The notes beneath the pieces were generated by a model. That model was not told where the DNA came from, searched no databases, and saw nothing but the letters and a program-made list of their open reading frames with translations. Of a stretch of 64,000 bases of DNA, positions 1 to 64,000 are shown piece after piece. Position numbers and translations under genes: made by a program. Every line of letters starts with the position of its first letter. Position 1 is the first letter of the stretch. Origin of the DNA: Bacteroidales bacterium CF (GTDB lineage: Bacteria > Bacteroidota > Bacteroidia > Bacteroidales > UBA932); assembly GCA_000473305.1 (NCBI GenBank), contig CP006772.1:1426001-1490000 (forward strand), in the 5' to 3' direction.

Positions 1-1
1 A

Positions 2-229
2 CTGATTCTGGCCAGCACAGTTAAAGTTGTTTACGCAGAAGAGATAAATCAAATGGCTTCATTCTCTGTTCAGATAAACAGTCTCGATGACCTGCTAAAT
101 AATCACACATTGAAAGAGGTTCCTGCAATGAGATTAGTGATGTACATTATATATGCCGTGACATATTTCATTATTCCTGTGGGAAGCTTGTCCGGAACAT
201 TTTTAAAAATGAAGAACCAACAGTACTAG
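2..229 (+). CDS. C-terminal end of a membrane protein, 5' truncated by window edge
   Basis: An open frame enters from the left edge and stops with TAG at 227-229. It gives about 75 residues, with a hydrophobic segment (around MYIIYAVTYFIIPVGSLSG) near the C-terminus that looks like a last transmembrane helix. The stop is only 3 nt before the GntR-type gene start, so the two are probably co-transcribed. YtrA-type GntR regulators usually sit beside ABC transporter genes, so an ABC permease or similar membrane protein is plausible, but the fragment has no diagnostic motif. Confidence 0.55.
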   Translation: MILASTVKVVYAEEINQMASFSVQINSLDDLLNNHTLKEVPAMRLVMYIIYAVTYFIIPVGSLSGTFLKMKNQQY

Positions 230-232
230 ATT

Positions 233-571
233 ATGGAATTCAATGAACATAAACCAATATATCTTCAGATAGCCGATAACCTCTGTGATAAGATTCTCGG
301 GGGAGAGTGGCAACCGGAGGAGAGAATACCTTCAGTCAGGGAGTTGGGTACGCTTCTGGGTGTTAATCCAAACACAATAATGAGGACCTACGATCACCTG
401 CAATCCTTAGAGGTAATATTTAATAAGCGGGGAGTCGGCTATTTTATATCAAAAGAGGCAAAAGATACTATTATCGCCGCCCAGAGAAATCAATTCATAC
501 AGGAGGAGCTGCCAAAAATTTTAAAAAAGATGGCCCTTCTTGGCATTAACCCCTCAGAGGTTTTAATTTAA
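233..571 (+). CDS. GntR family transcriptional regulator, YtrA subfamily
   Basis: This is a 112-residue protein consisting almost only of a winged helix-turn-helix domain (residues about 8-78). It contains the GntR signature: PIYLQIADNLCDKIL, then PSVRELGTLLGVNPNTIMR for the recognition helix, then a wing ending GVGYFIS. It lacks the large effector-binding domain of other GntR subfamilies. The short C-terminal helix (residues 80-112) fits the YtrA subfamily, whose members dimerise through a small tail and usually repress adjacent ABC-transporter operons. It starts 3 nt after the preceding membrane gene, and an outer-membrane receptor follows 109 nt later, so it may control both. The ligand is unknown. 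Confidence 0.9.
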   Translation: MEFNEHKPIYLQIADNLCDKILGGEWQPEERIPSVRELGTLLGVNPNTIMRTYDHLQSLEVIFNKRGVGYFISKEAKDTIIAAQRNQFIQEELPKILKKMALLGINPSEVLI

Positions 572-680
572 CCTAAATATCAACTAAATACAGAAGAGTG
601 CAGCTATTAATAAATAGTCTTCTACCAAGGGTGTATATCAATTATTATGCAAAACAATGTACTGTAATTTTAAATTAACC

Positions 681-3119
681 ATGTATCGTCAATTAACAAA
701 TCTTCTGGTCATTTTACTTATTTCAACCACCACTTTTGCCGCCAGAAACAATAATACCATAACAGGCAAAGTAATAGAAAAAGAGAACGGGAAAGCTTTA
801 TCATACGCAACTATAAGTGTACACGACAAGGATTCTAAAGTAGTAGGAGGTGCTATTTCCAATGAGGAGGGCAAATTCAGTGTTGAAAAACTCATGAATG
901 ACTCTTACAAAGTAAAAATCTCTTTTATTGGATTCAAGGATACAACACTTTTCGTTAAAGCGTCGGATTCTCAGGAGGTAAATCTTGGCACCATTGCACT
1001 TTCACCTGATGCAACCACTCTTAAGAGTGCTGTAGTTACAGCAAAGGTTCCGGTAATAGAGCAGAAGCTTGACAAAATTGTAATGAATGTTGCTGAAGCA
1101 GTATCAACTCAGGGAAGCACGGCTCTTGACATACTCAGAAAGGCTCCGGGTATAAGCATAGATCCTTCGGGTAATGTATTGCTGAATGGAAACAGTGTCC
1201 AGGTTTGGATTGACAACAGACCATCCAATCTCTCGGGACAGGATCTTGAAGCACTTCTTTCAGGTACAGACGGATCAACTATTGATAAAATAGAAATTAT
1301 TGCCCACCCGTCAGCTAAATATGATGCTGAGGGAAGCAGCGGAATAATAAATATCCGAACCAAGAAGAATTTTGCCAAAGGAGTTAGTGGTTCTTTAAGA
1401 GGCACCTACGACGCATCTCCTTATAATTCTGACCTTTTCAATGGTCTCAGCGGAACCGCAAATCTGAATTACAGAAGTGAGAAAACAAATACGACAATAT
1501 CGTACAGTCCAAAATATGAGGAATCTTACGAGAAATTCACATCTAACACAGATCTGGGATCAGGATTGATTCTCAAAGGGGAGACTCTTTCCGAGTCTAT
1601 CAATAAAAGGTATAATTACAGATTGTCACACGATTATTTCATCAATAAAAAGAGTGTAGTTGGAATCATTGTAAGTGGTCTTGGAAGAAACGACAAAGAG
1701 AATACAAATGATGATATTACCGGAAGCAAATTATACAACAATGGCTCTCTTATACGGACAAACAACACCAGCATTGACAGCAAAAGCGATTTTGACAATA
1801 TATATACGAACCTCAATTTCACTCATACATTCAAAGATAATCAGGAAATTACGCTGAATGCCGACTATGGTTATTATGACATCGGATCATTCAGCCATCA
1901 GGAAAATTACTATTTCAACAGTACCGGCGGAATCGAAATTCTTCCTGAGATTTACAGAAGTGATTCAAAGCAATATCTCAATATCTATTCTGCAAAGGCT
2001 GACTATGAACAAATTATATTCAAAAAAATAAAAATGGAGGCCGGAGCCAAGTTCGCGGAAAGTCTAACAGACAACAACCTGTTGAGAGAAAACAATGTAT
2101 CAGGCAATTGGATAAAAGACAATGAACTAAGCAGTCTGTTCAATTATAAAGAGAACATTATTGCAGCATATATTTCCGCAGCTACTCAGTTGAGTCCCAA
2201 ATTAAGTGCTAAGGCCGGGCTTAGAGCAGAATACACTATATCTGACGGAGAGTGGATCAGTGCTGATACAACCACAACAAAGAAATATATTGACATATTC
2301 CCTACAGCATTTATAGGCTACAACCCTAATAAGAATCTGATGATAGCCCTGACATACGATATGAGAATTCAAAGGCCTAATTTCAATCAGCTTAACCCTT
2401 TCAGAATCTATGTAGATGCAAACAGCTCTCTTGAGGGTAATCCTAACCTCATACCTCAGTATACTCATCAGACCAGCCTCTCATTTATATATAAGCAACA
2501 TTTCAGTATAGGTCTTCATGGTCAGTTTACAAATAATACCATTATTCAGAATACAAACTTCAATCCGGAAACAGGAGAAAAATTCCTGGTATGGGACAAC
2601 TTCGGCAAGCTCAACTTCTTTGGTGGTTTCTTCAACATAACCGAGTTGGGTATAACAAAATGGTTGACATTAAATGTCGGTGTTTTTGCAGCAAATGTGA
2701 AGAATAAAGCGGATGATTATGAAAAGGAATCATTCTTTACATCCATGAACATCAATACCACCGTCTCTCTTCCCAAAGACACTAAAATTGAGTTGTCAGG
2801 ATTTGTAAACAGTGGAATTCCATATGGCTACTTTAAGGTGAGACCTATGGGAGAACTGGATTTCGGCGTAAAAAAAGGTGTAATGAAAAACCAGGGTACA
2901 CTTTCTCTAAACTGTACAGATATATTTAACACTATGAGAAGTAATGCCAGTCTTGAAAATGGATTGATTAAGGATTATAATTTCATCTCTAAATGGAAGA
3001 GTCAAAAAATCTCACTAAGCTTTACCTATAGATTTGGCAACGGGAAGGCTGCCAAGATAAGAAAAGTCGGAGAGAGTGAAGAGGCAGAACGTGCAGAAAG
3101 CGAAAAAGTTAATAATTAG
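681..3119 (+). CDS. Outer-membrane beta-barrel receptor (OMP_b-brl_3 / TonB-dependent type)
   Basis: The protein has 812 residues from the ATG at 681. An in-frame ATG at 657 would add 8 residues, but the signal peptide (MYRQLTNLLVILLISTTTFAA) begins cleanly at 681. A carboxypeptidase-regulatory-like domain follows (about residues 27-105, from ITGKVIEKENGKALSYA). Then come a TonB-plug-like region (about 115-230, with VWIDNRPSNLSG and GSSGIINIRTKK) and a C-terminal barrel of the OMP_b-brl_3 family ending near LSFTYRFG. About 22 highly charged residues (E/K/R-rich) trail the last strand, which is unusual for a barrel that normally ends in an aromatic residue. The substrate is unknown. Position behind a GntR regulator suggests co-regulated import or efflux. 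Confidence 0.85.
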   Translation: MYRQLTNLLVILLISTTTFAARNNNTITGKVIEKENGKALSYATISVHDKDSKVVGGAISNEEGKFSVEKLMNDSYKVKISFIGFKDTTLFVKASDSQEVNLGTIALSPDATTLKSAVVTAKVPVIEQKLDKIVMNVAEAVSTQGSTALDILRKAPGISIDPSGNVLLNGNSVQVWIDNRPSNLSGQDLEALLSGTDGSTIDKIEIIAHPSAKYDAEGSSGIINIRTKKNFAKGVSGSLRGTYDASPYNSDLFNGLSGTANLNYRSEKTNTTISYSPKYEESYEKFTSNTDLGSGLILKGETLSESINKRYNYRLSHDYFINKKSVVGIIVSGLGRNDKENTNDDITGSKLYNNGSLIRTNNTSIDSKSDFDNIYTNLNFTHTFKDNQEITLNADYGYYDIGSFSHQENYYFNSTGGIEILPEIYRSDSKQYLNIYSAKADYEQIIFKKIKMEAGAKFAESLTDNNLLRENNVSGNWIKDNELSSLFNYKENIIAAYISAATQLSPKLSAKAGLRAEYTISDGEWISADTTTTKKYIDIFPTAFIGYNPNKNLMIALTYDMRIQRPNFNQLNPFRIYVDANSSLEGNPNLIPQYTHQTSLSFIYKQHFSIGLHGQFTNNTIIQNTNFNPETGEKFLVWDNFGKLNFFGGFFNITELGITKWLTLNVGVFAANVKNKADDYEKESFFTSMNINTTVSLPKDTKIELSGFVNSGIPYGYFKVRPMGELDFGVKKGVMKNQGTLSLNCTDIFNTMRSNASLENGLIKDYNFISKWKSQKISLSFTYRFGNGKAAKIRKVGESEEAERAESEKVNN

Positions 3120-3147
3120 TCTAGTCAACTAAAGTTTTCTGCAAACG

Positions 3148-3180
3148 AAAGAGGCTGCCTGCAAACAGACAGCCTCTTTA
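3148..3180. terminator. Bidirectional intrinsic terminator between the receptor gene and folD
   Basis: An inverted repeat GAGGCTG (3151-3157) / CAGCCTC (3170-3176), extended by an inner CTG/CAG pair around a CAAA loop, is flanked by AAA on the left and TTT on the right. It lies between converging genes and could end transcription from both sides. Confidence 0.7.
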
Positions 3181-3197
3181 AGATTTTATAGAGTTAA

Positions 3198-4064
3198 TCA
3201 GTTTCCCGAAGCTTTCAGAGTATTCTTAAGCAGGGATGTGATGGTCATCAGCCCTACTCCTCCAGGAACCGGAGTAATATATGATGCCTTCGGGGCAACT
3301 TCGTCGAACTGGACATCTCCGGCCAGACGAAATCCCGATTTATTATCTGCAGGAACCCTGGTGATTCCGACGTCTATAACAACCACTCCCTCTTTTACCA
3401 TATCACCTTTTAAAAATCCGGGACGGCCTAAAGCAGCAACAATTATATCTGCCTGCAGTGTGAACTCCTTTATGTTTTTTGTGTGGCTATGGCAGATAGT
3501 TACTGTACAGTCTCCGGGAATATTCTTGTGTGACAGAAGGTTTGCAAGAGGTCTTCCGACAATATTACTCCTCCCTATAATAACACAGTGTTTTCCTGAA
3601 GTTTCTATTTTGTATCGTTCCAGAAGCTCCATAATACCATCAGGTGTGGCAGATATATATGATGGCAGGCCAAGAACCATCTTACCTACATTGACAGGAT
3701 GGAATCCATCTACATCTTTGCGCGGATCAATTGCCTCGATTACTCTCTGCTCATCGATATGTTTCGGAAGCGGAAGCTGGACAATTAACCCATCTACATC
3801 ATTGTCCTCGTTAAAACGCCTTATCTCTTCCAGCAAGCTCTCTTCTGAGGTAGTCTCGGGCATTCTGACAATAGTTGACTTGAATCCTACCTGTCCGCAG
3901 GTTTTCTCTTTGTTGTTCACATAGGTCTGTGAGGCTCCGTCCTCACCAACGAGGATGGCAGCAAGATGCGGTCTTTTTCGGCCTTGTCTGACAATCTCCT
4001 CGACTTTCTCAGTTATCTCCTTCTTAATCTGTTCAGAAGTCGTTCTACCATCCAATAATATCAT
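3198..4064 (-). CDS. folD: Bifunctional methylenetetrahydrofolate dehydrogenase/cyclohydrolase
   Basis: FolD interconverts 5,10-methylene-THF and 10-formyl-THF in the cytoplasmic one-carbon pool, supplying purine and formyl-Met-tRNA synthesis. The 288-residue length is normal. The catalytic YVNNKEK motif (Tyr/Lys near residue 50) is present, as are [23 protein letters not shown], the NADP-binding [14 protein letters not shown] and the C-terminal [10 protein letters not shown]. It follows ffh with a 13-nt gap on the same strand and is probably translated from an ffh-folD transcript that ends at the 3148-3180 hairpin. Confidence 0.97.
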
Positions 4065-4077
4065 ATTCTATTTTGTT

Positions 4078-5409
4078 TTATCTTCTCCCCATTGATCCAA
4101 GAGCTCTTAAGGCACCCTTACCTCCGCCGGACATACTCTTCATCATCTTGCGCATATCCTCAAATTGCTTTACCAGCCTGTTTACCTCGGCAATTGTTGT
4201 ACCACTGCCTGCTGCAATTCTTTTTCGTCTGCTGCCATTCAGAAGGTTCGGGTCCTCCCTCTCCTGTGGTGTCATAGACTGAATTATTGCTTCGATGCTC
4301 TTAAAGGATGAGTTGTCAATATCAATATCTCTCAGAGCCTTTCCCATACCCGGTATCATTGAGGCAAGCTCCTTTATGTTGCCCATCTTCTTTATCTGTT
4401 GAATCTGACTGTAAAAATCCCAGAGAGTGAACTGATCCTTGGCCAGTTTTTTCTGAAGCTTTCTGGCCTCTTCCTCATCGAACTGCTCCTGCGCCTTCTC
4501 CACGAGTGAAACCACGTCTCCCATTCCGAGAATACGGTCAGCTATTCTTTGCGGATGGAATACATCCAACGCCTCCATCTTCTCTCCTGCCGATACGAAC
4601 TTGATAGGCTTGTCTACCACCGCCCTTATTGAAAGAGCTGCTCCACCACGTGTATCTCCATCAAGTTTGGTCAGTACTACTCCGTCAAAATCTATTCTGT
4701 CATTGAAGGTTTTTGCAGTGTCCACCGCATCCTGACCTGTCATCGAGTCAACAACAAAGAGAGTCTCAGTCGGGTTTACAGCCTTTTTGATTGCGGCAAT
4801 CTCCGTCATCATCTGTTCATCAACAGCCAGTCGACCGGCTGTGTCTATGATGACAAGTGAGTATCCCTCCTGCTTGGCTTTTTGTATCGCATTTTTGGCA
4901 ATCTGTACCGGATTACTGTTTCCCTCTTCCCAATATACAGGAACTCCTACCTGCTCTCCCAAAACCTTAAGCTGCTCAATAGCTGCGGGACGATATATGT
5001 CACCGGCTACCAACAGACATTTCAGGCCTCTCTTGTTCTTGCAATTCAATGCCAGTTTTCCGGAAAAAGTGGTCTTTCCTGAGCCTTGAAGACCGGCAAC
5101 CAGTACAATACCGGGATTCCCTTTTACGGAAATATCGACCGCCTCTTTGCCCATGAGAATTGTTAGTTCATCATGAACGATCTTAGTCAACATCTGGCCG
5201 GGACGTACGGCTTTAAGTACATTTTGTCCCAGAGCCTTCTGTTTTACTTCATCACAGAAATTCTTTGCAATTTTGTAGCTAACGTCGGCGTCGAGAAGTG
5301 CTTTACGAATATCTTTTAGAGTCTCGGCAACATTGATCTCTGTAATTTTTCCCTCTCCTTTCAGGATTTTGAAAGAATTTTCAAGTCTGTCTATTAAATT
5401 TTCAAACAT
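4078..5409 (-). CDS. ffh: Signal recognition particle GTPase Ffh
   Basis: Ffh binds signal sequences and 4.5S RNA and, with FtsY, targets nascent membrane proteins to the translocon. The protein has 443 residues: an N domain (1-85), then a GTPase G domain with G1 GLQGSGKTT (106-114), DTAGRL, TKLDGD and the GG of the SRP family. A methionine-rich M domain follows (from about residue 320, with MIPGMGKAL, SMTPQERE and MRKMMKSM). It lies upstream of folD with a short gap. No 4.5S RNA gene was recognised next to it. Confidence 0.97.
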   Translation of the reverse strand: MFENLIDRLENSFKILKGEGKITEINVAETLKDIRKALLDADVSYKIAKNFCDEVKQKALGQNVLKAVRPGQMLTKIVHDELTILMGKEAVDISVKGNPGIVLVAGLQGSGKTTFSGKLALNCKNKRGLKCLLVAGDIYRPAAIEQLKVLGEQVGVPVYWEEGNSNPVQIAKNAIQKAKQEGYSLVIIDTAGRLAVDEQMMTEIAAIKKAVNPTETLFVVDSMTGQDAVDTAKTFNDRIDFDGVVLTKLDGDTRGGAALSIRAVVDKPIKFVSAGEKMEALDVFHPQRIADRILGMGDVVSLVEKAQEQFDEEEARKLQKKLAKDQFTLWDFYSQIQQIKKMGNIKELASMIPGMGKALRDIDIDNSSFKSIEAIIQSMTPQEREDPNLLNGSRRKRIAAGSGTTIAEVNRLVKQFEDMRKMMKSMSGGGKGALRALGSMGRR

Positions 5410-5436
5410 CTCTCTTTATTTAGGCCGCGAAAATAG

Positions 5437-6045
5437 TCATTTTTTTAGATACTGGTTTAATATAGCTCTTCCCTCATCGTTCACAATTGCCTCCAGATGA
5501 TACCTAATCAATTCTGAATGAAATATATATGGATTTTTTAAAAAATGATATGATCCATCCCAGGAATAAATTTTGGACATTGCTGAGGTGAAGAAGATCG
5601 TTACCAGACTTATATTCAAATCATCACGATAAAGCGATTCCGATTTTCCCCTGTTTAGGTTTTCAGTGATGATTCTTGAATAAAAACTCATCCTGTCTGT
5701 GTGATTGAGCAGCTTCAAGTCAGGAAGACATGTAGCCGTATCATTTAAAAGAAGCGGTCCGATTTCCTCAAGTGCCTTGTTCATTATGGCGCTTGTATGA
5801 TAAAGCGCCTCAATGGCGTTTTTTCCGTGAGTAAGTGCAATATTCATTTTAAACTCTATCTCACCCAGAACGTGCTGCATGACAGTCCTCATGAGCTCTT
5901 CCTTACTTTCAAAATTGTTATAAAGAGTCTTTTTGGTTAGTTTCAACTCCCGAGCTATCTGGTCCATGCTTAATTGCAAGCCCTTCTTTCTGAAAAGCTT
6001 GTACAGTTGTGTTACGTATCTCTCCTTTGAACTGACTCTGCTCAT
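5437..6045 (-). CDS. TetR/AcrR family transcriptional regulator
   Basis: This 202-residue protein has an N-terminal TetR helix-turn-helix (about residues 8-55: LFRKKGLQLSMDQIARELKLTKKTLYNNFESKEEL). Its helical C-terminal part is not recognisable and presumably binds a ligand and dimerises. It starts 16 nt downstream of the lysA stop on the same strand and is probably the second gene of a lysA-tetR transcript. The target is unknown; a link to lysine or diaminopimelate synthesis is only suggested by position. Confidence 0.88.
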   Translation of the reverse strand: MSRVSSKERYVTQLYKLFRKKGLQLSMDQIARELKLTKKTLYNNFESKEELMRTVMQHVLGEIEFKMNIALTHGKNAIEALYHTSAIMNKALEEIGPLLLNDTATCLPDLKLLNHTDRMSFYSRIITENLNRGKSESLYRDDLNISLVTIFFTSAMSKIYSWDGSYHFLKNPYIFHSELIRYHLEAIVNDEGRAILNQYLKK

Positions 6046-6061
6046 ATTTTACAAATTGAAT

Positions 6062-7210
6062 TTACTCTGAATAATATTGAGGTGCAAGATCCTTCTGATT
6101 GTAACGCATACCCATAACCTGTCCGTATGCACCGGCCGATCTTATGGCCACAAAATCACCCCTCCGGGTCAGAGGCATTGCAATGTTTTTGCCAAATCTG
6201 TCACTGGACTCACATATAGGTCCTACAACATCGTATTTCAGGACTCTCCCTGATGATGTTATGTTCTGGAGTTTGTGACTTGCCTGATAGAGTGCCGGCC
6301 TGATGAGATCATTCATTCCGGCGTCGAGAATTGCAAATTTCTTTCCTTTGCCCATCTTCACATACAACACTCTTGATATCAAAGAGCCGCATTGCGCAAC
6401 TATAGCCCTTCCCGGCTCGAAGTGTATTTTTTGTCCCGGGGATACTTTCAGGTTTTTGGCAATTATATTGAAATAACCTTCAAAATCCGCTATTGGTGCT
6501 GTATCAGGATCAGAATAGTCTATTCCGAGTCCGCCGCCAAGGTTTAGATTCTCGATTTTTACCCCTTTGTCGGTAAACCACTTTTGCAAAACATCGATTC
6601 TTTCACATAAAAGCTTGAAAACAGAGAGGTCTGTAATTTGAGAACCCACATGGAAATGGAGTCCTATCAACTTTATGTTAGCGGATTTGTTTATAGTTTC
6701 AAGAACTGAGTCGAACATCCATTGACTTATACCGAACTTGTCCTGTGCACGCCCGGTACTTATATATTTATGAGTATGGGCATCTATATCAGGATTAATT
6801 CTCAGAGATATTCTGGCCACCTTTCCCAATGATGCAGCCAGACCATTGATCACCTCAATTTCCGGTATAGACTCGCAATTAAATGCAAAGATATCTCCCT
6901 TGAGTGCGGTTATAATCTCAGCATCTGATTTTCCGACACCTGCATATACGATTTTTTCTGGAGCAAAACCCAACTTAAGGGCCAAAGCAACTTCATTACC
7001 ACTAACACAATCTGCACCCAAACCTGCATCTTTTATAATACCGAGTATTCGCTCATCCGCATTGGCTTTTAGCGCATAATGGGCGTGATATCCGTATTTT
7101 TTTATCTGTTTTGTGTATTTTTCAAGAGTCTCTTTCAAAAGGCTCAGGTCGTAGTAGTAGAATGGAGTTTGCAATGATTCAAATCTCCCTAAGGTTGCTT
7201 TATCAAACAT
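6062..7210 (-). CDS. lysA: Diaminopimelate decarboxylase
   Basis: LysA decarboxylates meso-diaminopimelate to lysine using pyridoxal phosphate. The 382-residue protein is slightly shorter than the E. coli enzyme, as is usual in the phylum. It is an alanine-racemase-fold type III decarboxylase: PLP lysine K48 in HYALKANAD, HVGSQI, the glycine-rich phosphate loop GGGLGIDY, EPGRAIV, and the substrate/cofactor motif CESSDRFG. The CESSD motif favours DAP decarboxylase over the related carboxynorspermidine decarboxylase. It is divergent from the deoxyhypusine-synthase-like gene and followed by a TetR regulator. Confidence 0.93.
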   Translation of the reverse strand: MFDKATLGRFESLQTPFYYYDLSLLKETLEKYTKQIKKYGYHAHYALKANADERILGIIKDAGLGADCVSGNEVALALKLGFAPEKIVYAGVGKSDAEIITALKGDIFAFNCESIPEIEVINGLAASLGKVARISLRINPDIDAHTHKYISTGRAQDKFGISQWMFDSVLETINKSANIKLIGLHFHVGSQITDLSVFKLLCERIDVLQKWFTDKGVKIENLNLGGGLGIDYSDPDTAPIADFEGYFNIIAKNLKVSPGQKIHFEPGRAIVAQCGSLISRVLYVKMGKGKKFAILDAGMNDLIRPALYQASHKLQNITSSGRVLKYDVVGPICESSDRFGKNIAMPLTRRGDFVAIRSAGAYGQVMGMRYNQKDLAPQYYSE

Positions 7211-7238
7211 ATCGTTATTAATAATTTGTCAGTGCTGG

Positions 7239-7246
7239 CAAAATTA
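7239..7246 (-). promoter_or_regulatory. Probable -7 element of the lysA promoter
   Basis: On the minus strand this reads TAATTTTG, a match to the Bacteroidota -7 consensus TAnnTTTG, about 30 nt upstream of the lysA ATG. No clear -33 TTTG is placed correctly, so the call is tentative. Confidence 0.4.
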
Positions 7247-7255
7247 GTAAAAAAC

Positions 7256-7284
7256 TTGTTCTTTACTTAAATTATCTATCTTTG
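7256..7284 (+). promoter_or_regulatory. Bacteroidota-type promoter of the deoxyhypusine-synthase-like gene
   Basis: TTG at 7256-7258 is followed after 18 nt by TATCTTTG at 7277-7284, matching the -33/-7 pattern of the phylum's primary sigma factor. The expected start of transcription leaves a short leader before the ATG at 7308. Confidence 0.65.
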
Positions 7285-7307
7285 CAGGAAAATTAAACCA
7301 ACAGAAA

Positions 7308-8381
7308 ATGAAACCAACTAAGAGAGATCTTTTGAAAGATACTATTAAGCACATTGACATCTCAAAGATTGACGCTGTTCCTTTTATTGACGCCATGAGG
7401 GATATGTCCTTCACATCTCGTGACACAGCAAATGCTGCGGACATTCTTCAACTCATGATCAACGATAAGGACTCAACAAACTGGTTGATAATTGCCGGCA
7501 GCACATCGGCGGGAGGATGCATGCAGGTTTATGTTGATATGCTGAAGAACAACATGATAGATGCCGTTGTGTCGACAGGAGCATCGATTATTGACATGGA
7601 CTTCTTTGAGGCACTCGGTTACAAACACTACAAAGGCTCCCAATTTATTAACGATACATTCCTGAGAGACAACTATATAGACAGAATATACGACACATTC
7701 ATCGATGAAGAGGAGCTTCAGGCATGTGACTCTACAGTAAAGGCTATTGCCGACTCACTGGAACCCCGTCCTTACTCTTCAAGAGAGTTCATCTATGAAA
7801 TCGGGAAGTGGCTTTCTAAAAATTCGGTAAAGAAGAATTCCCTTATTCAGACAGCTTACGAGCTCAACATTCCTATATTCGTTCCCGCATTCAGTGACTG
7901 CAGCGCCGGGTTCGGACTTGTAATGCACCAGATTGAGAGGATGAAAGAGGGCAAGCCATATCTAACAATTGACTCCGTAGCAGACTTCAGAGAACTGACA
8001 GAGGTTAAGCTTTCGGCAAAGACCAGCGGTCTCTTTATGATTGGCGGCGGTGTTCCTAAGAATTTCGCACAAGATACTGTTGTATGTGCAGAATGCCTTG
8101 GATTTGACGTGCCTATGCACCAATATGCCGTTCAGATAACCGTTGCCGACGTACGTGACGGAGCGTGCTCTTCTTCTACCCTTAAAGAGGCAAACTCGTG
8201 GGGTAAGGTAAATACAGCACACGAACAGATGGTTTATGCAGAAGCCACCACTGTAGTTCCTATGATTGTAGCATATGCATATCAAAAGGGTGACTGGAAA
8301 AATCGTGAACGCAAGAACCACGCGCTTTTATTCAAAGATGGCACTAAAGGATCAGGAATCCTGTTCAGCAAAAACGACTGA
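7308..8381 (+). CDS. Deoxyhypusine synthase family protein
   Basis: The 357-residue protein has the deoxyhypusine synthase fold: an NAD-site-like stretch (IIAGSTSAGGCM), VVSTGASIIDMDF near residue 90, PIFVPAFSDCSAGFGL, GLFMIGGGVPKNF and the catalytic-loop motif SWGK. Lysine K300 aligns with the active-site lysine of the eukaryotic enzyme, which transfers a 4-aminobutyl group from spermidine. Bacteria lack the eIF5A acceptor. Bacterial homologues are thought to act in polyamine metabolism, for example making homospermidine or related aminobutyl/aminopropyl transfers. The gene is monocistronic, with its own promoter (7256-7284) and terminator (8405-8440). The exact substrate is inferred, not shown. 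Confidence 0.85.
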   Translation: MKPTKRDLLKDTIKHIDISKIDAVPFIDAMRDMSFTSRDTANAADILQLMINDKDSTNWLIIAGSTSAGGCMQVYVDMLKNNMIDAVVSTGASIIDMDFFEALGYKHYKGSQFINDTFLRDNYIDRIYDTFIDEEELQACDSTVKAIADSLEPRPYSSREFIYEIGKWLSKNSVKKNSLIQTAYELNIPIFVPAFSDCSAGFGLVMHQIERMKEGKPYLTIDSVADFRELTEVKLSAKTSGLFMIGGGVPKNFAQDTVVCAECLGFDVPMHQYAVQITVADVRDGACSSSTLKEANSWGKVNTAHEQMVYAEATTVVPMIVAYAYQKGDWKNRERKNHALLFKDGTKGSGILFSKND

Positions 8382-8404
8382 TCCACGTCCCTATAATTAA
8401 TTAG

Positions 8405-8440
8405 AAGAGCCCATCCGATTTTTTCAGATGGGCTCTTTCT
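8405..8440. terminator. Intrinsic terminator shared by converging genes
   Basis: A perfect 11-bp inverted repeat pairs AAGAGCCCATC (8405-8415) with GATGGGCTCTT (8427-8437), separated by a T-rich loop and followed by TTTCT. It lies between the converging deoxyhypusine-synthase-like gene and the DUF6249 gene. Confidence 0.85.
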
Positions 8441-8461
8441 GTTCAGATTCCCGGGACATAA

Positions 8462-8878
8462 TTATTTCTGCAAGGACTTAATCCTATGTTCAATAATAAA
8501 TGCAGAGACTAAACCTATACCTCCAAAAAGAAGGGTTGTAGAGCCATAGATCAGCTCTGCCATATCTCTTGACTGATAATAGTCGTCACCCCTCATATAT
8601 CCGTATGTGTTTAGAACGATAAAGAATCCGATAAGCAGACCAAGGCCTATCCCGACCAATAGAAGCCCTATTCTTAAAGAGAGGTAGCGGCCGTCGATGT
8701 TCACGCCTTTCCCGAAAAGTCTTGACAAATCAAGTTTTTCAGTATTGACATTTTCGAGTTGGGAGATTCTCTCTATAATCATTAATCTCTCCCTTTTCCT
8801 CACAAAGAGTTCAATTAATTTGTAAAAACCGAAAATACATATTCCGGTAACTAATGGAATGGTTATAAAATCTAACAT
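8462..8878 (-). CDS. Small membrane protein, DUF6249-like
   Basis: A 138-residue protein with three likely transmembrane segments: residues about 3-22, about 70-92 (LRIGLLLVGIGLGLLIGFFIVL) and about 108-128. The linker between the first two is charged and possibly coiled-coil (RKRERLMIIERISQLE). The pattern and its place beside an ECF sigma gene fit the DUF6249 family. It is transcribed divergently from that sigma gene. Both start points carry the same GTAAC-N16-CGTC element, suggesting the sigma factor or a relative controls it. The function is unknown; an envelope-stress role is inference from context. Confidence 0.72.
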   Translation of the reverse strand: MLDFITIPLVTGICIFGFYKLIELFVRKRERLMIIERISQLENVNTEKLDLSRLFGKGVNIDGRYLSLRIGLLLVGIGLGLLIGFFIVLNTYGYMRGDDYYQSRDMAELIYGSTTLLFGGIGLVSAFIIEHRIKSLQK

Positions 8879-8908
8879 GGCTTGATAATTTTGTTGTTCT
8901 GCACTTTT

Positions 8909-8933
8909 GACGAGAAATTGACAAAAAAGTTAC
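8909..8933 (-). promoter_or_regulatory. Putative ECF-type promoter of the DUF6249 gene
   Basis: On the minus strand this reads GTAAC (8933-8929), a 16-nt spacer, then CGTC (8912-8909). The ATG of the DUF6249 gene is 30 nt further on. It is identical in core and spacing to elements at 8960-8984 and 37326-37350. AAC in the -35 and CGTC in the -10 are usual features of ECF sigma promoters. Confidence 0.65.
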
Positions 8934-8959
8934 AGTTAAATACAATTTCAGAAAAGGTT

Positions 8960-8984
8960 GTAACTTCATGCTGCTTTATGCGTC
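8960..8984 (+). promoter_or_regulatory. Putative autoregulatory ECF-type promoter of the first sigma gene
   Basis: GTAAC (8960-8964), a 16-nt spacer and CGTC (8981-8984) lie immediately upstream of the sigma gene. The element stands back to back with the divergent copy at 8909-8933; their -35 elements are 26 nt apart. A start of transcription a few bases after CGTC leaves only a very short leader before the ATG at 8996. Confidence 0.65.
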
Positions 8985-8995
8985 TTATAAAAGAG

Positions 8996-9553
8996 ATGAA
9001 AAAAGAAGAAGAACTGTCACTCATAAAACGAATCAATAATGGAGATGTTGACTTGTTCAACAAATTTGTCGTTGAACACTCTCCACGTGTTCTCTCTGTT
9101 GTAAGGGGTGTCCTTTGCAATCGAGAAGATGCAGAGGAGATTGCACAGGATGTTTTCGTGAAAGCCTATTTTTCATTAAAGAACTTTCGCGGAGATTGTT
9201 CTTTTTCGACCTGGTTATACAGAATTGCCTATAATATGGCAATCTCAAAAGTGAGACAAAAGAGAGTAAGTTTCATTCAGATTGACAACCTGTCAATTCC
9301 TGACGAGAGAATATCCTCGGCTGAAAATGCACGTGAACAGGAGAATATGGAGAGACAACTCTGTATGGTGTTAGATGAAATATCTCCATCTGACAGGTTT
9401 ATGATAATCTCATTTTATATAAATCAGCGAAGCATTACAGAGATAGCTGAAATTACAAGTATGAGCGAATCCAATGTCAAGGTTAGGCTTCATAGGATAA
9501 AAAAGCGAATGGGAACAATTTTAAAAGAAAAAATGGAGGTGAGCTATGGATGA
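8996..9553 (+). CDS. ECF-type RNA polymerase sigma factor
   Basis: The frame is open from 8882, but the conserved sequence begins at MKKEEELSLIKRIN, and the promoter-like element at 8960-8984 lies inside the longer version, so I place the start at 8996 (185 residues). Region 2 is clear (residues about 10-80: NREDAEEIAQDVFVKAYFSL and GDCSFSTWLYRIAYNMA). Region 4 follows the linker (about 125-180: SPSDRFMIISFYI and ITEIAEITSMSESNVKVRLHR). The gene overlaps the next membrane-protein gene by 8 nt, the usual arrangement of a sigma factor with its membrane-bound antagonist. Signal and regulon are unknown, though a shared promoter motif suggests autoregulation. Confidence 0.93.
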   Translation: MKKEEELSLIKRINNGDVDLFNKFVVEHSPRVLSVVRGVLCNREDAEEIAQDVFVKAYFSLKNFRGDCSFSTWLYRIAYNMAISKVRQKRVSFIQIDNLSIPDERISSAENAREQENMERQLCMVLDEISPSDRFMIISFYINQRSITEIAEITSMSESNVKVRLHRIKKRMGTILKEKMEVSYG

Positions 9554-9938
9554 ATGTGATATAAAGATTAAAAGCATCCTGGATAGAATCAACAACGATT
9601 CAGTACCATATGGCTTTGAAGAAAAAGTGATGCGTAAAATTGCCATGGAAGCTGTCCGTAGAGGGGAAAGAAGGGAAAATATAGGTCAGATATTGATTGC
9701 ATCTGTCTTAGTACTACTTTTTATTGCTATAATGATATATCTGAATATTAATTATTTCAAGCTGGATTTTTCTAATTATAGGATTGATGTACCTCAGATT
9801 GATTTTAAAATGAGAGATATATCACTGACTTATTTCCTGAACAACGACTCTGTCAAGTGGATTCTGATTGGAATCAACATAGCTCTGCTCTTAATAATAG
9901 AGAGGGTTGTTTCCTGGAAGCTGGATAAGAGAAATTAG
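9546..9938 (+). CDS. Two-helix membrane protein, probable anti-sigma factor
   Basis: This 130-residue protein starts inside the 3' end of the ECF sigma gene (8-nt overlap). The first 45 residues are cytosolic in type and contain GFEEKVMRKIAMEAVRR, like the N-terminus of many Bacteroidota anti-sigma-like proteins. Two transmembrane segments follow (about 48-68 and 104-122) with a roughly 35-residue extracytoplasmic loop between. No zinc-binding HxxxCxxC motif of the ZAS type is present. The anti-sigma role is inferred from overlap and topology. Confidence 0.68.
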   Translation: MDECDIKIKSILDRINNDSVPYGFEEKVMRKIAMEAVRRGERRENIGQILIASVLVLLFIAIMIYLNINYFKLDFSNYRIDVPQIDFKMRDISLTYFLNNDSVKWILIGINIALLLIIERVVSWKLDKRN

Positions 9939-11416
9939 GCCAGATGCTCTTTCCGAAGTAAGTCATTCACTGTTTTTACCGGATTGAATGTAATCAGGGG
10001 AACCTCTACAAAAACCGTGTTCCACTGGCTCATAGAGCCATTCCACAAACCGGGCAGTTCAAGAGCTTTTATTTTTTTACCCTCAATGGTTTTTGTGGAT
10101 ATAAAACCCGTTTCAGGATCTACGAACTTATGTAAGTCGAACTTCTCTCCTCTGTAATTCTTTATTGAACACGCTAAATCCACGGGGTTGAAATGAGTCG
10201 ATGATGAAACGATGGCTTTGACCTCGCTATCCTCCATATTTAACTGTGCTGATTCAAGTATCTGAAGAGATGTTGAACCATCGGCATCAATTACAATAAA
10301 AGGTCCCCCTCCCGGTTCTCCTAGGTTTCTTACCATACCGCAAACCCTTATAGGACGATTCAATTTTGCCTTGAGAAAGTCTTTGACAATATCGTCAGGA
10401 AGAGGTGGCAGCGTTATACAAAGCTCCCGTTCCAGGAATAGGGTTATTTCTTTGTTCAAATCCTCATTATAAGCTCCGTCAAGTCTATTAAGATAATAGA
10501 ATATCTTTTTCTGAATCCCTGCAAGAAGGCCAATCAATATCCTCTTCCATCTTATTGTTTCGGACAGATACTGCTCTCTGACAACATTGTCAATATTTTT
10601 AATTATAACTATATCTGAATCAATATTATTCAGATTTTCTATAAGTGCTCCGTGTCCTCCCGGTCTGAACAGCAGATTTCCGTATGCATCTCTGTATGGC
10701 TCATTATCCAAATCCACGGCAATAGTATCTGTATTGGGGCTTTGCAAAGTAAAACCGACATTGTAGACAACACCGAACCTGGTCATATATTTTAACTTCA
10801 CATCTTCCAGATGTTTTTTGAAAGCTTCAATGTGCTCAGCGGAAACAGTAACAGAGAGACGTGAGATTCCATTTTCACCTCTGGCATACATGGCTGCTTC
10901 AACGAGATGTTCTTCAAAAGAGGTTCTCGACTCCTCCTTGTATTTATGGAACCTGATAAGCCCTTTTGGCTTGGAGCCGTAATCAATACCCTCTTTTCCA
11001 AGTAATGCCCGCAGAACAGATAGAGAGTCAGAGAAATTACAAATGCCGGTATTTTTCAAATCGTCATAAAATGCAAACATATCAAGATTATTCAGGAACG
11101 TTTCAACCCCGGATCCTGGTTTTATCCCCTCCCCTCTTTCCAATACCGGTATTGCTTCATACAGATCCTTGAACATTCTGGAGGCTGCCCCTGAGGCCGG
11201 GACAAACTTGCATACATCTCCCTTGTATTGATAGAAACTCAACTCAGCATCGGATTTTTGCCTTTCATCAAGTACCTTTATGCCTCTTGCCGGTGTTGCT
11301 GCAGATACTATTTTTAAATAAGGAAATCCGGATTTAAAAAAATTAATGTCTCTGATGACCTGGTCTACAGATGAGCCTCTTTGCTCAATTTTTTCAATAT
11401 CCTGCTTGCTTAGCAT
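9935..11416 (-). CDS. DUF4301 family protein
   Basis: This 493-residue cytoplasmic protein matches the DUF4301 family of Bacteroidota. Visible conserved stretches are FVPASGAASRMFKDL near residue 90, LIRFHKY, FRPGGHGALIENLN near 250 and GEPGGGPFIVIDADG near 365. The first resembles the glycine-rich nucleotide loop of sugar-nucleotidyltransferase-like folds, so a nucleotidyltransferase activity is possible but unproven. It starts 1 nt after the pdxB stop, as in many genomes of the phylum, which hints at a role near PLP synthesis or erythronate metabolism. Its 3' end overlaps the converging anti-sigma gene by 4 nt. Confidence 0.85.
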   Translation of the reverse strand: MLSKQDIEKIEQRGSSVDQVIRDINFFKSGFPYLKIVSAATPARGIKVLDERQKSDAELSFYQYKGDVCKFVPASGAASRMFKDLYEAIPVLERGEGIKPGSGVETFLNNLDMFAFYDDLKNTGICNFSDSLSVLRALLGKEGIDYGSKPKGLIRFHKYKEESRTSFEEHLVEAAMYARGENGISRLSVTVSAEHIEAFKKHLEDVKLKYMTRFGVVYNVGFTLQSPNTDTIAVDLDNEPYRDAYGNLLFRPGGHGALIENLNNIDSDIVIIKNIDNVVREQYLSETIRWKRILIGLLAGIQKKIFYYLNRLDGAYNEDLNKEITLFLERELCITLPPLPDDIVKDFLKAKLNRPIRVCGMVRNLGEPGGGPFIVIDADGSTSLQILESAQLNMEDSEVKAIVSSSTHFNPVDLACSIKNYRGEKFDLHKFVDPETGFISTKTIEGKKIKALELPGLWNGSMSQWNTVFVEVPLITFNPVKTVNDLLRKEHLA

Positions 11417-11417
11417 A

Positions 11418-12542
11418 TCAAAGTTGTTTTATTTTCCGACTGATTTCATGGTATAAAGATTCCGGTATCTCTCTCCTATACTCATAGTTAGCTCTTAGTT
11501 GCTCAAATTGCCCCGGGTCTCTTCTGAGTTTCATATCCATATCAAAAACAGGATACGATTCATAGAACAGCCTAAACAGCCACTCCCTTGTATCTTCTAT
11601 CGAATCATCCATCGATGAGAGCTCTTCAGGCACAGGATAATCAATTTTAAAGCCAGCAAGTTCATTGATCTCGAAAAACTGACCGAATGAATTAACCGAA
11701 AAGATAGTTGCGTTTATCTTTCCCTCCAGCGAATATCCCGCAATATGGGGCGTTGCTATATCTGCAACATCGAGTAGCCTTGTGTTTATATATGGTTCTC
11801 CAGCCCATACATCCAATATCAATGCCCCCAGTTTCCCTGAAGCCCCGAGTAACGCCTTTTCATTAATAACCTCACCTCTCGAGGCGTTGATAAATATACT
11901 GCCCGGTTTCATGATATCGAAGCAATCCTGATTGACAATACCTCTGGTCGAATTATCAAGGGGCAGGTGCAGAGTAACTATATCCGACTCTCTGATTACC
12001 TCCTGCATAGATTGGAAATCTCCCGGAGTCAGACGGCTTCTGTCTGGTTGGTTTCTTGTATCATCCGGCTTAATCCCTGCTTCAAGCATCTGCTTGACAG
12101 GCGGGTCGCATCTGAGTACTTTAAAACCGAAATGTTCCATTGTGCCGGCCAGGCGCTCTCCCACATTCCCGACACCTATTATTCCCACTTTAGAACCCAT
12201 GATTTGCAGATTCTTCAGATGAGATACAGTAAACAATGCAGTCATTACATGCTGGACTACACCCCAGGCATTACATCCCGCCGCATTGGTAAAAAAAATT
12301 CCATTATCCCTGCAATACTCCAGATCCACATGATCACTGCCAATAGTTGCTGAAGCTATGAATTTTACAGGAGTCCCGTCAAGAAGAGCTCTGTTGCATA
12401 CGGTTCTTGTTCTTATAATCAGCGCATTTACATCCGAAAGATCCGATTTTTTTATCTCATTGCCCTTCATGTAGCCCACTTCGGCGTATGGCTCAATAAC
12501 ACCGGCTATAAAGGGGATATCTATATCAATCAGTACTTTCAT
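11418..12542 (-). CDS. pdxB: 4-phosphoerythronate dehydrogenase
   Basis: PdxB oxidises 4-phosphoerythronate, the second step of the DXP-dependent pyridoxal phosphate pathway. The 374 residues match the family length, longer than simple D-2-hydroxyacid dehydrogenases. It contains a Rossmann motif GIIGVGNVGERLA (near residue 117), the substrate-site RTRTVCN, NASRGEVINEKAL and the catalytic His in ATPHIAGYSLEGK. The dimerisation domain is C-terminal. It is coupled to the DUF4301 gene and follows the dciA-like gene by 7 nt. Confidence 0.93.
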   Translation of the reverse strand: MKVLIDIDIPFIAGVIEPYAEVGYMKGNEIKKSDLSDVNALIIRTRTVCNRALLDGTPVKFIASATIGSDHVDLEYCRDNGIFFTNAAGCNAWGVVQHVMTALFTVSHLKNLQIMGSKVGIIGVGNVGERLAGTMEHFGFKVLRCDPPVKQMLEAGIKPDDTRNQPDRSRLTPGDFQSMQEVIRESDIVTLHLPLDNSTRGIVNQDCFDIMKPGSIFINASRGEVINEKALLGASGKLGALILDVWAGEPYINTRLLDVADIATPHIAGYSLEGKINATIFSVNSFGQFFEINELAGFKIDYPVPEELSSMDDSIEDTREWLFRLFYESYPVFDMDMKLRRDPGQFEQLRANYEYRREIPESLYHEISRKIKQL

Positions 12543-12549
12543 GACACTT

Positions 12550-12840
12550 TTACTTAAGAATAATCTCTGTTACAAGATCCTCACCAAGCTCCTTGTTTAT
12601 CATTTTTCTTATCTGCTCTCTGTTTATAAACAACTGTGTCTTTGCAGCTGATGAGTTTATGGAGCAGAATAGTTTTCCATCTCTGAAAAATTTATTTGTG
12701 GTCATCAAAGCATATTTTTGTCCCACAATCTTATCCCATGCGTTGAATATCCTGGTTCTTTCGAGTCCCGGTTCAAGGCCGTATTCCTTGACAAAAAGCT
12801 TCATCAATTCTCCCACAGGTATATAATTGACTCTCTTCAT
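12550..12840 (-). CDS. DUF721 family protein, DciA-like helicase-loader candidate
   Basis: A 96-residue basic protein of the DUF721/DciA family (GLEPGLERTRIFNAWDKIVGQKYA, then GKLFCSINSSAAKTQLFINREQI). DciA proteins help load the replicative helicase in bacteria without DnaC/DnaI. The gene overlaps recF by 4 nt, a frequent pairing that links it to DNA replication and repair. The family assignment is good; the helicase-loader role rests on studied relatives. Confidence 0.82.
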   Translation of the reverse strand: MKRVNYIPVGELMKLFVKEYGLEPGLERTRIFNAWDKIVGQKYALMTTNKFFRDGKLFCSINSSAAKTQLFINREQIRKMINKELGEDLVTEIILK

Positions 12841-13925
12841 CTGACTACTCCGTTTTCTATTTCAAACGACAACGATTCGCCGTCAATCTCATCCAGTATA
12901 TTTGAAATTCTTACCTTATTGCTGTCTGTTATGAAAATCTGACCAAAGAAATCAGACGATACAAGCCTTAGAAGTTGCTCTACTCTCAGCATGTCCAATT
13001 TGTCGAAAAGGTCATCCAAGAGAAGTATCGGAGAGACTCCGTGAATATTCTTCATAACTGCAAACTGGGCAAGTTTCAGAGCAATCAGAAAGCTTTTCTG
13101 CTGCCCTTGCGAGCCCCCTCTTTTTATAGGATGACCCTTCATGCAAAATATCAGGTCATCTCTTTGTACTCCTGATGATGTATAACCAAGATGCTTGTCC
13201 TTTTCGAGGGTTCTCCCAAGAATATCAATCAGAGAACCCTCATTTAAATCCGAGCGGTACTCTATATCGACATCCTCTCTCTCCCCTGATAAAAGATTAT
13301 AATACTCCTTAACCAGTGGTACAAGCATTTCAACAAACTCCACCCTTTTTTTGAATATATACGATGCATTGGCTGAAAGCTGTTCATTGAATACGCCGAG
13401 AAGATACTCCTGAATAATGTCATCCTTAAGCAGCCTGTTCCTCTGTATGAGTATCTGATTGTAATTCTGAAGACGTCTCAGGTACTCCTTGTCAATCTGT
13501 GAAAGAATGGCATTTATGAATTTTCTTCTCTCATCCCCGCTGTCATTTATCAAAGATGTGTCTGACGGAGAAACCATTACGACCGGTATGAGCCCGATAT
13601 GGTCAGAAAATCTAGTATAGTTTCTTGAATTACGTTTCAGGAGTTTCTCCCCTTTTGAATTGAACGACAGAGATATGTTTTCTACTCCTGAGTCGTCCCG
13701 GGCATACTCACCGTTGAGTGATGTACAATCTGAATCATACATTATTGAAAGGTGATCAATGGTTGAAAAAAAACTTTTTGTCATTGAGAGATAGTAGACG
13801 GCATCGAGCAAGTTTGTCTTGCCGGAACCATTAATCCCTGTTATGCAATTTATCTTGGGAGAGAAGATTATGTGAGCATCCGGAATATTTTTAAAATTGG
13901 TGACAGTAATCTTCTTAAGATACAT
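12837..13925 (-). CDS. recF: DNA replication/repair protein RecF
   Basis: RecF is an SMC-like ATPase that helps load RecA at gaps. I chose the ATG at 13925 (MYLKKITVTNFKNI, 362 residues, normal length). The frame is open to 14045, but that would overlap the divergent gene at 14029 and add a non-conserved leader. Walker A is ITGINGSGKTNLLDAV (near residue 35), the ABC signature is GSQGQQKS, and Walker B is PILLLDDLFDKLD. It is transcribed together with the dciA-like gene. Confidence 0.95.
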   Translation of the reverse strand: MYLKKITVTNFKNIPDAHIIFSPKINCITGINGSGKTNLLDAVYYLSMTKSFFSTIDHLSIMYDSDCTSLNGEYARDDSGVENISLSFNSKGEKLLKRNSRNYTRFSDHIGLIPVVMVSPSDTSLINDSGDERRKFINAILSQIDKEYLRRLQNYNQILIQRNRLLKDDIIQEYLLGVFNEQLSANASYIFKKRVEFVEMLVPLVKEYYNLLSGEREDVDIEYRSDLNEGSLIDILGRTLEKDKHLGYTSSGVQRDDLIFCMKGHPIKRGGSQGQQKSFLIALKLAQFAVMKNIHGVSPILLLDDLFDKLDMLRVEQLLRLVSSDFFGQIFITDSNKVRISNILDEIDGESLSFEIENGVVR

Positions 13926-13943
13926 ATGTTTCTGTTTTGTACA

Positions 13944-13951
13944 CAAAGTTA
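13944..13951 (-). promoter_or_regulatory. Probable -7 element for recF
   Basis: On the minus strand this reads TAACTTTG, matching TAnnTTTG, about 18 nt before the recF ATG. A properly spaced -33 is not evident. Confidence 0.4.
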
Positions 13952-13970
13952 CTCCTTTTTTCAATTTAAA

Positions 13971-14000
13971 TTTGAGATTAGACAAAATATTGTAATTTTG
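13971..14000 (+). promoter_or_regulatory. Bacteroidota-type promoter of the TPR-yebC genes
   Basis: TTTG (13971-13974), 18 nt, then TAATTTTG (13993-14000). The ATG of the TPR gene follows at 14029. Confidence 0.65.
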
Positions 14001-14028
14001 CAACCTGCATAAAAAAATAGAAACAGAA

Positions 14029-14694
14029 ATGTCAAAGAACATCAATCATCACGAACAGGAGACTGTAGCTGAAGCTGTTAATCAGACTGAACATTTTATT
14101 GAGAAGTACAAAAAACCTCTAATCTACTCTGTTATAACAATAGTAGCAATAGCAGCCGTCAGCTTCGCATACCAGCAATTCTACCGTAAACCTAAAATTA
14201 ACGAGGCTATGGCTCAATCATTTGTTGCCGAGAGATATTTCCGTGCGGATTCTTTTGCACTGGCTCTCAATGGTGACGGAAACGCTCTTGGTTTCAAACA
14301 GATTATTTCGGATTACGGAGATAAGTCAGGAGAAGCCGTATACCTTTATGCCGGTATATGTGAGCTTCAATTGGGCAATTATAAGGAAGCTATCGACTAC
14401 CTGAAGAAATATGACGGAGAAGACCCTATTCTTCAAGCCAGGGCTCTCTGCAACATAGGTGATGCATACGCCTTTTTACAGGACAACAAAGAGGCTCTTA
14501 ACTACTATCTCAAAGCTGCCAAGCATGTTGACAACGAATATGCTGCCGGTTATCTGCTGAAAGCAGGTATTATGTATGAGGAGCTTGGAGATATAGAAAA
14601 TGCTCTTAAGTCTTACGAGGAGATCAAGGCTAAATATCCTATGACTGTTGAGGGATATGATATTGATAAATACATATACAGAATAAAAAAATAG
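14029..14694 (+). CDS. Membrane-anchored tetratricopeptide repeat protein
   Basis: A 221-residue protein: a short cytoplasmic N-terminus, one transmembrane helix (residues about 34-50, PLIYSVITIVAIAAVSFAY), then TPR-type helical repeats (EAVYLYAGICELQLGNYKEAIDYLKKY, ARALCNIGDAYAFLQDNKEALNYYLKAA, AAGYLLKAGIMYEELGDIENALKSYEEI). The layout resembles YfgM, the ancillary SecYEG/chaperone factor of proteobacteria, but it may be a phylum-specific scaffold. It is followed at 14 nt by yebC. Confidence 0.85.
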   Translation: MSKNINHHEQETVAEAVNQTEHFIEKYKKPLIYSVITIVAIAAVSFAYQQFYRKPKINEAMAQSFVAERYFRADSFALALNGDGNALGFKQIISDYGDKSGEAVYLYAGICELQLGNYKEAIDYLKKYDGEDPILQARALCNIGDAYAFLQDNKEALNYYLKAAKHVDNEYAAGYLLKAGIMYEELGDIENALKSYEEIKAKYPMTVEGYDIDKYIYRIKK

Positions 14695-14707
14695 TTGATC
14701 CGTACCT

Positions 14708-15424
14708 ATGGGAAGAGCATTCGAGTTTAGAAAAGAGAGAAAATTCAAGCGTTGGGGCAACATGTCCCGCGTATTTACAAGATTAGGCAAAGAGATAACC
14801 ATTGCTGCCAAAGCTGGTGGAGGTGATCCGGATAACAACCCTAGACTCAGGGCTCTAATATCTTCTGCACGCTCCGAAAACATGCCTAAAGACAATATAG
14901 AAAGGGCAATTAAGAGAGCTGTTGAGAAAGAGCACAACGATTACAAGGAGGTTGTATATGAAGGCTACGGGCCATACGGCATAGCATTTCTTGTAGAGAC
15001 TGCAACCGACAACACAACCAGGACTGTAGCCAACGTAAGGAGTTACTTCAATAAGTCAAATGGCTCTCTTGGCACTCAGGGCAGTGTGGAGTTCATGTTT
15101 GACAGAAAATGTGTTTTCCGCGTAAAATCATCAACTCCGGTCGATCTTGATGAAATGGAACTTGAACTCATCGATTTCGGAGCTGAGGAGCTGTTCATGG
15201 AAGATGATATTGTAGTAATATACGGAGCTTTTGAATCCTTCGGAACAATTCAGAAGTATATTGAGGAAAAATGCTACGAGCTTGTCTCTGGTGCTTTTGA
15301 AAGAATCCCGAACACAGAATTAAAGGAGCTCAACGAAGAACAGAAAGCTGACATTGAAAAGCTGATTGAAAGGTTCGAGAATGATGACGACGTTCAGAAC
15401 GTCTACCACACAATGGCAATATAA
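14708..15424 (+). CDS. yebC: YebC/PmpR family regulatory protein
   Basis: A 238-residue YebC/TACO1 family protein. It starts MGRAFEFRKERKFKRW with the usual basic N-terminal helix, then FTRLGKEITIAAKAGGGDPDNNPRLRALI and ARSENMPKDNIERAI of domain 1. Members were described as transcription factors and more recently as ribosome-associated factors easing translation of proline-rich stretches. It is co-transcribed with the TPR gene and ends at a strong hairpin (15446-15478). Confidence 0.93.
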   Translation: MGRAFEFRKERKFKRWGNMSRVFTRLGKEITIAAKAGGGDPDNNPRLRALISSARSENMPKDNIERAIKRAVEKEHNDYKEVVYEGYGPYGIAFLVETATDNTTRTVANVRSYFNKSNGSLGTQGSVEFMFDRKCVFRVKSSTPVDLDEMELELIDFGAEELFMEDDIVVIYGAFESFGTIQKYIEEKCYELVSGAFERIPNTELKELNEEQKADIEKLIERFENDDDVQNVYHTMAI

Positions 15425-15445
15425 TCTACTGATGTATATTTCAAT

Positions 15446-15478
15446 AAGGTGTCTAAATTTTTAGACACCTTTTTTTTG
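15446..15478 (+). terminator. Intrinsic terminator after yebC
   Basis: An AAGGTGTCTAAA / TTTAGACACCTT inverted repeat (15446-15457 and 15460-15471) is followed directly by a run of T to 15477. Confidence 0.9.
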
Positions 15479-15506
15479 GTCTACTCCTTATAAATTTCTA
15501 CTTTTG
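15475..15506 (+). promoter_or_regulatory. Bacteroidota-type promoter of the methylmalonyl-CoA operon
   Basis: TTTG (15475-15478), overlapping the terminator's T run, is followed after 20 nt by TACTTTTG (15499-15506). The epimerase gene starts at 15551. Confidence 0.65.
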
Positions 15507-15550
15507 CAGGATAATATAAGAATTTCTATCACAAAAAACAAATAAATTTT

Positions 15551-15964
15551 ATGAAACTGTCTCATATTGAGCACATCGGTATTGCTGTCAAGTCACTTGA
15601 AACAGCTATTCCATATTACGAAGAGATGCTCGGTTTAAAATGCTACGCTGTAGAAGAAGTTACAGACCAAAAAGTTAAAACTGCCTTTTTTAAAATCGGA
15701 CAAACTAAGATTGAACTTCTGGAAAGTACTGATCCTGAGGGTGCAGTTGGTAAATTCATTGAAAACAAGGGAGAGGGTGTTCACCATATCGCCTTTGCAG
15801 TGGAGGATGGAGTACAGAACGGACTGAATGAACTAGAAACCAAGGGTGTTAGACTCATCGACAAAGCTCCGAGAAACGGAGCGGAGGGTCTTAAGATAGC
15901 CTTCCTTCATCCTAAGTCAACTGCAGGTGTGCTGACAGAACTTTGCGAGAGTCCTTCCAAATAA
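15551..15964 (+). CDS. mce: Methylmalonyl-CoA epimerase
   Basis: This enzyme interconverts (R)- and (S)-methylmalonyl-CoA in the succinate-propionate pathway. It is a 137-residue vicinal-oxygen-chelate protein with two paired beta-alpha-beta-beta-beta modules. Metal ligands are recognisable at H8 (HIEHIGIAV), H79 (GVHHIAFAV) and E130 (LTELCE). It is the first gene of the run leading to the sodium-pumping decarboxylase, which uses its product. Confidence 0.93.
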   Translation: MKLSHIEHIGIAVKSLETAIPYYEEMLGLKCYAVEEVTDQKVKTAFFKIGQTKIELLESTDPEGAVGKFIENKGEGVHHIAFAVEDGVQNGLNELETKGVRLIDKAPRNGAEGLKIAFLHPKSTAGVLTELCESPSK

Positions 15965-16006
15965 ATTGCCTAATTAATCAAAAGAAATATTAAATCTAAA
16001 TAAAAA

Positions 16007-17560
16007 ATGAGCCAGCAACTTGAACAAGTTAAAGCGCTGATCCAGTTACGTGAGAAAGCGCGTTTGGGAGGTGGTCAAAAAAGAATTGACTCACAGCACT
16101 CAAAAGGAAAATTCACCGCTCGTGAAAGAATAGCAATGTTGCTCGACGAAGGTAGCTTCGAAGAGTTTGACATGTTTGTAACACACAGATGCACAAATTT
16201 CGGAATGGAAAAAGACACATTCCTTGGTGATGGAGTTGTTACCGGTTATGGTACAATTGAAGGAAGATTGGTGTATGTGTTTGCACAGGATTTCACAGTT
16301 TTCGGTGGTTCTCTCTCAGAGAGTTTTGCCATGAAGATCTGTAAGATTATGGACCAGGCAATGAAAATGGGCGCACCTGTTATCGGTCTTAATGACTCAG
16401 GCGGAGCACGTATTCAGGAAGGTGTCAACGCACTCGCAGGATATGCCGAGATTTTCCAGCGCAATATTCTTGCATCAGGAGTTATTCCACAGATTTCGGC
16501 AATTTTCGGCCCATGTGCCGGTGGTGCCGTATATTCACCGGCTCTTACCGACTTCAACATCATGACAAAAGGTACCAGCTATATGTTCCTAACCGGTCCT
16601 AAGGTTGTAAAGACCGTTACCGGAGAGGATGTCACTCAGGAGCAGCTAGGTGGTGCATCTGTTCATGCAAGCAAGAGCGGTGTAGCTCACTTTGCAGTAA
16701 ACAACGAAGAAGAGGGTATACATATTATAAGAGAACTTCTGAGTTTCTTACCTCAGAACAACCTGGAGGAGGCTCCTGTATTAGAGACAGCAGACCCGAT
16801 TGACAGGCTTGATGACTCTCTCAATGAGATTATCCCTGACAGCCCGAACAAACCATACGACATGTATGAGGTAATTGCTGCTATTGTTGATGACGGCAGA
16901 TTCCTTGAAGTTCATAAGGATTATGCAACAAACATTATTGTAGGTTTTGCACGTTTCAACGGAACATCTGTAGGTATCGTTGCAAATCAGCCAAAAGTTC
17001 TTGCCGGTGTATTGGACAATAACGCATCAAGAAAAGCAGCACGTTTCGTACGTTTCTGCGACGCATTCAACATTCCGCTTGTAACATTGGTGGATGTTCC
17101 CGGCTTCCTCCCTGGTACACAACAGGAGTATGGCGGAATTATCCTTCATGGTGCCAAACTTCTCTATGCTTATGGTGAGGCCACTGTACCTAAAGTTACC
17201 GTTACTCTCAGAAAATCATACGGTGGAGCTTATTGCGTAATGAGCAGCAAACATCTTCGCGGAGATATCAACTATGCATGGCCTTCAGCTGAGATTGCAG
17301 TTATGGGTCCTTCAGGTGCAATCGAAGTGCTTTATGGTAAAGAGATGGCTTCTGCAGAAAATCCTGCTGAATTTGCAACACAGAAAGAGAAGGAGTACAG
17401 GGACGCGTTTGCAAATCCATACAATGCAGCACGTTACGGCTATATTGACGATGTAATTGAGCCTAGAAACACAAGATTCCGTGTAATCCGTGCCCTTCAG
17501 CAGCTTACTACAAAGAAACTGACAAATCCGGCCAAAAAGCACGACAATCTTCCACTTTAA
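16007..17560 (+). CDS. mmdA: Methylmalonyl-CoA decarboxylase alpha subunit (carboxyltransferase)
   Basis: A 517-residue acyl-CoA carboxyltransferase with two crotonase-like halves. The N-terminal half contains [13 protein letters not shown] and [16 protein letters not shown]; the C-terminal half contains [19 protein letters not shown] and [15 protein letters not shown]. In this context it transfers CO2 from methylmalonyl-CoA to the biotin carrier, yielding propionyl-CoA. The alternative reading, the beta chain of propionyl-CoA carboxylase, is unlikely because no biotin carboxylase gene is present and a membrane beta subunit is. Confidence 0.93.
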
Positions 17561-17578
17561 TCAATTAATCAGCAAAAA

Positions 17579-18487
17579 ATGAAAAAAATAACAAAAATAT
17601 TTCTGTTGCTGGGATTTCTGTTTGTAAGTTTGTCTCTTGCTGCTCAAAGTCAAAGTGATATGCGTATTAATGAATTTCTTGTAATTAATACAAATGACTT
17701 CGAAGATGACTTTGGACACAAGAACGGATGGATTGAACTATTCAACACATCATACGGCACTGTGAACATCGGTGGATGTTACCTTACAAATGACCCTTCC
17801 AACCTGACCAAGTACATCATACCAAAAGGAGATGTACTGACTAAGATTGCTCCAAGGCAGCACACTCTTTTTTGGGCTGACAACGAACCTTTCAGAGGAA
17901 CTTTTCACATTAATTTCAAACTGGAAGACTCTCAGGAGATTTTGTTTGTGGCATCCGACGGGAAGACAATAATTGACAGAATAAAAATCCCGATTGACCA
18001 ACTTGATACAAACATATCCTACGGCAGAACCTTTGATGGTATTGGAGCTACTGACGGCTCTGAGGGCTGGCAGGTTATGGAGAGAACATCTCCAAGTACA
18101 AACAATGAAGGAGTTGACTCTGTTCCAAAGAGTGTGACAATTAAGAAAGCCGACCCTTTTGGAATAATAATGGCATTGACAGCAATGTCTGTTGTCTTCT
18201 TGGCACTTGTAGTGCTTTATCTTGTCTTTAAGCAAGTTGGTAAACACAATATAAAGAGGAGCAGGCAAAGATCTGTCGTATCAATGTCTGAAAGCAGCAA
18301 GCCTAAGGCAGCAAATGTATCAGCCGAAGTATATGCTGCAATAGCTGCCTCCCTTCATGCATATTTTCAGGGAGATGACAACCACGATATAGAAAACACA
18401 ATCCTTACAATAAACAAGGTTACTAAGAATTACTCTCCATGGAGTTCTAAAATTTATACACTTCGCGAGACTCCTCATAAAAAATAG
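17579..18487 (+). CDS. Lamin-tail-domain/OadG fusion, decarboxylase gamma subunit
   Basis: A 302-residue protein with a signal peptide (1-21, IFLLLGFLFVSLSLAAQ). A lamin-tail-like domain follows (about 26-165: RINEFLVINTND, GWIELFNTS, GGCYLTND). Then comes one transmembrane helix (about 198-218, DPFGIIMALTAMSVVFLALVVLYLVF) of OadG type and a cytoplasmic tail (220-302) without zinc-binding His/Asp. OadG normally is a roughly 80-residue subunit that tethers the alpha and beta subunits of Na+ decarboxylases. Here it carries a large extracytoplasmic lamin-tail module. Position between mmdA and the biotin carrier supports the gamma role. Confidence 0.82.
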   Translation: MKKITKIFLLLGFLFVSLSLAAQSQSDMRINEFLVINTNDFEDDFGHKNGWIELFNTSYGTVNIGGCYLTNDPSNLTKYIIPKGDVLTKIAPRQHTLFWADNEPFRGTFHINFKLEDSQEILFVASDGKTIIDRIKIPIDQLDTNISYGRTFDGIGATDGSEGWQVMERTSPSTNNEGVDSVPKSVTIKKADPFGIIMALTAMSVVFLALVVLYLVFKQVGKHNIKRSRQRSVVSMSESSKPKAANVSAEVYAAIAASLHAYFQGDDNHDIENTILTINKVTKNYSPWSSKIYTLRETPHKK

Positions 18488-18502
18488 TTTAAAAGTTTGA
18501 TA

Positions 18503-18946
18503 ATGATGAAAGAATATAAATTAAAAATCAATGGTAATGATTACGCAGTAAGTGTTACCGATGTCGAGGAGACCATTGCCGAGGTTGAAGTTAATGGGAT
18601 TCCTTTTAAAGTAGAGTTTGAGGCTCCTGTAAAGAAAACAGTTTCTGCCCCGAAAATATCAAAACCAGCAGCCCCTGCTGCTCCAAGCAGACCAGCAGCT
18701 ACAGTAGCCGCGCCTGCACCTGCATCAACAGGTGGAAGTTCTGTAACATCACCGCTACCGGGTGTTATCCTTGAAGTGGCTGTGAAGGAGGGAGACAGTG
18801 TCAAGAAAGGTCAAAAACTGATTGTTCTCGAGGCCATGAAAATGGAAAATGTCATAGAAGCCAACTCTGACGGGAAGGTAACATCAATCAAAGTGAACAA
18901 AGGAGACTCTGTTCTTGAGGGTGCAACACTTGTAACTATAGGATAA
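18503..18946 (+). CDS. Biotin carrier subunit of methylmalonyl-CoA decarboxylase
   Basis: A 147-residue protein, taking the ATG at 18503; a TTG at 18497 and another ATG at 18506 are also in frame. It has a short N-terminal domain (1-45), an Ala/Pro-rich flexible linker (about 48-80) and a C-terminal biotinyl domain with the EAMKMEN motif; the lysine at about residue 113 is biotinylated. It shuttles the carboxyl group from MmdA to the membrane beta subunit, whose gene begins 1 nt after its stop. Confidence 0.93.
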   Translation: MMKEYKLKINGNDYAVSVTDVEETIAEVEVNGIPFKVEFEAPVKKTVSAPKISKPAAPAAPSRPAATVAAPAPASTGGSSVTSPLPGVILEVAVKEGDSVKKGQKLIVLEAMKMENVIEANSDGKVTSIKVNKGDSVLEGATLVTIG

Positions 18947-18947
18947 C

Positions 18948-20105
18948 ATGGAAAAAGGTTTATTTTCACTTATAGGAGACAACCTTCAACAATTCATCCA
19001 ATACACCGGTTTTTACAACGCGACATTTAACCACCTCATAATGATTGCAATAGGTTTGATTTTTATCTACCTGGCGATCAAGAAAGAGTGGGAGCCGATG
19101 TTGTTGGTGCCGATTGGATTTGGAATTATTGTGGGTAATATTCCTTTTTTCCCCGGACTAAGTATCGGGGTATATGAAGAAGGATCTGTCTTGAACATTC
19201 TTTATCAAGGTGTAATAAAAGGTTGGTATCCTCCTCTTATTTTCCTTGGAATCGGAGCAATGACAGATTTCTCATCTTTGATCTCAAACCCAAAACTATT
19301 ATTGATTGGTGCAGCGGCTCAATTTGGTATTTTTGGAGCTTACGCAATAGCTCTCCAAATGGGATTCTCTGCAGCTGATGCCGGAGCAATCGGAATTATT
19401 GGTGGAGCGGACGGCCCTACGGCTATTTTCCTCTCTTCAAGACTTGCTCCTAACCTTATGGGTGCAATTGCAGTATCTGCCTACTCATATATGGCTCTCG
19501 TTCCGGTAATACAGCCTCCTGTAATGAAGCTCTTCACAACTAAAAAGGAGCGTCTGATCAGGATGAAACCTGCCAGGGCTGTCTCTCAGACTGAGAAGAT
19601 ACTCTTCCCAATAATTGGTTTTCTTTTAACTTGCTTTATTGTTCCTTCAGGTCTTCCACTTCTCGGTATGCTGTTTTTCGGAAACTTGTTAAAGGAGAGT
19701 GGTGTTACAAGACGTCTTGCGGAAACAGCAAGAGGACCGCTCATCGATGTCATTACCATCCTTATTGGCCTTACTGTAGGAGCTTCAACGCAAGCTGACA
19801 AATTCCTGCAGCTGACATCTGTGTATATATTTATTTTAGGAGCGTTGTCTTTTGTGATAGCTACTGCAGCAGGAGTTTTATTCGTAAAATTCTTTAATCT
19901 TTTCCTGAAAGAGGGCAATAAGATTAATCCATTGATTGGTAATGCCGGTGTCTCGGCAGTCCCTGACTCAGCAAGGGTCTCGCAAATTGTCGGTCAACAA
20001 TATGACAATACCAACCACCTGCTTATGCATGCGATGGGACCAAATGTTGCCGGAGTTATCGGCAGCGCGGTAGCAGCAGGTATTTTGCTTGGATTCTTAG
20101 CATAG
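18948..20105 (+). CDS. mmdB: Sodium-translocating decarboxylase beta subunit
   Basis: A 385-residue polytopic membrane protein of the OadB/MmdB/GcdB family. The hallmark GGADGPTAIFLSSRLAP lies in the middle (region of the essential aspartate), and the C-terminal half contains NPLIGNAGVSAVPDSARV and HLLMHAMGPNVAGVIGSAVAAG. It decarboxylates carboxybiotin and pumps Na+ outward. It is the last gene of the operon, before a strong hairpin (20128-20170). Confidence 0.95.
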   Translation: MEKGLFSLIGDNLQQFIQYTGFYNATFNHLIMIAIGLIFIYLAIKKEWEPMLLVPIGFGIIVGNIPFFPGLSIGVYEEGSVLNILYQGVIKGWYPPLIFLGIGAMTDFSSLISNPKLLLIGAAAQFGIFGAYAIALQMGFSAADAGAIGIIGGADGPTAIFLSSRLAPNLMGAIAVSAYSYMALVPVIQPPVMKLFTTKKERLIRMKPARAVSQTEKILFPIIGFLLTCFIVPSGLPLLGMLFFGNLLKESGVTRRLAETARGPLIDVITILIGLTVGASTQADKFLQLTSVYIFILGALSFVIATAAGVLFVKFFNLFLKEGNKINPLIGNAGVSAVPDSARVSQIVGQQYDNTNHLLMHAMGPNVAGVIGSAVAAGILLGFLA

Positions 20106-20127
20106 ATTTCTATATAAAACTTGTTAT

Positions 20128-20170
20128 AAGAGCAATTCGACACCTATGTGGTTTCGAATTGCTCTTTTTA
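20128..20170 (+). terminator. Intrinsic terminator after the decarboxylase operon
   Basis: A 13-bp inverted repeat pairs AAGAGCAATTCGA (20128-20140) with TCGAATTGCTCTT (20154-20166), followed by T residues. Confidence 0.9.
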
Positions 20171-20224
20171 CTTTTGTTTCGAAACTATATATTTATATTT
20201 TCAAAAATTTCTGGCTAATTTCTG

Positions 20225-20253
20225 TTGCTGCTATCATTTTTTTTATAACTTTG
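20225..20253 (+). promoter_or_regulatory. Bacteroidota-type promoter of the V-type ATPase operon
   Basis: TTG (20225-20227), 18 nt, then TAACTTTG (20246-20253), ahead of the first ATPase gene at 20279. The rest of the 173-nt gap holds only the preceding terminator. Confidence 0.65.
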
Positions 20254-20278
20254 GAAAAGAATAAAATTATGTGGTATT

Positions 20279-20893
20279 ATGCAGAACAAATTGCAAGAGC
20301 TTACTGAGAAATTGTACTCCGAAGGTCTCTCAAAAGGAAGAGAGGAAGCTGAACGAATCAAGGCTGATGCCCAAAAAGAGGCTGAGCAGATTATTTCTAA
20401 TGCGAGAGAGGAATCAGAACAGATTATATCCAGAGCCCACAAAGAGGCTGAAGATATCAGGGAACGTATTCTCAACGAAGTCAAGATGTCTTCCAGGCAA
20501 AGTTACACCACCCTCAGGCATGAGATAGAATCCATTATATCATCCAAGGCATTAAAAAACCCTGTATCAGAAGCAATGAACGACATTACCCTGATAAAAG
20601 ATATTATCAGGACTATTGCTGCTGCATTCTCCCCTCAATCAGACAAGGTTGCAGATCTGTCAATCATTCTTCCCGAAAAGTCACGTGGAGAACTTGATGA
20701 GTTTATAACCAATAATATAACTAACCAGTTCAATCAGGGAGTTGAAGTAAGGTTCGACAAGAAAGTCTCTTCAGGCTTTAAGATAGGACCAAAAGGTGAG
20801 GGATATCACATTAGTTTCACAGATAAGGATTTCGAAGAGCTGATAGGTTCTTACCTTAGACCTCGTATTCGTGAAATTTTATTTGAAAAATAG
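20279..20893 (+). CDS. atpE: V-type ATP synthase subunit E
   Basis: A 204-residue protein with a long charged N-terminal coiled coil (residues 1-90, repeats of RxEAERI, DAQKEAEQIISNAREESEQ). A small globular C-terminal domain follows (about 105-204, ending SYLRPRIREILF). This is the peripheral stalk subunit E that holds the catalytic A3B3 head. It is the first gene of a seven-gene run. Confidence 0.88.
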   Translation: MQNKLQELTEKLYSEGLSKGREEAERIKADAQKEAEQIISNAREESEQIISRAHKEAEDIRERILNEVKMSSRQSYTTLRHEIESIISSKALKNPVSEAMNDITLIKDIIRTIAAAFSPQSDKVADLSIILPEKSRGELDEFITNNITNQFNQGVEVRFDKKVSSGFKIGPKGEGYHISFTDKDFEELIGSYLRPRIREILFEK

Positions 20894-20898
20894 AGCCT

Positions 20899-21534
20899 AT
20901 GAAAAACTACGAGTTTATCATAGCAGGTCTCCCCTATTTAGAACCTGATTTCGATAATCCCGTTCAGGATTACGAATCTGTTTCAGCCCAGGTATTCTCC
21001 TATCTTGACAAAAAAGACAGAAGATATATCGAATGGCTCAGATATGGTCTTAAATCAGAGAATCTCACACCTCATTTCTACAGAACCATAAGAAAAAGCA
21101 GCAATCACGTCCTGAAAACATATTTCACATTTGATCTTATGCTGAGAAACATTCAGGCTGCCTATCTGAGCAGAAAACAGAGTCTGGATCCCGATAAATA
21201 TCTTATCGGAGAGTGTGAGATAGTGGAAGCCCTTAAGAAAAACAAGGCTCCGGATTTCGGTATAACATCTGAAGTGGAGTTTGCTTCAAGATTACTGCAT
21301 ATATTTGATATAAAGGATCTTATCGAACGAGAAAAGGCTCTGGATCTTCTCAGATGGGAAGAGATGGACAAAATATGCACATTCAGCTATTTCAGCATGG
21401 ATGTCATACTTTCTTTCATCTTCAAGAGCAGTATAATTAAAAGATGGCATTCACTGGACAAAAAATCCGGAGAACAACTTTTCAGAGGATATGTTGATCA
21501 GATGCGAGACTCTTACAAAATGACAAAAGAATAA
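20899..21534 (+). CDS. DUF2764 family protein of the V-type ATPase operon
   Basis: A 211-residue, largely helical soluble protein beginning MKNYEFIIAGLPYLEPDFDNP. The family DUF2764 occurs in V-type ATPase operons of Bacteroidota, spirochaetes and chlamydiae between the E and A genes. No subunit C gene is visible, and this one occupies its expected place, so it may replace subunit C in linking the ring to the central stalk. The substitution is inference from gene order. Confidence 0.82.
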   Translation: MKNYEFIIAGLPYLEPDFDNPVQDYESVSAQVFSYLDKKDRRYIEWLRYGLKSENLTPHFYRTIRKSSNHVLKTYFTFDLMLRNIQAAYLSRKQSLDPDKYLIGECEIVEALKKNKAPDFGITSEVEFASRLLHIFDIKDLIEREKALDLLRWEEMDKICTFSYFSMDVILSFIFKSSIIKRWHSLDKKSGEQLFRGYVDQMRDSYKMTKE

Positions 21535-21544
21535 TTAATTATAT

Positions 21545-23296
21545 ATGAAAACCACTGGAAAAGTTACAGGGATTATTGCCAACCTGGTCACAATCGAGGT
21601 TGACGGTCCCGTTGCTCAAAATGAGATCTGTTATATTGATCTCTCAGGAACAAAGCTGATGGCCGAGGTTATTAAGGTAAACGGCAAAGAGGCCTATGTT
21701 CAGGTATATGAAAGTACCCGTGGACTAAAAACGGGAGACACCGCTGAATTTGAAGGTCATATGCTGGAGGTTACTCTGGGCCCCGGTCTTCTCTCAAGCA
21801 ATTATGACGGTTTGCAAAACAACCTGGAGACAATGGAGGGTGTATTCCTGAAGAGAGGAGAATATACCTCTCCTCTTGACATGGAAAAGCAATGGCATTT
21901 CTCCCCTATTGCCAAACCGGGTGCAGAGGTAAGCGCAGCTGATTGGCTCGGAGAGGTAAAGGAGGGCTGGTTGCCTCACAAAATAATGGTCCCTTTCATA
22001 TATAAGGATAAGTATACATTAAAATCTATCGTTGCCGAAGGGGATTATAAGGTGTCTGATAAAATAGCAGTCATCTCAGATACAGACGGTAACGAACACG
22101 AAATAACCATGATGCAGAAGTGGCCTGTAAAGGTTGCCATTACAGCATATAATGACAAGCCGAGACCTTACAGGATTATGGAGACAGGTGTAAGATGTAT
22201 AGACACTTTCAATCCGATTGCTGAAGGTGGTACTGGTTTTATTCCCGGCCCTTTCGGATGTGGCAAGACAGTGCTTCAGCACGCTATTTCAAAACAGGCC
22301 GAAGCTGATGTAATTATTATGGCAGCCTGCGGTGAAAGGGCAAATGAGGTTGTGGAAATATTCACCGAATTCCCTGAACTGATTGATGTACATACAGGCC
22401 GTCACCTCATGGAGAGGACAACTATAATCTGTAATACTTCAAATATGCCTGTTGCGGCACGTGAAGCATCAGTCTATACAGCTATGACCATTGGAGAGTA
22501 TTACCGTTCAATGGGCTTAAGAGTTCTCTTGCTGGCTGACTCTACATCAAGATGGGCACAAGCACTTCGTGAAATGAGCAATCGTATGGAGGAGCTTCCG
22601 GGAGCAGATGCTTTCCCTATGGACCTTCCTGCAATCATATCAAACTTTTACGCCAGAGCCGGTCTTGTTAATCTTAACAATGGAAAGACCGGATCCGTGA
22701 CATTTATCGGGACAGTCTCCCCTGCCGGTGGAAACCTTAAGGAACCGGTTACTGAGTCAACTAAGAAATCTGCAAGATGTTTCTACGCACTTTCACAAAA
22801 CCGCGCGGACAAAAAGAGATATCCTGCAGTCGATCCTATTGACTCATATTCAAAGTATCTGGAATATCCTGAGATTATTTCTGACCTTAGCACACGTGTC
22901 AATAAAGACTGGGTAGAGAAGGTAATGAAAGGCAAAAATATCATCCTCAGAGGTAAAGAGGCGTATGAGCAGATAAACATTCTTGGAGATGACGGAGTTC
23001 CTATCGAATACCATAGAAAATTCTGGAAGTCCGAACTTATTGACTTCATCATATTGCAGCAGGATGCCTTTGACAAGGTTGACTCTGTAACATCTCTTGA
23101 AAGACAAGAGTATATGTACTCACTTGTGATTGATATTTGTGAAAAGGATTTCTCTTTTGAGGATTTCGAAGAGTGCGGCACTTTCTACAAGGGTCTGATA
23201 AACATTTTGCGTCAAATGAACTACTCTGAATTCAAGAGTGAGAATTTCAACAAATACCTGGAACAGTTAAACAAGGAGATAAACAATGGAAGGTAG
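21545..23296 (+). CDS. atpA: V-type ATP synthase catalytic subunit A
   Basis: A 583-residue catalytic subunit. It has the N-terminal barrel (MKTTGKVTGIIANLVTIEV), the subunit A-specific non-homologous region (about residues 110-190), the P-loop GPFGCGKTVLQHA (near residue 236), CGERANEVVE, and the DSTSRWAQALREMSNRMEELPG stretch. It hydrolyses or makes ATP at the A-B interfaces. Its 3' end overlaps the B gene by 11 nt, keeping translation coupled. Confidence 0.96.
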   Translation: MKTTGKVTGIIANLVTIEVDGPVAQNEICYIDLSGTKLMAEVIKVNGKEAYVQVYESTRGLKTGDTAEFEGHMLEVTLGPGLLSSNYDGLQNNLETMEGVFLKRGEYTSPLDMEKQWHFSPIAKPGAEVSAADWLGEVKEGWLPHKIMVPFIYKDKYTLKSIVAEGDYKVSDKIAVISDTDGNEHEITMMQKWPVKVAITAYNDKPRPYRIMETGVRCIDTFNPIAEGGTGFIPGPFGCGKTVLQHAISKQAEADVIIMAACGERANEVVEIFTEFPELIDVHTGRHLMERTTIICNTSNMPVAAREASVYTAMTIGEYYRSMGLRVLLLADSTSRWAQALREMSNRMEELPGADAFPMDLPAIISNFYARAGLVNLNNGKTGSVTFIGTVSPAGGNLKEPVTESTKKSARCFYALSQNRADKKRYPAVDPIDSYSKYLEYPEIISDLSTRVNKDWVEKVMKGKNIILRGKEAYEQINILGDDGVPIEYHRKFWKSELIDFIILQQDAFDKVDSVTSLERQEYMYSLVIDICEKDFSFEDFEECGTFYKGLINILRQMNYSEFKSENFNKYLEQLNKEINNGR

Positions 23297-24605
23297 AGCA
23301 TTTCAAAAGATATACACTCAACTGGAGTCTATCACAAAAGCAACCATTTCCCTCAGGGCAAAAGGCGTTGCAAATGACGAGCTTGCAACTGTCGCAGGCC
23401 GCCTTGCACAAGTTGTAAAAATCAAGGGGGATCTCATAACATTACAGGTTTTCTCAGGAACTGAAGGTATTGCAACAAATGCGGAAGTTTCATTTTTCGG
23501 AGACCCACCATCACTGATGGTAAGTGAGGAGCTTTCCGGAAGATTCTTCAATGCTTACGGAGAACCCATCGACAACGGCCCTGCTGTTGAGGGAGAAAAG
23601 AGATATATCGGTGGTCCTTCAGTAAATCCATTCAGAAGAAAACAACCTTCGGAACTGATTCCTACCGGTATTGCAGGCATTGACCTTAATAACACACTGG
23701 TTTCAGGCCAAAAGATACCGTTTTTCGCCGACCCTGACCAGCCATACAACCAAGTAATGGCAATGGTTGCCCTCAGAGCAGATGTTGATAAGATTATTCT
23801 TGGCGGAATGGGTATATCAAATGACGACTACCTGTTCTTCAAACAGAGTTTTGAGAACGCAGGAGCCCTCAGCAAGATCATCAGCTTTGTAAATACAACA
23901 GAACAGCCTCCTGTAGAGAGATTGCTTATCCCAGACATGGCACTGGCTGCGGCAGAATATTTCGCAGTTGATAAGAATGAGAAGGTGCTTGTTCTGTTGA
24001 CAGACATGACACTTTATGCAGATGCGCTAAGTATAGTAAGTAATCGTATGGACCAGATTCCTTCAAAGGACTCCATGCCCGGTTCTCTTTACTCGGATCT
24101 TGCCAAAATATATGAAAAGGCAGTACAGCTCCCTGACGGAGGATCTATTACAATCATTGCAGTTACAACATTGAGTGGCGGAGATATCACACATGCCATT
24201 CCTGACAATACAGGATATATCACTGAGGGTCAGCTCTTTTTGAGAACAGACTCTGATACCGGAAAGGTTATTGTCGATCCATTCAGGTCACTTTCTCGTC
24301 TGAAACAGCTTGTGATTGGTAAGAAGACAAGAGATGACCACAACTATGTTATGAATGCAGCTGTAAGATTGTACGCCGATGCTGCCAATGCAAAGACAAA
24401 ACTGGAAAATGGATTTGACCTTAGCGATTATGACAATCGCTGTCTCGATTTTGCAAAAGAGTACTCCACAAAATTACTTGCAATTGATGTTAATATAAAT
24501 ACTACAGAGATGCTTGATACAGCATGGGAACTCTTCAGGAAATACTATTCGCCTGCAGAGCTGGGTATCAAGGAGTCTATTATGAATAAATATTGGAAAA
24601 ACTGA
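23286..24605 (+). CDS. atpB: V-type ATP synthase subunit B
   Basis: A 439-residue non-catalytic nucleotide-binding-fold subunit (FQKIYTQLESITKATISLRA at the start; GIAGIDLNNTLVSGQKIPFF; SNRMDQIPSKDSMPGSLYSDLAKIYEKA). It lacks a functional P-loop, as is usual for B. It pairs with subunit A to form the hexameric head. It overlaps the A gene by 11 nt and is followed after 12 nt by subunit D. Confidence 0.95.
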   Translation: MEGRAFQKIYTQLESITKATISLRAKGVANDELATVAGRLAQVVKIKGDLITLQVFSGTEGIATNAEVSFFGDPPSLMVSEELSGRFFNAYGEPIDNGPAVEGEKRYIGGPSVNPFRRKQPSELIPTGIAGIDLNNTLVSGQKIPFFADPDQPYNQVMAMVALRADVDKIILGGMGISNDDYLFFKQSFENAGALSKIISFVNTTEQPPVERLLIPDMALAAAEYFAVDKNEKVLVLLTDMTLYADALSIVSNRMDQIPSKDSMPGSLYSDLAKIYEKAVQLPDGGSITIIAVTTLSGGDITHAIPDNTGYITEGQLFLRTDSDTGKVIVDPFRSLSRLKQLVIGKKTRDDHNYVMNAAVRLYADAANAKTKLENGFDLSDYDNRCLDFAKEYSTKLLAIDVNINTTEMLDTAWELFRKYYSPAELGIKESIMNKYWKN

Positions 24606-24617
24606 CACTGATTAATC

Positions 24618-25223
24618 ATGGCAATTAAGTTCCAATTCAACAAAACATCACTGAATGATCTCAACAAGCAATTGAAGGTCAGGACGAATGCTTTGCCTAC
24701 CTTAAAAAATAAGGAGTCAGCGCTGCGATTCGAGGTCAAAAGGGCTAAGTCTCGTTCCGACGAGCTTGTACATAAACTCGAGTCTTCACTGAAGGCGTAT
24801 GAGAGTATGTCTGGATTATGGAATGAATTCAGGCCCGATTTGATAAAGGTAAGGGATGTCATTCTTGAGACGGTTAAAGTTGCCGGAGTAAAGACTCCCA
24901 GCTTAAAGGAGATAATTTATGAAGAGGCACCCTTCAATATTTTTGCCGAGCCACTGTGGTATAGTGACGGCATACAGATACTCAAGGATTTGTCCTCTCT
25001 GGGAATTGAGTCCGAAATTTTTTTAGAGAAGATGAGACTTCTCGATTTCTCCAGAAAGAAAACAACTCAAAAGGTAAATCTTTATGAAAAGGTGCAGATT
25101 CCTGGATATCAGGAGGCTATTCTTAAAATAAAGAGGTTTATGGAGGATGAGGAAAATCTTTCAAAAGCATCACAGAAAATTGTCAAAAACAGACACATGG
25201 CAGAGGAGGAAGCCGGATTATGA
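24618..25223 (+). CDS. atpD: V-type ATP synthase subunit D
   Basis: A 201-residue protein, predicted long antiparallel coiled coil (N-terminal FNKTSLNDLNKQLKVRTNALPTLKNKESALR and C-terminal QKVNLYEKVQIPGYQEAILKIKRFMEDEE). Subunit D is the rotor shaft, the functional equivalent of gamma in F-type enzymes. The usual partner subunit F is not seen anywhere in the operon. It overlaps subunit I by 4 nt. Confidence 0.9.
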   Translation: MAIKFQFNKTSLNDLNKQLKVRTNALPTLKNKESALRFEVKRAKSRSDELVHKLESSLKAYESMSGLWNEFRPDLIKVRDVILETVKVAGVKTPSLKEIIYEEAPFNIFAEPLWYSDGIQILKDLSSLGIESEIFLEKMRLLDFSRKKTTQKVNLYEKVQIPGYQEAILKIKRFMEDEENLSKASQKIVKNRHMAEEEAGL

Positions 25224-27025
25224 TTGCTAAGATGGACAAATACTCACTGATGGTATTCCATGCAGATCTTCCGGAATTTCTGGAACATCTGCAGGAACTG
25301 GGTGTTGTAGACATAACAAGACAAGGTCATGCTATTGATTCCAAATCGAAGGAGCTTTCCGATCTGATTCTGCGATATCGCAATATTATCAAGAGAATTG
25401 ACTCAGCCACATCTACTGTTGAAGGGAACGGCATCGACAAGAAGCTTGTTGACCTTGACTCTCCTGTAGATCAACTTCTTCAGCAGTGTGAGACTCTATA
25501 TACAAACAGATCCTCTTTCGAGACAGAGTACCAGCAATTGACCAGGGACAAGGCAGATGCTGCCCAATGGGGAGATTATGACTCTGAAGATATCAACAGA
25601 CTCAAGGCCCTTGATTTTGACCTTCATTTTTACACCACTCTTGAAAGCAAATTCAATGATCAATGGCAAAAAGACCATATACTTCATATCCTCAATAAGA
25701 TAAACGGGAAAGTATACTTTGTGATTCTGTCGCCAAAAGGAAGTGAATTAAAATTCAAGCTCCCTGAAAGCAAGTTTCCTCCAGTTCCATATCATAACAT
25801 TGAACTGAAAGAGAACAATCTCAAGGCGCAAATTGAAATTAATGAAAAGAGCATAGCCTCGTTTACCTTGTGCAAAAATCTCTTCAGACAAAGATATGAA
25901 TCCCTCAACATGGAACTCGACAGGTATCTTGCCAAAGTTTCATCAAAGAAAGAGGTTGAGGATTTTATAGATACCCTACAAGGTTTTGCCCCTGCAGAAA
26001 CAAGAGAAAATGTGTGTACATTCCTTGATAATGAGGGCGTATACTATGAGCTTGAACCGGCAAAAGAGGAGGACAACCCTCCTATTAAGCTAAAAAACAA
26101 TTTTTTTGCCCGACTTTTCGAACCAATCGGAGCACTCTATATGTTCCCGAAATATGGGGAACTGGATCTGACACCTTACTTCGCTCCATTTTATATGTTG
26201 TTCTTCGGCTTATGTCTCGGAGATATGGGATATGGGCTGACACTCATGATAGTCGGAGGTGTTGCCAAGCTGAAACTCCCCAAGATGAAGAGTTTACTCA
26301 CACTGGTACAGCTTCTTGGATTAGGAGCTTTTCTGATGGCAAGCCTCACCGGAACGGCCTTTGGAGGAAAACTTGCAGAATTGCTTCCTTTACCTCAGTC
26401 AATAACATCCCTGTTCTTTTCTGACATAAAGATGTTTTGGTTTGCAATCATCTTCGGACTTGTACATATAATATTTGCAAGATTGATTACTGCAATAGAT
26501 TCAATGATAAGAAAAGGATGGCAATACGGGATGGGAAATATCGGATGGGTGATAATAATTATTTGGGCATCTTTAGCATATGCAAAGACAATGATGCCAG
26601 ATATGACTCTTCCTTCATGGTTTAACTACCTTGCCATCGCAGGTGGTATACTGATCCTGGGCTTCTCCTCAACCGAAGGAAATATTTTCCTGCGTATTTT
26701 AAAGGGAACGATCTCCTTGTATGATATAACCGGTATTTTCGGGGACATGCTTTCATACATAAGGCTTTTCGGTCTTGGCACATCCGGCGGAATCCTTGGT
26801 ATGGTTATCAACTCTGTTGCATTCAGCCTTACTGCGATACCGTACGTAGGCTGGTTCTTTACTATCTTGCTGCTCATAGTAGGTCACATTGCTGTACTTG
26901 GGCTCTCATGCCTTGGAGCGTTTGTACACCCTATGCGTCTGACATTCGTGGAATTTTATAAAAATGCGGGTTTTACAGGAGGCGGAAAAGAGTTCAGGCC
27001 TCTGAGAAAAATTTATGAACAATAA
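25220..27025 (+). CDS. V-type ATP synthase subunit I (a-type membrane subunit)
   Basis: A 601-residue protein with a cytosolic N-terminal half (1-320, with coiled-coil segments) and a C-terminal membrane half with about seven to eight transmembrane helices (from YFAPFYMLFFGLCLGDMGYG onward). The conserved arginine-bearing helix is present in DMLSYIRLFGLGTSGG. It forms the ion path against the K ring. It is translated from an ATG overlapping the end of subunit D. Confidence 0.93.
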   Translation: MIAKMDKYSLMVFHADLPEFLEHLQELGVVDITRQGHAIDSKSKELSDLILRYRNIIKRIDSATSTVEGNGIDKKLVDLDSPVDQLLQQCETLYTNRSSFETEYQQLTRDKADAAQWGDYDSEDINRLKALDFDLHFYTTLESKFNDQWQKDHILHILNKINGKVYFVILSPKGSELKFKLPESKFPPVPYHNIELKENNLKAQIEINEKSIASFTLCKNLFRQRYESLNMELDRYLAKVSSKKEVEDFIDTLQGFAPAETRENVCTFLDNEGVYYELEPAKEEDNPPIKLKNNFFARLFEPIGALYMFPKYGELDLTPYFAPFYMLFFGLCLGDMGYGLTLMIVGGVAKLKLPKMKSLLTLVQLLGLGAFLMASLTGTAFGGKLAELLPLPQSITSLFFSDIKMFWFAIIFGLVHIIFARLITAIDSMIRKGWQYGMGNIGWVIIIIWASLAYAKTMMPDMTLPSWFNYLAIAGGILILGFSSTEGNIFLRILKGTISLYDITGIFGDMLSYIRLFGLGTSGGILGMVINSVAFSLTAIPYVGWFFTILLLIVGHIAVLGLSCLGAFVHPMRLTFVEFYKNAGFTGGGKEFRPLRKIYEQ

Positions 27026-27043
27026 ACAATAATCATATAATAA

Positions 27044-27511
<468 letters not shown>

Positions 27512-27530
27512 TCTTTTTAAATCAGATATT

Positions 27531-27573
27531 GGGTGTTAAGGTATTTTTTGATACCTTAACACCCTGATTTTTT
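27531..27573 (+). terminator. Intrinsic terminator after the V-type ATPase operon
   Basis: A perfect 14-bp inverted repeat (GGGTGTTAAGGTAT at 27531-27544, its complement at 27551-27564) with a 6-nt loop, then TGATTTTTT. Confidence 0.92.
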
Positions 27574-27604
27574 ATATATACGGTCAACTAAAATACAGAT
27601 TATC

Positions 27605-28996
27605 ATGTCTTTAATTAAATCTATATCCGGCATAAGGGGAACAATAGGGGGAGTTGCAGGAGATGCTCTCACGCCTCTTGACATAGTGAAATTTACAGCG
27701 GCCTATTCTGCCCGACTTAAGATGAGGCTTCCGGGAAAAGAGAGATACAAGGTTGTAGTTGGAAGAGATGCAAGAATCTCCGGTGAGATGGTAGACAAAG
27801 TGGTATGCGGAACGCTGATGGCTTGTGGGGTGGATGTTGTCAATGCCGGGCTTGCTTCTACACCGACTGTTGAGATGGCCGTTACCTTTGAAAATGCCGA
27901 TGGGGGAATAATTCTGACAGCATCACATAACCCCAGGCAATGGAATGCCCTTAAATTGCTGGACCAGAACGGGGAATTTCTTGACGCAACAGAGGGTGAA
28001 TTATTGTTGGAGTGCGCGGCAAAGGAGAGCTTTTCTTTCAGTGAAGTTGACTCAATAGGCCACTACACATACAAGGATTTTACTGACAGGCATATAGAGG
28101 CTGTTCTCTCCCACCCCCTCGTAGATATTGAAGAGATCTACCGAAGCGGTTTTAAAGTTGTCCTTGACGCCGTAAATTCGGTTGGAGGTATCGTTATGCC
28201 AAGACTACTGGAAGCACTGGGTGTAACTTGTATTCAGCTCAATTGCGAACCAACCGGTGATTTTGCCCACAACCCTGAACCACTGCCTGAAAATCTGACC
28301 GGATTATCAGCGAGAGTGGTCTCAGAAAAGGCCGATCTGGGAATTTCCGTAGATCCGGACGTAGACAGACTGGCGTTGATGTGCGAAGACGGTACTCCAT
28401 ATGGTGAAGAGTACACACTAGTTACTGTTGCGGATTATATTCTGAAAAACAAGAAGGGTCCGACAGTCTCCAATCTCTCTTCTTCAAGGGCACTGAGAGA
28501 TGTAACTGAAGCTGCAGGATGCCTCTATTCAGCCTCTGCTGTAGGTGAAGTGAATGTAGTGGCAGAGATGAAAAGGGTCAGTGCAGTGATAGGGGGAGAA
28601 GGTAACGGTGGTGTTATAGTTCCGGGCTTTCACTACGGAAGAGATGCATTGATTGGTACTGCTCTATTCCTGACACACCTGGCAAAAAGCAAGAAAAAAG
28701 CAACATCTTTAAGAGATAGTTACCCGAAATATTATATTTCAAAAAATAAAATAGAACTTTCCGCAGGTATAGACGTTGATAAAGTGCTGGCTGATATCAA
28801 AAAGATATATTCAGATAACAGAATCACAGATATAGACGGAGTCAAAGTTGATTTTGACAGCAGGAGACAATGGGTTCACCTCAGGAAATCAAACACGGAG
28901 CCTATCATAAGAATCTATGCAGAGGCAGATTCAGAAGAGGCGGCAGATACACTCGCACAAGAAGTAATAAGAAAAATAAACGAAATAATTAAATAG
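27605..28996 (+). CDS. glmM: Phosphoglucosamine mutase / phosphohexomutase
   Basis: A 463-residue alpha-D-phosphohexomutase. The phosphoserine loop is TASHNPRQWNALK (serine near residue 106), the metal loop is VDPDVDRLAL, the sugar loop is GGEGNGG and the phosphate-binding loop is RKSNTEPIIRIY. It probably converts glucosamine-6-phosphate to glucosamine-1-phosphate for peptidoglycan and LPS precursors. A broader phosphoglucomutase/phosphomannomutase activity cannot be excluded. It is followed after 6 nt by a NamZ-like gene, consistent with cell-wall sugar metabolism. Confidence 0.9.
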   Translation: MSLIKSISGIRGTIGGVAGDALTPLDIVKFTAAYSARLKMRLPGKERYKVVVGRDARISGEMVDKVVCGTLMACGVDVVNAGLASTPTVEMAVTFENADGGIILTASHNPRQWNALKLLDQNGEFLDATEGELLLECAAKESFSFSEVDSIGHYTYKDFTDRHIEAVLSHPLVDIEEIYRSGFKVVLDAVNSVGGIVMPRLLEALGVTCIQLNCEPTGDFAHNPEPLPENLTGLSARVVSEKADLGISVDPDVDRLALMCEDGTPYGEEYTLVTVADYILKNKKGPTVSNLSSSRALRDVTEAAGCLYSASAVGEVNVVAEMKRVSAVIGGEGNGGVIVPGFHYGRDALIGTALFLTHLAKSKKKATSLRDSYPKYYISKNKIELSAGIDVDKVLADIKKIYSDNRITDIDGVKVDFDSRRQWVHLRKSNTEPIIRIYAEADSEEAADTLAQEVIRKINEIIK

Positions 28997-29002
28997 TCAC
29001 AG

Positions 29003-30229
29003 ATGTTTTCATTCAGAACAACTTCGCTACTGGAACAGCCGGATAATGTCTTAAGAAACGGCAGACTGGGTATTCTATGTAACCAAGTCGCATGGCAGCC
29101 CGACAAAGGTGAATATCTCTTTGAAACCTTATACAAAAGAGGGCGGTTGAAAAGAGTATTTACACCTGAACATGGTCTTTTCGGGGAGTTGCAGGATCAG
29201 GTAACGCTTGACGATACTGAGGTATACGGTAAACTTGGCCTTGAGGGCTGCGAATTTGTATCTCTGTACGGAACCGATGAGAACTCTCTTTCTGCCAGTG
29301 CTGCAAAACTTGAAGATCTGGACGCACTTATAATTGAACTGCAGGATGTAGGTTCCCGTTACTATACATTTACGACTACTGTCTTCAATCTGTTTAAAGT
29401 GCTTAAAAAACATGACCTTAACCTCTCTATATACATTGTAGACAGGATGAATCCTGCCGGAAGGCAGGTAGAAGGCACAATGCTGGAGAAGGGATATGGT
29501 TCGTTTATAGGCATAGAGGGTATTCCTCACAGACACGGCCTTACATTTGGTGAGCTTACAAACCTATTTTACAACGAGATTAACGCAAAGTTCCCCCTAC
29601 ACATCATAGCCTATACAGCGGAAAAAGTGAGCAAGGACCTGCTTCCATGGAGTATTCCCCCCTCTCCGAACATTCCGGGATTGTTCACCTGCCATTTTTA
29701 CAGCGGTCAGGTATTGTGGGAAGGAACAAATGTCAGTGAGGGACGCGGAACAACCCGGCCATTTGAAGTGTTCGGAGCACCGTTCATGTCGAATCTTCTG
29801 GAATACAACAAGAAACATGGTTTTTCAAACTGGAATGATTCTGATAATCCTATATCTGATCCGGCAGTTTATATAAGGTGGCAGAAATTTATACCTACTT
29901 TTCACAAGTATAAAGGTGAAGTATGTACCGGTTTTCAGCTGCATCCCGTGCCAGGCGAGCAGTACCATGCATTGGCACACAATTTGAAAATAATAAGGTT
30001 CGTGGCAGAAAACTGTCCCGGCTTCAATTTTCCCGACGGGGTCTATGAAAGGGGCAATGACAAAAGTGCAATTGAGCTGCTTCTCGGAGACAAACTGTTG
30101 ATAGACTATGTTAAAGGCTCTTCAGACTGGGAAACGGTCAAGGAACACATAAAAGTAGAAGAACAGAAATGGATAAGAAAAGCCAAGAAGTTTATGCTTT
30201 ACGAAGAACAACTTTATAGATGTAAATAA
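29003..30229 (+). CDS. DUF1343 family exo-beta-N-acetylmuramidase (NamZ-like)
   Basis: A 408-residue protein of the DUF1343 family (now glycoside hydrolase family 171, NamZ). Conserved stretches include LGILCNQVAW, VFTPEHGLFGELQDQ, LDALIIELQDVGSRYYTF, VDRMNPAGR, GLTFGELTNLFYNE and EGTNVSEGRGTTRPFE. NamZ enzymes release terminal MurNAc from peptidoglycan fragments. No signal peptide is visible at the chosen start, whereas many relatives are exported, so this copy may act on recycled muropeptides in the cytoplasm. Coupling to glmM agrees with amino-sugar recycling. Confidence 0.88.
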   Translation: MFSFRTTSLLEQPDNVLRNGRLGILCNQVAWQPDKGEYLFETLYKRGRLKRVFTPEHGLFGELQDQVTLDDTEVYGKLGLEGCEFVSLYGTDENSLSASAAKLEDLDALIIELQDVGSRYYTFTTTVFNLFKVLKKHDLNLSIYIVDRMNPAGRQVEGTMLEKGYGSFIGIEGIPHRHGLTFGELTNLFYNEINAKFPLHIIAYTAEKVSKDLLPWSIPPSPNIPGLFTCHFYSGQVLWEGTNVSEGRGTTRPFEVFGAPFMSNLLEYNKKHGFSNWNDSDNPISDPAVYIRWQKFIPTFHKYKGEVCTGFQLHPVPGEQYHALAHNLKIIRFVAENCPGFNFPDGVYERGNDKSAIELLLGDKLLIDYVKGSSDWETVKEHIKVEEQKWIRKAKKFMLYEEQLYRCK

Positions 30230-30248
30230 TTTAACTTATATTAATTAA

Positions 30249-31004
30249 ATGGCAAATCCAGTTTTATCGGAAAAAATTTTTAAAACAAATCAGGCAACAT
30301 CAGCAAGTACAGGTACAATGACCGTAAAGGGCACCGCAACAAAATCACTGGTCTTGATTTTGATGATACTTGCCGGAGCAATGTACACATGGAAAATCGC
30401 ATATGAAGCTATCAATCCGGCTTCTTTACAACCATGGATGTGGGGTGGAGTTATCGGAGGTTTCGTAGTTGCTATGATTATCAGTTTCAAACCAATATGG
30501 GCTCAGTATCTTGCTCCAATATATGCCGTGCTCGAAGGGCTGTTCCTAGGAGCAATATCTGCTGTCTTCAGCCAGGCTTTTGCCGCAACTGCTCCTGGCA
30601 TTGTAATGAATGCCACACTTTTGACCATTCTCACTGCAGTCGTAATGCTTATAATATACAGGACAAATCTGATTAAAGTAGACGGCAAATTTGCAAAAAT
30701 TATGACTATTGCAATCGGAGCTATTGCCTTGTATTATATTGTTTCCATGGTATTATCACTCTTTGGTGTAAATCTCACAATGCTTCACAACAGCGGACCA
30801 TTGAGCATAGGTATAAGTCTTGTTATTATAGGAGTCGCAGCCTTCAGCCTTCTGATGGATTACGAGTTCATCGTAAGGGCATCAGAATCCGGAGCCCCAA
30901 AATATATGGAGTGGTATGGTGCTTTTGGCCTCATGGTTACTCTTGTATGGCTATACCTTGAAATACTTAAAATTCTGGCAAAATTTGCCGGAAACCGTGA
31001 ATAA
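30249..31004 (+). CDS. Bax inhibitor-1/YccA family membrane protein
   Basis: A 251-residue protein with seven predicted transmembrane helices beginning near residue 30 (KSLVLILMILAGAMYTW). It includes the family signatures YAVLEGLFLGAISAVFSQ and the C-terminal GLMVTLVWLYLEILKILAKF. Related proteins (YccA, YetJ, BsYetJ-type calcium leak channels) modulate membrane protease FtsH or leak Ca2+. It is in line with glmM-namZ but has its own spacing of 19 nt. Function here is not established. Confidence 0.9.
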   Translation: MANPVLSEKIFKTNQATSASTGTMTVKGTATKSLVLILMILAGAMYTWKIAYEAINPASLQPWMWGGVIGGFVVAMIISFKPIWAQYLAPIYAVLEGLFLGAISAVFSQAFAATAPGIVMNATLLTILTAVVMLIIYRTNLIKVDGKFAKIMTIAIGAIALYYIVSMVLSLFGVNLTMLHNSGPLSIGISLVIIGVAAFSLLMDYEFIVRASESGAPKYMEWYGAFGLMVTLVWLYLEILKILAKFAGNRE

Positions 31005-31005
31005 T

Positions 31006-31036
31006 TTTGGTCATAAACAAATTATTAGTACTTTTG
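31006..31036 (+). promoter_or_regulatory. Bacteroidota-type promoter of rpmE2
   Basis: TTTG (31006-31009), 19 nt, then TACTTTTG (31029-31036), followed by the L31 ATG at 31065. Confidence 0.68.
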
Positions 31037-31064
31037 CAACCCTATTATTTAATACAAATAAGCA

Positions 31065-31316
31065 ATGAAAAAAGGAATACATCCCGAAACCTACCGTCTT
31101 GTAGCTTTCAAGGATATGTCAAATGACCATGTATTTATTACACGTTCATGTGTAAATACAAGAGAGACAATTACTCACGAAGGAGTTGAATACCCTGTGA
31201 TAAAGTTAGAGATTTCAAACACATCTCACCCATTCTATACCGGTAAGATGAAACTTGTAGACACTGCAGGTCGTGTTGATAAATTCCTTAACAGATACAA
31301 GAACGTCAAAAAGTAA
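31065..31316 (+). CDS. rpmE2: 50S ribosomal protein L31 type B
   Basis: An 83-residue L31 paralogue starting [20 protein letters not shown] and ending in [11 protein letters not shown]. The CxxC zinc motif of type A L31 is absent, so it is the zinc-independent type B form. In many bacteria this form is induced under zinc shortage; in this phylum it is often the only copy. It has its own promoter and terminator. Confidence 0.95.
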
Positions 31317-31340
31317 TTTTGATTTCAACAAAGAATTTGA

Positions 31341-31366
31341 AAAAGGCCCTCACGGGTCTTTTTTGA
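31341..31366 (+). terminator. Intrinsic terminator after rpmE2
   Basis: Stem AAAAGGCCC (31341-31349) with GGGTCTTTT (31354-31362), one G-T pair, TCAC loop, trailing T run. Confidence 0.85.
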
Positions 31367-31402
31367 TTTTTTACTATTTTTGAGTTATTAAGAAAAACAC
31401 AA

Positions 31403-32113
31403 ATGGAAGACAGGGTTGAAAAATTGAAGAGTTTGTCTGCATTGTATAACAATGCAGAATTCTTTACTAAAGATCCGGTTGTGTTTCCAAAAATCTTTTC
31501 AGAAAAGTATATCAGAGGCGAGGCAACTTTACAAGATGTGGAGATTGCCGGAATTCTCTCCTCGCATCTGGCATGGGGCAGGCGCGAGATGATATTTAAT
31601 AATTGCGAAAAGATGTTCTGTGAGATGAATTGGCAGCCTTTACAATATGTAATGGGCGGTATTTACCGAAATGATCCGGTCTCTCTTCACAGGACAATCA
31701 AATGGAGCGATTTTGCCCGGATTTGCGAAAACCTCCGTCTCTTCTACTCCCAAGAACACTCTCTTGAGAATTTTTCCCCATCCTATGTAAGAACAAACAT
31801 TTTCGGCAGTAAACCGGATCCGAATGCGGCAAACAAGAAGATTCACATGTTTCGCAGATGGATGGTTAGAAACGACGGAATCGTTGACTTAGGTGTCTGG
31901 AAAAACAGCAAACCTGCCGATTTGGTAATACCACTGGATGTGCATGTCCATCGCAGCGCGTTGGAAATGGGCATTACAACAAGAAAATCGGCAGATTTTA
32001 AAACTGCAATGGAGATTACTGAATACCTCCGTAAAATATTTCCTTCTGATCCTTGTGTAGGTGATTTTGCATTATTTGCCTTTGCAGCTACCTCAAGCCG
32101 AAAAATTGGCTAA
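31403..32113 (+). CDS. TIGR02757 / DUF2400 family protein
   Basis: A 236-residue protein of the TIGR02757 family. Recognisable parts are YIRGEATLQDVEIAGILSSHLAWGRREMI near the start, KKIHMFRRWMVRNDGIVDLGVWKN, and DLVIPLDVHVHRSALEMGITTRKSADFKTAMEITE. The helical architecture and the HRxA-like region recall the HhH-GPD DNA-glycosylase superfamily, but a catalytic role is unproven. A TATTTTTG sequence at 31375-31382 could serve as its -7 element. Confidence 0.85.
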   Translation: MEDRVEKLKSLSALYNNAEFFTKDPVVFPKIFSEKYIRGEATLQDVEIAGILSSHLAWGRREMIFNNCEKMFCEMNWQPLQYVMGGIYRNDPVSLHRTIKWSDFARICENLRLFYSQEHSLENFSPSYVRTNIFGSKPDPNAANKKIHMFRRWMVRNDGIVDLGVWKNSKPADLVIPLDVHVHRSALEMGITTRKSADFKTAMEITEYLRKIFPSDPCVGDFALFAFAATSSRKIG

Positions 32114-32127
32114 ATTTGGTATTAATA

Positions 32128-32703
32128 ATGGGAAAACTATTCATCATAGCCGGATGTAACGGGGCCGGAAAGACAACCGCCTCATACAATATATTGCCCG
32201 AAATGCTCGGGTGCAAGGAGTATGTAAACGCCGATGAAATTGCAAGAGGAATATCTCCGTTTAAACCGGAAAGCGTCTCCATTCAAGCCGGTAAAATAAT
32301 GTTAATCAGGATAAAAGAGCTTATTGCCAACGGCACGGATTTTGCTCTTGAAACTACGCTGGCTACTCGTACTCATGCAAAATTCATCCAATATGCACAG
32401 GAGCACGGATACAAAGTGACACTTGTCTTTTTTTGGCTGAATCTGCCAAGCCTTGCAGTAGAGAGGGTTAGGATGAGAGTGGCGAGTGGAGGGCATAATA
32501 TTGAAGAAAAAGTTATACGAAGACGATACGATATTGGAATAAAAAACTTATTTTCGCTATATATTCCGTTGTGTGAATATTGGATGATAATAAACAACTC
32601 TACCTTGCCCCCGGAACTGATAGCCGAAGGAGGAAAGAACCAGGAGCAAAAGATATATAATAAACCAACCTACAATAAAATAGTCAATTATGAGCGAACT
32701 TGA
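32128..32703 (+). CDS. Zeta-toxin-family P-loop kinase
   Basis: A 191-residue P-loop protein. I prefer the ATG at 32128 (MGKLFIIAGCNGAGKTT) over the TTG at 32116. Walker A is GCNGAGKTT, then NADEIARGISPF (the Asp equivalent to the substrate-site region), ETTLATRTHAKFI and VRMRVASGGHNIEEKVIRRRY, with the lid arginines. Zeta toxins phosphorylate UDP-N-acetylglucosamine and poison cell-wall synthesis. A tiny partner gene overlaps its 3' end by 14 nt, as expected for a toxin-antitoxin pair, though the order is toxin first. Some chromosomal relatives may be housekeeping kinases. Confidence 0.82.
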   Translation: MGKLFIIAGCNGAGKTTASYNILPEMLGCKEYVNADEIARGISPFKPESVSIQAGKIMLIRIKELIANGTDFALETTLATRTHAKFIQYAQEHGYKVTLVFFWLNLPSLAVERVRMRVASGGHNIEEKVIRRRYDIGIKNLFSLYIPLCEYWMIINNSTLPPELIAEGGKNQEQKIYNKPTYNKIVNYERT

Positions 32704-32845
32704 GACTAAAGAGCTTAGGGATAGCATCCTGAACGGTCTGAACATCTCCTTTCAGCGATTAATTCAGGAAAAGAAGAAGAATAATTCTGAACTTGCATTT
32801 TCCAACAAGGGCAAAATTGTCAAAGTAAAGGCAGCCGAGCTTTAA
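32690..32845 (+). CDS. Small protein, putative antitoxin partner of the zeta-like kinase
   Basis: A 51-residue frame beginning MSELETKELRDSILNGL and ending GKIVKVKAAEL. It overlaps the zeta-like gene by 14 nt in another frame, so it is probably translated by coupling. It is acidic and helical at the N-terminus and basic at the C-terminus. I do not recognise a named family beyond similarity in layout to small ORFs that follow zeta-like genes in this phylum. The antitoxin role is inference. Confidence 0.68.
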   Translation: MSELETKELRDSILNGLNISFQRLIQEKKKNNSELAFSNKGKIVKVKAAEL

Positions 32846-32862
32846 TTTCAAAAAAACCTTAC

Positions 32863-34416
32863 ATGACAACAAGAAAAGTTTTTATACTGCTGCTGAATAT
32901 TTTCAGTAGTGGTTTTTTATTTTCCCAGGTTCACTTCTCTTCAGATTTTGAATCTGCCAGTATCGGATCTGTCAAACTACTCGATTCTGTCTGGATTAAG
33001 AGTACGCCCACGGACTCAATGCTCTCTCTTTCATATGAGATCTCATCGAAATTCGACCCGCTGAATCCCGTTGACACATCTTTGTCTCCCAGTGCAAGAT
33101 GGTATTACTTCAGGATTACAGGTGTCAAAGGCAAGCAGCTCTTCATTAACATAAGGAACTCCGAAACAATCAGGCCATTCTATTCTTACGACAACAAGAA
33201 TTTTCAACGGTTTGAGTATGTGGAGAACATTAACAAGGGACAGATTAATAAAATATTCATACAAGATACAGTATACATATGTCACTTCATCCCATACACC
33301 TGTTCTCATCTCAACAAAAAGTATGCAGAGTGGGCCGGAAGTGAATATGTGAAAACCGAGGTTATCGGGCAGAGTCAGCAAGGCCGTGACATCCGAATGA
33401 TGACACTTACAGACCGGTCGGCAGATGATACAAATAAAAAAAGGGTATGGATTCACGGAAGAGTCCATCCAAGTGAGCATCCGTCGAGCTGGCATCTGGA
33501 ATTTTTGATTGACAAGCTACTGGATGGTTCTGTCCATTCACGAGCATTACTTGCAAATACAATTTTCTATATAGTACCATTCACAAACCCTGACGGAGTT
33601 TACGGAGGCCTCTCCAGATCAGCTTCCACAGGTGTCAATATTGAAATAAACTGGGACAGGCCTGACCCTCTCACTATGCCTGAAGTTAAGGCTTTAAGAG
33701 GGAAGATAGAGAGCCTTACAAAAGAGAAGCCTTTTGACCTGTTTCTTAACATGCATTCACAGATTTCCGGCACAATAACATATTGGATACATACTGCAGA
33801 ATCCACATCAGGACTTATGTTTAGAAAACAGATGTTGCTGAGTGCACTGACAATAAATGACAATTCTTGGTTCGCCCCTGCAGATCTCTCATTTTCAGAT
33901 GTTGCTCCGAGATATGTTGAAGGGTGGATATGGAACAGATTCGGAAACAATACCGTAGCCGTTACCTTCGAGACTCCTTATACTTACTACAAAGACAATA
34001 AAAATGGAGAGTGGGTCTCTCTTGACAATCTAAAATCATTGGCAAACAATTCCCTGTTTGCAATCAGCGATTATTTGGGCGTCTCTTCTGATGCAAGGAT
34101 TCTTGCAGATGTCAAAGTTTCTCGGCCTTCCGTATGGAAAAAGAGTGCCAAGGACTCTCTGGTCTATTTCGGAGAAGAATGTCTGATAACCAACAAAGTA
34201 AAGCAGAAGGTCAGTGCTAAGGTGGCATTTCCTGATGCAGGGACTTATAAGGTCTATACATGGGTGGCAGGATCTGTTGACAATTGGTCTGATAATTTGG
34301 TCAACAGGTGGAAAGAGGTGGGATCAGTCACTGTATCAAAAAAACGGACCTATAAATGGAGGGGAACCTCAGATCAATTGAACGGTGTTGCCGATAAATT
34401 GCTTTTTTTAAAATAA
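32863..34416 (+). CDS. Secreted M14 family zinc carboxypeptidase-like protein
   Basis: A 517-residue protein with a signal peptide (about 1-21). An N-terminal beta-sandwich-like domain (25-150) precedes the M14 catalytic domain. Zinc ligands are visible as HPSEH (H about 202, E about 205) and H about 298 (LNMHSQ), with catalytic Glu at about 369 (VTFETPYTY). The NPDGVYGG and VNIEINWDRPD motifs also fit the family. A C-terminal beta domain (about 410-517) follows. It probably trims peptides or modified peptidoglycan stems in the periplasm or outside. It stands alone and is followed by a tRNA gene. Confidence 0.88.
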   Translation: MTTRKVFILLLNIFSSGFLFSQVHFSSDFESASIGSVKLLDSVWIKSTPTDSMLSLSYEISSKFDPLNPVDTSLSPSARWYYFRITGVKGKQLFINIRNSETIRPFYSYDNKNFQRFEYVENINKGQINKIFIQDTVYICHFIPYTCSHLNKKYAEWAGSEYVKTEVIGQSQQGRDIRMMTLTDRSADDTNKKRVWIHGRVHPSEHPSSWHLEFLIDKLLDGSVHSRALLANTIFYIVPFTNPDGVYGGLSRSASTGVNIEINWDRPDPLTMPEVKALRGKIESLTKEKPFDLFLNMHSQISGTITYWIHTAESTSGLMFRKQMLLSALTINDNSWFAPADLSFSDVAPRYVEGWIWNRFGNNTVAVTFETPYTYYKDNKNGEWVSLDNLKSLANNSLFAISDYLGVSSDARILADVKVSRPSVWKKSAKDSLVYFGEECLITNKVKQKVSAKVAFPDAGTYKVYTWVAGSVDNWSDNLVNRWKEVGSVTVSKKRTYKWRGTSDQLNGVADKLLFLK

Positions 34417-34424
34417 TTTTTTTG

Positions 34425-34432
34425 TAGATTTG
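34425..34432 (+). promoter_or_regulatory. Probable -7 element of the tRNA-Gly promoter
   Basis: TAGATTTG matches TAnnTTTG, 29 nt before the mature tRNA. An upstream TTG (34399-34401) is 23 nt away, slightly too far for the usual spacing. Confidence 0.5.
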
Positions 34433-34461
34433 CACTCCCGATAACAATCGTTGTAAATATT

Positions 34462-34534
34462 GCGGAAATAGCTCAGTCGGTAGAGCATCAGCTTCCCAAG
34501 CTGAGGGTCGCGAGTTCGAATCTCGTTTTCCGCT
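34462..34534 (+). tRNA. tRNA-Gly (anticodon CCC)
   Basis: A 73-nt cloverleaf. Acceptor GCGGAAA pairs with TTTCCGC. The D-loop is AGCTCAGTCGGTAGAGC, and the anticodon stem TCAGC/GCTGA encloses the loop TTCCCAA with CCC at the anticodon. The T-arm CGAGTTCGAATCTCG is present. CCA is not encoded. It reads GGG glycine codons. An intrinsic terminator follows directly. Confidence 0.95.
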
Positions 34535-34540
34535 CACAGA

Positions 34541-34567
34541 AAAAGCCTCTTTTCAGAGGCTTTTTTT
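34541..34567 (+). terminator. Intrinsic terminator after tRNA-Gly
   Basis: Stem AAAAGCCTCT (34541-34550) with AGAGGCTTTT (34555-34564), TTTC loop, then a T run to 34567. Confidence 0.9.
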
Positions 34568-34626
34568 ATTGAATATCCTGACCAAGTGTCAAATACAATT
34601 GGTATATTTGAGGAAACTAAGAAACA

Positions 34627-35034
34627 ATGAAAATACTTTTAAGAACATCTCTGTTTTTGATTCTGGCACTGCTTACATTCTCATGCGGATCGATGAAAAA
34701 TGTGTCAGACTCGAAGAGCGGGCGGTTGGGTATCAGAGATACCGTACCTGCTAAGGACTCTACTGAATATGAGTTGATAGTCTTTGATTCAGGTTTTGAC
34801 TTCTGGCTTAACAGCCATTCTCACAAGGAAAACATGTACTCAAACGAATATCTCCAGACTATGAACTATCAGTATGTAGTTGCCTGGAACAATCTCTATG
34901 CATCGGGAGACAGGCGTATTGAAAGTTATCTTGATTATAGTCCTCTTACAAAATACAATTTTGAATTTAACTACCGGCTATATATGTACTTCAAGTATTT
35001 TGAGGAGACTAACAGAATGAAACTGACACCATAA
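34627..35034 (+). CDS. DUF6146-like lipoprotein
   Basis: A 135-residue protein with a lipoprotein signal peptide (lipobox LTFSC, Cys at residue 20), a short polar linker, and a compact domain with FDSGFDFWLNSHSHKENMYSNEYL and NYRLYMYFKYFEE. The sequence resembles the DUF6146 family of Bacteroidota. A TATATTTG at 34603-34610 may be its -7 promoter element. Function unknown; it is predicted to be anchored to a membrane on the periplasmic side. Confidence 0.75.
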   Translation: MKILLRTSLFLILALLTFSCGSMKNVSDSKSGRLGIRDTVPAKDSTEYELIVFDSGFDFWLNSHSHKENMYSNEYLQTMNYQYVVAWNNLYASGDRRIESYLDYSPLTKYNFEFNYRLYMYFKYFEETNRMKLTP

Positions 35035-35061
35035 TCAGCGTACCCGGACAAAACAGGCCAA

Positions 35062-35784
35062 TTAAAGCTCAATCTGAACTCCTATATTGAGTCTGGTTAT
35101 CTCCATATCAATCTTGTCAGGATTGAATGCATTGGTAAGTCGATATTTTGCATATACCGCAAAGTCGTCAAACCCTGCGAGGCATTGTATTCCTGCATTG
35201 AAAGGGTTGAATCTGCTGCCATCCCTGTATTTTATCTTACTCTCCTCATCCTCTCCCAAAAGTGTAGTGAAAACCTTGTACTTTCTGTTGTAAGCATACT
35301 CTCCGTAAGGGCCAAAGTCTATGAAAAGATTTTTGCTTAGATATAATCTTGCGAAAATCCCTGCACAAAGGTTGCTTGTACGGTAATACTCCTTTCTGAT
35401 AGTACCAAGATCGTTTACTACAAGAGGATTGTTCAAATATGCCTTATCCAGCTTATAGGAATAAAAAGAGAGGTTCATATAAGATCCTACTGCCATAGGG
35501 CTTTTTCCTTTTCGGTAAACATCTCTCCAGCCAACCTGTATCTCATATGAATTACCGTAGGATATAGGCATATACTCTTCGTGTTTATCATTTACAGCAA
35601 GACCGAATCCAAAGAAGGTCTCGCTCGAGTGGTTTGACGGACAATCAATCTGTTTATCTGAAGCTACACTCACCTTGAGCGGGGATTGAAACATAAGCTC
35701 GGTTGAGCCGATCTGTACTCTCTTCTGTGCGAAAAGTGCGGTTGTGCATGCACAAAGTGCTGCTATAAATAGTAATCTCTTCAT
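35062..35784 (-). CDS. Exported beta-barrel-like protein of the second ECF operon
   Basis: A 240-residue protein with a signal peptide (1-19, MKRLLFIAALCACTTALFA). Alternating-polarity strands follow, ending in a typical outer-membrane C-terminus (NIGVQIEL). It looks like a small outer-membrane beta-barrel of about eight to ten strands, but no named family is recognised. It is the last gene of a four-gene run headed by an ECF sigma factor, starting 2 nt after the DUF4252 stop, so it is probably an effector or target of that system. Confidence 0.65.
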   Translation of the reverse strand: MKRLLFIAALCACTTALFAQKRVQIGSTELMFQSPLKVSVASDKQIDCPSNHSSETFFGFGLAVNDKHEEYMPISYGNSYEIQVGWRDVYRKGKSPMAVGSYMNLSFYSYKLDKAYLNNPLVVNDLGTIRKEYYRTSNLCAGIFARLYLSKNLFIDFGPYGEYAYNRKYKVFTTLLGEDEESKIKYRDGSRFNPFNAGIQCLAGFDDFAVYAKYRLTNAFNPDKIDMEITRLNIGVQIEL

Positions 35785-35786
35785 AT

Positions 35787-36269
35787 TTATTTTATTTTTA
35801 TCTCACCTGTAATCAAAGCGTCTATAACACTCTTGTCAATATTTCCCTGCAGATAGAATACGGCATACTCCGACTGGGAATCTGCTATAAAAACCAGCAG
35901 GCTGTTCTCACTCTTCTTAAGATACATCTCCAGAAGATCGCCCTTTTCCTTTACTTTCAGAATCTGTGCGAAATTATATTCCTGTATCAGTTTGTTTACT
36001 TCTGTGCGTAAATTTATCCATACAATCTTATCCTTTTCGTTTCCGCCTTTTGTCACATTCAGAATCTTCAGCAGTGTTATTTTTGTAAGTAACTCGTTTG
36101 ATTTTGCCTCTGCTGAAAGAGTTGCAAAAAGTTCAGGTGTGATTGAGACCGACTCGACATTCTTATAATTCTCGTATGTTGCGAATATCTTGTCCAGCTG
36201 TTTTGTCTGAGCGGATATGCTTAACGGTAACAGCACCAGGCTCAGGATTATTATCAATGACTTATTCAT
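35787..36269 (-). CDS. DUF4252 family exported protein
   Basis: A 160-residue protein from the ATG at 36269, where a signal peptide (MNKSLIIILSLVLLPLSISAQ) starts. The frame is open to 36392, but that would overlap the upstream gene and bury the signal. The mature part, including LDKIFATYENYKNVESVSITPELF, matches the DUF4252 family, commonly found beside ECF sigma/anti-sigma genes in Bacteroidota. Its role is unknown. Confidence 0.82.
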   Translation of the reverse strand: MNKSLIIILSLVLLPLSISAQTKQLDKIFATYENYKNVESVSITPELFATLSAEAKSNELLTKITLLKILNVTKGGNEKDKIVWINLRTEVNKLIQEYNFAQILKVKEKGDLLEMYLKKSENSLLVFIADSQSEYAVFYLQGNIDKSVIDALITGEIKIK

Positions 36270-36306
36270 ATTATTGTGTTTTTTTATTTTTTCAGTTATA
36301 GAGAGA

Positions 36307-36816
36307 CTATCTCCCGGGCAGTTTATCAAGGAGATCCGAGATGTTTTCCATTGCATCTCTGTTCCTGTCCGACGGCCCGAAATATTTATCAACTACAGCC
36401 ACACTCTTAAGTTTACCAACATTTCTGCCAGCGACCGAAGCGAAGCCGGTTAGCTTCTCAAGTTGTTCTGATGCTATCTGCACGGCCAACTCTTGATTAT
36501 TAATATTATTACCACCGATAACCAGCCTGTACGCTCTCCCATCCGGAAGGAGAAGCATTACAAGCAGTATGGCCGCTGCAGCAACCGAAGCCAATGGTAA
36601 TGACACTTTTCTGAAATTGATAACCACTCCTCTTTTTTTCAGAATCTTCATTGATTTTTTTTCTGTTGCGAAATATCTGAAAATCACCTTGTACTGTTCC
36701 AGTTTAGAGTCAACTTTGCCGGAATTAAAGTAGTTGCCAAGTATTTTTTCCTCTTTTGAAGAAGTCTCGCCGTTGAAGTAGCTCTCCAGTAATTTTTCTA
36801 TAACCTCTGTTTTCAT
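36307..36816 (-). CDS. Single-pass membrane protein, probable anti-sigma factor
   Basis: A 169-residue protein. The N-terminal cytosolic segment (KLLESYFNGETSSKEEKILGNYF) has the form common at the start of FecR-like and other anti-sigma factors of the phylum. One transmembrane helix follows (about 73-91, LASVAAAAILLVMLLLP), then a periplasmic tail of about 75 residues without a FecR domain. It overlaps the ECF sigma gene by 4 nt, which supports the anti-sigma role. Confidence 0.75.
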   Translation of the reverse strand: MKTEVIEKLLESYFNGETSSKEEKILGNYFNSGKVDSKLEQYKVIFRYFATEKKSMKILKKRGVVINFRKVSLPLASVAAAAILLVMLLLPDGRAYRLVIGGNNINNQELAVQIASEQLEKLTGFASVAGRNVGKLKSVAVVDKYFGPSDRNRDAMENISDLLDKLPGR

Positions 36817-37304
36817 TTTATCATTCTCTCCCTTATAGTTTTACGACCTCTCGAAAGCATTGTACGCACATTTACATCTGTCGTTCCCAGTATCTCTGCA
36901 ATCTCGTCAGTCTGGTATCCCATTATATCTTTTAACCTAATACACATCTGCTGATCAAGAGGAAGGGTTGAAATTATCTCCTTCAAAACAGCAAACTCAC
37001 CTTTTAATTCAAGTTGTCTGTGCGGGTTACTCTCTGCCGATTGCTCTCTCACACTCTCCAGAGTGTTGCAGTTATTCTTCCTGAGTCTCAGATAGTCTAT
37101 ACATACATTTTTAAGGGCATATATAGTCAAAGCTTCAAGGTTCCTCACTACACCGCCATCAAGCACACTTCGCCATATCTTGAGTGTTGCCTCCTGTACC
37201 ATATCCTCGGCTGTTGCTGCTCCATTTATTGTAAACGATGCTGCAAAATGCAGAAGTATAGGCCTGATCTTAGCTATGTCGTTATTAAATTGACTCTCTG
37301 TCAT
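36813..37304 (-). CDS. ECF-type RNA polymerase sigma factor
   Basis: A 163-residue ECF sigma factor. Region 2 is at residues about 10-75 (AAFSINGAATAEDMVQEATLKIW-like helix, with NLEALTIYALKNVCIDYLR). Region 4 is at about 105-160 (LPLDQQMCIRLKDIMGYQTDEIAEILGTTDVNVRTMLSRGRKTI). It heads a run with an anti-sigma-like gene, DUF4252 and a barrel-like protein. Its promoter region carries the same GTAAC-N16-CGTC element as the first ECF locus, suggesting similar promoter recognition or cross-control. Confidence 0.92.
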   Translation of the reverse strand: MTESQFNNDIAKIRPILLHFAASFTINGAATAEDMVQEATLKIWRSVLDGGVVRNLEALTIYALKNVCIDYLRLRKNNCNTLESVREQSAESNPHRQLELKGEFAVLKEIISTLPLDQQMCIRLKDIMGYQTDEIAEILGTTDVNVRTMLSRGRKTIRERMIK

Positions 37305-37325
37305 TCTTCTCTAATTCATCATAAA

Positions 37326-37350
37326 GACGAACATGTGGCTTAGGTGTTAC
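37326..37350 (-). promoter_or_regulatory. Putative ECF-type promoter of the second sigma gene
   Basis: On the minus strand this reads GTAAC (37350-37346), 16 nt, then CGTC (37329-37326). The sigma ATG at 37304 is 21 nt further. It has the same core and spacing as 8909-8933 and 8960-8984. Confidence 0.65.
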
Positions 37351-37389
37351 AAATAATTCAATAAAAATATGAATATTTTAAAAACAATA

Positions 37390-37417
37390 AGCCCGTCCAA
37401 CATGAGTTGAACGGGCT
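37390..37417 (-). terminator. Terminator at the end of the pigment operon
   Basis: Inverted repeat AGCCCGT-CCAAC (37390-37401) against GTTG-AACGGGCT (37406-37417) with one mismatch. Read on the minus strand it is followed by TTATTGTTTTT. It lies 18 nt past the last ACP gene. Confidence 0.8.
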
Positions 37418-37435
37418 CAATGTATCAGATCCAGC

Positions 37436-37693
37436 CTACTTTTGGCGGTTTTTATCAATAAATTCTGCCATAGTCCTGACAGATTTAAATATCTCCTTGT
37501 TTGCTTTCGGATCTTCCAGACGGATTCCATACTCTCTTTCAAGCAGTATTACCAGCTCCAGAGCATCTATTGAATCCAGACCAAGTCCGTCAACAAAAAG
37601 AGGTGCATCAGTGTCAATATCTTCCGGCTTAACCTCTTCAAGATTGAGGGCCTCTATAATTTGTTGTTTTAGTTTGAGGATTAGTTCTTCCAT
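37436..37693 (-). CDS. Acyl carrier protein (second ACP of the locus)
   Basis: An 85-residue ACP with the phosphopantetheine site DGLGLDSIDALELVILLE (serine in DSI). It is the last gene of the minus-strand locus, after the ABC permease (24-nt gap). Pairing with DarB, the BtrH-like acyltransferase and the exporter suggests it carries an acyl chain for those enzymes rather than for general fatty acid synthesis, but specificity cannot be read from the sequence. Confidence 0.92.
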   Translation of the reverse strand: MEELILKLKQQIIEALNLEEVKPEDIDTDAPLFVDGLGLDSIDALELVILLEREYGIRLEDPKANKEIFKSVRTMAEFIDKNRQK

Positions 37694-37717
37694 AGTATTA
37701 TGCTTTATTTGATATTT

Positions 37718-38989
37718 CTATATATCCATTCTGTATTTGTGATTGTATGCGACTGCAATAATGAAACACAATGCTCCGAACAGGAGAAGTGCTGCACTCT
37801 CCGGCAATATTGCCATCACTCCGGCATCCTTGAGGAAGATATCATAAAAGGCAGATATTCCCCAGTGCATTGGAGATAACAAACTGATTGTACGCATAGT
37901 TTCTGACATAAGGAAAAGGGGAATCCATACACCACCGATTGCAGCCATAATAACGACAGACATTGATCCAAACACCGAGGACTGTTGATAAGTCCTTGCT
38001 ATATTACCTATTGCTATACCGTATCCGATTGCAGCAAAGGCCGATGACAAAGCCAAAAGTCCCAAAGCCGCGAATGAACTTCCAAGGTTGAGCGATTCAA
38101 GACCAAAACAGGGCAGTAAATAGACCCCAATAAGCAACATTATAGCAAATTGAAGCATCGCCACAACCGTATATATGATTGCTTTGCTTAACAGATACTC
38201 AGTATATGAGCAAGGCATTGTAAGTAATCTTGAGAAGCTCCCCTCCTCCCTCTCTTTTATAATGCTGCCTGACAATGAAATAACAATAAAAAAAATTGCA
38301 AATAAAGACCAGGCAGGCACATTGTGCTGTACAGAATTAGGAACAATGTCGTTTCCCTCAAGATGGGCGCTCTTAACCTCTATTCTGACCTGATCTCCTG
38401 AAAAGCTGTTGGAAGATATCGGCACAGGGCTCAGGAGGTTGACCTGCTTGGTAATCTCCTTCATTATATACTCGAATTGTATCTTTTGAGCCTTCTCTTT
38501 AAGAGTGCTCATAACAGTGCTGTTGAATGAGGATTTTGTCGTAGGGTCAATATATACTGTAAAGTCAACAGGGATATGCTCCGTTGTTGTCTCTACACCA
38601 TTGAATGCCGCTGAAACATATTTTGCAACATTTTGTCTGATATCATCAGTCGTATTTTCAGGAATATATATTCCAAGGACGAACCTGCTGGACGCAACAG
38701 CTTTTTCAAGCTGATTTACAGAAGGAACAACCCCTTCCACATCTTGCGAAACCTCAAATATTCCCGTTCTGAATATCTCACTCTCTATAGCTTTCCCCAG
38801 CTCCCCGGTGTCTTTATTGACCAGTAGTATCGGCACCTTTGCATCCCTTACCGAGTTGAGTGTGCTGTCCTGTAAGAGAGACATAAGTATCACAAGCACT
38901 ACCGGCATCAGAAACATAAGCAACATTCCGGCTATATCTCTTACCAGAAGCAACAGGTCCTTATAGAGAAGGTATTTAAGCTTACTCAT
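37718..38989 (-). CDS. ABC-2 type transporter permease
   Basis: A 423-residue permease: one N-terminal transmembrane helix (about 18-38), a large extracytoplasmic domain (about 45-215), then five C-terminal helices (from SLFAIFFIVISLSGSIIKEREEGSFSRLLTMPCS to the end). This is the YhhJ/ABC2_membrane_3 architecture used for export of hydrophobic molecules. Its gene overlaps the ATPase gene by 8 nt. In this locus it probably moves the finished lipid-like pigment or a precursor across the inner membrane. Confidence 0.9.
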   Translation of the reverse strand: MSKLKYLLYKDLLLLVRDIAGMLLMFLMPVVLVILMSLLQDSTLNSVRDAKVPILLVNKDTGELGKAIESEIFRTGIFEVSQDVEGVVPSVNQLEKAVASSRFVLGIYIPENTTDDIRQNVAKYVSAAFNGVETTTEHIPVDFTVYIDPTTKSSFNSTVMSTLKEKAQKIQFEYIMKEITKQVNLLSPVPISSNSFSGDQVRIEVKSAHLEGNDIVPNSVQHNVPAWSLFAIFFIVISLSGSIIKEREEGSFSRLLTMPCSYTEYLLSKAIIYTVVAMLQFAIMLLIGVYLLPCFGLESLNLGSSFAALGLLALSSAFAAIGYGIAIGNIARTYQQSSVFGSMSVVIMAAIGGVWIPLFLMSETMRTISLLSPMHWGISAFYDIFLKDAGVMAILPESAALLLFGALCFIIAVAYNHKYRMDI

Positions 38990-39743
38990 GATAGTCTCTC
39001 ATTTTTTTACCTGTTATAAGCATATAAAGTGATTCCAGGTTCTGTCCGCACTCGTACGCTCTATAAAGCTCCTCCGGTTTTCCTTCGCATATTATATTTC
39101 CGTTGTCCATAAGAGCCACTTCATTACAAATTGCCTCGGCCTCTTCCAGATAATGTGAAATAAACAATATTGTTGTCCCTTCTTTATTGATTTCTACAAG
39201 TTTGTCCAGTATCAGTTTTCTGGACTGAGCATCAACTCCGACGGTGGGTTCATCCAAAATAAGTATTTTCGGAGAGTGAATCATGCCGGCAATAAGGTTT
39301 ATCCTGCGCTTCATCCCACCTGAAAAGTGGTTGATTATAGTATCTTTACTCGATGTAAGGTCAAACAACTCCAGCAACTCCTCCACCCTTTTTCTTAAAA
39401 CAGCACCCCGCATTCCGTATAAACCACCGAAAATCATGAGGTTCTCCTTTGCTGTAAGCGAAGGGAAAAGTGCCAGTTCCTGAGGGACCAAACCTAAATG
39501 AGGTTTAATTTTTTTTAACTCATCTTTCGTTGAATAACCAGCAACATAAACTTCACCCTTATCGAACCTTCTGAGACCGCAAATAATATTTATGGCAGTT
39601 GTTTTTCCGGCACCGTTAGGTGCAAGCAATCCGTAAAGAGAGCCATAGGGTATCTTTAGTGAAAGCCCGTCAAGAGTCGGTTTATCTTTTCCCTTGTATC
39701 TCTTAAACAGATTATTAGTCTCTATGGCATACCTCTTATCCAC
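38982..39743 (-). CDS. ABC transporter ATP-binding protein
   Basis: A 253-residue ATPase with Walker A (GLLAPNGAGKTTAINI), Q-loop (PQELALFPSL), signature FSGGMKRRINL, Walker B ILILDEPTVGVD and the switch His in FISHYLEEAE. It is the partner of the ABC-2 permease that overlaps it, forming an exporter. It overlaps the BtrH-like gene by 8 nt. Confidence 0.95.
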   Translation of the reverse strand: MDKRYAIETNNLFKRYKGKDKPTLDGLSLKIPYGSLYGLLAPNGAGKTTAINIICGLRRFDKGEVYVAGYSTKDELKKIKPHLGLVPQELALFPSLTAKENLMIFGGLYGMRGAVLRKRVEELLELFDLTSSKDTIINHFSGGMKRRINLIAGMIHSPKILILDEPTVGVDAQSRKLILDKLVEINKEGTTILFISHYLEEAEAICNEVALMDNGNIICEGKPEELYRAYECGQNLESLYMLITGKKMRDYHE

Positions 39744-40746
39744 CTTTTACCTCTTGTTCCAGTTTTATAAAAATGTCTCTCTCTCTCTTTGCTATCTCTT
39801 CCAATTTATCTGCTATCTGATCGTATGTCTCAATCTCACCCTCTCTTTGCTTGAAAAATCTGGCAGAGTGATAGGCAAAATCTCTCCACCTGTCTCCCAC
39901 CTCTGTCAGTTCTAAAGAGATATCCTTGAGTTTAGGATTATTAAGTATCAAAGCTGCTTCCTGAAGGAATGCCGAATACATGAATCTGAAACCGGCTCCC
40001 CCGGTACCTATCTCTTCCAGCATCCTGATTACCTGTGCAAGGTTTAGGGCAGCACCCTTTTTACCATATATTCTCTCCCATTTTCTCATTCTGCGGGACA
40101 AATAGGAGATACCTCTGACTCCGAACATCGGGACAGGTATCCTCAACATTCTGTTGCAAGCCTTAAGAATCGCCTTTCTGACCATAGAGGCGTCCAACGG
40201 CTTCAAACCTTTTATGTCGCTTATATAATACATCCTTCCGGATGGAGGGTATGTTCCTTTTGCAAAACGGACAATTCTCAGGGCATTGGATGAGAGTCTG
40301 CATTTCTCGATTACAACCGGGTCTGAAACGACATACTCGTCGCCCTCTTTTCCTATTACACAAATATTGTGGGCATTAAAGTGAAACCTGTACTCCCTTG
40401 GAAAGTAAGGAAGATGATACACTCCGACAAGGACTCCGACCGGCACCCCCTTCAACAATATCTCATCCAGTTTTTCCATGGCAAGCTGCTGATCTCTGAA
40501 TTTATATCGCTTGACCTTTACTCCCAGCAACTTTGTAACTCTTGAAAAAATATCGCCCGGCAAGGGTCTGAAAGATGTAACAGGCATGCCGTGCATCTTA
40601 TAGAATGGCATATGTGAGAAAAAAATTCCCGAACCAAGTCCGAAAATCATAGCTTCACTCATATCAACTCCATAAAACTTCAGCAGATTTCTGACAACAC
40701 CATTCTCGCAATGTCCTGCCGGTTTGTGTTCGAATTCCAATTCCAT
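39736..40746 (-). CDS. BtrH-like acyltransferase (BtrH_N domain)
   Basis: A 336-residue protein whose N-terminal half resembles BtrH, the butirosin enzyme that transfers an acyl group from an ACP to an amine. A papain-like triad is visible: C13 (GHCENGVV), H126 (FNAHNICVIG) and D142 (VVSDPVV). The C-terminal half (about 165-336) is helical and of the type often annotated DUF4872. Placed among DarA/DarB, an ACP and an exporter, it could attach a resorcinol/polyene precursor acyl chain to an acceptor. The acceptor is unknown. Confidence 0.8.
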   Translation of the reverse strand: MELEFEHKPAGHCENGVVRNLLKFYGVDMSEAMIFGLGSGIFFSHMPFYKMHGMPVTSFRPLPGDIFSRVTKLLGVKVKRYKFRDQQLAMEKLDEILLKGVPVGVLVGVYHLPYFPREYRFHFNAHNICVIGKEGDEYVVSDPVVIEKCRLSSNALRIVRFAKGTYPPSGRMYYISDIKGLKPLDASMVRKAILKACNRMLRIPVPMFGVRGISYLSRRMRKWERIYGKKGAALNLAQVIRMLEEIGTGGAGFRFMYSAFLQEAALILNNPKLKDISLELTEVGDRWRDFAYHSARFFKQREGEIETYDQIADKLEEIAKRERDIFIKLEQEVKGG

Positions 40747-40748
40747 TG

Positions 40749-41150
40749 TTAATCCAAAGATATTAGTTGTTCCACAGTTATGTTGAGTCCGGCAGCCAGT
40801 TTTGACAGATCGTCATAACTGAGTTTAAAGAATATTTCAGGCTTGTTGCAGAATCTCTTCACATCTCTCCTGGAAAATCCGGTGTATTGGGCCAGAATTT
40901 CAGGTGTCATTACCAATCTGCTTAAATGGTAAGATAAAGGGCTCTGTCGGCCTGAAATCACCTCTTGGCGGATCTTTTCGGACTCCTCGTTTATCGCACT
41001 CCAGGCAAAATTTATTGCATCATTTTTGGGATCCCAGCCAACACTAATCACCTCCTTGTAGTTACCATCCTCATCAAGAGCATAGCAAACATCTCTTACC
41101 GGGGTGCCTTTGAGAATCTCCCCATCCTGCGGCACTTCATTGATTTTCAT
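40749..41150 (-). CDS. Hypothetical protein between darB and the btrH-like gene
   Basis: A 133-residue soluble protein from the ATG at 41150 (MKINEVPQDG); the frame extends to a TTG at 41159. The first half contains VCYALDEDGNYKEVISVGWDPKNDAINFAW. The second half (LVMTPEILAQYTGFSRRDVKRFCNKPEIFFKL, then LSKLAAGLNITVEQL) looks like a helix-turn-helix of XRE-like arrangement. It might be a small regulator or an adaptor for the neighbouring enzymes. No family is recognised with certainty. Gaps of 2 nt on each side show it is an integral member of the operon. Confidence 0.7.
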   Translation of the reverse strand: MKINEVPQDGEILKGTPVRDVCYALDEDGNYKEVISVGWDPKNDAINFAWSAINEESEKIRQEVISGRQSPLSYHLSRLVMTPEILAQYTGFSRRDVKRFCNKPEIFFKLSYDDLSKLAAGLNITVEQLISLD

Positions 41151-41152
41151 GA

Positions 41153-42292
41153 TCAGCAAACAGTTAGGTATACATATGCATAAGAGAAATGGGCACTTTC
41201 AGGAACCATGAAAAGTATATTTTGTCCCTTTTTAAGATCTTTCGTCCGTGCCAGTTCATCAAGCATCAGGAAGGCAGAAGCGGCGGCAACATTTCCTACA
41301 TATGGAAGATTCAGGAACCACTTCTCGGCCGGAATCCTGCAATCAATATCATTCAGCAATCTCTCTATTCTGATTTTAAAATACATAGATGACAAGTGAG
41401 GAAGAAACCAGTCAATATCGTCCACCTTTATATTGTGTTTTTTGATAAGTTCCAGGAAGAACTTTCCACCCATCTTAACAATATTCTCTCCCAGAAGCTT
41501 TGTATCCTGTTTAATTGAAAACAGAGTCCTGCTTGCCCACTCCTCTTCAGGGAAATGTGTCCAGCCCTTCAGGTTTCCGTTCTGATCATAATCTGCCCCG
41601 GCGTACATGCATGTCGGTAATGTATTTGCATAAGAGGTGAGTTCAATCCAGTTTATCTTAAAAGATAGTCCCTCCTTCACCGGCTCTCTCTCCAGTCTGA
41701 CAGCACCTGCACCGTCAGATAACATGAATCTGAGGAAGTCCTTTTCGAATGCTATTATTGGATCGTCTTTCAGTTTTTGAAGATCTTCATACTCTTTTTT
41801 AAAGTAATTTGACCGCATCCAGGCAGAAAGCCTCTCGGAAGCCAGTGCAATTGCATTTTTCTTATCTCCGGACGCGAGTGACAGGTAGGCATATTTCAAG
41901 GCATGCATCCCACTGCAGCAAGATCCTGCGAACGAGACAACCTCCGTATGGTTTGTCCCCCCCATCTCACCATGTATCTGAACAGCATGCGACGGCATTA
42001 TCATCTCCTGAGATGTTGTACCGGCTGCCAGTAACTCCAGGTTATCCACATTAAGATTCTCATCGTAAAGCTTCTCAATAGCCTTAACTGCCATATCGTA
42101 GGCAGAATGAGTTATGTTACCACTCTTGTCGAGTGCATAATAGCGCTCCTTGATGCCATTGTTACGTAAAATAATGTCCTTTGCCCTTGAAGGTTTTCCC
42201 CCAATCATACCGATGTATTGCTCTATCTCATCATTCTGGACCGGACTGTTAGGAAGGAAGGTGGAAGTTTTAGTAATATATACAGGATACAT
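41153..42292 (-). CDS. darB: DarB-like beta-ketoacyl-ACP synthase III
   Basis: A 379-residue thiolase-fold ketosynthase of the FabH/DarB type. The catalytic cysteine is C126 (SFAGSCCSGMHALKYA), with the partner His in WFLPHLSSMYFKIR and Asn in PYVGNVAAASAF. DarB condenses two beta-ketoacyl chains into a cyclohexanedione that DarA aromatises to a 2,5-dialkylresorcinol, the alcohol half of flexirubin-type pigments. It lies directly downstream of the darA-like gene (11-nt gap), the usual order. Confidence 0.88.
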   Translation of the reverse strand: MYPVYITKTSTFLPNSPVQNDEIEQYIGMIGGKPSRAKDIILRNNGIKERYYALDKSGNITHSAYDMAVKAIEKLYDENLNVDNLELLAAGTTSQEMIMPSHAVQIHGEMGGTNHTEVVSFAGSCCSGMHALKYAYLSLASGDKKNAIALASERLSAWMRSNYFKKEYEDLQKLKDDPIIAFEKDFLRFMLSDGAGAVRLEREPVKEGLSFKINWIELTSYANTLPTCMYAGADYDQNGNLKGWTHFPEEEWASRTLFSIKQDTKLLGENIVKMGGKFFLELIKKHNIKVDDIDWFLPHLSSMYFKIRIERLLNDIDCRIPAEKWFLNLPYVGNVAAASAFLMLDELARTKDLKKGQNILFMVPESAHFSYAYVYLTVC

Positions 42293-42303
42293 GTTCAGTT
42301 AAG

Positions 42304-43224
42304 TTAATCATACAAATATAGATATTTTTTCCTTATCTGGCTTAGACTCTTTCTTCTAAGGGGGAAGAGCAGCCACAGGACAAAAGAACCCACAGGTGAG
42401 ATTACAAAAAGCACAAACATCAGATACCAACTGAATAGTTTTAGTCTCCGGGCCCTGGCAGGATCGTTGAACCCTCCTTTTTTCAATACAAACCCGGACC
42501 AGATTCCGAACATCTTATGCCCTACTCTCTCTATCTGATAGAGGCTGTAATGGAAAACAACACCGCCTTTTTCTACAATTCTCTTCTGAAGTGTATTGAA
42601 CTCATTCTCTCTCAACGACTTTAAAATTTCAGGGGCAATATTGGAAACATTATCTATATCCTCCTGCGAAACACCCGCTTCCGGAAGATACTTTGTCTTC
42701 TCTTTTATTCCGTCTATCAGCCACCTGAAAATAGTAAGGACACTGACAAGGTTATTATGTCTGTCCTCAAGAGTTATATTTCCTACCCAGTTGGAATTGG
42801 ACTTTATCAGGTAGTTGTTAATATTATCATGGCAGGAAACCCACATATTCCTGGTTCCTACGACAGTAATGACCTTTTTGCCGTTGAGATACTCCTTAGC
42901 AGCAGGGTGCTGAAGAAATGATGATACAGGTATTGACGGCGAGAGAAACCATGGTTGCAGTCCTATTACAACAAGGTCTGCGTCAGACACATCCGAATAG
43001 TCCATGCTCTTTATCTCACAAGGAATACCTTGCCTGCACTCGGGAAATGCCTGATAAAAAGCGTCGGAGGTCCATGGAAATGGGAAAGGTGTAACCGGCT
43101 CTATAGTTTTATAAATAACAGTGCACCCCTCGTTTTCCAGGGGTTTGAGCAAACTCCTGAGTATGTTCAGGAGTTGTCCTGTCTGTGTGTAGTAAAACAC
43201 AGCAATCTTGTAATTATTATCCAT
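42304..43224 (-). CDS. darA: DarA-like dialkylresorcinol-condensing enzyme
   Basis: A 306-residue protein with an N-terminal flavodoxin-like fold (KIAVFYYTQTGQLLNILRSLLKPL, VVIGLQPWFLSPSIPVSSFL, GKKVITVVGTRNMWVSC). A C-terminal pair of hydrophobic helices (about 268-292) should place it at the membrane. It matches the DarA family, which aromatises the DarB product. It overlaps the upstream LolA-like gene by 8 nt. Confidence 0.88.
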   Translation of the reverse strand: MDNNYKIAVFYYTQTGQLLNILRSLLKPLENEGCTVIYKTIEPVTPFPFPWTSDAFYQAFPECRQGIPCEIKSMDYSDVSDADLVVIGLQPWFLSPSIPVSSFLQHPAAKEYLNGKKVITVVGTRNMWVSCHDNINNYLIKSNSNWVGNITLEDRHNNLVSVLTIFRWLIDGIKEKTKYLPEAGVSQEDIDNVSNIAPEILKSLRENEFNTLQKRIVEKGGVVFHYSLYQIERVGHKMFGIWSGFVLKKGGFNDPARARRLKLFSWYLMFVLFVISPVGSFVLWLLFPLRRKSLSQIRKKYLYLYD

Positions 43225-43834
43225 TTGTCACTATGTTATTGAATGAATAAAATGTTGTATCCTCTGATCTCTCATAAAGTATAAGCTCTCTGAGAGAGTA
43301 GTCTTCAAGACAAAAGTGCAATTCAATCATTGTATATGGATTATCAGCGCTTCTCTTTAGATTCGTTATTGTAACAACATGAAAATCAGCAGTTGATTTA
43401 TATATCACCTTGTATTTTGCAGGAAGCTCCCGAAGCTTTCCACTCACACATGCCTCCATAATTACGGCAAGTTCTGCCAGAGATCTCTGTTTAGCAAAGT
43501 CATATGTTGTTGTCTTTGTCGGTGTGGATATCCGGAGGTTGCTGTTTGTCATTATTATGCTCATCACTTTTGGAGTTGCATAGTCAAATCTTATGTCAAC
43601 ACCTTTTTTGTATTGGAATTTCCCCTTAGAGACAACCTTTGTATCGAGCAACTTCACATACTTAGTCTGAGTAAAGGATGCCCTTAGGGTACTGACTTCT
43701 GAAGAACGTCTCGACAGCTCGGAATAGAAGAGATCTTCCTTACTGTCAGCATAAAGCAGAGAAAGAAAAAGTGAAGAGAGTAGAGTGACTAGTGAAAAGC
43801 GTAGAGTGAATAGTGAAAAGTGGATGTGTCTCAT
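43217..43834 (-). CDS. LolA-like outer-membrane lipoprotein carrier protein (second copy)
   Basis: A 205-residue exported protein with a signal peptide (about 1-30) and the LolA fold pattern (LRASFTQTKYVKLLDTKVVSKGKFQYKKGVDIRFDYATPKVMSIIMTNSNL). LolA-like proteins in aryl-polyene loci are thought to ferry the lipidic pigment or an intermediate across the periplasm. It differs from the other copy at 54038-54703, so the two may have separate cargoes or form a relay. The signal-peptide coding region contains a 21-bp tandem repeat. Confidence 0.85.
   Translation of the reverse strand: MRHIHFSLFTLRFSLVTLLSSLFLSLLYADSKEDLFYSELSRRSSEVSTLRASFTQTKYVKLLDTKVVSKGKFQYKKGVDIRFDYATPKVMSIIMTNSNLRISTPTKTTTYDFAKQRSLAELAVIMEACVSGKLRELPAKYKVIYKSTADFHVVTITNLKRSADNPYTMIELHFCLEDYSLRELILYERSEDTTFYSFNNIVTNG
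43780..43821. repeat. Two imperfect 21-bp tandem copies within the signal-peptide region
   Basis: 43780-43800 and 43801-43821 are the same 21 bases except at two positions. In the minus-strand gene they encode two rounds of a seven-residue hydrophobic unit (FSLFTLR / FSLVTLL). The repeat lengthens the signal peptide's core in frame. Confidence 0.8.
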
Positions 43835-45126
43835 CTGAGGTCTATAAATTTAACAGGTTTTCTGCTTGTTTGAGGGAAGATTGATCCTGCAATCAGTTCT
43901 ATTGGTTCGAATGAAATTTCAGGGGCAACTCTTATCTTGGCACGGAAGAGGTCCTTGATCTCCTTCTCGAAAGTCTCATTTGGATTGGCTGCCCCGATTT
44001 TTATAAGTATTCCGTCTGTTCCAAGAGTATTTGTGTATACCTGAACCTGGTAATTGACAACGCCCTGAATATTATCCAAAATATCATACAAAGCCGAAGG
44101 ATATAATGTCGTCCCCTTATATTTAATCATCTGCCCCTTCCGACCGACAATCGGGCTTAGTCGGACGCTGTTTCTCCCGCAGAGGCATTTTTCCTCAATC
44201 ATGTGACACAAATCTCCTGTCTTAAATCTCAAAAGAGGCATTCCTTCTACTCCCAATGTTGTTATAACAAGCTCTCCCACCTCTCCGGGGTTGACCGGAT
44301 TCTCGTTTTCATCCAAAAGTTCAAGGATTATAAGATCCGGATGATGATGGCCCCCGCATTTGAATTCACACTCAGTGAAGGAACTCTGCATCTCTGTTGA
44401 TGCATAGGTTGAATGCAGTGATAATTCCGGCCACTTCCCGGTTATTTTATTAGTGAGGGTGCTTGGAGAGAGATCGGCATTTCTCAGAGGCTCTCCAATA
44501 CACACCGCGCGTTTTAGAGAGATCAACTCAATGTCAATTCCGTGCTCTTCTGCATATTCTGCCAGCTTAACCAAAAAAGAGGGCACCACTATGCATGAAT
44601 CGGGTCTCTCTTTCAAGATTGAACTCCACTGCAACTCCGGGATACCGTTGCCAACCCTTATAACTCCCATCCCGAGTTTCCTGGCTCCCATAAAATATGC
44701 TAGTCCGGCCATAAAGCGACGATCCATTGTAGTCATTATCTGCATGACCTCCCCTTTTTTGCATCCGGCCTCTAGAAATGAGGTTGCATCATTGTATGCA
44801 AGGCGGTCAAGGTCATTGTCCGTCAACATGAATGTCACCGGATCTCCTAAAGTTCCCGAAGTGGTCACATAGTCCATAATCTGGTCCTTTGGTACACAAA
44901 GAAAATCAAGATTAAACACAGAGACATCCCTTTTCGTTGTTGTCGGCAGCATTTTAAGATCTTCAATTGTTTTAATTGATCCCGGATCTATTCCTTTTTC
45001 ACGGAACATTCTACTGTAGAAGGGAGAATTTACTGCAATATAATTGATTGTCTCTCTTAAAGATTTTTCCTGGAACGCTTTTATCTCATCCCTTGATTTA
45101 AATGACAACTCAGAATCTCGCATCAT
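43831..45126 (-). CDS. PaaK-like adenylate-forming acyl/aryl-CoA ligase
   Basis: A 431-residue protein with the start at 45126; an upstream in-frame ATG at 45186 would overlap the preceding gene by 53 nt. It follows the phenylacetate-CoA ligase pattern: FYSRMFREKGIDPGSIKTIEDL, the phosphate loop VTTSGTLGDPVTFML, YASTEM, RFKTGDLC and the C-terminal CLCGRNSVRLSPIVGRKGQMIKYKG with cysteines. It probably activates an aromatic or fatty acid, for example a 4-hydroxycinnamate-type starter, as a CoA or ACP ester for polyene synthesis. Substrate not determinable. Confidence 0.85.
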   Translation of the reverse strand: MMRDSELSFKSRDEIKAFQEKSLRETINYIAVNSPFYSRMFREKGIDPGSIKTIEDLKMLPTTTKRDVSVFNLDFLCVPKDQIMDYVTTSGTLGDPVTFMLTDNDLDRLAYNDATSFLEAGCKKGEVMQIMTTMDRRFMAGLAYFMGARKLGMGVIRVGNGIPELQWSSILKERPDSCIVVPSFLVKLAEYAEEHGIDIELISLKRAVCIGEPLRNADLSPSTLTNKITGKWPELSLHSTYASTEMQSSFTECEFKCGGHHHPDLIILELLDENENPVNPGEVGELVITTLGVEGMPLLRFKTGDLCHMIEEKCLCGRNSVRLSPIVGRKGQMIKYKGTTLYPSALYDILDNIQGVVNYQVQVYTNTLGTDGILIKIGAANPNETFEKEIKDLFRAKIRVAPEISFEPIELIAGSIFPQTSRKPVKFIDLR

Positions 45127-45133
45127 ATCAATA

Positions 45134-46702
45134 TTATTTTTCAGTTGCTTTTTTATACTCTTCCAATAAGGTGTAGGTATAGTCATAATCCGGATTCAAC
45201 TCTATCAGTCTCTCGGGGATAGTACTATCTACCCTTTTCTTATCTTTTACCGCCTTTCTTATTATTGCAGATAATTTCCTGTATTCTAAGACTTTTGGAT
45301 AAACACTCTTTAGAAGCAGACTATCTGCCTCAATATTCTGCACTTTGACATCGCTATGCATATTCCCGGCACTATTGCCGAAAATTGATCCCAAATCATA
45401 AGCAACCATTTTTCCAAGTTGCCATGGTGATGTGCTTACCCACATGATAAGTTTCCCGGGTTGAAAAATCACGGCATGATGCGCAATAAACTGATTGAGG
45501 GACTTTTCGTTTGTCCATCCTATAGAAGCTCCTCCCAATCCGTATGGATTCCTTAGGATTGATGCCGCCTTATCCGGAGTCATTTTTCTATCTGCATCCA
45601 GAAGTTCTTCCAGCCTTTTATAGCGGTACAGACTGTGTCCCTTTTCAAGCTCCTCTTTTTGCTCTTCATCAAGTCTTCCCATACTCTTCTGTGAGAGGAA
45701 ATGGTTGGTGGAGATAATCCTTTCTCCTTCTGATGTGTATAGTTCTGTATACTGAGGTGATTTCTCTATAATTGCAGCTCTCCCGTCCGAGGCGGAACCT
45801 ATCAGGATGGATTCAGAGACGAAAGACTCCATTGATGATGCAATCTTGTAAGCCTCATCTATATCAGAGGCATATTGCAAGATATTCCTGGTTATGATTG
45901 AGATTGGTGTTTTAGAGGAGATGGGTGGTGTGGATTTGGCTGCGTTTATTGTTACCGTGAGACCTTTTTCATTCATTCCCGAGAGAACTCCTGTCATCCC
46001 TGCCCAGCCCACAGATGCGAATTTGTATCCTTGGTCCGGAAAATAAAACGAGATGATTTTCTCCTCTGCAAATTTGTCTCCTACATAAAAATCAAAATTT
46101 CTTGCCACTATCAAGGAACTGTCTGCAGATTGCGCACCCCAAACGGCAAAAGAGGAACAACCGACCAGCATATACTCCTGCATCACATGTCCGATATCGT
46201 GTGCTGCATGATAGTTAAGCTGACGTTCATACGCATTTCCCACAAAATCAAAATCATGGCTGCAACCCAACGAACTCATATATATCTCTTTTCTGAATTC
46301 GTCCGGTATATCTCTCTGAAGATTCCTGTTATAAATAACTGTCAGATATTTAAGAAAGTCAACATATCTTTTGGATGGAATCATTTCGTATATCTGATCT
46401 ACAAATGCCTTTTCCTGTTTGTACATAAGAGATTTGCACAGTTGACCTATTGCGGCACCCCTCTCTTCCGGCCCTCCTTTCAGGTATAACTCCCAAAGTC
46501 CGGGCTGTGCCTGTCTCAGGAAGGAAGAGTCATAACGGGTCAGGCTGTCTGAAATTACACATTGGCCTATATTGAATGGCTCTTTTACCGGAATTGATCT
46601 GTCGGCCGAAAAGTATAATACGGCGCCTCCGGCAAAAATCAGTGCAATCAGCGATAAAATAAAGGCTGACAAGTATCTTGCAATTCTTAAAATAAACTTC
46701 AT
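45134..46702 (-). CDS. C45-type Ntn-hydrolase/acyltransferase
   Basis: A 522-residue protein with an N-terminal transmembrane anchor (about 10-32), a linker, and a domain of the acyl-CoA:6-aminopenicillanate acyltransferase (C45/AAT) type. The likely nucleophile is C182 (LVGCSSFAVWGAQSADSSLIVARNFDF), followed by GMTGVLSGMNEKGLTVTINAA. Members self-cleave before the Cys and transfer or hydrolyse acyl groups, so it may couple the polyene acid to the resorcinol or to an anchor. It overlaps the CrtI-like gene by 4 nt. Confidence 0.82.
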   Translation of the reverse strand: MKFILRIARYLSAFILSLIALIFAGGAVLYFSADRSIPVKEPFNIGQCVISDSLTRYDSSFLRQAQPGLWELYLKGGPEERGAAIGQLCKSLMYKQEKAFVDQIYEMIPSKRYVDFLKYLTVIYNRNLQRDIPDEFRKEIYMSSLGCSHDFDFVGNAYERQLNYHAAHDIGHVMQEYMLVGCSSFAVWGAQSADSSLIVARNFDFYVGDKFAEEKIISFYFPDQGYKFASVGWAGMTGVLSGMNEKGLTVTINAAKSTPPISSKTPISIITRNILQYASDIDEAYKIASSMESFVSESILIGSASDGRAAIIEKSPQYTELYTSEGERIISTNHFLSQKSMGRLDEEQKEELEKGHSLYRYKRLEELLDADRKMTPDKAASILRNPYGLGGASIGWTNEKSLNQFIAHHAVIFQPGKLIMWVSTSPWQLGKMVAYDLGSIFGNSAGNMHSDVKVQNIEADSLLLKSVYPKVLEYRKLSAIIRKAVKDKKRVDSTIPERLIELNPDYDYTYTLLEEYKKATEK

Positions 46703-48162
46703 GCCTTCTCCTTTATCCTATTTATTAAATAATCACTCCCCAATAGATCTGCACAGGTAAGTAATGAGGTGATTGTCACACCAAGTACTCCGTGTACATT
46801 TATGTTCTGCCCTGTCAAAAATAGTCCCGGCAACTTTGTTCTGCCTGCAATAAATGTTGAATAGGGCTTGTTGCAATTCTTCTGTATACCGTATGCGCTG
46901 CCCTGTGGCGTTTTGGTATAGTCTCTGAATGTAAGCGGTGTTGCTGTATATTTATGATCTACAGCACTCTTAATGTCAGGGAAATCATCTGATACAAAAT
47001 CCAGAATCTCCTCAGACATCCTCTCTTTATAATCAATGTATTCAGCGCCTCTGTCTCCTATATGGGTGTCACTCCACATTTCAATAGCAGAATACGGAAT
47101 AGGTGTGACTATAGTCACCACCTCGGCAAACTCTCCTCCGTCAGCCGGCGGTTGCATGGAGAGAAGCACATAGTTAACCCTCTTATTACCCTTTCTGATA
47201 AAGAAGTTCTGATTTATATATCTGAAAGAGCCCGGCTTCATCGTAAGATAGAGACAAAAAAGACCGTAAGTATTGTCTTCAGATGTTATCCTGGATATGA
47301 ATGAAGGCTTTAGCCTGGCACTTTTATCAAGTATACGGAATGTCTCAATAGGATGAATATCAGATATAACAGAGTCAGATTCAAAATATGTTCCGTCTGC
47401 TGTAACAACACCCTTTGTTCTGTCGTCTCCTACTACTATTCTGGCAACCTCAGTACCTCTCATTACTGTACCGCCATTCTGTTCAATTTTCCCTATAAGG
47501 GCATCAGTTATGCTTTTGGTACCACCCCTGAAACGATAGGCACCCTTTAAATTTGAGTATAATGTGATGGCATGAATGTAAAATGGAGTAATCTTCTCGA
47601 TACCGGCATATAAAAGGGATGTCCCCCAAAGAGCATCAAAAAGAGCGGGGTCCTTAATGTTGTCACGGATAATATCGGATGCTGACACCGTATAATAATC
47701 CATATAATCCATGTTGAAGAGTCCGTTTTTCAGGTTCTCCAGATCCGAGAGCATGCCAGCCTCCCTGATATACTTGCAATAGACGGGAATTACACGCCTC
47801 TCTGAAGGAAAACGGGATTTAAGATACTCCTCAAAATTTTCCAATCCCATTGGAAATGAGTATCTGGAATCGTCCAGAATGATATTGTCATAACAATTCT
47901 GGTCAAGTCTCACGGTATCGATTTCATCAGCAATACCAAAATATCTGAAATACCGGTCAAGGGCCTCTCCCTTATCCATACTCCCGACATAGTGGATTGA
48001 GGTGTCCATGATTTTATTGTGGCGTCTAAAAGATTGCAACAGTCCGCCGGCTTGTTTACACCTCTCGAGTACACATACATTCATCCCCTCCTTGGAGAGA
48101 ACCAATGCTGTCTCAAGGCCTCCAAGCCCGCCTCCTGCAATTATAACATCATGTTTACTCAT
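46699..48162 (-). CDS. CrtI-like FAD-dependent phytoene desaturase family oxidoreductase
   Basis: A 487-residue flavoprotein. The dinucleotide motif is IIAGGGLGGLETALVLSKEGMNVCVLERCKQAGGLLQSF at the N-terminus. The C-terminal FAD signature is KLPGLFLTGQNINVHGVLGVTITSLLTCADLL. Such oxidoreductases are regular members of flexirubin-type clusters, where they may desaturate or isomerise the polyene or oxidise an intermediate. It overlaps its two neighbours by 4 and 8 nt. Confidence 0.9.
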   Translation of the reverse strand: MSKHDVIIAGGGLGGLETALVLSKEGMNVCVLERCKQAGGLLQSFRRHNKIMDTSIHYVGSMDKGEALDRYFRYFGIADEIDTVRLDQNCYDNIILDDSRYSFPMGLENFEEYLKSRFPSERRVIPVYCKYIREAGMLSDLENLKNGLFNMDYMDYYTVSASDIIRDNIKDPALFDALWGTSLLYAGIEKITPFYIHAITLYSNLKGAYRFRGGTKSITDALIGKIEQNGGTVMRGTEVARIVVGDDRTKGVVTADGTYFESDSVISDIHPIETFRILDKSARLKPSFISRITSEDNTYGLFCLYLTMKPGSFRYINQNFFIRKGNKRVNYVLLSMQPPADGGEFAEVVTIVTPIPYSAIEMWSDTHIGDRGAEYIDYKERMSEEILDFVSDDFPDIKSAVDHKYTATPLTFRDYTKTPQGSAYGIQKNCNKPYSTFIAGRTKLPGLFLTGQNINVHGVLGVTITSLLTCADLLGSDYLINRIKEKA

Positions 48163-51100
48163 CGCCTCTTTTTCTTAACAAATATATAGTATTGGAGGTT
48201 ATTTTGTCGTTTTTCATGGCATCAACTGAACAACCAAGCTCACTCGCCCACTTCTCAACATCCTCCCTCTCAATAAAACAAGGGTCTTGATTAGCTTTAT
48301 TGAACTTGAGTACCTTTATGGAAAACCACTCACTCATACGCGTTACAATATGTTTCCTCTCATCGGATTTGTCTGCATCCCTGACTATGACAATGCCCCC
48401 TGTCGCCAGTTTCTCACTAACCCTTTCGAGTAGTCTTCTCTGACTCTCTTTTGGCAGGTAATGAAGCATGTCGTTAAGAATAAAGACATCACTTTCAGGA
48501 AGGTCAAATAAAAGTGCATCTGCCTGTTGAAATCTTATTCTCTCTCCTGCCATATAAGAGTTTTCGGCAATCTCTATCTTCTCTTTGTCATAATCTATTC
48601 CCAAGATACTCCTTTTCTCAGAAAGCAGCCCCAACATAAAGCAGAGAGGTCCGTATCCACATCCTATATCAGTGATTCTCGCCTCTTTTGGAACAATTTC
48701 ATCAAAAACAGCATAGCACCTCTCCATCTTGATCTTGACTCTCATATACCACTCAAGTACAGGACCCTTATATATATAATTAAGTATTACGGAATGATAG
48801 AAATAGCTGTTTTGTGTGTTGTCAAACCTTTGTCTGAGAATCTGATATTCATCTCTCATATAGTTACATACCTGCTTGCCCCTAATGCTGTAGTCCCCAT
48901 CATTGGTGAAAGATGAATTTGTTATCCTAGGCAGTATCCTGTAACCAATAATGCCGTGTTTAACATAAAACGGCTGCAGTTTTGAGACCAAGTGGCCGTT
49001 CCCGTACAAAACAACCGGTAAAATATCCAGTGAAAGTTTTTCGGCAAGATAGAATGCACCTTTGCGGAAACGGTGTATCTTCAAGTCCGAAGAGCGCGTC
49101 CCTTCAGGAAATATTATCACAGAATAGCCCTGTTGAGTCATTTTCCTGACCTGCTCAATGTGAGCCTCAACACCATCTTTATAATAGAGAAAGCCTGCAT
49201 ATCTTACGATGTGTCCAAAAACCGGAGACTTCCATACCCAACTGTTGGTCATCATTATAACTTTCGGAGATAGTGAGAGCATCATCAATATGTCTATGAA
49301 AGACTGATGGTTTGCAACTATGACTGCGGGTTTTGAAAAATTCTCCTTGTATGGGTTCTCTCTGAAAATCTTTACAGATGGAGATAATCGTACAGGCAGG
49401 AATGAAAAGACAGAAAGAAATTTATGAAAAGCTGCTCTCTTATATCTTCCTGGTATCGGCAATATAACGGAAATCGATATAAAAATTGCGGCAACAATGC
49501 ATCCTGTAACAAAAACAGAAAATGTCAGAAGCATAAGTAACAACCCGGATAGTGTATATGGCGGAAGCCCTTTCCTGACATGAGAGGTGAAGAAATACCG
49601 GAAAACAATCGGCTGTACTGTAAGAGCCACAAACCAGACAGCTATCATACCTACGGTTGATATCAAGGCAATTGAACGAAGTGCCGGATGTTTTGCAAAG
49701 ATTAAAACTCCCATTCCTACTATTACAGTAAAAGTAGAAAAGAAAATAGCACTTTTATGTGATGAGAGTATAGAGCTTCTCCTGGCATACTCACCTTGTA
49801 ACCCGTCAAGTACAAATATGCTGAAGTCATCACCTATACCGAATATGAATGTTGACAGAAGTATATTGACTATATTGAATTCGATGCCGAGCAAGGCCAT
49901 AAGTCCCAGGATAATAACCCAGCTAACAAACATCGGGAGGAAGGCCAGTGCTGCCAGCTCAAACCTCCCGTAAGAAATGAGCAAAGTAAAGAATACCAGC
50001 AGAGAACAGAGTGTCAGGATAAAATAGAAGTCATCCTTTACTGATGTAGCCCACAAACCGGCAAAATGTGCCCTGTCCACTATTACAGTATTAGTCTCTT
50101 CATACAACCTATCATAAACCTCTTTTTTGGAGTCATTTTTAATAAATAATTGGGTAATAAAGAGTGAGGTTGAATCAGAGAGTTCGCACCACTCTCCCAT
50201 CAGCTCCGGCAGCTTTTCTCTCTCTTGAGAAAGTTTGAATCCTGAATAATTATTATCCAGTATCGCAAAAAAATCATTGAAGGCATCTCCTGAAAAACCA
50301 ATACCTACAGACTCTCTGCCAATAATATTTTTTAGGTTTTCCTTTCTTGCTGACCAGTACTCATTCCATCTTTCAATTCTCTCTTTCTGAACACCGCCGG
50401 GAATCAGCAAACGACTCACAGAAGAGCTTTCAATCATCTTTCCTTCATTTTTGAGCACGCTCAGCAATGAGTCACAACTCCTGTAATCAGAAAGAGCACT
50501 GTCAGTATCCGGATTTGCAGATAGAAGCAGTACTTTAGACTCTGTAGAACCGAATTTATCCGCATATCTCTTTTGAGCCTCTTTCAGAACATCGGGTTCA
50601 TAGTTAATTGCCATCATGTCACTCTGAAAGTTCACCTTCGGAGAAAAGAAGAGACCAATTGCAAACAGAAGCAATATCAATAATATAAGCACACCGGATT
50701 TTTCATACTTATACTTTGTTATCTTGTCGATAAGAGTCATTACCACATTATCCCCTCTCTCTGTGCCGTTTCCCACCCTGAGCATGTGTGGAAGGAATAT
50801 CAGTGAAAAAAGAGTTGTTCCTACAAGGGCAATAGATGAGAACAGACCGAAGTCCTGCAACAGCGATGAGTTTGTAAAGAGTAGACCGGCAAAAGCACCG
50901 ATTGTTGTAAAACTGCCTATTGTCAAAGGGTATGATAGTTCTTCAAGCATCTGCTCAACATTGTTCACATGTTTCATGTGGCTGACAATATGTATTGAAT
51001 AGCTAAGAGCTATACCCATGACCGTTGCTCCGGCTCCGACAGCAATTGCAGAAACAGAATCCTTAAAGAGAGAGATTATCGCAAGCGAGAAAAGGGCACC

Positions 51101-52015
51101 GAAGAGTGCAGGGAGCAAAAGCAGGAGTATATCCCTGAATCTTCTGAAAGCAAGCCAGAGAACAATAATTATCAACAGCATGGCTATTGTCATTGTCACC
51201 CATGTGTCTGCCTTTATCTGCCTTGCATTATAGACTGTGGCGAACGGAGCTCCCATATACTCTACTTCCAGCCCACTGTATTGCTCATTCAATGATACTT
51301 TGAGTGAATCAAACAGGTCCAGAAGCTCTCCGTTCCTCTTTATATCGTTGCTTGATGAAAGCGGATCTACGATATAGAGCAATGTAGAGTTGTCGGCGGA
51401 GAATAGATGATCATCCACAATATTATACTGCATTCCTGATTGAAGCTCTCTGAGAGATGCAAGTAAAGGTGTAGCCATCCCTAAAGGGTCTTTACTGAAA
51501 TATGAGGAGATTGCTGAACCGGCAGGTGAGAGAAGTGATGCCATACCTTTTGAGAGGAACAATCTCACACTGTCTGTAGAGATAAGCGAGTCAATCCGCC
51601 GGTAATCATTCTCCTCCAGAAAGATGGGGAGGTTATTGTATATATAGTCAGTAATCTCGCTGCTTTTAGACCGGTCAACTTTTAAATGAGTAGCTTTGAT
51701 AAGGTTATTTCCTCTGGAAGAGAGAAGTACGCTGTCAAATTTTGTAGCCGCCCCGATAATACTCCGGCAATCAAGAGATGAATCCGATTTATTGGTAAAG
51801 AGGACAATGATTTTGTCCTTCACTCTTATTCTGGAGAAAAGCTCCGCCGTATTGCTTTTGCCGTTCTCTTTCGGGAAAAACCTCGAGGGATCCTCTACGA
51901 AACTGACTGTTGAAGAGAGGTATGCAAGAATAGCAACCAAAAGTATCAGAAAGAGATACATTATCGGTCGCACTTTCGAGAGAGAGTGATAAATTGATAT
52001 AAAAAACCTGCTCAT
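48155..52015 (-). CDS. Trifunctional MMPL transporter / acyltransferase / methyltransferase
   Basis: A 1286-residue fusion. Residues about 1-840 form an RND/MMPL-type exporter with two repeats of a transmembrane bundle and large loops (first bundle starting MYLFLILLVAILAYLSS; GAGATVMGIALSYSIHIVSH; second with FIFGIGDDFSIFVLDG). Residues about 880-1070 are a PlsC-type acyltransferase (NHQSFID near 899, FPEGTRS near 968). Residues about 1090-1286 are a SAM methyltransferase (DIGCGYGP near 1115, LGIDYDKEKIEIA, FILNDMLHYL). This three-part order is known from Bacteroidales. It joins transport of the pigment with acylation and O-methylation. Confidence 0.93.
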   Translation of the reverse strand: MSRFFISIYHSLSKVRPIMYLFLILLVAILAYLSSTVSFVEDPSRFFPKENGKSNTAELFSRIRVKDKIIVLFTNKSDSSLDCRSIIGAATKFDSVLLSSRGNNLIKATHLKVDRSKSSEITDYIYNNLPIFLEENDYRRIDSLISTDSVRLFLSKGMASLLSPAGSAISSYFSKDPLGMATPLLASLRELQSGMQYNIVDDHLFSADNSTLLYIVDPLSSSNDIKRNGELLDLFDSLKVSLNEQYSGLEVEYMGAPFATVYNARQIKADTWVTMTIAMLLIIIVLWLAFRRFRDILLLLLPALFGALFSLAIISLFKDSVSAIAVGAGATVMGIALSYSIHIVSHMKHVNNVEQMLEELSYPLTIGSFTTIGAFAGLLFTNSSLLQDFGLFSSIALVGTTLFSLIFLPHMLRVGNGTERGDNVVMTLIDKITKYKYEKSGVLILLILLLFAIGLFFSPKVNFQSDMMAINYEPDVLKEAQKRYADKFGSTESKVLLLSANPDTDSALSDYRSCDSLLSVLKNEGKMIESSSVSRLLIPGGVQKERIERWNEYWSARKENLKNIIGRESVGIGFSGDAFNDFFAILDNNYSGFKLSQEREKLPELMGEWCELSDSTSLFITQLFIKNDSKKEVYDRLYEETNTVIVDRAHFAGLWATSVKDDFYFILTLCSLLVFFTLLISYGRFELAALAFLPMFVSWVIILGLMALLGIEFNIVNILLSTFIFGIGDDFSIFVLDGLQGEYARRSSILSSHKSAIFFSTFTVIVGMGVLIFAKHPALRSIALISTVGMIAVWFVALTVQPIVFRYFFTSHVRKGLPPYTLSGLLLMLLTFSVFVTGCIVAAIFISISVILPIPGRYKRAAFHKFLSVFSFLPVRLSPSVKIFRENPYKENFSKPAVIVANHQSFIDILMMLSLSPKVIMMTNSWVWKSPVFGHIVRYAGFLYYKDGVEAHIEQVRKMTQQGYSVIIFPEGTRSSDLKIHRFRKGAFYLAEKLSLDILPVVLYGNGHLVSKLQPFYVKHGIIGYRILPRITNSSFTNDGDYSIRGKQVCNYMRDEYQILRQRFDNTQNSYFYHSVILNYIYKGPVLEWYMRVKIKMERCYAVFDEIVPKEARITDIGCGYGPLCFMLGLLSEKRSILGIDYDKEKIEIAENSYMAGERIRFQQADALLFDLPESDVFILNDMLHYLPKESQRRLLERVSEKLATGGIVIVRDADKSDERKHIVTRMSEWFSIKVLKFNKANQDPCFIEREDVEKWASELGCSVDAMKNDKITSNTIYLLRKRGDE

Positions 52016-53166
52016 CTCTTTCTTCTGATTATATTTAACATTGCGAATGAAAGCAGGAATCCGGCCAATCCGGCAAGAACTGCAAATACAACTGCGCCTA
52101 TAATATATATCGAAAGTCCTTCTCCAATAACAGAGAGTGACAGATGATCAGGAATTATGGTGGAAGGCATCCCCAAAACATAGGCCCCTGTTGCAAAACT
52201 CCCGTATAAGATGAAAGGTATCACAGGAGGGATGCTGATATTGGCAAAAACAAGAACAAGTACCTTGTTTAGTTTAAAAAAGTGTGCAGCTACTAAAGAG
52301 AGAGCCATCTGATACCCCCAAACAGGGACAATCCCGAAAAATAGTCCAGTTCCGATTGCTGTCGCAATTCTGAGATTACTCTCCTTCGAGTGTGTTATAT
52401 TTTCACTTATAAAAATCTTTATGTTCTCTCTGGAAAACCATCTGAAAAAACGATATGGCCAATAAACCAGGAATGCTATAAGAGAAAACAGAGTATTTAA
52501 CAACGAGATCCGGAAGAAATCCCTGAAAGGTCTGAAATGCGATACTCTCTCACCTTCAGGCATATATATGACTCGTACGGGAATATTCCTTACACATCTT
52601 GTTTTCCATGCATACCTCACTAGTAATTCAAGCTCGAGTTCATATCGTCCCGAGATAAATTTCATGTTTTCAATAGTTTTTAGTGGATAGATACGAAATC
52701 CGGACTGTGTGTCCTCCATCTTTATACCGGTCTGTATCCTGAACCAGAAATTTGAAAATCTGTTCGCAAATGTATTTTTTCCGGGCATATTTGATGCTGA
52801 CAAATTTCTCGATCCTACCCAAAGCATATCAGGCTCTTTCAACGATGCATCAATAAGCAGAGAAATATCCTCAGGCATATGTTGGCCGTCAGAATCAATA
52901 GTAACTGCATGAGTGTAGCATTTACCGGCGGCATATCGCAAGCCGGCAAGCAATGCTGCCCCTTTTCCCCTGTTTTCATCAAAACTGATAACAGTAATAT
53001 CGGTGAACTCTCTCAAAATATCCGGTGTGGAATCGTTAGAACCGTCGTTAACCACTATAACGTCATAACACAATGCCTTGCAGCCAGATATAATACTCCC
53101 AAGTGTACCTGCATTGTTGAAGGTAGGAATTATCACAGCTATATTGGTTTTTCTCTCCATCAACAA
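52012..53166 (-). CDS. Glycosyltransferase family 2 with C-terminal DUF2062 domain
   Basis: A 384-residue protein. The GT2 domain occupies 1-215 (IAVIIPTFNNAGTLGSII, VVNDGSNDSTPDIL, HAVTIDSDGQHMPEDI with the metal-binding Asp, and WVGSRN). The C-terminal DUF2062 domain has about three hydrophobic helices (about 255-384, IATAIGTGLFFGIVPVWGYQ). The combination is found in aryl-polyene loci. A transfer of sugar or of another group to the pigment or to a lipid anchor is likely, but the donor is unknown. It overlaps the dehydratase-like gene by 7 nt and the MMPL gene by 4 nt. Confidence 0.9.
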   Translation of the reverse strand: MLMERKTNIAVIIPTFNNAGTLGSIISGCKALCYDVIVVNDGSNDSTPDILREFTDITVISFDENRGKGAALLAGLRYAAGKCYTHAVTIDSDGQHMPEDISLLIDASLKEPDMLWVGSRNLSASNMPGKNTFANRFSNFWFRIQTGIKMEDTQSGFRIYPLKTIENMKFISGRYELELELLVRYAWKTRCVRNIPVRVIYMPEGERVSHFRPFRDFFRISLLNTLFSLIAFLVYWPYRFFRWFSRENIKIFISENITHSKESNLRIATAIGTGLFFGIVPVWGYQMALSLVAAHFFKLNKVLVLVFANISIPPVIPFILYGSFATGAYVLGMPSTIIPDHLSLSVIGEGLSIYIIGAVVFAVLAGLAGFLLSFAMLNIIRRKR

Positions 53167-53534
53167 ACCTCCGCCATAACAGCTTTAATCTTCATAACCA
53201 CTCTTTCTCCTTCACTTACGGTGGCATTAACTGTCAGTTGTTCCTCAGCACCGGCCAGTACAAAGTCAACATTAAGAATACCGGAGAGAGAAGGATCAAC
53301 CATTCCAGTAAACTTACACTGCGCCATCTCACAATAAATCAACCTTTTCTCAGTTGCCCTACATATACAATCCTTGAGAATGGCAAGGGTGCAGACACCG
53401 GGTAAAACGGGTTGCCCGGGAAAGTGTCCCGAAAATATGGAATCCTCAGGGTTGATGCCAACTTGGGCACTGTATGAGTTAACCCCTTTAGAGGTTAAAG
53501 TCTTTATATCATATAACCCCGTCAGCATTTTCAA
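53160..53534 (-). CDS. ApeI-type hot-dog dehydratase-like protein lacking the catalytic Glu
   Basis: A 124-residue single hot-dog protein with the FabA/FabZ helix motif HFPGQPVLPGV (H37 to V47). The catalytic acid three residues further on in FabZ (PGVLILE) is replaced by Ala (PGVCTLA). In this family a His from one chain and a Glu/Asp from the other form the active site. This protein keeps only the His and might work with the Glu-bearing partner at 59622-60065. It starts within the 3' end of the lipoprotein gene (26-nt overlap). Confidence 0.82.
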   Translation of the reverse strand: MKMLTGLYDIKTLTSKGVNSYSAQVGINPEDSIFSGHFPGQPVLPGVCTLAILKDCICRATEKRLIYCEMAQCKFTGMVDPSLSGILNVDFVLAGAEEQLTVNATVSEGERVVMKIKAVMAEVC

Positions 53535-54063
53535 TTTTTTTAAGTTTTATATTCAATTTTAAAAATGGATGATTTATCTCCAAAATATTGGGAAAACCAT
53601 CGACATATTCAATGAATGACATCTCTGTCTTGGTTATGCTTCCGCTTCTGACAAGAGATTTCAGTTTACCGTCCTCACTATATGAATATTTGATATTCTT
53701 AAAGAAATCAGGTCTCATTAAAATAGAAAAATCACTCCACAGCAGATAGAGAACTCTTTTTCTGTTCATGGCAGGTATTGCATAGTGTCTCTTATATCCC
53801 TTTGCGGTTGTCTCAAGATCAAATACAGTCATACCAAAATGAGATGTAAGCACAAACCGGTTTCTCTCCTGGGCTCCGCTGTTGAGAAGCAGTATCCCGG
53901 CAAACTCAACATCCTTGTATGTCATTGTCAGGTCATATACCTGAACTCCCGCCGAAGTATCAATTACCAACGGTACACCTGTGCTTTCTCCCCTTTCAAG
54001 TGTGGAGCAGGAGGATAGAAAAAGCAGAATCAAGATGCTACTTAATGTGAAAATCCTCATCAT
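53509..54063 (-). CDS. Lipoprotein of the pigment locus
   Basis: A 184-residue protein with a lipoprotein signal (lipobox LSSC near residue 19). A beta-rich domain follows with VYDLTMTYKDVEFAGILLLNSG, RFVLTSHFGMTVFDLE, and the C-terminal ILEINHPFLKLNIKLKKIENA. It sits directly after lolA, and lipoproteins of DUF3261 type occupy the same place in proteobacterial aryl-polyene loci. A relation is likely but not provable here. It may form the outer-membrane receptor for the LolA cargo. Confidence 0.72.
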   Translation of the reverse strand: MMRIFTLSSILILLFLSSCSTLERGESTGVPLVIDTSAGVQVYDLTMTYKDVEFAGILLLNSGAQERNRFVLTSHFGMTVFDLETTAKGYKRHYAIPAMNRKRVLYLLWSDFSILMRPDFFKNIKYSYSEDGKLKSLVRSGSITKTEMSFIEYVDGFPNILEINHPFLKLNIKLKKIENADGVI

Positions 54064-54703
54064 TGTTTATAGTATTAATCTGCTGGTTTTTAAAATAGTA
54101 TGTTGTCACACTTTTTGAAGCCTCTTCAATCACAAGACAGGATACGATAAAACTCGAAGAATCGAATGTCACGGATATTTTCTTTATCATATCACTTACG
54201 CTTTTTATTTTCGGCAAGACCTCTACAACGACATCTCCTGACCTCTCGCTGAAATAAGAGATAGAATACGAATCACCCAACTCATGAAGTTTCCCGAGAA
54301 AAGATGCCTGAATAAGAGTCTTCATTTCTTTTACGACAGCATTATTGTCCAAGCTTATTATCTGAACTTTACTGCCATTATCAATCATCATTCTGGGTCC
54401 ATTTATGACCATCCTGTATTTCATCGGAGTCTTATAGAAAAATTCCAGTTTATTCTCTCTCCTGTATCTGAAAACTCCCTGGGAAACCATCTTCTTGCTG
54501 AACATCTGCAATACTTTTTCCTGAGTAAACGAGGATTCAATCGAATTTATAGAGGAGCTTACTTTCTTTAACGATGCTGTAAACTCTGTGACCTCTGCTT
54601 GTGACAATGTCTGCCTTCCATCCTGTGCTTTTACTCCTTCCGGTAATACTGCAATGCATAGTGTGAAAGCCAGTGTAATTATAAATGTAGAAAATCGTTT
54701 CAT
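54038..54703 (-). CDS. LolA-like outer-membrane lipoprotein carrier protein (first copy)
   Basis: A 221-residue exported protein (signal peptide about 1-27) with the LolA pattern (SINSIESSFTQEKVLQMFSKKMVSQGVFRYRRENKLEFFYKTPMKYRMVINGPRM). In aryl-polyene loci it is thought to receive the lipidic product on the periplasmic side. It overlaps the deacetylase gene by 4 nt upstream and the lipoprotein gene by 26 nt downstream. Confidence 0.86.
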   Translation of the reverse strand: MKRFSTFIITLAFTLCIAVLPEGVKAQDGRQTLSQAEVTEFTASLKKVSSSINSIESSFTQEKVLQMFSKKMVSQGVFRYRRENKLEFFYKTPMKYRMVINGPRMMIDNGSKVQIISLDNNAVVKEMKTLIQASFLGKLHELGDSYSISYFSERSGDVVVEVLPKIKSVSDMIKKISVTFDSSSFIVSCLVIEEASKSVTTYYFKNQQINTINNDEDFHIK

Positions 54704-55362
54704 AAGTTTACTATTTTATATCCTTTGCCTCTTACTTCGTCTATGACCTTGCCGGCTAGAGTGGCAGCACCCTTGATGTTGCTGTGAAGCAGTATAATAG
54801 ATCCGGCCTTCAATCTCTTCGATATCCTTGCTACCACTTTTTCATCTGAATTGGAGACAGTATCAAAACTTCTTATATTCCAACCTATTGACTTTAATTT
54901 TGTTCTATAAACCACATAGGCAATGTTAGGATTGGTTACACCAAATGGGGGCCTGAACATCGTAACATCTTTGTTTATTATGCTTTTAATAAGATGCTTG
55001 GTCAAATATATCTCATGCGCCAGCCTCTTAACTGAATAAAAGGGGAGCATCGGAGCATGAGTATAAGTATGAATTCCTATATTGTGCCCTGCAAGATCTG
55101 TACGGGCGACCATCTCTTTATTTTCGACGATATATTTCCCGATAAAGAAAAATGTTGATTTTACACCTTTTTTATCCAACAGGTCAAGAAGCTCAGGGAG
55201 ATTCTCGTTTTCAGGACCGTCATCAAAAGTCAGGACAACCTCTTTCTCCTTTGTATCCAACCGGCAGGTGGAACTGAGATAGATTCCCCACTCTATTTTA
55301 AAAGCCGCAATTAAAGGAGCCAAAACCATCAAGGATAATATTATTACTATCAGACAATTCAT
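54700..55362 (-). CDS. Polysaccharide deacetylase (NodB-type) family protein
   Basis: A 220-residue protein with one N-terminal transmembrane helix (about 2-22) and a NodB domain. Motif 1 is TFDDGPE (the DD pair), motif 2 is the metal-binding HTYTH, motif 3 is RPPFG, and motif 5 is LLHSN near the C-terminus. All catalytic motifs look intact, so it probably removes an acetyl group from an amino sugar. In this locus that may tailor a sugar attached by the GT2 enzyme. It overlaps its neighbours by 4 nt on each side. Confidence 0.88.
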   Translation of the reverse strand: MNCLIVIILSLMVLAPLIAAFKIEWGIYLSSTCRLDTKEKEVVLTFDDGPENENLPELLDLLDKKGVKSTFFFIGKYIVENKEMVARTDLAGHNIGIHTYTHAPMLPFYSVKRLAHEIYLTKHLIKSIINKDVTMFRPPFGVTNPNIAYVVYRTKLKSIGWNIRSFDTVSNSDEKVVARISKRLKAGSIILLHSNIKGAATLAGKVIDEVRGKGYKIVNL

Positions 55363-56258
55363 TTTGAAACATTATTAACAACAATAACAGAGATCCTCTC
55401 TCTAAGATGCCTTGTAACAATTATGACTTTACCAATTTGAGGATTTTCCTCAAGTATACCGCAAGCGTGCCACGTACCGAAAGCTGAAGCTGTCGGATAC
55501 TCTCCGCATATCTTTTTGTAATCGACAATTTTTTCCGGCTTATCATCTGAAAATGAACAAGGATTTTCCATGCCGTATAAAATCCTGTATTCACCGTCAT
55601 GTCTTACACATGCTCTGTCCAGAAGCTTGCTAATGTCTATAGTGGCAGAATAATCCGATGTTTCGGAAAAAGTTACTACAGATTCAATCTCTGCGACAGT
55701 CTGACTTGATTTCCTATTTCCTATGACAAAAAATTGTGCCCCTTCACCCGGTTTTGCAATTCTCCAAACCCCCATTCTTCCCAATATATGCTCCTTTGTT
55801 GGGGACATTTCATCAAAACCTCCTACCAGAAGGTTTTTCCCATCTTCCTCCTGAAGCATTGTCATGGCATCCACAAGTGCCGATTCAAAAGAGATTCCGC
55901 CATGCACATATGATACATTATAACATTTACAACCCAGGAAAAGGGCAATTTGCGCACCTATCGTATTGGGAGTACTCTGAATGAAAGAGGATGGATTGAG
56001 TAACCTCTCATCATTTTCATATATAGAGTTGAGGAACTTCTCAGTATCTGCAAGACACCCCCAACCTGTACCTGTTATTAATCCGTCTACAGCTTCTCCT
56101 TTCCACTCTTTCAGGGCAATAAAGGCAGAAGAGACTCCCATTTTAATTATCCTGCTCATTCTCCTCCTTGCCACAGGATCCGGAATGATCTCCTTGTAAT
56201 CCGGCTCATTGCTCCCCTCTACAGATGCTTTGCTATTGATATATATTTTTTTCTCCAT
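55359..56258 (-). CDS. Chain-length-factor-like beta-ketoacyl synthase partner
   Basis: A 299-residue protein of the ketoacyl-synt_2 type (beta-ketoacyl synthase N-terminal-like). The active-site cysteine position (VSTACSS in its neighbour) reads VSYVHGG, so H119 replaces Cys. The second-half His motifs are also missing. It is therefore non-catalytic, like ApeC or chain length factors that pair with a full KS to set polyene length. It lies 4 nt after the KS gene at 56263-57474, its presumed partner. Confidence 0.85.
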   Translation of the reverse strand: MEKKIYINSKASVEGSNEPDYKEIIPDPVARRRMSRIIKMGVSSAFIALKEWKGEAVDGLITGTGWGCLADTEKFLNSIYENDERLLNPSSFIQSTPNTIGAQIALFLGCKCYNVSYVHGGISFESALVDAMTMLQEEDGKNLLVGGFDEMSPTKEHILGRMGVWRIAKPGEGAQFFVIGNRKSSQTVAEIESVVTFSETSDYSATIDISKLLDRACVRHDGEYRILYGMENPCSFSDDKPEKIVDYKKICGEYPTASAFGTWHACGILEENPQIGKVIIVTRHLRERISVIVVNNVSK

Positions 56259-56262
56259 AATA

Positions 56263-57474
56263 TCAGCCTTTATATGAACCGTAAATCAGTGTCGTACAAT
56301 TGCCCCCGAACCCGAACGAGTTCTCGAGCACATAATCCATAGAGCAATCAGTTATAAGATCTTTTACAGGGATAACGGCAACATCCGACATCTCTTCTTT
56401 AAAATGGAGGTTAGGCCAAATATATCCATGCTTTAGCGACAGGAGAGAGAATACGCTCTCTACACCTCCTGCCGCTGCAAGAGTATGACCCGTATATCCC
56501 TTTGTGGAGCTGAAAGGTGGAAGATTGTTCCCGAAAATTCTGAGCAATGCGGCCCCCTCTGATGAATCATTATTAGGAGTACCTGTCCCGTGGGCATTAA
56601 CATAGCTGATATCTGCAGGCTTCAGGCCACTTGATTCAAGAGCCCCGAACATTGCAAGATAGGCCCCCTCCCCATGGGATGATGAGGCTGTCTGGTGAAA
56701 GGCATCGTTTGCATTTGCATAGCCGCATATTTTACCATAAACATTCCTGTGGCCAAGGTCTGCTCTTTGAAGCACCACATAACCCGCCCCCTCGCCAAGG
56801 TTCAAACCGGCCCTTGTGTCGTCAAAAGGTCTGCACCAGTTTTTATCAAGTATGCCCAGAGAGTGAAATCCGTTAACCGTAAATCTGGAGAGAGCGTCAG
56901 TACCTCCTGCAACAACAACGTCAAGCATACCAAGTTTTATCATTCTTGCTCCCAACATTATTGCATTGTTTGCTGAAGAACAAGCTGTACTTACTGTAGA
57001 TACAAAATCGTCAGCTTTGAGATAATCAGCAATTTTCTCTGTAGATGCTCCACAATCATGACCCAGAAGATCTCTCAGCTTACCTTTGCTTTTATCCAAC
57101 CTATACTCCTTATAAAAGTTCTCACTGACATCCATCCCTCCTACAGATGTGGCTGATATCAGGCCTATTTTCAACTCAGACCTCTCAGCGGCACTCAACC
57201 CCGGGAATCCGGCATCTTCGTATGCCTCTTTGGCGGCCAGAAGTCCGAGGAGAGTTGTCCTCGAATAGACCTTGTCTTGAGCTAGTGACAGAATATCGGC
57301 AATCTGTGAATTTGACAGACCAACTTCTCCCACAACAACTTCATGATTTGAGGTAAAGAGTGTTAAAGGGGCAATTCCGCTCCTGGAAGCTATCAAAGCA
57401 TCAAGATTCTCCCCGACACCTCTGCCCAAAGCTGTTACCACTCCCAAACCGGTTATTATGACATCATTATACAT
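56263..57474 (-). CDS. Beta-ketoacyl-ACP synthase (catalytic partner of the CLF-like protein)
   Basis: A 403-residue KAS-II-fold enzyme from the ATG at 57474 (a GTG directly upstream overlaps the preceding stop). The triad is complete: C165 (VSTACSSANNAIM), His in YVNAHGTGTPNNDSSEG and His in TKGYTGHTLAAAGGVES. It probably forms a heterodimer with the cysteine-less protein encoded next and elongates the polyene. It is one of three complete ketosynthases in the locus. Confidence 0.93.
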   Translation of the reverse strand: MYNDVIITGLGVVTALGRGVGENLDALIASRSGIAPLTLFTSNHEVVVGEVGLSNSQIADILSLAQDKVYSRTTLLGLLAAKEAYEDAGFPGLSAAERSELKIGLISATSVGGMDVSENFYKEYRLDKSKGKLRDLLGHDCGASTEKIADYLKADDFVSTVSTACSSANNAIMLGARMIKLGMLDVVVAGGTDALSRFTVNGFHSLGILDKNWCRPFDDTRAGLNLGEGAGYVVLQRADLGHRNVYGKICGYANANDAFHQTASSSHGEGAYLAMFGALESSGLKPADISYVNAHGTGTPNNDSSEGAALLRIFGNNLPPFSSTKGYTGHTLAAAGGVESVFSLLSLKHGYIWPNLHFKEEMSDVAVIPVKDLITDCSMDYVLENSFGFGGNCTTLIYGSYKG

Positions 57475-57476
57475 CA

Positions 57477-59177
57477 CTATACTTTTTTATATAACCCAAT
57501 ATTAAGATCATATTTCTCGCCTATAAGGTCGCACCATCCGGCTACAACCAGCTCCATGCCGGAGAGAGATGCGTTACGTAAAAGAATCTCTGTGGCATTT
57601 ATCTTTTCAGAAGGATTGAATACGAAAAATGTATTTTCACCTTTAAATTTGTTTTTTATGCAGATTTCACCCAGAACTACATTTGGTAAGGTGTAGACGA
57701 ATATTGCCGGGCTGGCCTTAAGGTCATCCTCCGCGCCTATAGCAGCAACATGTCTGATATCTGATGCAAGTGATGAAGAGGTATTGCCGAAAAACAGACC
57801 TCGCTTTTCAGGCAGGATGTCAGAAAACTCCGGATTATCTTTTAATAATTTAAGGACTCCTATGTAACCGAGTTTTGAGAGATCGTCCATCTTGAAAAAT
57901 TTAAGATCTGTATTTTCCAGCCTTCTATTCCAATCTCTGATAATATCGTGAAAACCATCTGTTCCTGAGAGTGAAAACCTTGAGAGTTCTCTCCAGTTAG
58001 CCGGCTGGTCATATCTGCTGTTTCCTGAAACAGAATCAAAGGCATATATAACTGCAGCATTGCAACCTCCGAACCCGGACGCAGTCTTTATACACCTTTT
58101 CAGCACTCTTGACTCATGACTGGCATTGACCTTTATCTCCATAGGAACACCGCTCTGGGTATAACCTTTAGTGCCGAATAGCATACTGTTTTTCATTTGC
58201 CAGAAGCATCCTATGCTCTCAATTACTCCTGATGCTCCAAGTGTGTGGCCCCAGTATGGTTTCAGACTTTGTACCGCTACACCGCTCAGTCCTGCAAGAT
58301 GAATAGCTTTTGCCTCCATCTCATCGTTATACAGAGTAGCCGTACCATGTGCATTTATGAAATCTATCTCTTCTGCTTTTATACCTGCAATAGTTATTGA
58401 TCTGCTCATGGCCTCAGCTAAGCCGTCTCCTGTCCGGGAAGGTGCTGAAAGATGGTTGGCATCATTGCTTATGGCTCCCCCTTCAACCACTATCGGATCT
58501 TCTTCTGAAACAATAGCTCTGTCTCCTGTCAGGACTATCACACCTACAGCCTCTCCCAAAGTAAGGCCGTCTCTTTTTGTATCATAAGGAATGCAAGGGC
58601 CTGTACTTATAGAGTGAAAAGATTGGAATCCTGTCACAACAAATCTTGAAAGCAGATCTGCTCCGACAATTATAGCATGCTTACAATAACCCGACGAGAT
58701 AAGTCTTGAAGCTGAAACTACAGCATTAACTCCTGATATACAGGCATTAGAAACTACAAGTGGCTCTCTCTTCAGTTTGAAATAATTTGCTGTCACCTTT
58801 GCCGTATGGTTAAGGAACACTCTGCTGTCAAGAATTTCCCTCCCTGATTCCAGAAATGTGACATCTCCCTTTGTAGTAGAGAAAATCAACTGTGTCTCTT
58901 TCAAAAAATCCTCGTCGACAAAATCTTTCAACAAATTCAATGCTTGTTGGACTGAGAATATCGACCTTCTCTCAAGAGTGGATAAATCGGGATCAGTATG
59001 CTCCCCAAATATTTTTGAAGCATACATTGGTTTACAGAAAAGCGAAGCCTCTTCCACCAACTTAATTCCTGACTTATAATCAGTTATAGCTTTCATATTC
59101 TCTTCTGTATCCAGACCTAAGGGTGAAGAGAGAGAATATGATGCAACAAAAACCTTATTTACTCCTTTTCTAACCAT
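57477..59177 (-). CDS. Ketosynthase with an added C-terminal KS-like domain
   Basis: A 566-residue protein. Residues about 8-395 are a complete KAS-II-type ketosynthase: C146 (VVSNACISGVNAVV), His in INAHGTATLYNDEME, His in YWGHTLGASGVIES, and the C-terminal SGFGGCNAAVIYA. Residues about 405-566 form an extra domain with GLFFGNTSSSLASDIRHV and NVVLGEICIKNKFKGENTFFV. This resembles the N-terminal half of a KS without cysteine. The extension may mimic a chain-length factor within one chain. It overlaps the thioesterase gene by 19 nt. Confidence 0.87.
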   Translation of the reverse strand: MVRKGVNKVFVASYSLSSPLGLDTEENMKAITDYKSGIKLVEEASLFCKPMYASKIFGEHTDPDLSTLERRSIFSVQQALNLLKDFVDEDFLKETQLIFSTTKGDVTFLESGREILDSRVFLNHTAKVTANYFKLKREPLVVSNACISGVNAVVSASRLISSGYCKHAIIVGADLLSRFVVTGFQSFHSISTGPCIPYDTKRDGLTLGEAVGVIVLTGDRAIVSEEDPIVVEGGAISNDANHLSAPSRTGDGLAEAMSRSITIAGIKAEEIDFINAHGTATLYNDEMEAKAIHLAGLSGVAVQSLKPYWGHTLGASGVIESIGCFWQMKNSMLFGTKGYTQSGVPMEIKVNASHESRVLKRCIKTASGFGGCNAAVIYAFDSVSGNSRYDQPANWRELSRFSLSGTDGFHDIIRDWNRRLENTDLKFFKMDDLSKLGYIGVLKLLKDNPEFSDILPEKRGLFFGNTSSSLASDIRHVAAIGAEDDLKASPAIFVYTLPNVVLGEICIKNKFKGENTFFVFNPSEKINATEILLRNASLSGMELVVAGWCDLIGEKYDLNIGLYKKV

Positions 59178-59629
59178 TTTTTTTGCCAGTTAAGGTAAAA
59201 ATCAGGGTTAACAAGCATCAGCTCTCCCTGAGTATCCAAAAAGACCTGTATTGAAGACCCTTCAGCAACAAGCAGATTATCAGACTCTCTATAAATTCTG
59301 AACTCAAAAATAATTTTTGCTGCAGGTGTATATATATATTTTGTCTCAATAATTGCTGTATCGCCATATATAAGAGGGTACTTGTAACTGATATGAATAT
59401 CTACAACAGGAGCGGTAAAACCGGAATTATAAATATCGAGATATCCAAGTCCCGGATAATCCAGACCGAATGACTCCCTGCCATCCTCCATATATTTTAC
59501 ATACTCCCCGTGCCATACAATCTTCAAAGAATCAACCTCGTTAAACCGGACTTTGATAGTACATCTGTTAACAAGCTGCATGTCTGAAGAGTACTGTTTT
59601 CTCTTTTGCATATTAAATTTTTTACTCAT
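59159..59629 (-). CDS. Acyl-CoA thioesterase, 4HBT/YbgC type hot-dog protein
   Basis: A 156-residue protein of the 4-hydroxybenzoyl-CoA thioesterase family. It has the motif VRFNEVDSLKIVWHGEYVKYMEDGRE (Asp and the His-Tyr helix), followed by YPLIYGDTAIIETKYIY. It likely releases or transfers an acyl chain from CoA or ACP in the pathway. The gene starts within the end of the dehydratase-like gene (8-nt overlap). Confidence 0.88.
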   Translation of the reverse strand: MSKKFNMQKRKQYSSDMQLVNRCTIKVRFNEVDSLKIVWHGEYVKYMEDGRESFGLDYPGLGYLDIYNSGFTAPVVDIHISYKYPLIYGDTAIIETKYIYTPAAKIIFEFRIYRESDNLLVAEGSSIQVFLDTQGELMLVNPDFYLNWQKKWLEKE

Positions 59630-60065
59630 TTTCCTGAAGGAAGATTTTTAATTCACACTCTGCCACGATTTGGTCTTCACACTCCACTTTTGCCGAGACC
59701 AGAGATATACCCTGGAACTTCTGTATCTCTGTAATTGTGGTATTCAGCTTTTTCCCCACTTCAGGCAACATTCTGATTTTCATCTTACTGACTGCACCTA
59801 TAAAACCTTTAGGGACAGAGGAACCTCTTGCGATGAAGTCAACTCCTGCCGAGACCGCCGCAGATTGTGCCATATGTTCAATGAGACCTGACTCAGAGAA
59901 CAGATTGCCGTCGGTCAATACATTTCCATCTCTTACTGTAAGCCCGGTGAAAGAAGACAATTCCCTCTTTCCGTAATAACTGTCAACCATAACAAAGGGA
60001 CACCTTTGCGGAATGTACTCCAGTAGCTCATCGCCTGATATCAAGGCTTTCTCAAATATTCCCAT
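59622..60065 (-). CDS. ApeP-type hot-dog dehydratase-like protein lacking the catalytic His
   Basis: A 147-residue hot-dog protein. The helix motif has E63 in LIEHMAQSAAV, equivalent to EAMAQ of FabZ, but the preceding HFPG loop is absent (NLFSESG instead), so the catalytic His is missing. The 124-residue protein at 53160-53534 has the reverse set. The two may form a heterodimer with one composite site, as inferred for the ApeI/ApeP pair of aryl-polyene systems. It overlaps the radical SAM gene by 25 nt. Confidence 0.8.
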   Translation of the reverse strand: MGIFEKALISGDELLEYIPQRCPFVMVDSYYGKRELSSFTGLTVRDGNVLTDGNLFSESGLIEHMAQSAAVSAGVDFIARGSSVPKGFIGAVSKMKIRMLPEVGKKLNTTITEIQKFQGISLVSAKVECEDQIVAECELKIFLQENE

Positions 60066-61420
60066 ATCAACCCCTTTTTCTTTTTGGTTGTTCTCATATA
60101 GTCGAGTTGTCCGAAGAGCGGATCATCCGGGAAAATCCAGGCTTTTCCGGTCTCCTCTGCCAATTTACGGCACAGCTCCAGATCAAATCCCTTCTCTATA
60201 TAGTAAGTGGGTTCCAGCAGAGTGTCACTCTCCGAAACAACACCCATATCAATTGCAATTCTGTGCAATGGCGTACCGGGATATATCCTCATACCAATAT
60301 ATGGAAAAAATACTGAAAAGCGAATTTTTTTAGAATTCTCCATTGTCTCTCTCAAAGTACGTTCACTCTCTCCCAAACCACCCAAAATCAGAAAATGGGC
60401 ATAAAAAATATTGTGTTTGAGACACCTTTCTGAATTCAGCAAAACATCCTCAAAAGAGAAATTTTTACCGTATCTGTGCATCTGTTCCGTACAGAGGGAC
60501 TCTGTTCCGAACTCTATGTGCTTCAATCCGGATTGTTTGAAAAGTTCAAGGAGTTCGTCGGTAAGATTGTGAGGAGAAAAATATGCACCCCAGTTTATCT
60601 TAACACCGCTTTTTATTATCTTTTCAGCCAGCTCAACATTGTAACTGTTATGTATATTGAATACAGAATCAGTGAAGAATACATAGTTTATACCCTTATC
60701 CCTGTTCAGTCTTGCCAAAGTATCAACTATAAGGTCTGTATCAAGAGTCCTTACTTTGCGTCCGTCTATTATTGGATAGGAACAGTAAATGCAGTTGTAA
60801 CAACATCCTCTTTTTGTCTGGATATTCAACATGCCGCTGTGCTCCCAGTAGAAATCAGAAAGAGTCTCATTAAATGAGAGTTCCAGTGATTTCAGATAAT
60901 TTGAGTGCTCTTTAATTTTCCCCTCTTCGCCGTTTCCCTTGATAAGTCCCTCAATCCCGTCAACATTTTCATCTCTGTCCAGCCTCTCCAGAAGCAATCT
61001 CAGACTCTCCTCCCCCTCGCCTGCTATACCGTAATCGGGTTTAAGAATTGACATCAGTACCTCAGGGAATATAGAGAAGCCTGCTCCTCCGAGAATTATG
61101 ACCGAACTAGAATTTTCCCTTATACAGTCAACTATCTCTTTATATCCGGGAATAAAACTTGTTCTGTCCAGGGAGTTTGCTCCGTCAATATTTCTCAGAG
61201 AGACTCCTACATAATCGAAATTTCCGCTCTTCATCAGCTCTGCCAAACCACTAATAGTTAACAGATTCATATCCGCCATCGATATCTCGAGATCAGGCAT
61301 ATGCCCGGAAAGATATGTGTGTAAATAGGATATACCTATCGGATAGACCGGATACGGATCTGCCAGCCTGTTCGCAGATACCAATAATAACTTCCTACCT
61401 TTCATAATTCCAAAAATCAA
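60041..61420 (-). CDS. B12-binding-domain radical SAM protein
   Basis: A 459-residue protein (alternative ATG at 61405). The N-terminal region (about 8-140) has a Rossmann-like cobalamin-binding pattern (LLLVSANRLADPYPVYPIGISYLHTYL, VGVSLRN, VIILGGAGFSIFPE) without the DxHxxG motif. The radical SAM domain has C206-xxx-C210-xx-C213 (KRGCCYNCIYCSYP), then LIVDTLARLNRDKGINYVFFTDSVFN and HIEFGTESLC. Such enzymes methylate unactivated carbons or perform rearrangements. The gene lies between an acyltransferase and a dehydratase-like gene with overlaps of about 25 nt on both sides, so it belongs to the pathway. Confidence 0.9.
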   Translation of the reverse strand: MIFGIMKGRKLLLVSANRLADPYPVYPIGISYLHTYLSGHMPDLEISMADMNLLTISGLAELMKSGNFDYVGVSLRNIDGANSLDRTSFIPGYKEIVDCIRENSSSVIILGGAGFSIFPEVLMSILKPDYGIAGEGEESLRLLLERLDRDENVDGIEGLIKGNGEEGKIKEHSNYLKSLELSFNETLSDFYWEHSGMLNIQTKRGCCYNCIYCSYPIIDGRKVRTLDTDLIVDTLARLNRDKGINYVFFTDSVFNIHNSYNVELAEKIIKSGVKINWGAYFSPHNLTDELLELFKQSGLKHIEFGTESLCTEQMHRYGKNFSFEDVLLNSERCLKHNIFYAHFLILGGLGESERTLRETMENSKKIRFSVFFPYIGMRIYPGTPLHRIAIDMGVVSESDTLLEPTYYIEKGFDLELCRKLAEETGKAWIFPDDPLFGQLDYMRTTKKKKGLIWEYLRKP

Positions 61421-62300
61421 AATAGTTATACCACTGCTCAGGATACTCTCTTACCCTTTCCGAGAGAAGAGCTACATACTCCTCAATAAGCAAAGTCTCC
61501 TTTTTCTTCTCTTTACTTCCGTCTGTATAGTCTGAAAGAATAAAATCGAACTTGTATCTTTTGTAACCTATATGCTCGGCAAAATAGAAGACAACGGGAA
61601 CATTCATTCTCGCTGCCAGCACAAAAGGTCCTAGAGGAAAAGAGGCCTTCTTTTCCATAAAATCCATATCCTTATGCTTATCACTCCTGCTTAGCCTGTC
61701 TCCCTGTATCGACACATACTCCCCCTTTGCCAAAGCATCCCTTATTTTAAAAATATAGTCAAGCGAATCTCCTTCAATGGGGATTATGCCAAAACTATCA
61801 ATGCTTTTATTGACCTCAAGGATCTTTTTAATGCTCTGATACTCCTGATCCATCATCAGGACATTCATCCGCTTGTTATACTTGCCGAAAAAAGGAGCTC
61901 CAATCTCCCAGTTACCGAAGTGAGCCCCGATAATTATGACTCCCTGAGTACTGTTCAAAACACTCTTAACACCCTCCGGTTCTGCAAAGTCAAACCGGTA
62001 CTCGTCATACTTTCCCTGATTTACAGCCACCTTATCGATCAAGGCCCTTCCAAGCGAGTAGAAGTTTTTGTATACTAATATTAATGATTTTAGATACCCG
62101 TATTTGAGTATCTTTCTTGAGAATTTCCATATGGAACGCGTTGCAGACGGGGCAAAAGGGATAAAATAGATGACGACAAGAGAGAGAAGACAATAAGCGG
62201 TTCTAACTCCCAGACCCTTTATAATCTTTATGAAAATAAGGTATCCGAGTAAGCCCCCTCTTGATTTTCCGCTCCAACTTCTTGTTTCATTTTGATCCAT
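61395..62300 (-). CDS. LpxL/HtrB-like lysophospholipid acyltransferase
   Basis: A 301-residue membrane-associated acyltransferase of the LABLAPT/LpxL family. An N-terminal hydrophobic segment (about 25-48) is followed by the HxxxxE motif VIIGAHFGNWE (His near residue 125), PIEGDSLDYIF and SIQGDRLSRSD, with a substrate-binding loop. It likely transfers an acyl or polyene chain from the ACP encoded just upstream (14-nt overlap) to a lipid or glycolipid acceptor. Confidence 0.9.
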   Translation of the reverse strand: MDQNETRSWSGKSRGGLLGYLIFIKIIKGLGVRTAYCLLSLVVIYFIPFAPSATRSIWKFSRKILKYGYLKSLILVYKNFYSLGRALIDKVAVNQGKYDEYRFDFAEPEGVKSVLNSTQGVIIIGAHFGNWEIGAPFFGKYNKRMNVLMMDQEYQSIKKILEVNKSIDSFGIIPIEGDSLDYIFKIRDALAKGEYVSIQGDRLSRSDKHKDMDFMEKKASFPLGPFVLAARMNVPVVFYFAEHIGYKRYKFDFILSDYTDGSKEKKKETLLIEEYVALLSERVREYPEQWYNYFDFWNYER

Positions 62301-62538
62301 CCATTCTGGAATTAATGAACTGATAAAAATCCATGAAGGTTTTTATCTCTGCAAAATCCTTCGCTTTGACAGTAAAGCCGAAATTGTGCTCAATAAGCAC
62401 AACCATGTCAACCAGGTCAAGACTGTCAAGATCCAAAGTGTCCATCAACATTGCATCAGGCTTGATTATCGCAGGGTCTACCTCAAACTCCTCAGCAAGG
62501 ACTCTGTTAATTTTTTCAATTAGTTCAGGTTCTATCAT
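62287..62538 (-). CDS. Acyl carrier protein (first ACP of the locus)
   Basis: An 83-residue ACP with the phosphopantetheine serine in DTLDLDSLDLVDMVVLIE. It is the pathway carrier for polyene elongation, lying between a ketosynthase and an acyltransferase. It differs from the ACP at 37436-37693, so the locus holds two dedicated carriers. Confidence 0.93.
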   Translation of the reverse strand: MIEPELIEKINRVLAEEFEVDPAIIKPDAMLMDTLDLDSLDLVDMVVLIEHNFGFTVKAKDFAEIKTFMDFYQFINSRMDGSK

Positions 62539-62543
62539 AGTAT

Positions 62544-63761
62544 CTATAACTTCTTAATAATTAATGTTGAGTTAGTTCCTCCAAAGCCAAATGAATTTGA
62601 GAGGCATATATCGAAAGGTAATCTCTCACATTTGTTGTTAATATTCAACTTTGCAGAGGCCTCGTCCGGTTTTTCAAAATTTATTGTAGGTGCAATAAAC
62701 GAGTTTTGCATCATAATGATTGAGTAAATCACCTCACTTGCACCGGCCATCCACATCTCGTGGCCTGTCATACTCTTTGTAGAGCCAACGAAGGGTCTAT
62801 GATCTCCAAAGACTTCCGAAATCGCCATAGCCTCATTAAAATCACCCACCGGGGTAGATGTTGCATGTGCATTTACATACCTGATCTGATCAAGTGTAAC
62901 GTCACTGTTATTAATGGCCATCAGGATTGATCTTTTTGGCCCGTCAACATTAGGAACAGAAATATGATCTCCATTTGATGAAAAGCCGTATGATTTTATC
63001 TCCGCGAAAATAGGTGCCCCTCTTCTAACAGCAGACTCATAACTCTCAAGAATCAACGTTGCTGCCCCTCCACTCGGAACAAGTCCGTCCCTGTCTGCGT
63101 CAAAAGGTCTGGAGGCCTCAGTTGGTGAAGAGTTCCTCATAGAAAAGGCGCTTAATCCGTCAAAGCTGCCTACAGCATAGGGATTAACCTCCTGTGCGCC
63201 TCCACAGACAATACAGTCCTGAAGTCCCGATTGAATCATCATGAATCCCATCCCTATTGCATGAGATCCGCTGGCACAAGCTCCTGCTATTGTAAGATTT
63301 ATGCCTTTCAATTTAAATATCACTGAAAGGTTCATCGTTACCGACGAATTCATCGATTGGAAAACTGAGCCTGACCCGATAAGAGTCGTGTTTTTCTTCT
63401 CTCTGAGAATGTCTACCCCCTCTATTACTGCAAGTGCACTGCTGTCATTTCCATATAATATTCCGACCTCATTTTTGGCCAGAAAATCACTGTCAATCTT
63501 AGCCTGTTCCATTGCCCATGATGTAGCCAGATATGCATAGGCTGCCTCCTGAGACATACAAAGCCTCTTTCTTCTGTCCAGTACATTGTTAAGATTAGGC
63601 TCAGGCAAACTTCCTGTAAGGAACGATCTGAACCCCAACTCCTCTCTCAAAGGATCTGCAATAATGCCGGATTTGCCCTTCATGAGAGAATCCCTCACGG
63701 TATCAAGGTCTTGTCCGATGCAAGAGTATATACCCATTCCTGTTATAACAACTCTCTTCAT
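62544..63761 (-). CDS. Beta-ketoacyl-ACP synthase (KAS II type)
   Basis: A 405-residue ketosynthase from the ATG at 63761 (MKRVVITGMGIYSC). The frame stays open to 63914, but that would overlap fabG. It contains the triad C162 (TIAGACASGSHAIG), His in VNAHATSTPVGDFNEA and His in TKSMTGHEMWMAGASE. It probably starts or elongates the polyene chain with the ACP encoded 5 nt downstream. It has no appended domain, unlike the one at 57477. Confidence 0.93.
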   Translation of the reverse strand: MKRVVITGMGIYSCIGQDLDTVRDSLMKGKSGIIADPLREELGFRSFLTGSLPEPNLNNVLDRRKRLCMSQEAAYAYLATSWAMEQAKIDSDFLAKNEVGILYGNDSSALAVIEGVDILREKKNTTLIGSGSVFQSMNSSVTMNLSVIFKLKGINLTIAGACASGSHAIGMGFMMIQSGLQDCIVCGGAQEVNPYAVGSFDGLSAFSMRNSSPTEASRPFDADRDGLVPSGGAATLILESYESAVRRGAPIFAEIKSYGFSSNGDHISVPNVDGPKRSILMAINNSDVTLDQIRYVNAHATSTPVGDFNEAMAISEVFGDHRPFVGSTKSMTGHEMWMAGASEVIYSIIMMQNSFIAPTINFEKPDEASAKLNINNKCERLPFDICLSNSFGFGGTNSTLIIKKL

Positions 63762-63765
63762 ATTT

Positions 63766-64000
63766 CTATGTATAAAGTCCTCCGTTAATAGAGATAACCT
63801 CTCCGGTAATATAAGAGGAATCCCCGGAAGCCAGAAATCCAACCAGTGATGCGACCTCTTCAGGTGTCCCGAACCTTCCGGCGGGAATTTGCTGTTTAAG
63901 TGTAACCTGATCAAGATCCTTAGTCATATCTGTATTTATAAAACCAGGAGCTACAGCATTCACGGTCACCCCTTTCTTTGCAACTTCCTGGGCAAGCGCC
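63766..64000 (-). CDS. fabG: 3-oxoacyl-ACP reductase (FabG type), C-terminal part; gene runs off the window
   Basis: The frame enters from the right edge and gives about 78 residues of a short-chain dehydrogenase: ALAQEVAKKGVTVNAVAPGFINTDM, GRFGTPEEVASLVGFLASGDSSYITGEVISINGG at the C-terminus. The catalytic YxxxK lies upstream of the visible part. It provides the keto-reduction step of polyene elongation, 4 nt before the ketosynthase gene. Confidence 0.92.
   Translation of the reverse strand, partial: ALAQEVAKKGVTVNAVAPGFINTDMTKDLDQVTLKQQIPAGRFGTPEEVASLVGFLASGDSSYITGEVISINGGLYT

Follow-up and report, generated by a model that had tools for sequence, protein, structure and literature searches.

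The closest described relatives of the locus examined here are the flexirubin clusters of Chitinophaga pinensis and Flavobacterium johnsoniae. According to the cluster description in the text of PMC3992019, C. pinensis possesses, as the present locus does, FlxA, FlxY, DarB and several ketosynthases, a DarA (for which the present locus has a candidate), together with reductases, dehydratases, thioesterases, a deacetylase, an acyltransferase, LolA, a glycosyltransferase and an exporter. Compared with the two clusters as presented there, the locus forms a single operon with the DarG, DarH and ABC genes at its 3′ end and ACP2 as the last gene, it lacks FlxJ, and it contains a B12-type radical SAM enzyme of family TIGR04072. 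For anammox bacteria, PMC2649909 describes fatty-acid clusters proposed for ladderane synthesis that share with the locus a B12-binding radical SAM enzyme, phytoene-desaturase-like enzymes, several FabF copies, ACPs and a deacetylase-like protein; unlike these, the operon described here carries FlxA and resorcinol genes. Our analysis suggests that it is probably a complete operon for a flexirubin-type orange pigment in which FlxJ has been replaced, repeatedly and non-orthologously, by a cobalamin-radical-SAM C-methylase of the aryl head.

The locus lies in a 64,000-nucleotide stretch of a Bacteroidales bacterium CF contig (the window). The preliminary description had reported 27 co-directional minus-strand genes separated by at most 24 nt, and this was recovered as 27 consecutive open reading frames from 37436 to the window edge with a largest intergenic gap of 24 nt. 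Examination of the flanking DNA showed that the operon runs past the window end to 66016, where a divergent TldD gene lies beyond FlxA at its upstream end. The single minus-strand operon therefore stands, with its size revised from 27 genes in 26.5 kb to 28 genes in ~28.6 kb when flanking DNA is included (Table 1). Of the 27 gene junctions in the complete operon, 20 are overlaps of 1–53 nt, and the single long overlap (149 nt, KS_a/FlxB) disappears if KS_a uses the ATG at 63761. At the 3′ end, the terminator proposed at 37390–37417 was found as a 14-pair hairpin with a T-rich tail on the minus strand; this call relies on the long stem and its position, since the simple scan used detects two such sites per 2 kb against 1.3 in shuffled sequence. 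The G+C content of the locus (41.5%) is close to that of both flanks (40.9%), so base composition gives no hint of recent transfer.

Table 1. Features of the operon, in window coordinates.
Feature	Position	Strand	Evidence
Terminator-like hairpin, operon 3′ end	37388..37419	-	
Acyl carrier protein ACP2	37436..37693	-	PF00550, NF006617
ABC-2 permease	37718..38989	-	PF12698
ABC ATPase	38982..39743	-	PF00005
DarH, BtrH-related acyltransferase	39736..40746	-	NF053550 419 bits, cut-off 300
DarG-family protein	40749..41159	-	NF053536 116 bits, cut-off 70; narrower flexirubin_DarG 122 vs 170 (below)
DarB/StlD-type ketosynthase	41153..42292	-	NF005293 527 bits, cut-off 450; narrower DarB model NF053539 537 vs 550; StlD 5gk0 1.8e-106
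Putative DarA, WrbA/flavodoxin-like N-terminal fold	42304..43224	-	Adjoins DarB; no family match
LolA2-like carrier	43217..43834	-	PF03548; NF053544 117 bits vs cut-off 125
FlxY, 4-coumarate-CoA ligase	43831..45186	-	NF053551 675 bits, cut-off 520
C45 autoproteolytic acyltransferase/hydrolase	45134..46702	-	NF040521 224 bits, cut-off 85
CrtI/CrtD-like flavin oxidoreductase	46699..48162	-	PF01593; NCBIfam matches under cut-offs
MMPL exporter–acyltransferase–class I methyltransferase fusion	48155..52015	-	PF03176, PF01553, PF13847
GT2-DUF2062	52012..53166	-	PF00535, PF09835
Hot-dog dehydratase FabZb	53160..53534	-	PF07977
LolB2	53509..54063	-	NF053540 71.7 bits, cut-off 60
LolA-like carrier	54038..54703	-	PF03548
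Polysaccharide deacetylase family protein	54700..55362	-	PF01522
Short ketosynthase-like protein	55359..56258	-	PF13723
Ketosynthase KS_b	56263..57477	-	PF00109/PF02801
Ketosynthase-like KS_c, 566 aa	57477..59177	-	PF02801
4HBT thioesterase	59159..59629	-	PF13279
FabZa dehydratase, 3′ neighbour of slot	59622..60065	-	No Pfam match at E 0.01; NF000582 E 2e-7, under cut-off
Slot occupant: B12-binding/radical SAM enzyme TIGR04072	60041..61420	-	388.7 bits, cut-off 360; Cys206-x3-Cys210-x2-Cys213
LpxL-like acyltransferase LpxAT, 5′ neighbour of slot	61395..62300	-	PF03279
Acyl carrier protein ACP1	62287..62538	-	PF00550
Ketosynthase KS_a, ATG start at 63761	62544..63761	-	
FlxB SDR reductase	63766..64494 (window holds 3′ part to 64000)	-	NF053542 396 bits, cut-off 340
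FlxA (TAL), outside window	64496..66016	-	NF053541 828 bits, cut-off 700

The flexirubin/resorcinol assignment made from the window was right, and the flanking DNA strengthens it: because the genes cut by the window limit are FlxB and FlxA (tyrosine ammonia-lyase), the operon is of flexirubin type. Curated cut-offs are passed by FlxA, FlxB, FlxY, DarH, the DarG family, the StlD/DarB subfamily and LolB2. The gene names given earlier agree with Pfam and NCBIfam except for DarA, a candidate that matches no family in either collection, has a flavodoxin-like model and sits beside DarB. It had further been argued that several added genes point to a product decorated or attached differently from known flexirubins, and of these the radical SAM gene alone survives. 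The BtrH-like gene scores as NCBIfam DarH; a polysaccharide deacetylase is already reported in the published account of the C. pinensis cluster (Schoner et al, 2014); C45, for which sequence search found no solved relative, is present in 11 of 18 relatives' loci; and DarG/DarH plus both ABC genes occur in 30 of 80 loci from named genomes (the best 80 of at least 508 radical SAM relatives in such genomes). As for the second ACP, it is a core gene that has moved, being 58–71% identical to an ACP near KS_b/KS_c in 17 of 18 loci, the stretch examined for the eighteenth (G462) being without that part of the operon. Being standard or common in relatives, these five were rejected as markers of an unusual product. 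Most of the operon is ordinary, and its sole unusual gene is the B12-type radical SAM enzyme, which takes the place of FlxJ and adds no step to a complete set.

The radical SAM protein exceeds the curated cut-off of TIGR04072 (NCBIfam rSAM_ladder_B12), and the cysteines of its CxxxCxxC cluster motif are fully conserved across all 14 sequences aligned. Its B12-binding domain is borderline (PF02310 32.4 bits, cut-off 32.1), and a genome-wide PF02310 search did not list the gene; three other B12-domain proteins are present in the genome (open frames of 1206, 711 and 270 aa). The nearest solved structure, by both sequence (1.4e-22) and fold (1.8e-23), is TsrM (6wte/6wtf), a cobalamin-dependent radical SAM tryptophan C2-methyltransferase matched at TM 0.65 by query, although the two share only ~21% identity, TsrM is more than 100 residues longer and it acts in a different pathway. 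Not all enzymes with TsrM-like folds are methylases, OxsB and AprD4 being exceptions, and OxsB is among the fold matches here. The enzyme might accordingly perform chemistry other than methylation, such as ring or chain rearrangement, or polyene cyclisation as proposed for ladderanes; the family name points the same way, as do the similar genes, divergent FabF copies among them, beside a B12-binding radical SAM enzyme in the Kuenenia ladderane-proposed clusters (PMC2649909). The tie to Kuste2803, however, consists of the family name, and non-methyl chemistry leaves the absence of FlxJ alongside the radical SAM gene unexplained, making this reading very unlikely in our judgement. We know of no ladderane from Bacteroidota.

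The enzyme is not unique to this genome, a possibility we rejected: 28 of 295 same-order genomes encode a protein over the cut-off, and at least 508 relatives were found in named genomes. Below-cut-off relatives (among them L005, L006, L054 and L055) were excluded from the counts. Across a phylum-wide sample, the present genome alone passed the cut-off and 3 of 247 had matches at E ≤ 1e-40, a near-absence that is probably due to the few genomes of the window's order in that sample. FlxY-type flexirubin genes are common in the order (63 of the 295 genomes), and their carriers fall into 20 with the radical SAM gene only, 37 with FlxJ only, one with both and five with neither (Fisher p 7e-11, for genomes that are not phylogenetically independent); FlxJ is thus present in 37 of the 42 FlxY-positive genomes without a radical SAM gene. 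The only genome with both, G527, has its FlxJ on a different contig from the radical SAM gene, where it has no operon neighbours. Neither a FlxJ protein nor NF053543 found a match in the window's own genome at E 1e-20, and the examined stretches of the best 80 of at least 508 radical SAM loci likewise showed no FlxJ. Outside the order, FlxJ was missing from 14 of 18 FlxY-positive same-class genomes, none of which has the radical SAM gene, and the step is therefore dispensable there; FlxJ of the remaining four, like that of G527, scores below its curated cut-off, whereas in Bacteroides ihuae, a FlxJ-type species, NF053543 is matched above it. Searches of one genome from the same genus and two from the same family found neither FlxY nor the radical SAM gene nor FlxJ, indicating that the trait is patchy. 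An empty-site comparison with these three genomes was uninformative, the TldD gene upstream being detected in two of them and the protein on the other flank in none.

Comparison with a FlxJ-type operon of the same order (G238, L080–L081) located the exchange. The two have 20 genes in common (21–67% identical), and 19 of these are collinear, the exception being ACP2, which is placed elsewhere in the window; no Dar or ABC genes occur within the G238 stretch compared. There, the gene flanked by LpxAT and FabZa is FlxJ (NF053543), whereas in the window it is the radical SAM gene, so that either can fill one slot, LpxAT–X–FabZ. Within flanks of up to 1.5 kb, 28 over-cut-off radical SAM loci showed FabZa in 26, LpxAT in 21 and at least one of them in 27. 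FlxJ occupies exactly this slot in three genomes (G238, G267 and G353); it is often one or two genes away, and operon neighbours are absent from 5 of the 30 FlxJ loci.

One could regard the operon as ordinary, the radical SAM gene as a passenger and the loss of FlxJ as independent, since the rest of the operon is standard and genomes outside the order can lack FlxJ. Against this, the exact order LpxAT–rSAM–FabZa recurs in 59 of the 80 named loci (the best 80 of at least 508, at least 15 of them apparently also in the order sample, so that the two sets are not independent), and radical SAM divergence tracks that of LpxAT (Mantel r 0.84, 72 loci, 0 of 999 permutations); we consider a passenger highly improbable. 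A tree of LpxAT was built from 138 loci (28 + 80 radical SAM, 30 FlxJ). Of these, 105 yielded a usable sequence (80% coverage without a stop), and the 94 distinct ones were retained, several with long branches. The tree requires eight changes of slot occupant (bootstrap 7–8; shuffled mean 20), five changes being forced by well-supported branches; an earlier quick tree gave seven changes, three forced.

Radical SAM methylases are able to reach unreactive carbons. The enzyme may thus methylate a position other than that of FlxJ, at a different carbon of the ring or on the polyene chain, giving two pigment types that are incompatible or functionally redundant. Exclusion and the common slot would fit this equally well, but repeated swaps in otherwise matching operons are explained most simply if the downstream enzymes meet the same intermediate, and we hold a different position to be unlikely. 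In the text of PMC3992019, ortho is the sole substitution pattern observed for flexirubins so far, and radical-SAM-type operons fall outside that paper.

Replacement of FlxJ by an aryl-head methylase would fit into the pathway as follows. FlxA would convert tyrosine to 4-coumarate and FlxY would activate it, as shown for the C. pinensis enzymes. KS_a/b/c and the ACPs, FlxB, FabZ-like dehydratases and the thioesterase would build the aryl-polyene, DarA/B the dialkylresorcinol, and DarH or C45 would join the two; the LolA, LolB, MMPL and ABC proteins would then put the ester into the envelope. Carbon methylation by the radical SAM enzyme is predicted from its replacement of FlxJ and its likeness to TsrM: most likely, it would pass a methyl group from SAM, by way of methylcobalamin, to one of the carbons in the aryl (4-hydroxyphenyl) head, which is presumably what FlxJ does; the replacement would have taken place several times. 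The nearest named solved structure to FlxJ is SibL, which, like TsrM, is an aromatic C-methyltransferase. The class I methyltransferase domain of the MMPL fusion, kept in both operon kinds, could be the ring methylase instead. A methionine-derived methyl group on the aryl ring of C. pinensis flexirubin is reported in the text of PMC3992019.

The PMC literature searched yielded no paper joining flexirubin and radical SAM, and for TIGR04072 or FlxJ only unrelated papers were among the matches listed. NCBIfam named TIGR04072 for its ladderane/lipid context rather than for a reaction; the recurring FlxJ swap predicts one, proposing for this uncharacterised family a role that can be tested in strain-named hosts such as Flammeovirga aprica ATCC 23126 (L209) and Alistipes sp. 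Marseille-P5061 (L159). It is quite unlikely, though of wider consequence, that TIGR04072 carries out an aryl-polyene reaction beyond that of FlxJ (unreactive-carbon methylation or ladderane-like cyclisation), in which case the products of this widespread operon type would be flexirubin-like lipids of a class not yet described, and the unsolved step of anammox ladderane synthesis would rest on the same chemistry. If the family instead methylates ACP-bound aryl-polyenes, the ring-forming role proposed for the B12 radical SAM enzymes of ladderane clusters would need re-examination.

FlxA, FlxB, FlxY, DarH and LolB2 pass NCBIfam curated cut-offs, and so do the DarG-family and StlD/DarB-subfamily matches; LolA2 falls below its cut-off, as do the matches to the narrower models for DarB and DarG. 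In Chitinophaga pinensis, FlxA was demonstrated to act as tyrosine ammonia-lyase and FlxY as 4-coumarate-CoA ligase; the published cluster of that species already contains deacetylase, acyltransferase, glycosyltransferase, LolA and exporter genes (PMC3992019). These matches and this content identify the operon, on sequence grounds, as flexirubin-type, which is an already known kind. Most of the genes that the preliminary description regarded as non-standard additions thus prove to be standard or common in such operons. The putative DarA gave no family match; its predicted model (mean pLDDT 75) has a WrbA/flavodoxin-like N-terminus, where a YYTQTGQ motif was noted, and a helical C-terminal part. 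This fold and motif suggest an FMN-dependent step in resorcinol formation.

The 27 operon genes in the window are all minus-strand, no two neighbours lying more than 24 nt apart (with the KS_a start codon corrected), and the operon ends, as had been proposed from the sequence, at a hairpin of 14 pairs followed by a T-rich tail. The proposed extent was too short: the window cuts the operon, and flanking sequence from the host genome (one contig of 2,657,245 bases) supplies the remainder of FlxB and a complete FlxA, up to 66016, beyond which lies a divergent TldD gene. Directly past the terminator, on the operon strand, a gene group encodes a sigma factor, an unknown protein, a DUF4252 protein and one that weakly matches an outer-membrane barrel.

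Coordinates of features in the window and in fetched loci (L) of sampled genomes (G)
Feature	Position	Strand	Remark
Gene group beyond terminator	35062-37304	operon strand	
Sigma-70-family (ECF-like) factor	36813-37304	operon strand	
Terminator-like hairpin	37388-37419		
Putative DarA	42304-43224		
B12-binding/radical SAM enzyme	60041-61420	minus	TIGR04072, 388.7 bits (cut-off 360)
Second radical SAM protein	L085:4818-6125		G429
Second radical SAM protein	L060:101-1378		G342
LpxAT/radical SAM single frame	L035:574-2844		G444

For the radical SAM gene, only the window's own genome passed the TIGR04072 cut-off in a phylum sample of 247 genomes; in a same-order sample 28 of 295 did so, FlxY was present in 63 and both genes in 21. 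Cys206, Cys210 and Cys213 are retained in all 14 aligned sequences. One copy (L033, G402:C391) is interrupted by an internal TAA stop. In G444, a single open frame of about 760-780 aa covers both LpxAT and the radical SAM enzyme. It has the look of a fused gene, or of a stop codon that is missing, and such an arrangement would link the two functions. A radical SAM-type operon was also seen in Flammeovirga (F. aprica ATCC 23126 and sp. SJP92; L207/L209), whose family, Flammeovirgaceae, lies outside Bacteroidales.

To place the gene, operon proteins were mapped onto 18 fetched FlxY loci, selected partly by radical SAM presence. The order is broadly common: FlxA-FlxB-KS_a-ACP1-LpxAT-[slot]-FabZa-TE-KS_c-ACP2-KS_b and onwards, although in the window ACP2 stands at the 3′ end and some loci carry insertions. 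A radical SAM gene fills the slot in 10 of the 18, including G347, where DarA-DarB intervene before FabZa. In G238, G267 and G353 it is occupied by a methyltransferase of 361-365 aa; those of G238 and G353 pass the FlxJ model NF053543, and the G267 protein shares 68% identity with its G238 counterpart. FlxJ lies between KS_a and ACP1, two genes upstream of the slot, in G530, G429, G346 and G479; for G462 the fetched stretch lacks the slot region, which lies on another contig (L097) and there contains FlxJ in the slot.

Within flanks of up to 1.5 kb, FabZa accompanied 26, LpxAT 21 and at least one of them 27 of the 28 radical SAM loci over the cut-off, the exception being G249 (L051). Even in the seven carriers with no detected FlxY, the gene adjoins FabZa. 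Among named genomes, taken as the best 80 loci of at least 508 relatives, LpxAT-radical SAM-FabZa was exact in 59, four loci lacked any operon gene in the 400 bases to each side, FlxJ was found in none (stretches of about 4 to 21 kb), and the nearest protein was 96% identical (Bacteroidales bacterium isolate STD2_69); at least 15 of the 80 are apparently common to the order sample.

The two occupants largely exclude each other. A FlxJ search of the same 295 genomes gave 43 carriers at E ≤ 1e-20, and 25 of the 30 FlxJ loci examined had operon neighbours (five had none). The 63 FlxY genomes comprised 20 with the radical SAM gene only, 37 with FlxJ only, one with both and five in which neither was found (G264, G328, G359, G374, G519), giving a Fisher p of 7e-11 that is too small as stated because the genomes are related and many assemblies incomplete. 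By NF053543, FlxJ was not found in 27 of the 28 radical SAM genomes; in the exception, G527, it scored 548 bits (cut-off 560) on a separate contig (L119) without operon neighbours.

A tree of the neighbouring LpxAT (94 rows: 72 radical SAM and 22 FlxJ loci) required eight changes of occupant (7-8 in bootstrap), at least five of them forced by well-supported branches. Two families contain both types: f144 (radical SAM in G347; FlxJ in G531 and G446) and f116 (radical SAM in G422 and G514; FlxJ in G319). Across the 72 loci radical SAM and LpxAT co-diverge (Mantel r 0.84, 0/999 permutations), and therefore the gene was inherited mostly with the operon between swaps.

The operon also varies elsewhere. 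C45 and the deacetylase co-occur in 11 of the 18 loci; in the other seven (G462 fetched only in part) neither was detected, and six of these seven carry two CrtI-like genes instead of one; these are two operon subtypes. The swap does not depend on this main variation, since both slot occupants are found with either subtype. A second, distinct B12-binding/radical SAM protein of about 430 aa was seen in eight loci (those tabulated, with similar frames in G530, G346, G462, G527, G442 and G444), beside FlxY/CrtI or close to a second DarH-ACP pair; both examples scanned gave weak TIGR04013/HpnJ matches.

What might the occupants share? The TIGR04072 name refers to ladderane clusters; their B12 radical SAM gene, Kuste2803, has been put forward as a candidate for cyclisation (PMC2649909), and it is the family name that makes this link. 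We found no paper on the radical SAM version of the operon in a search thin in subscription journals. In the flexirubin of C. pinensis the ring bears a single methyl derived from methionine, believed to sit ortho to the phenol (PMC3992019). The predicted radical SAM model (mean pLDDT 79, with low confidence near the cluster loop) best matched TsrM, annotated as a tryptophan C2-methyltransferase, with MgmA, OxsB, AprD4 and TokK among the next. Among solved structures FlxJ comes closest to 3dp7, a methyltransferase without a function name, and then to SibL, which C-methylates a hydroxylated aromatic ring. The main weakness of assigning aryl-head C-methylation to the slot enzymes is the methyltransferase domain of the MMPL/acyltransferase fusion protein: both types of operon have it, and it could be the ring methylase instead. 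Two further points count against that assignment: outside the order FlxJ is missing from 14 of 18 genomes with FlxY, and the B12 domain match is borderline. The data show the radical SAM enzyme's family, its slot, the exclusion and the predicted fold, whereas its reaction is inferred. Aryl-head C-methylation by both occupants is the economical reading: the radical SAM enzyme would act through cobalamin, and FlxJ would methylate the same head by ordinary SAM chemistry.
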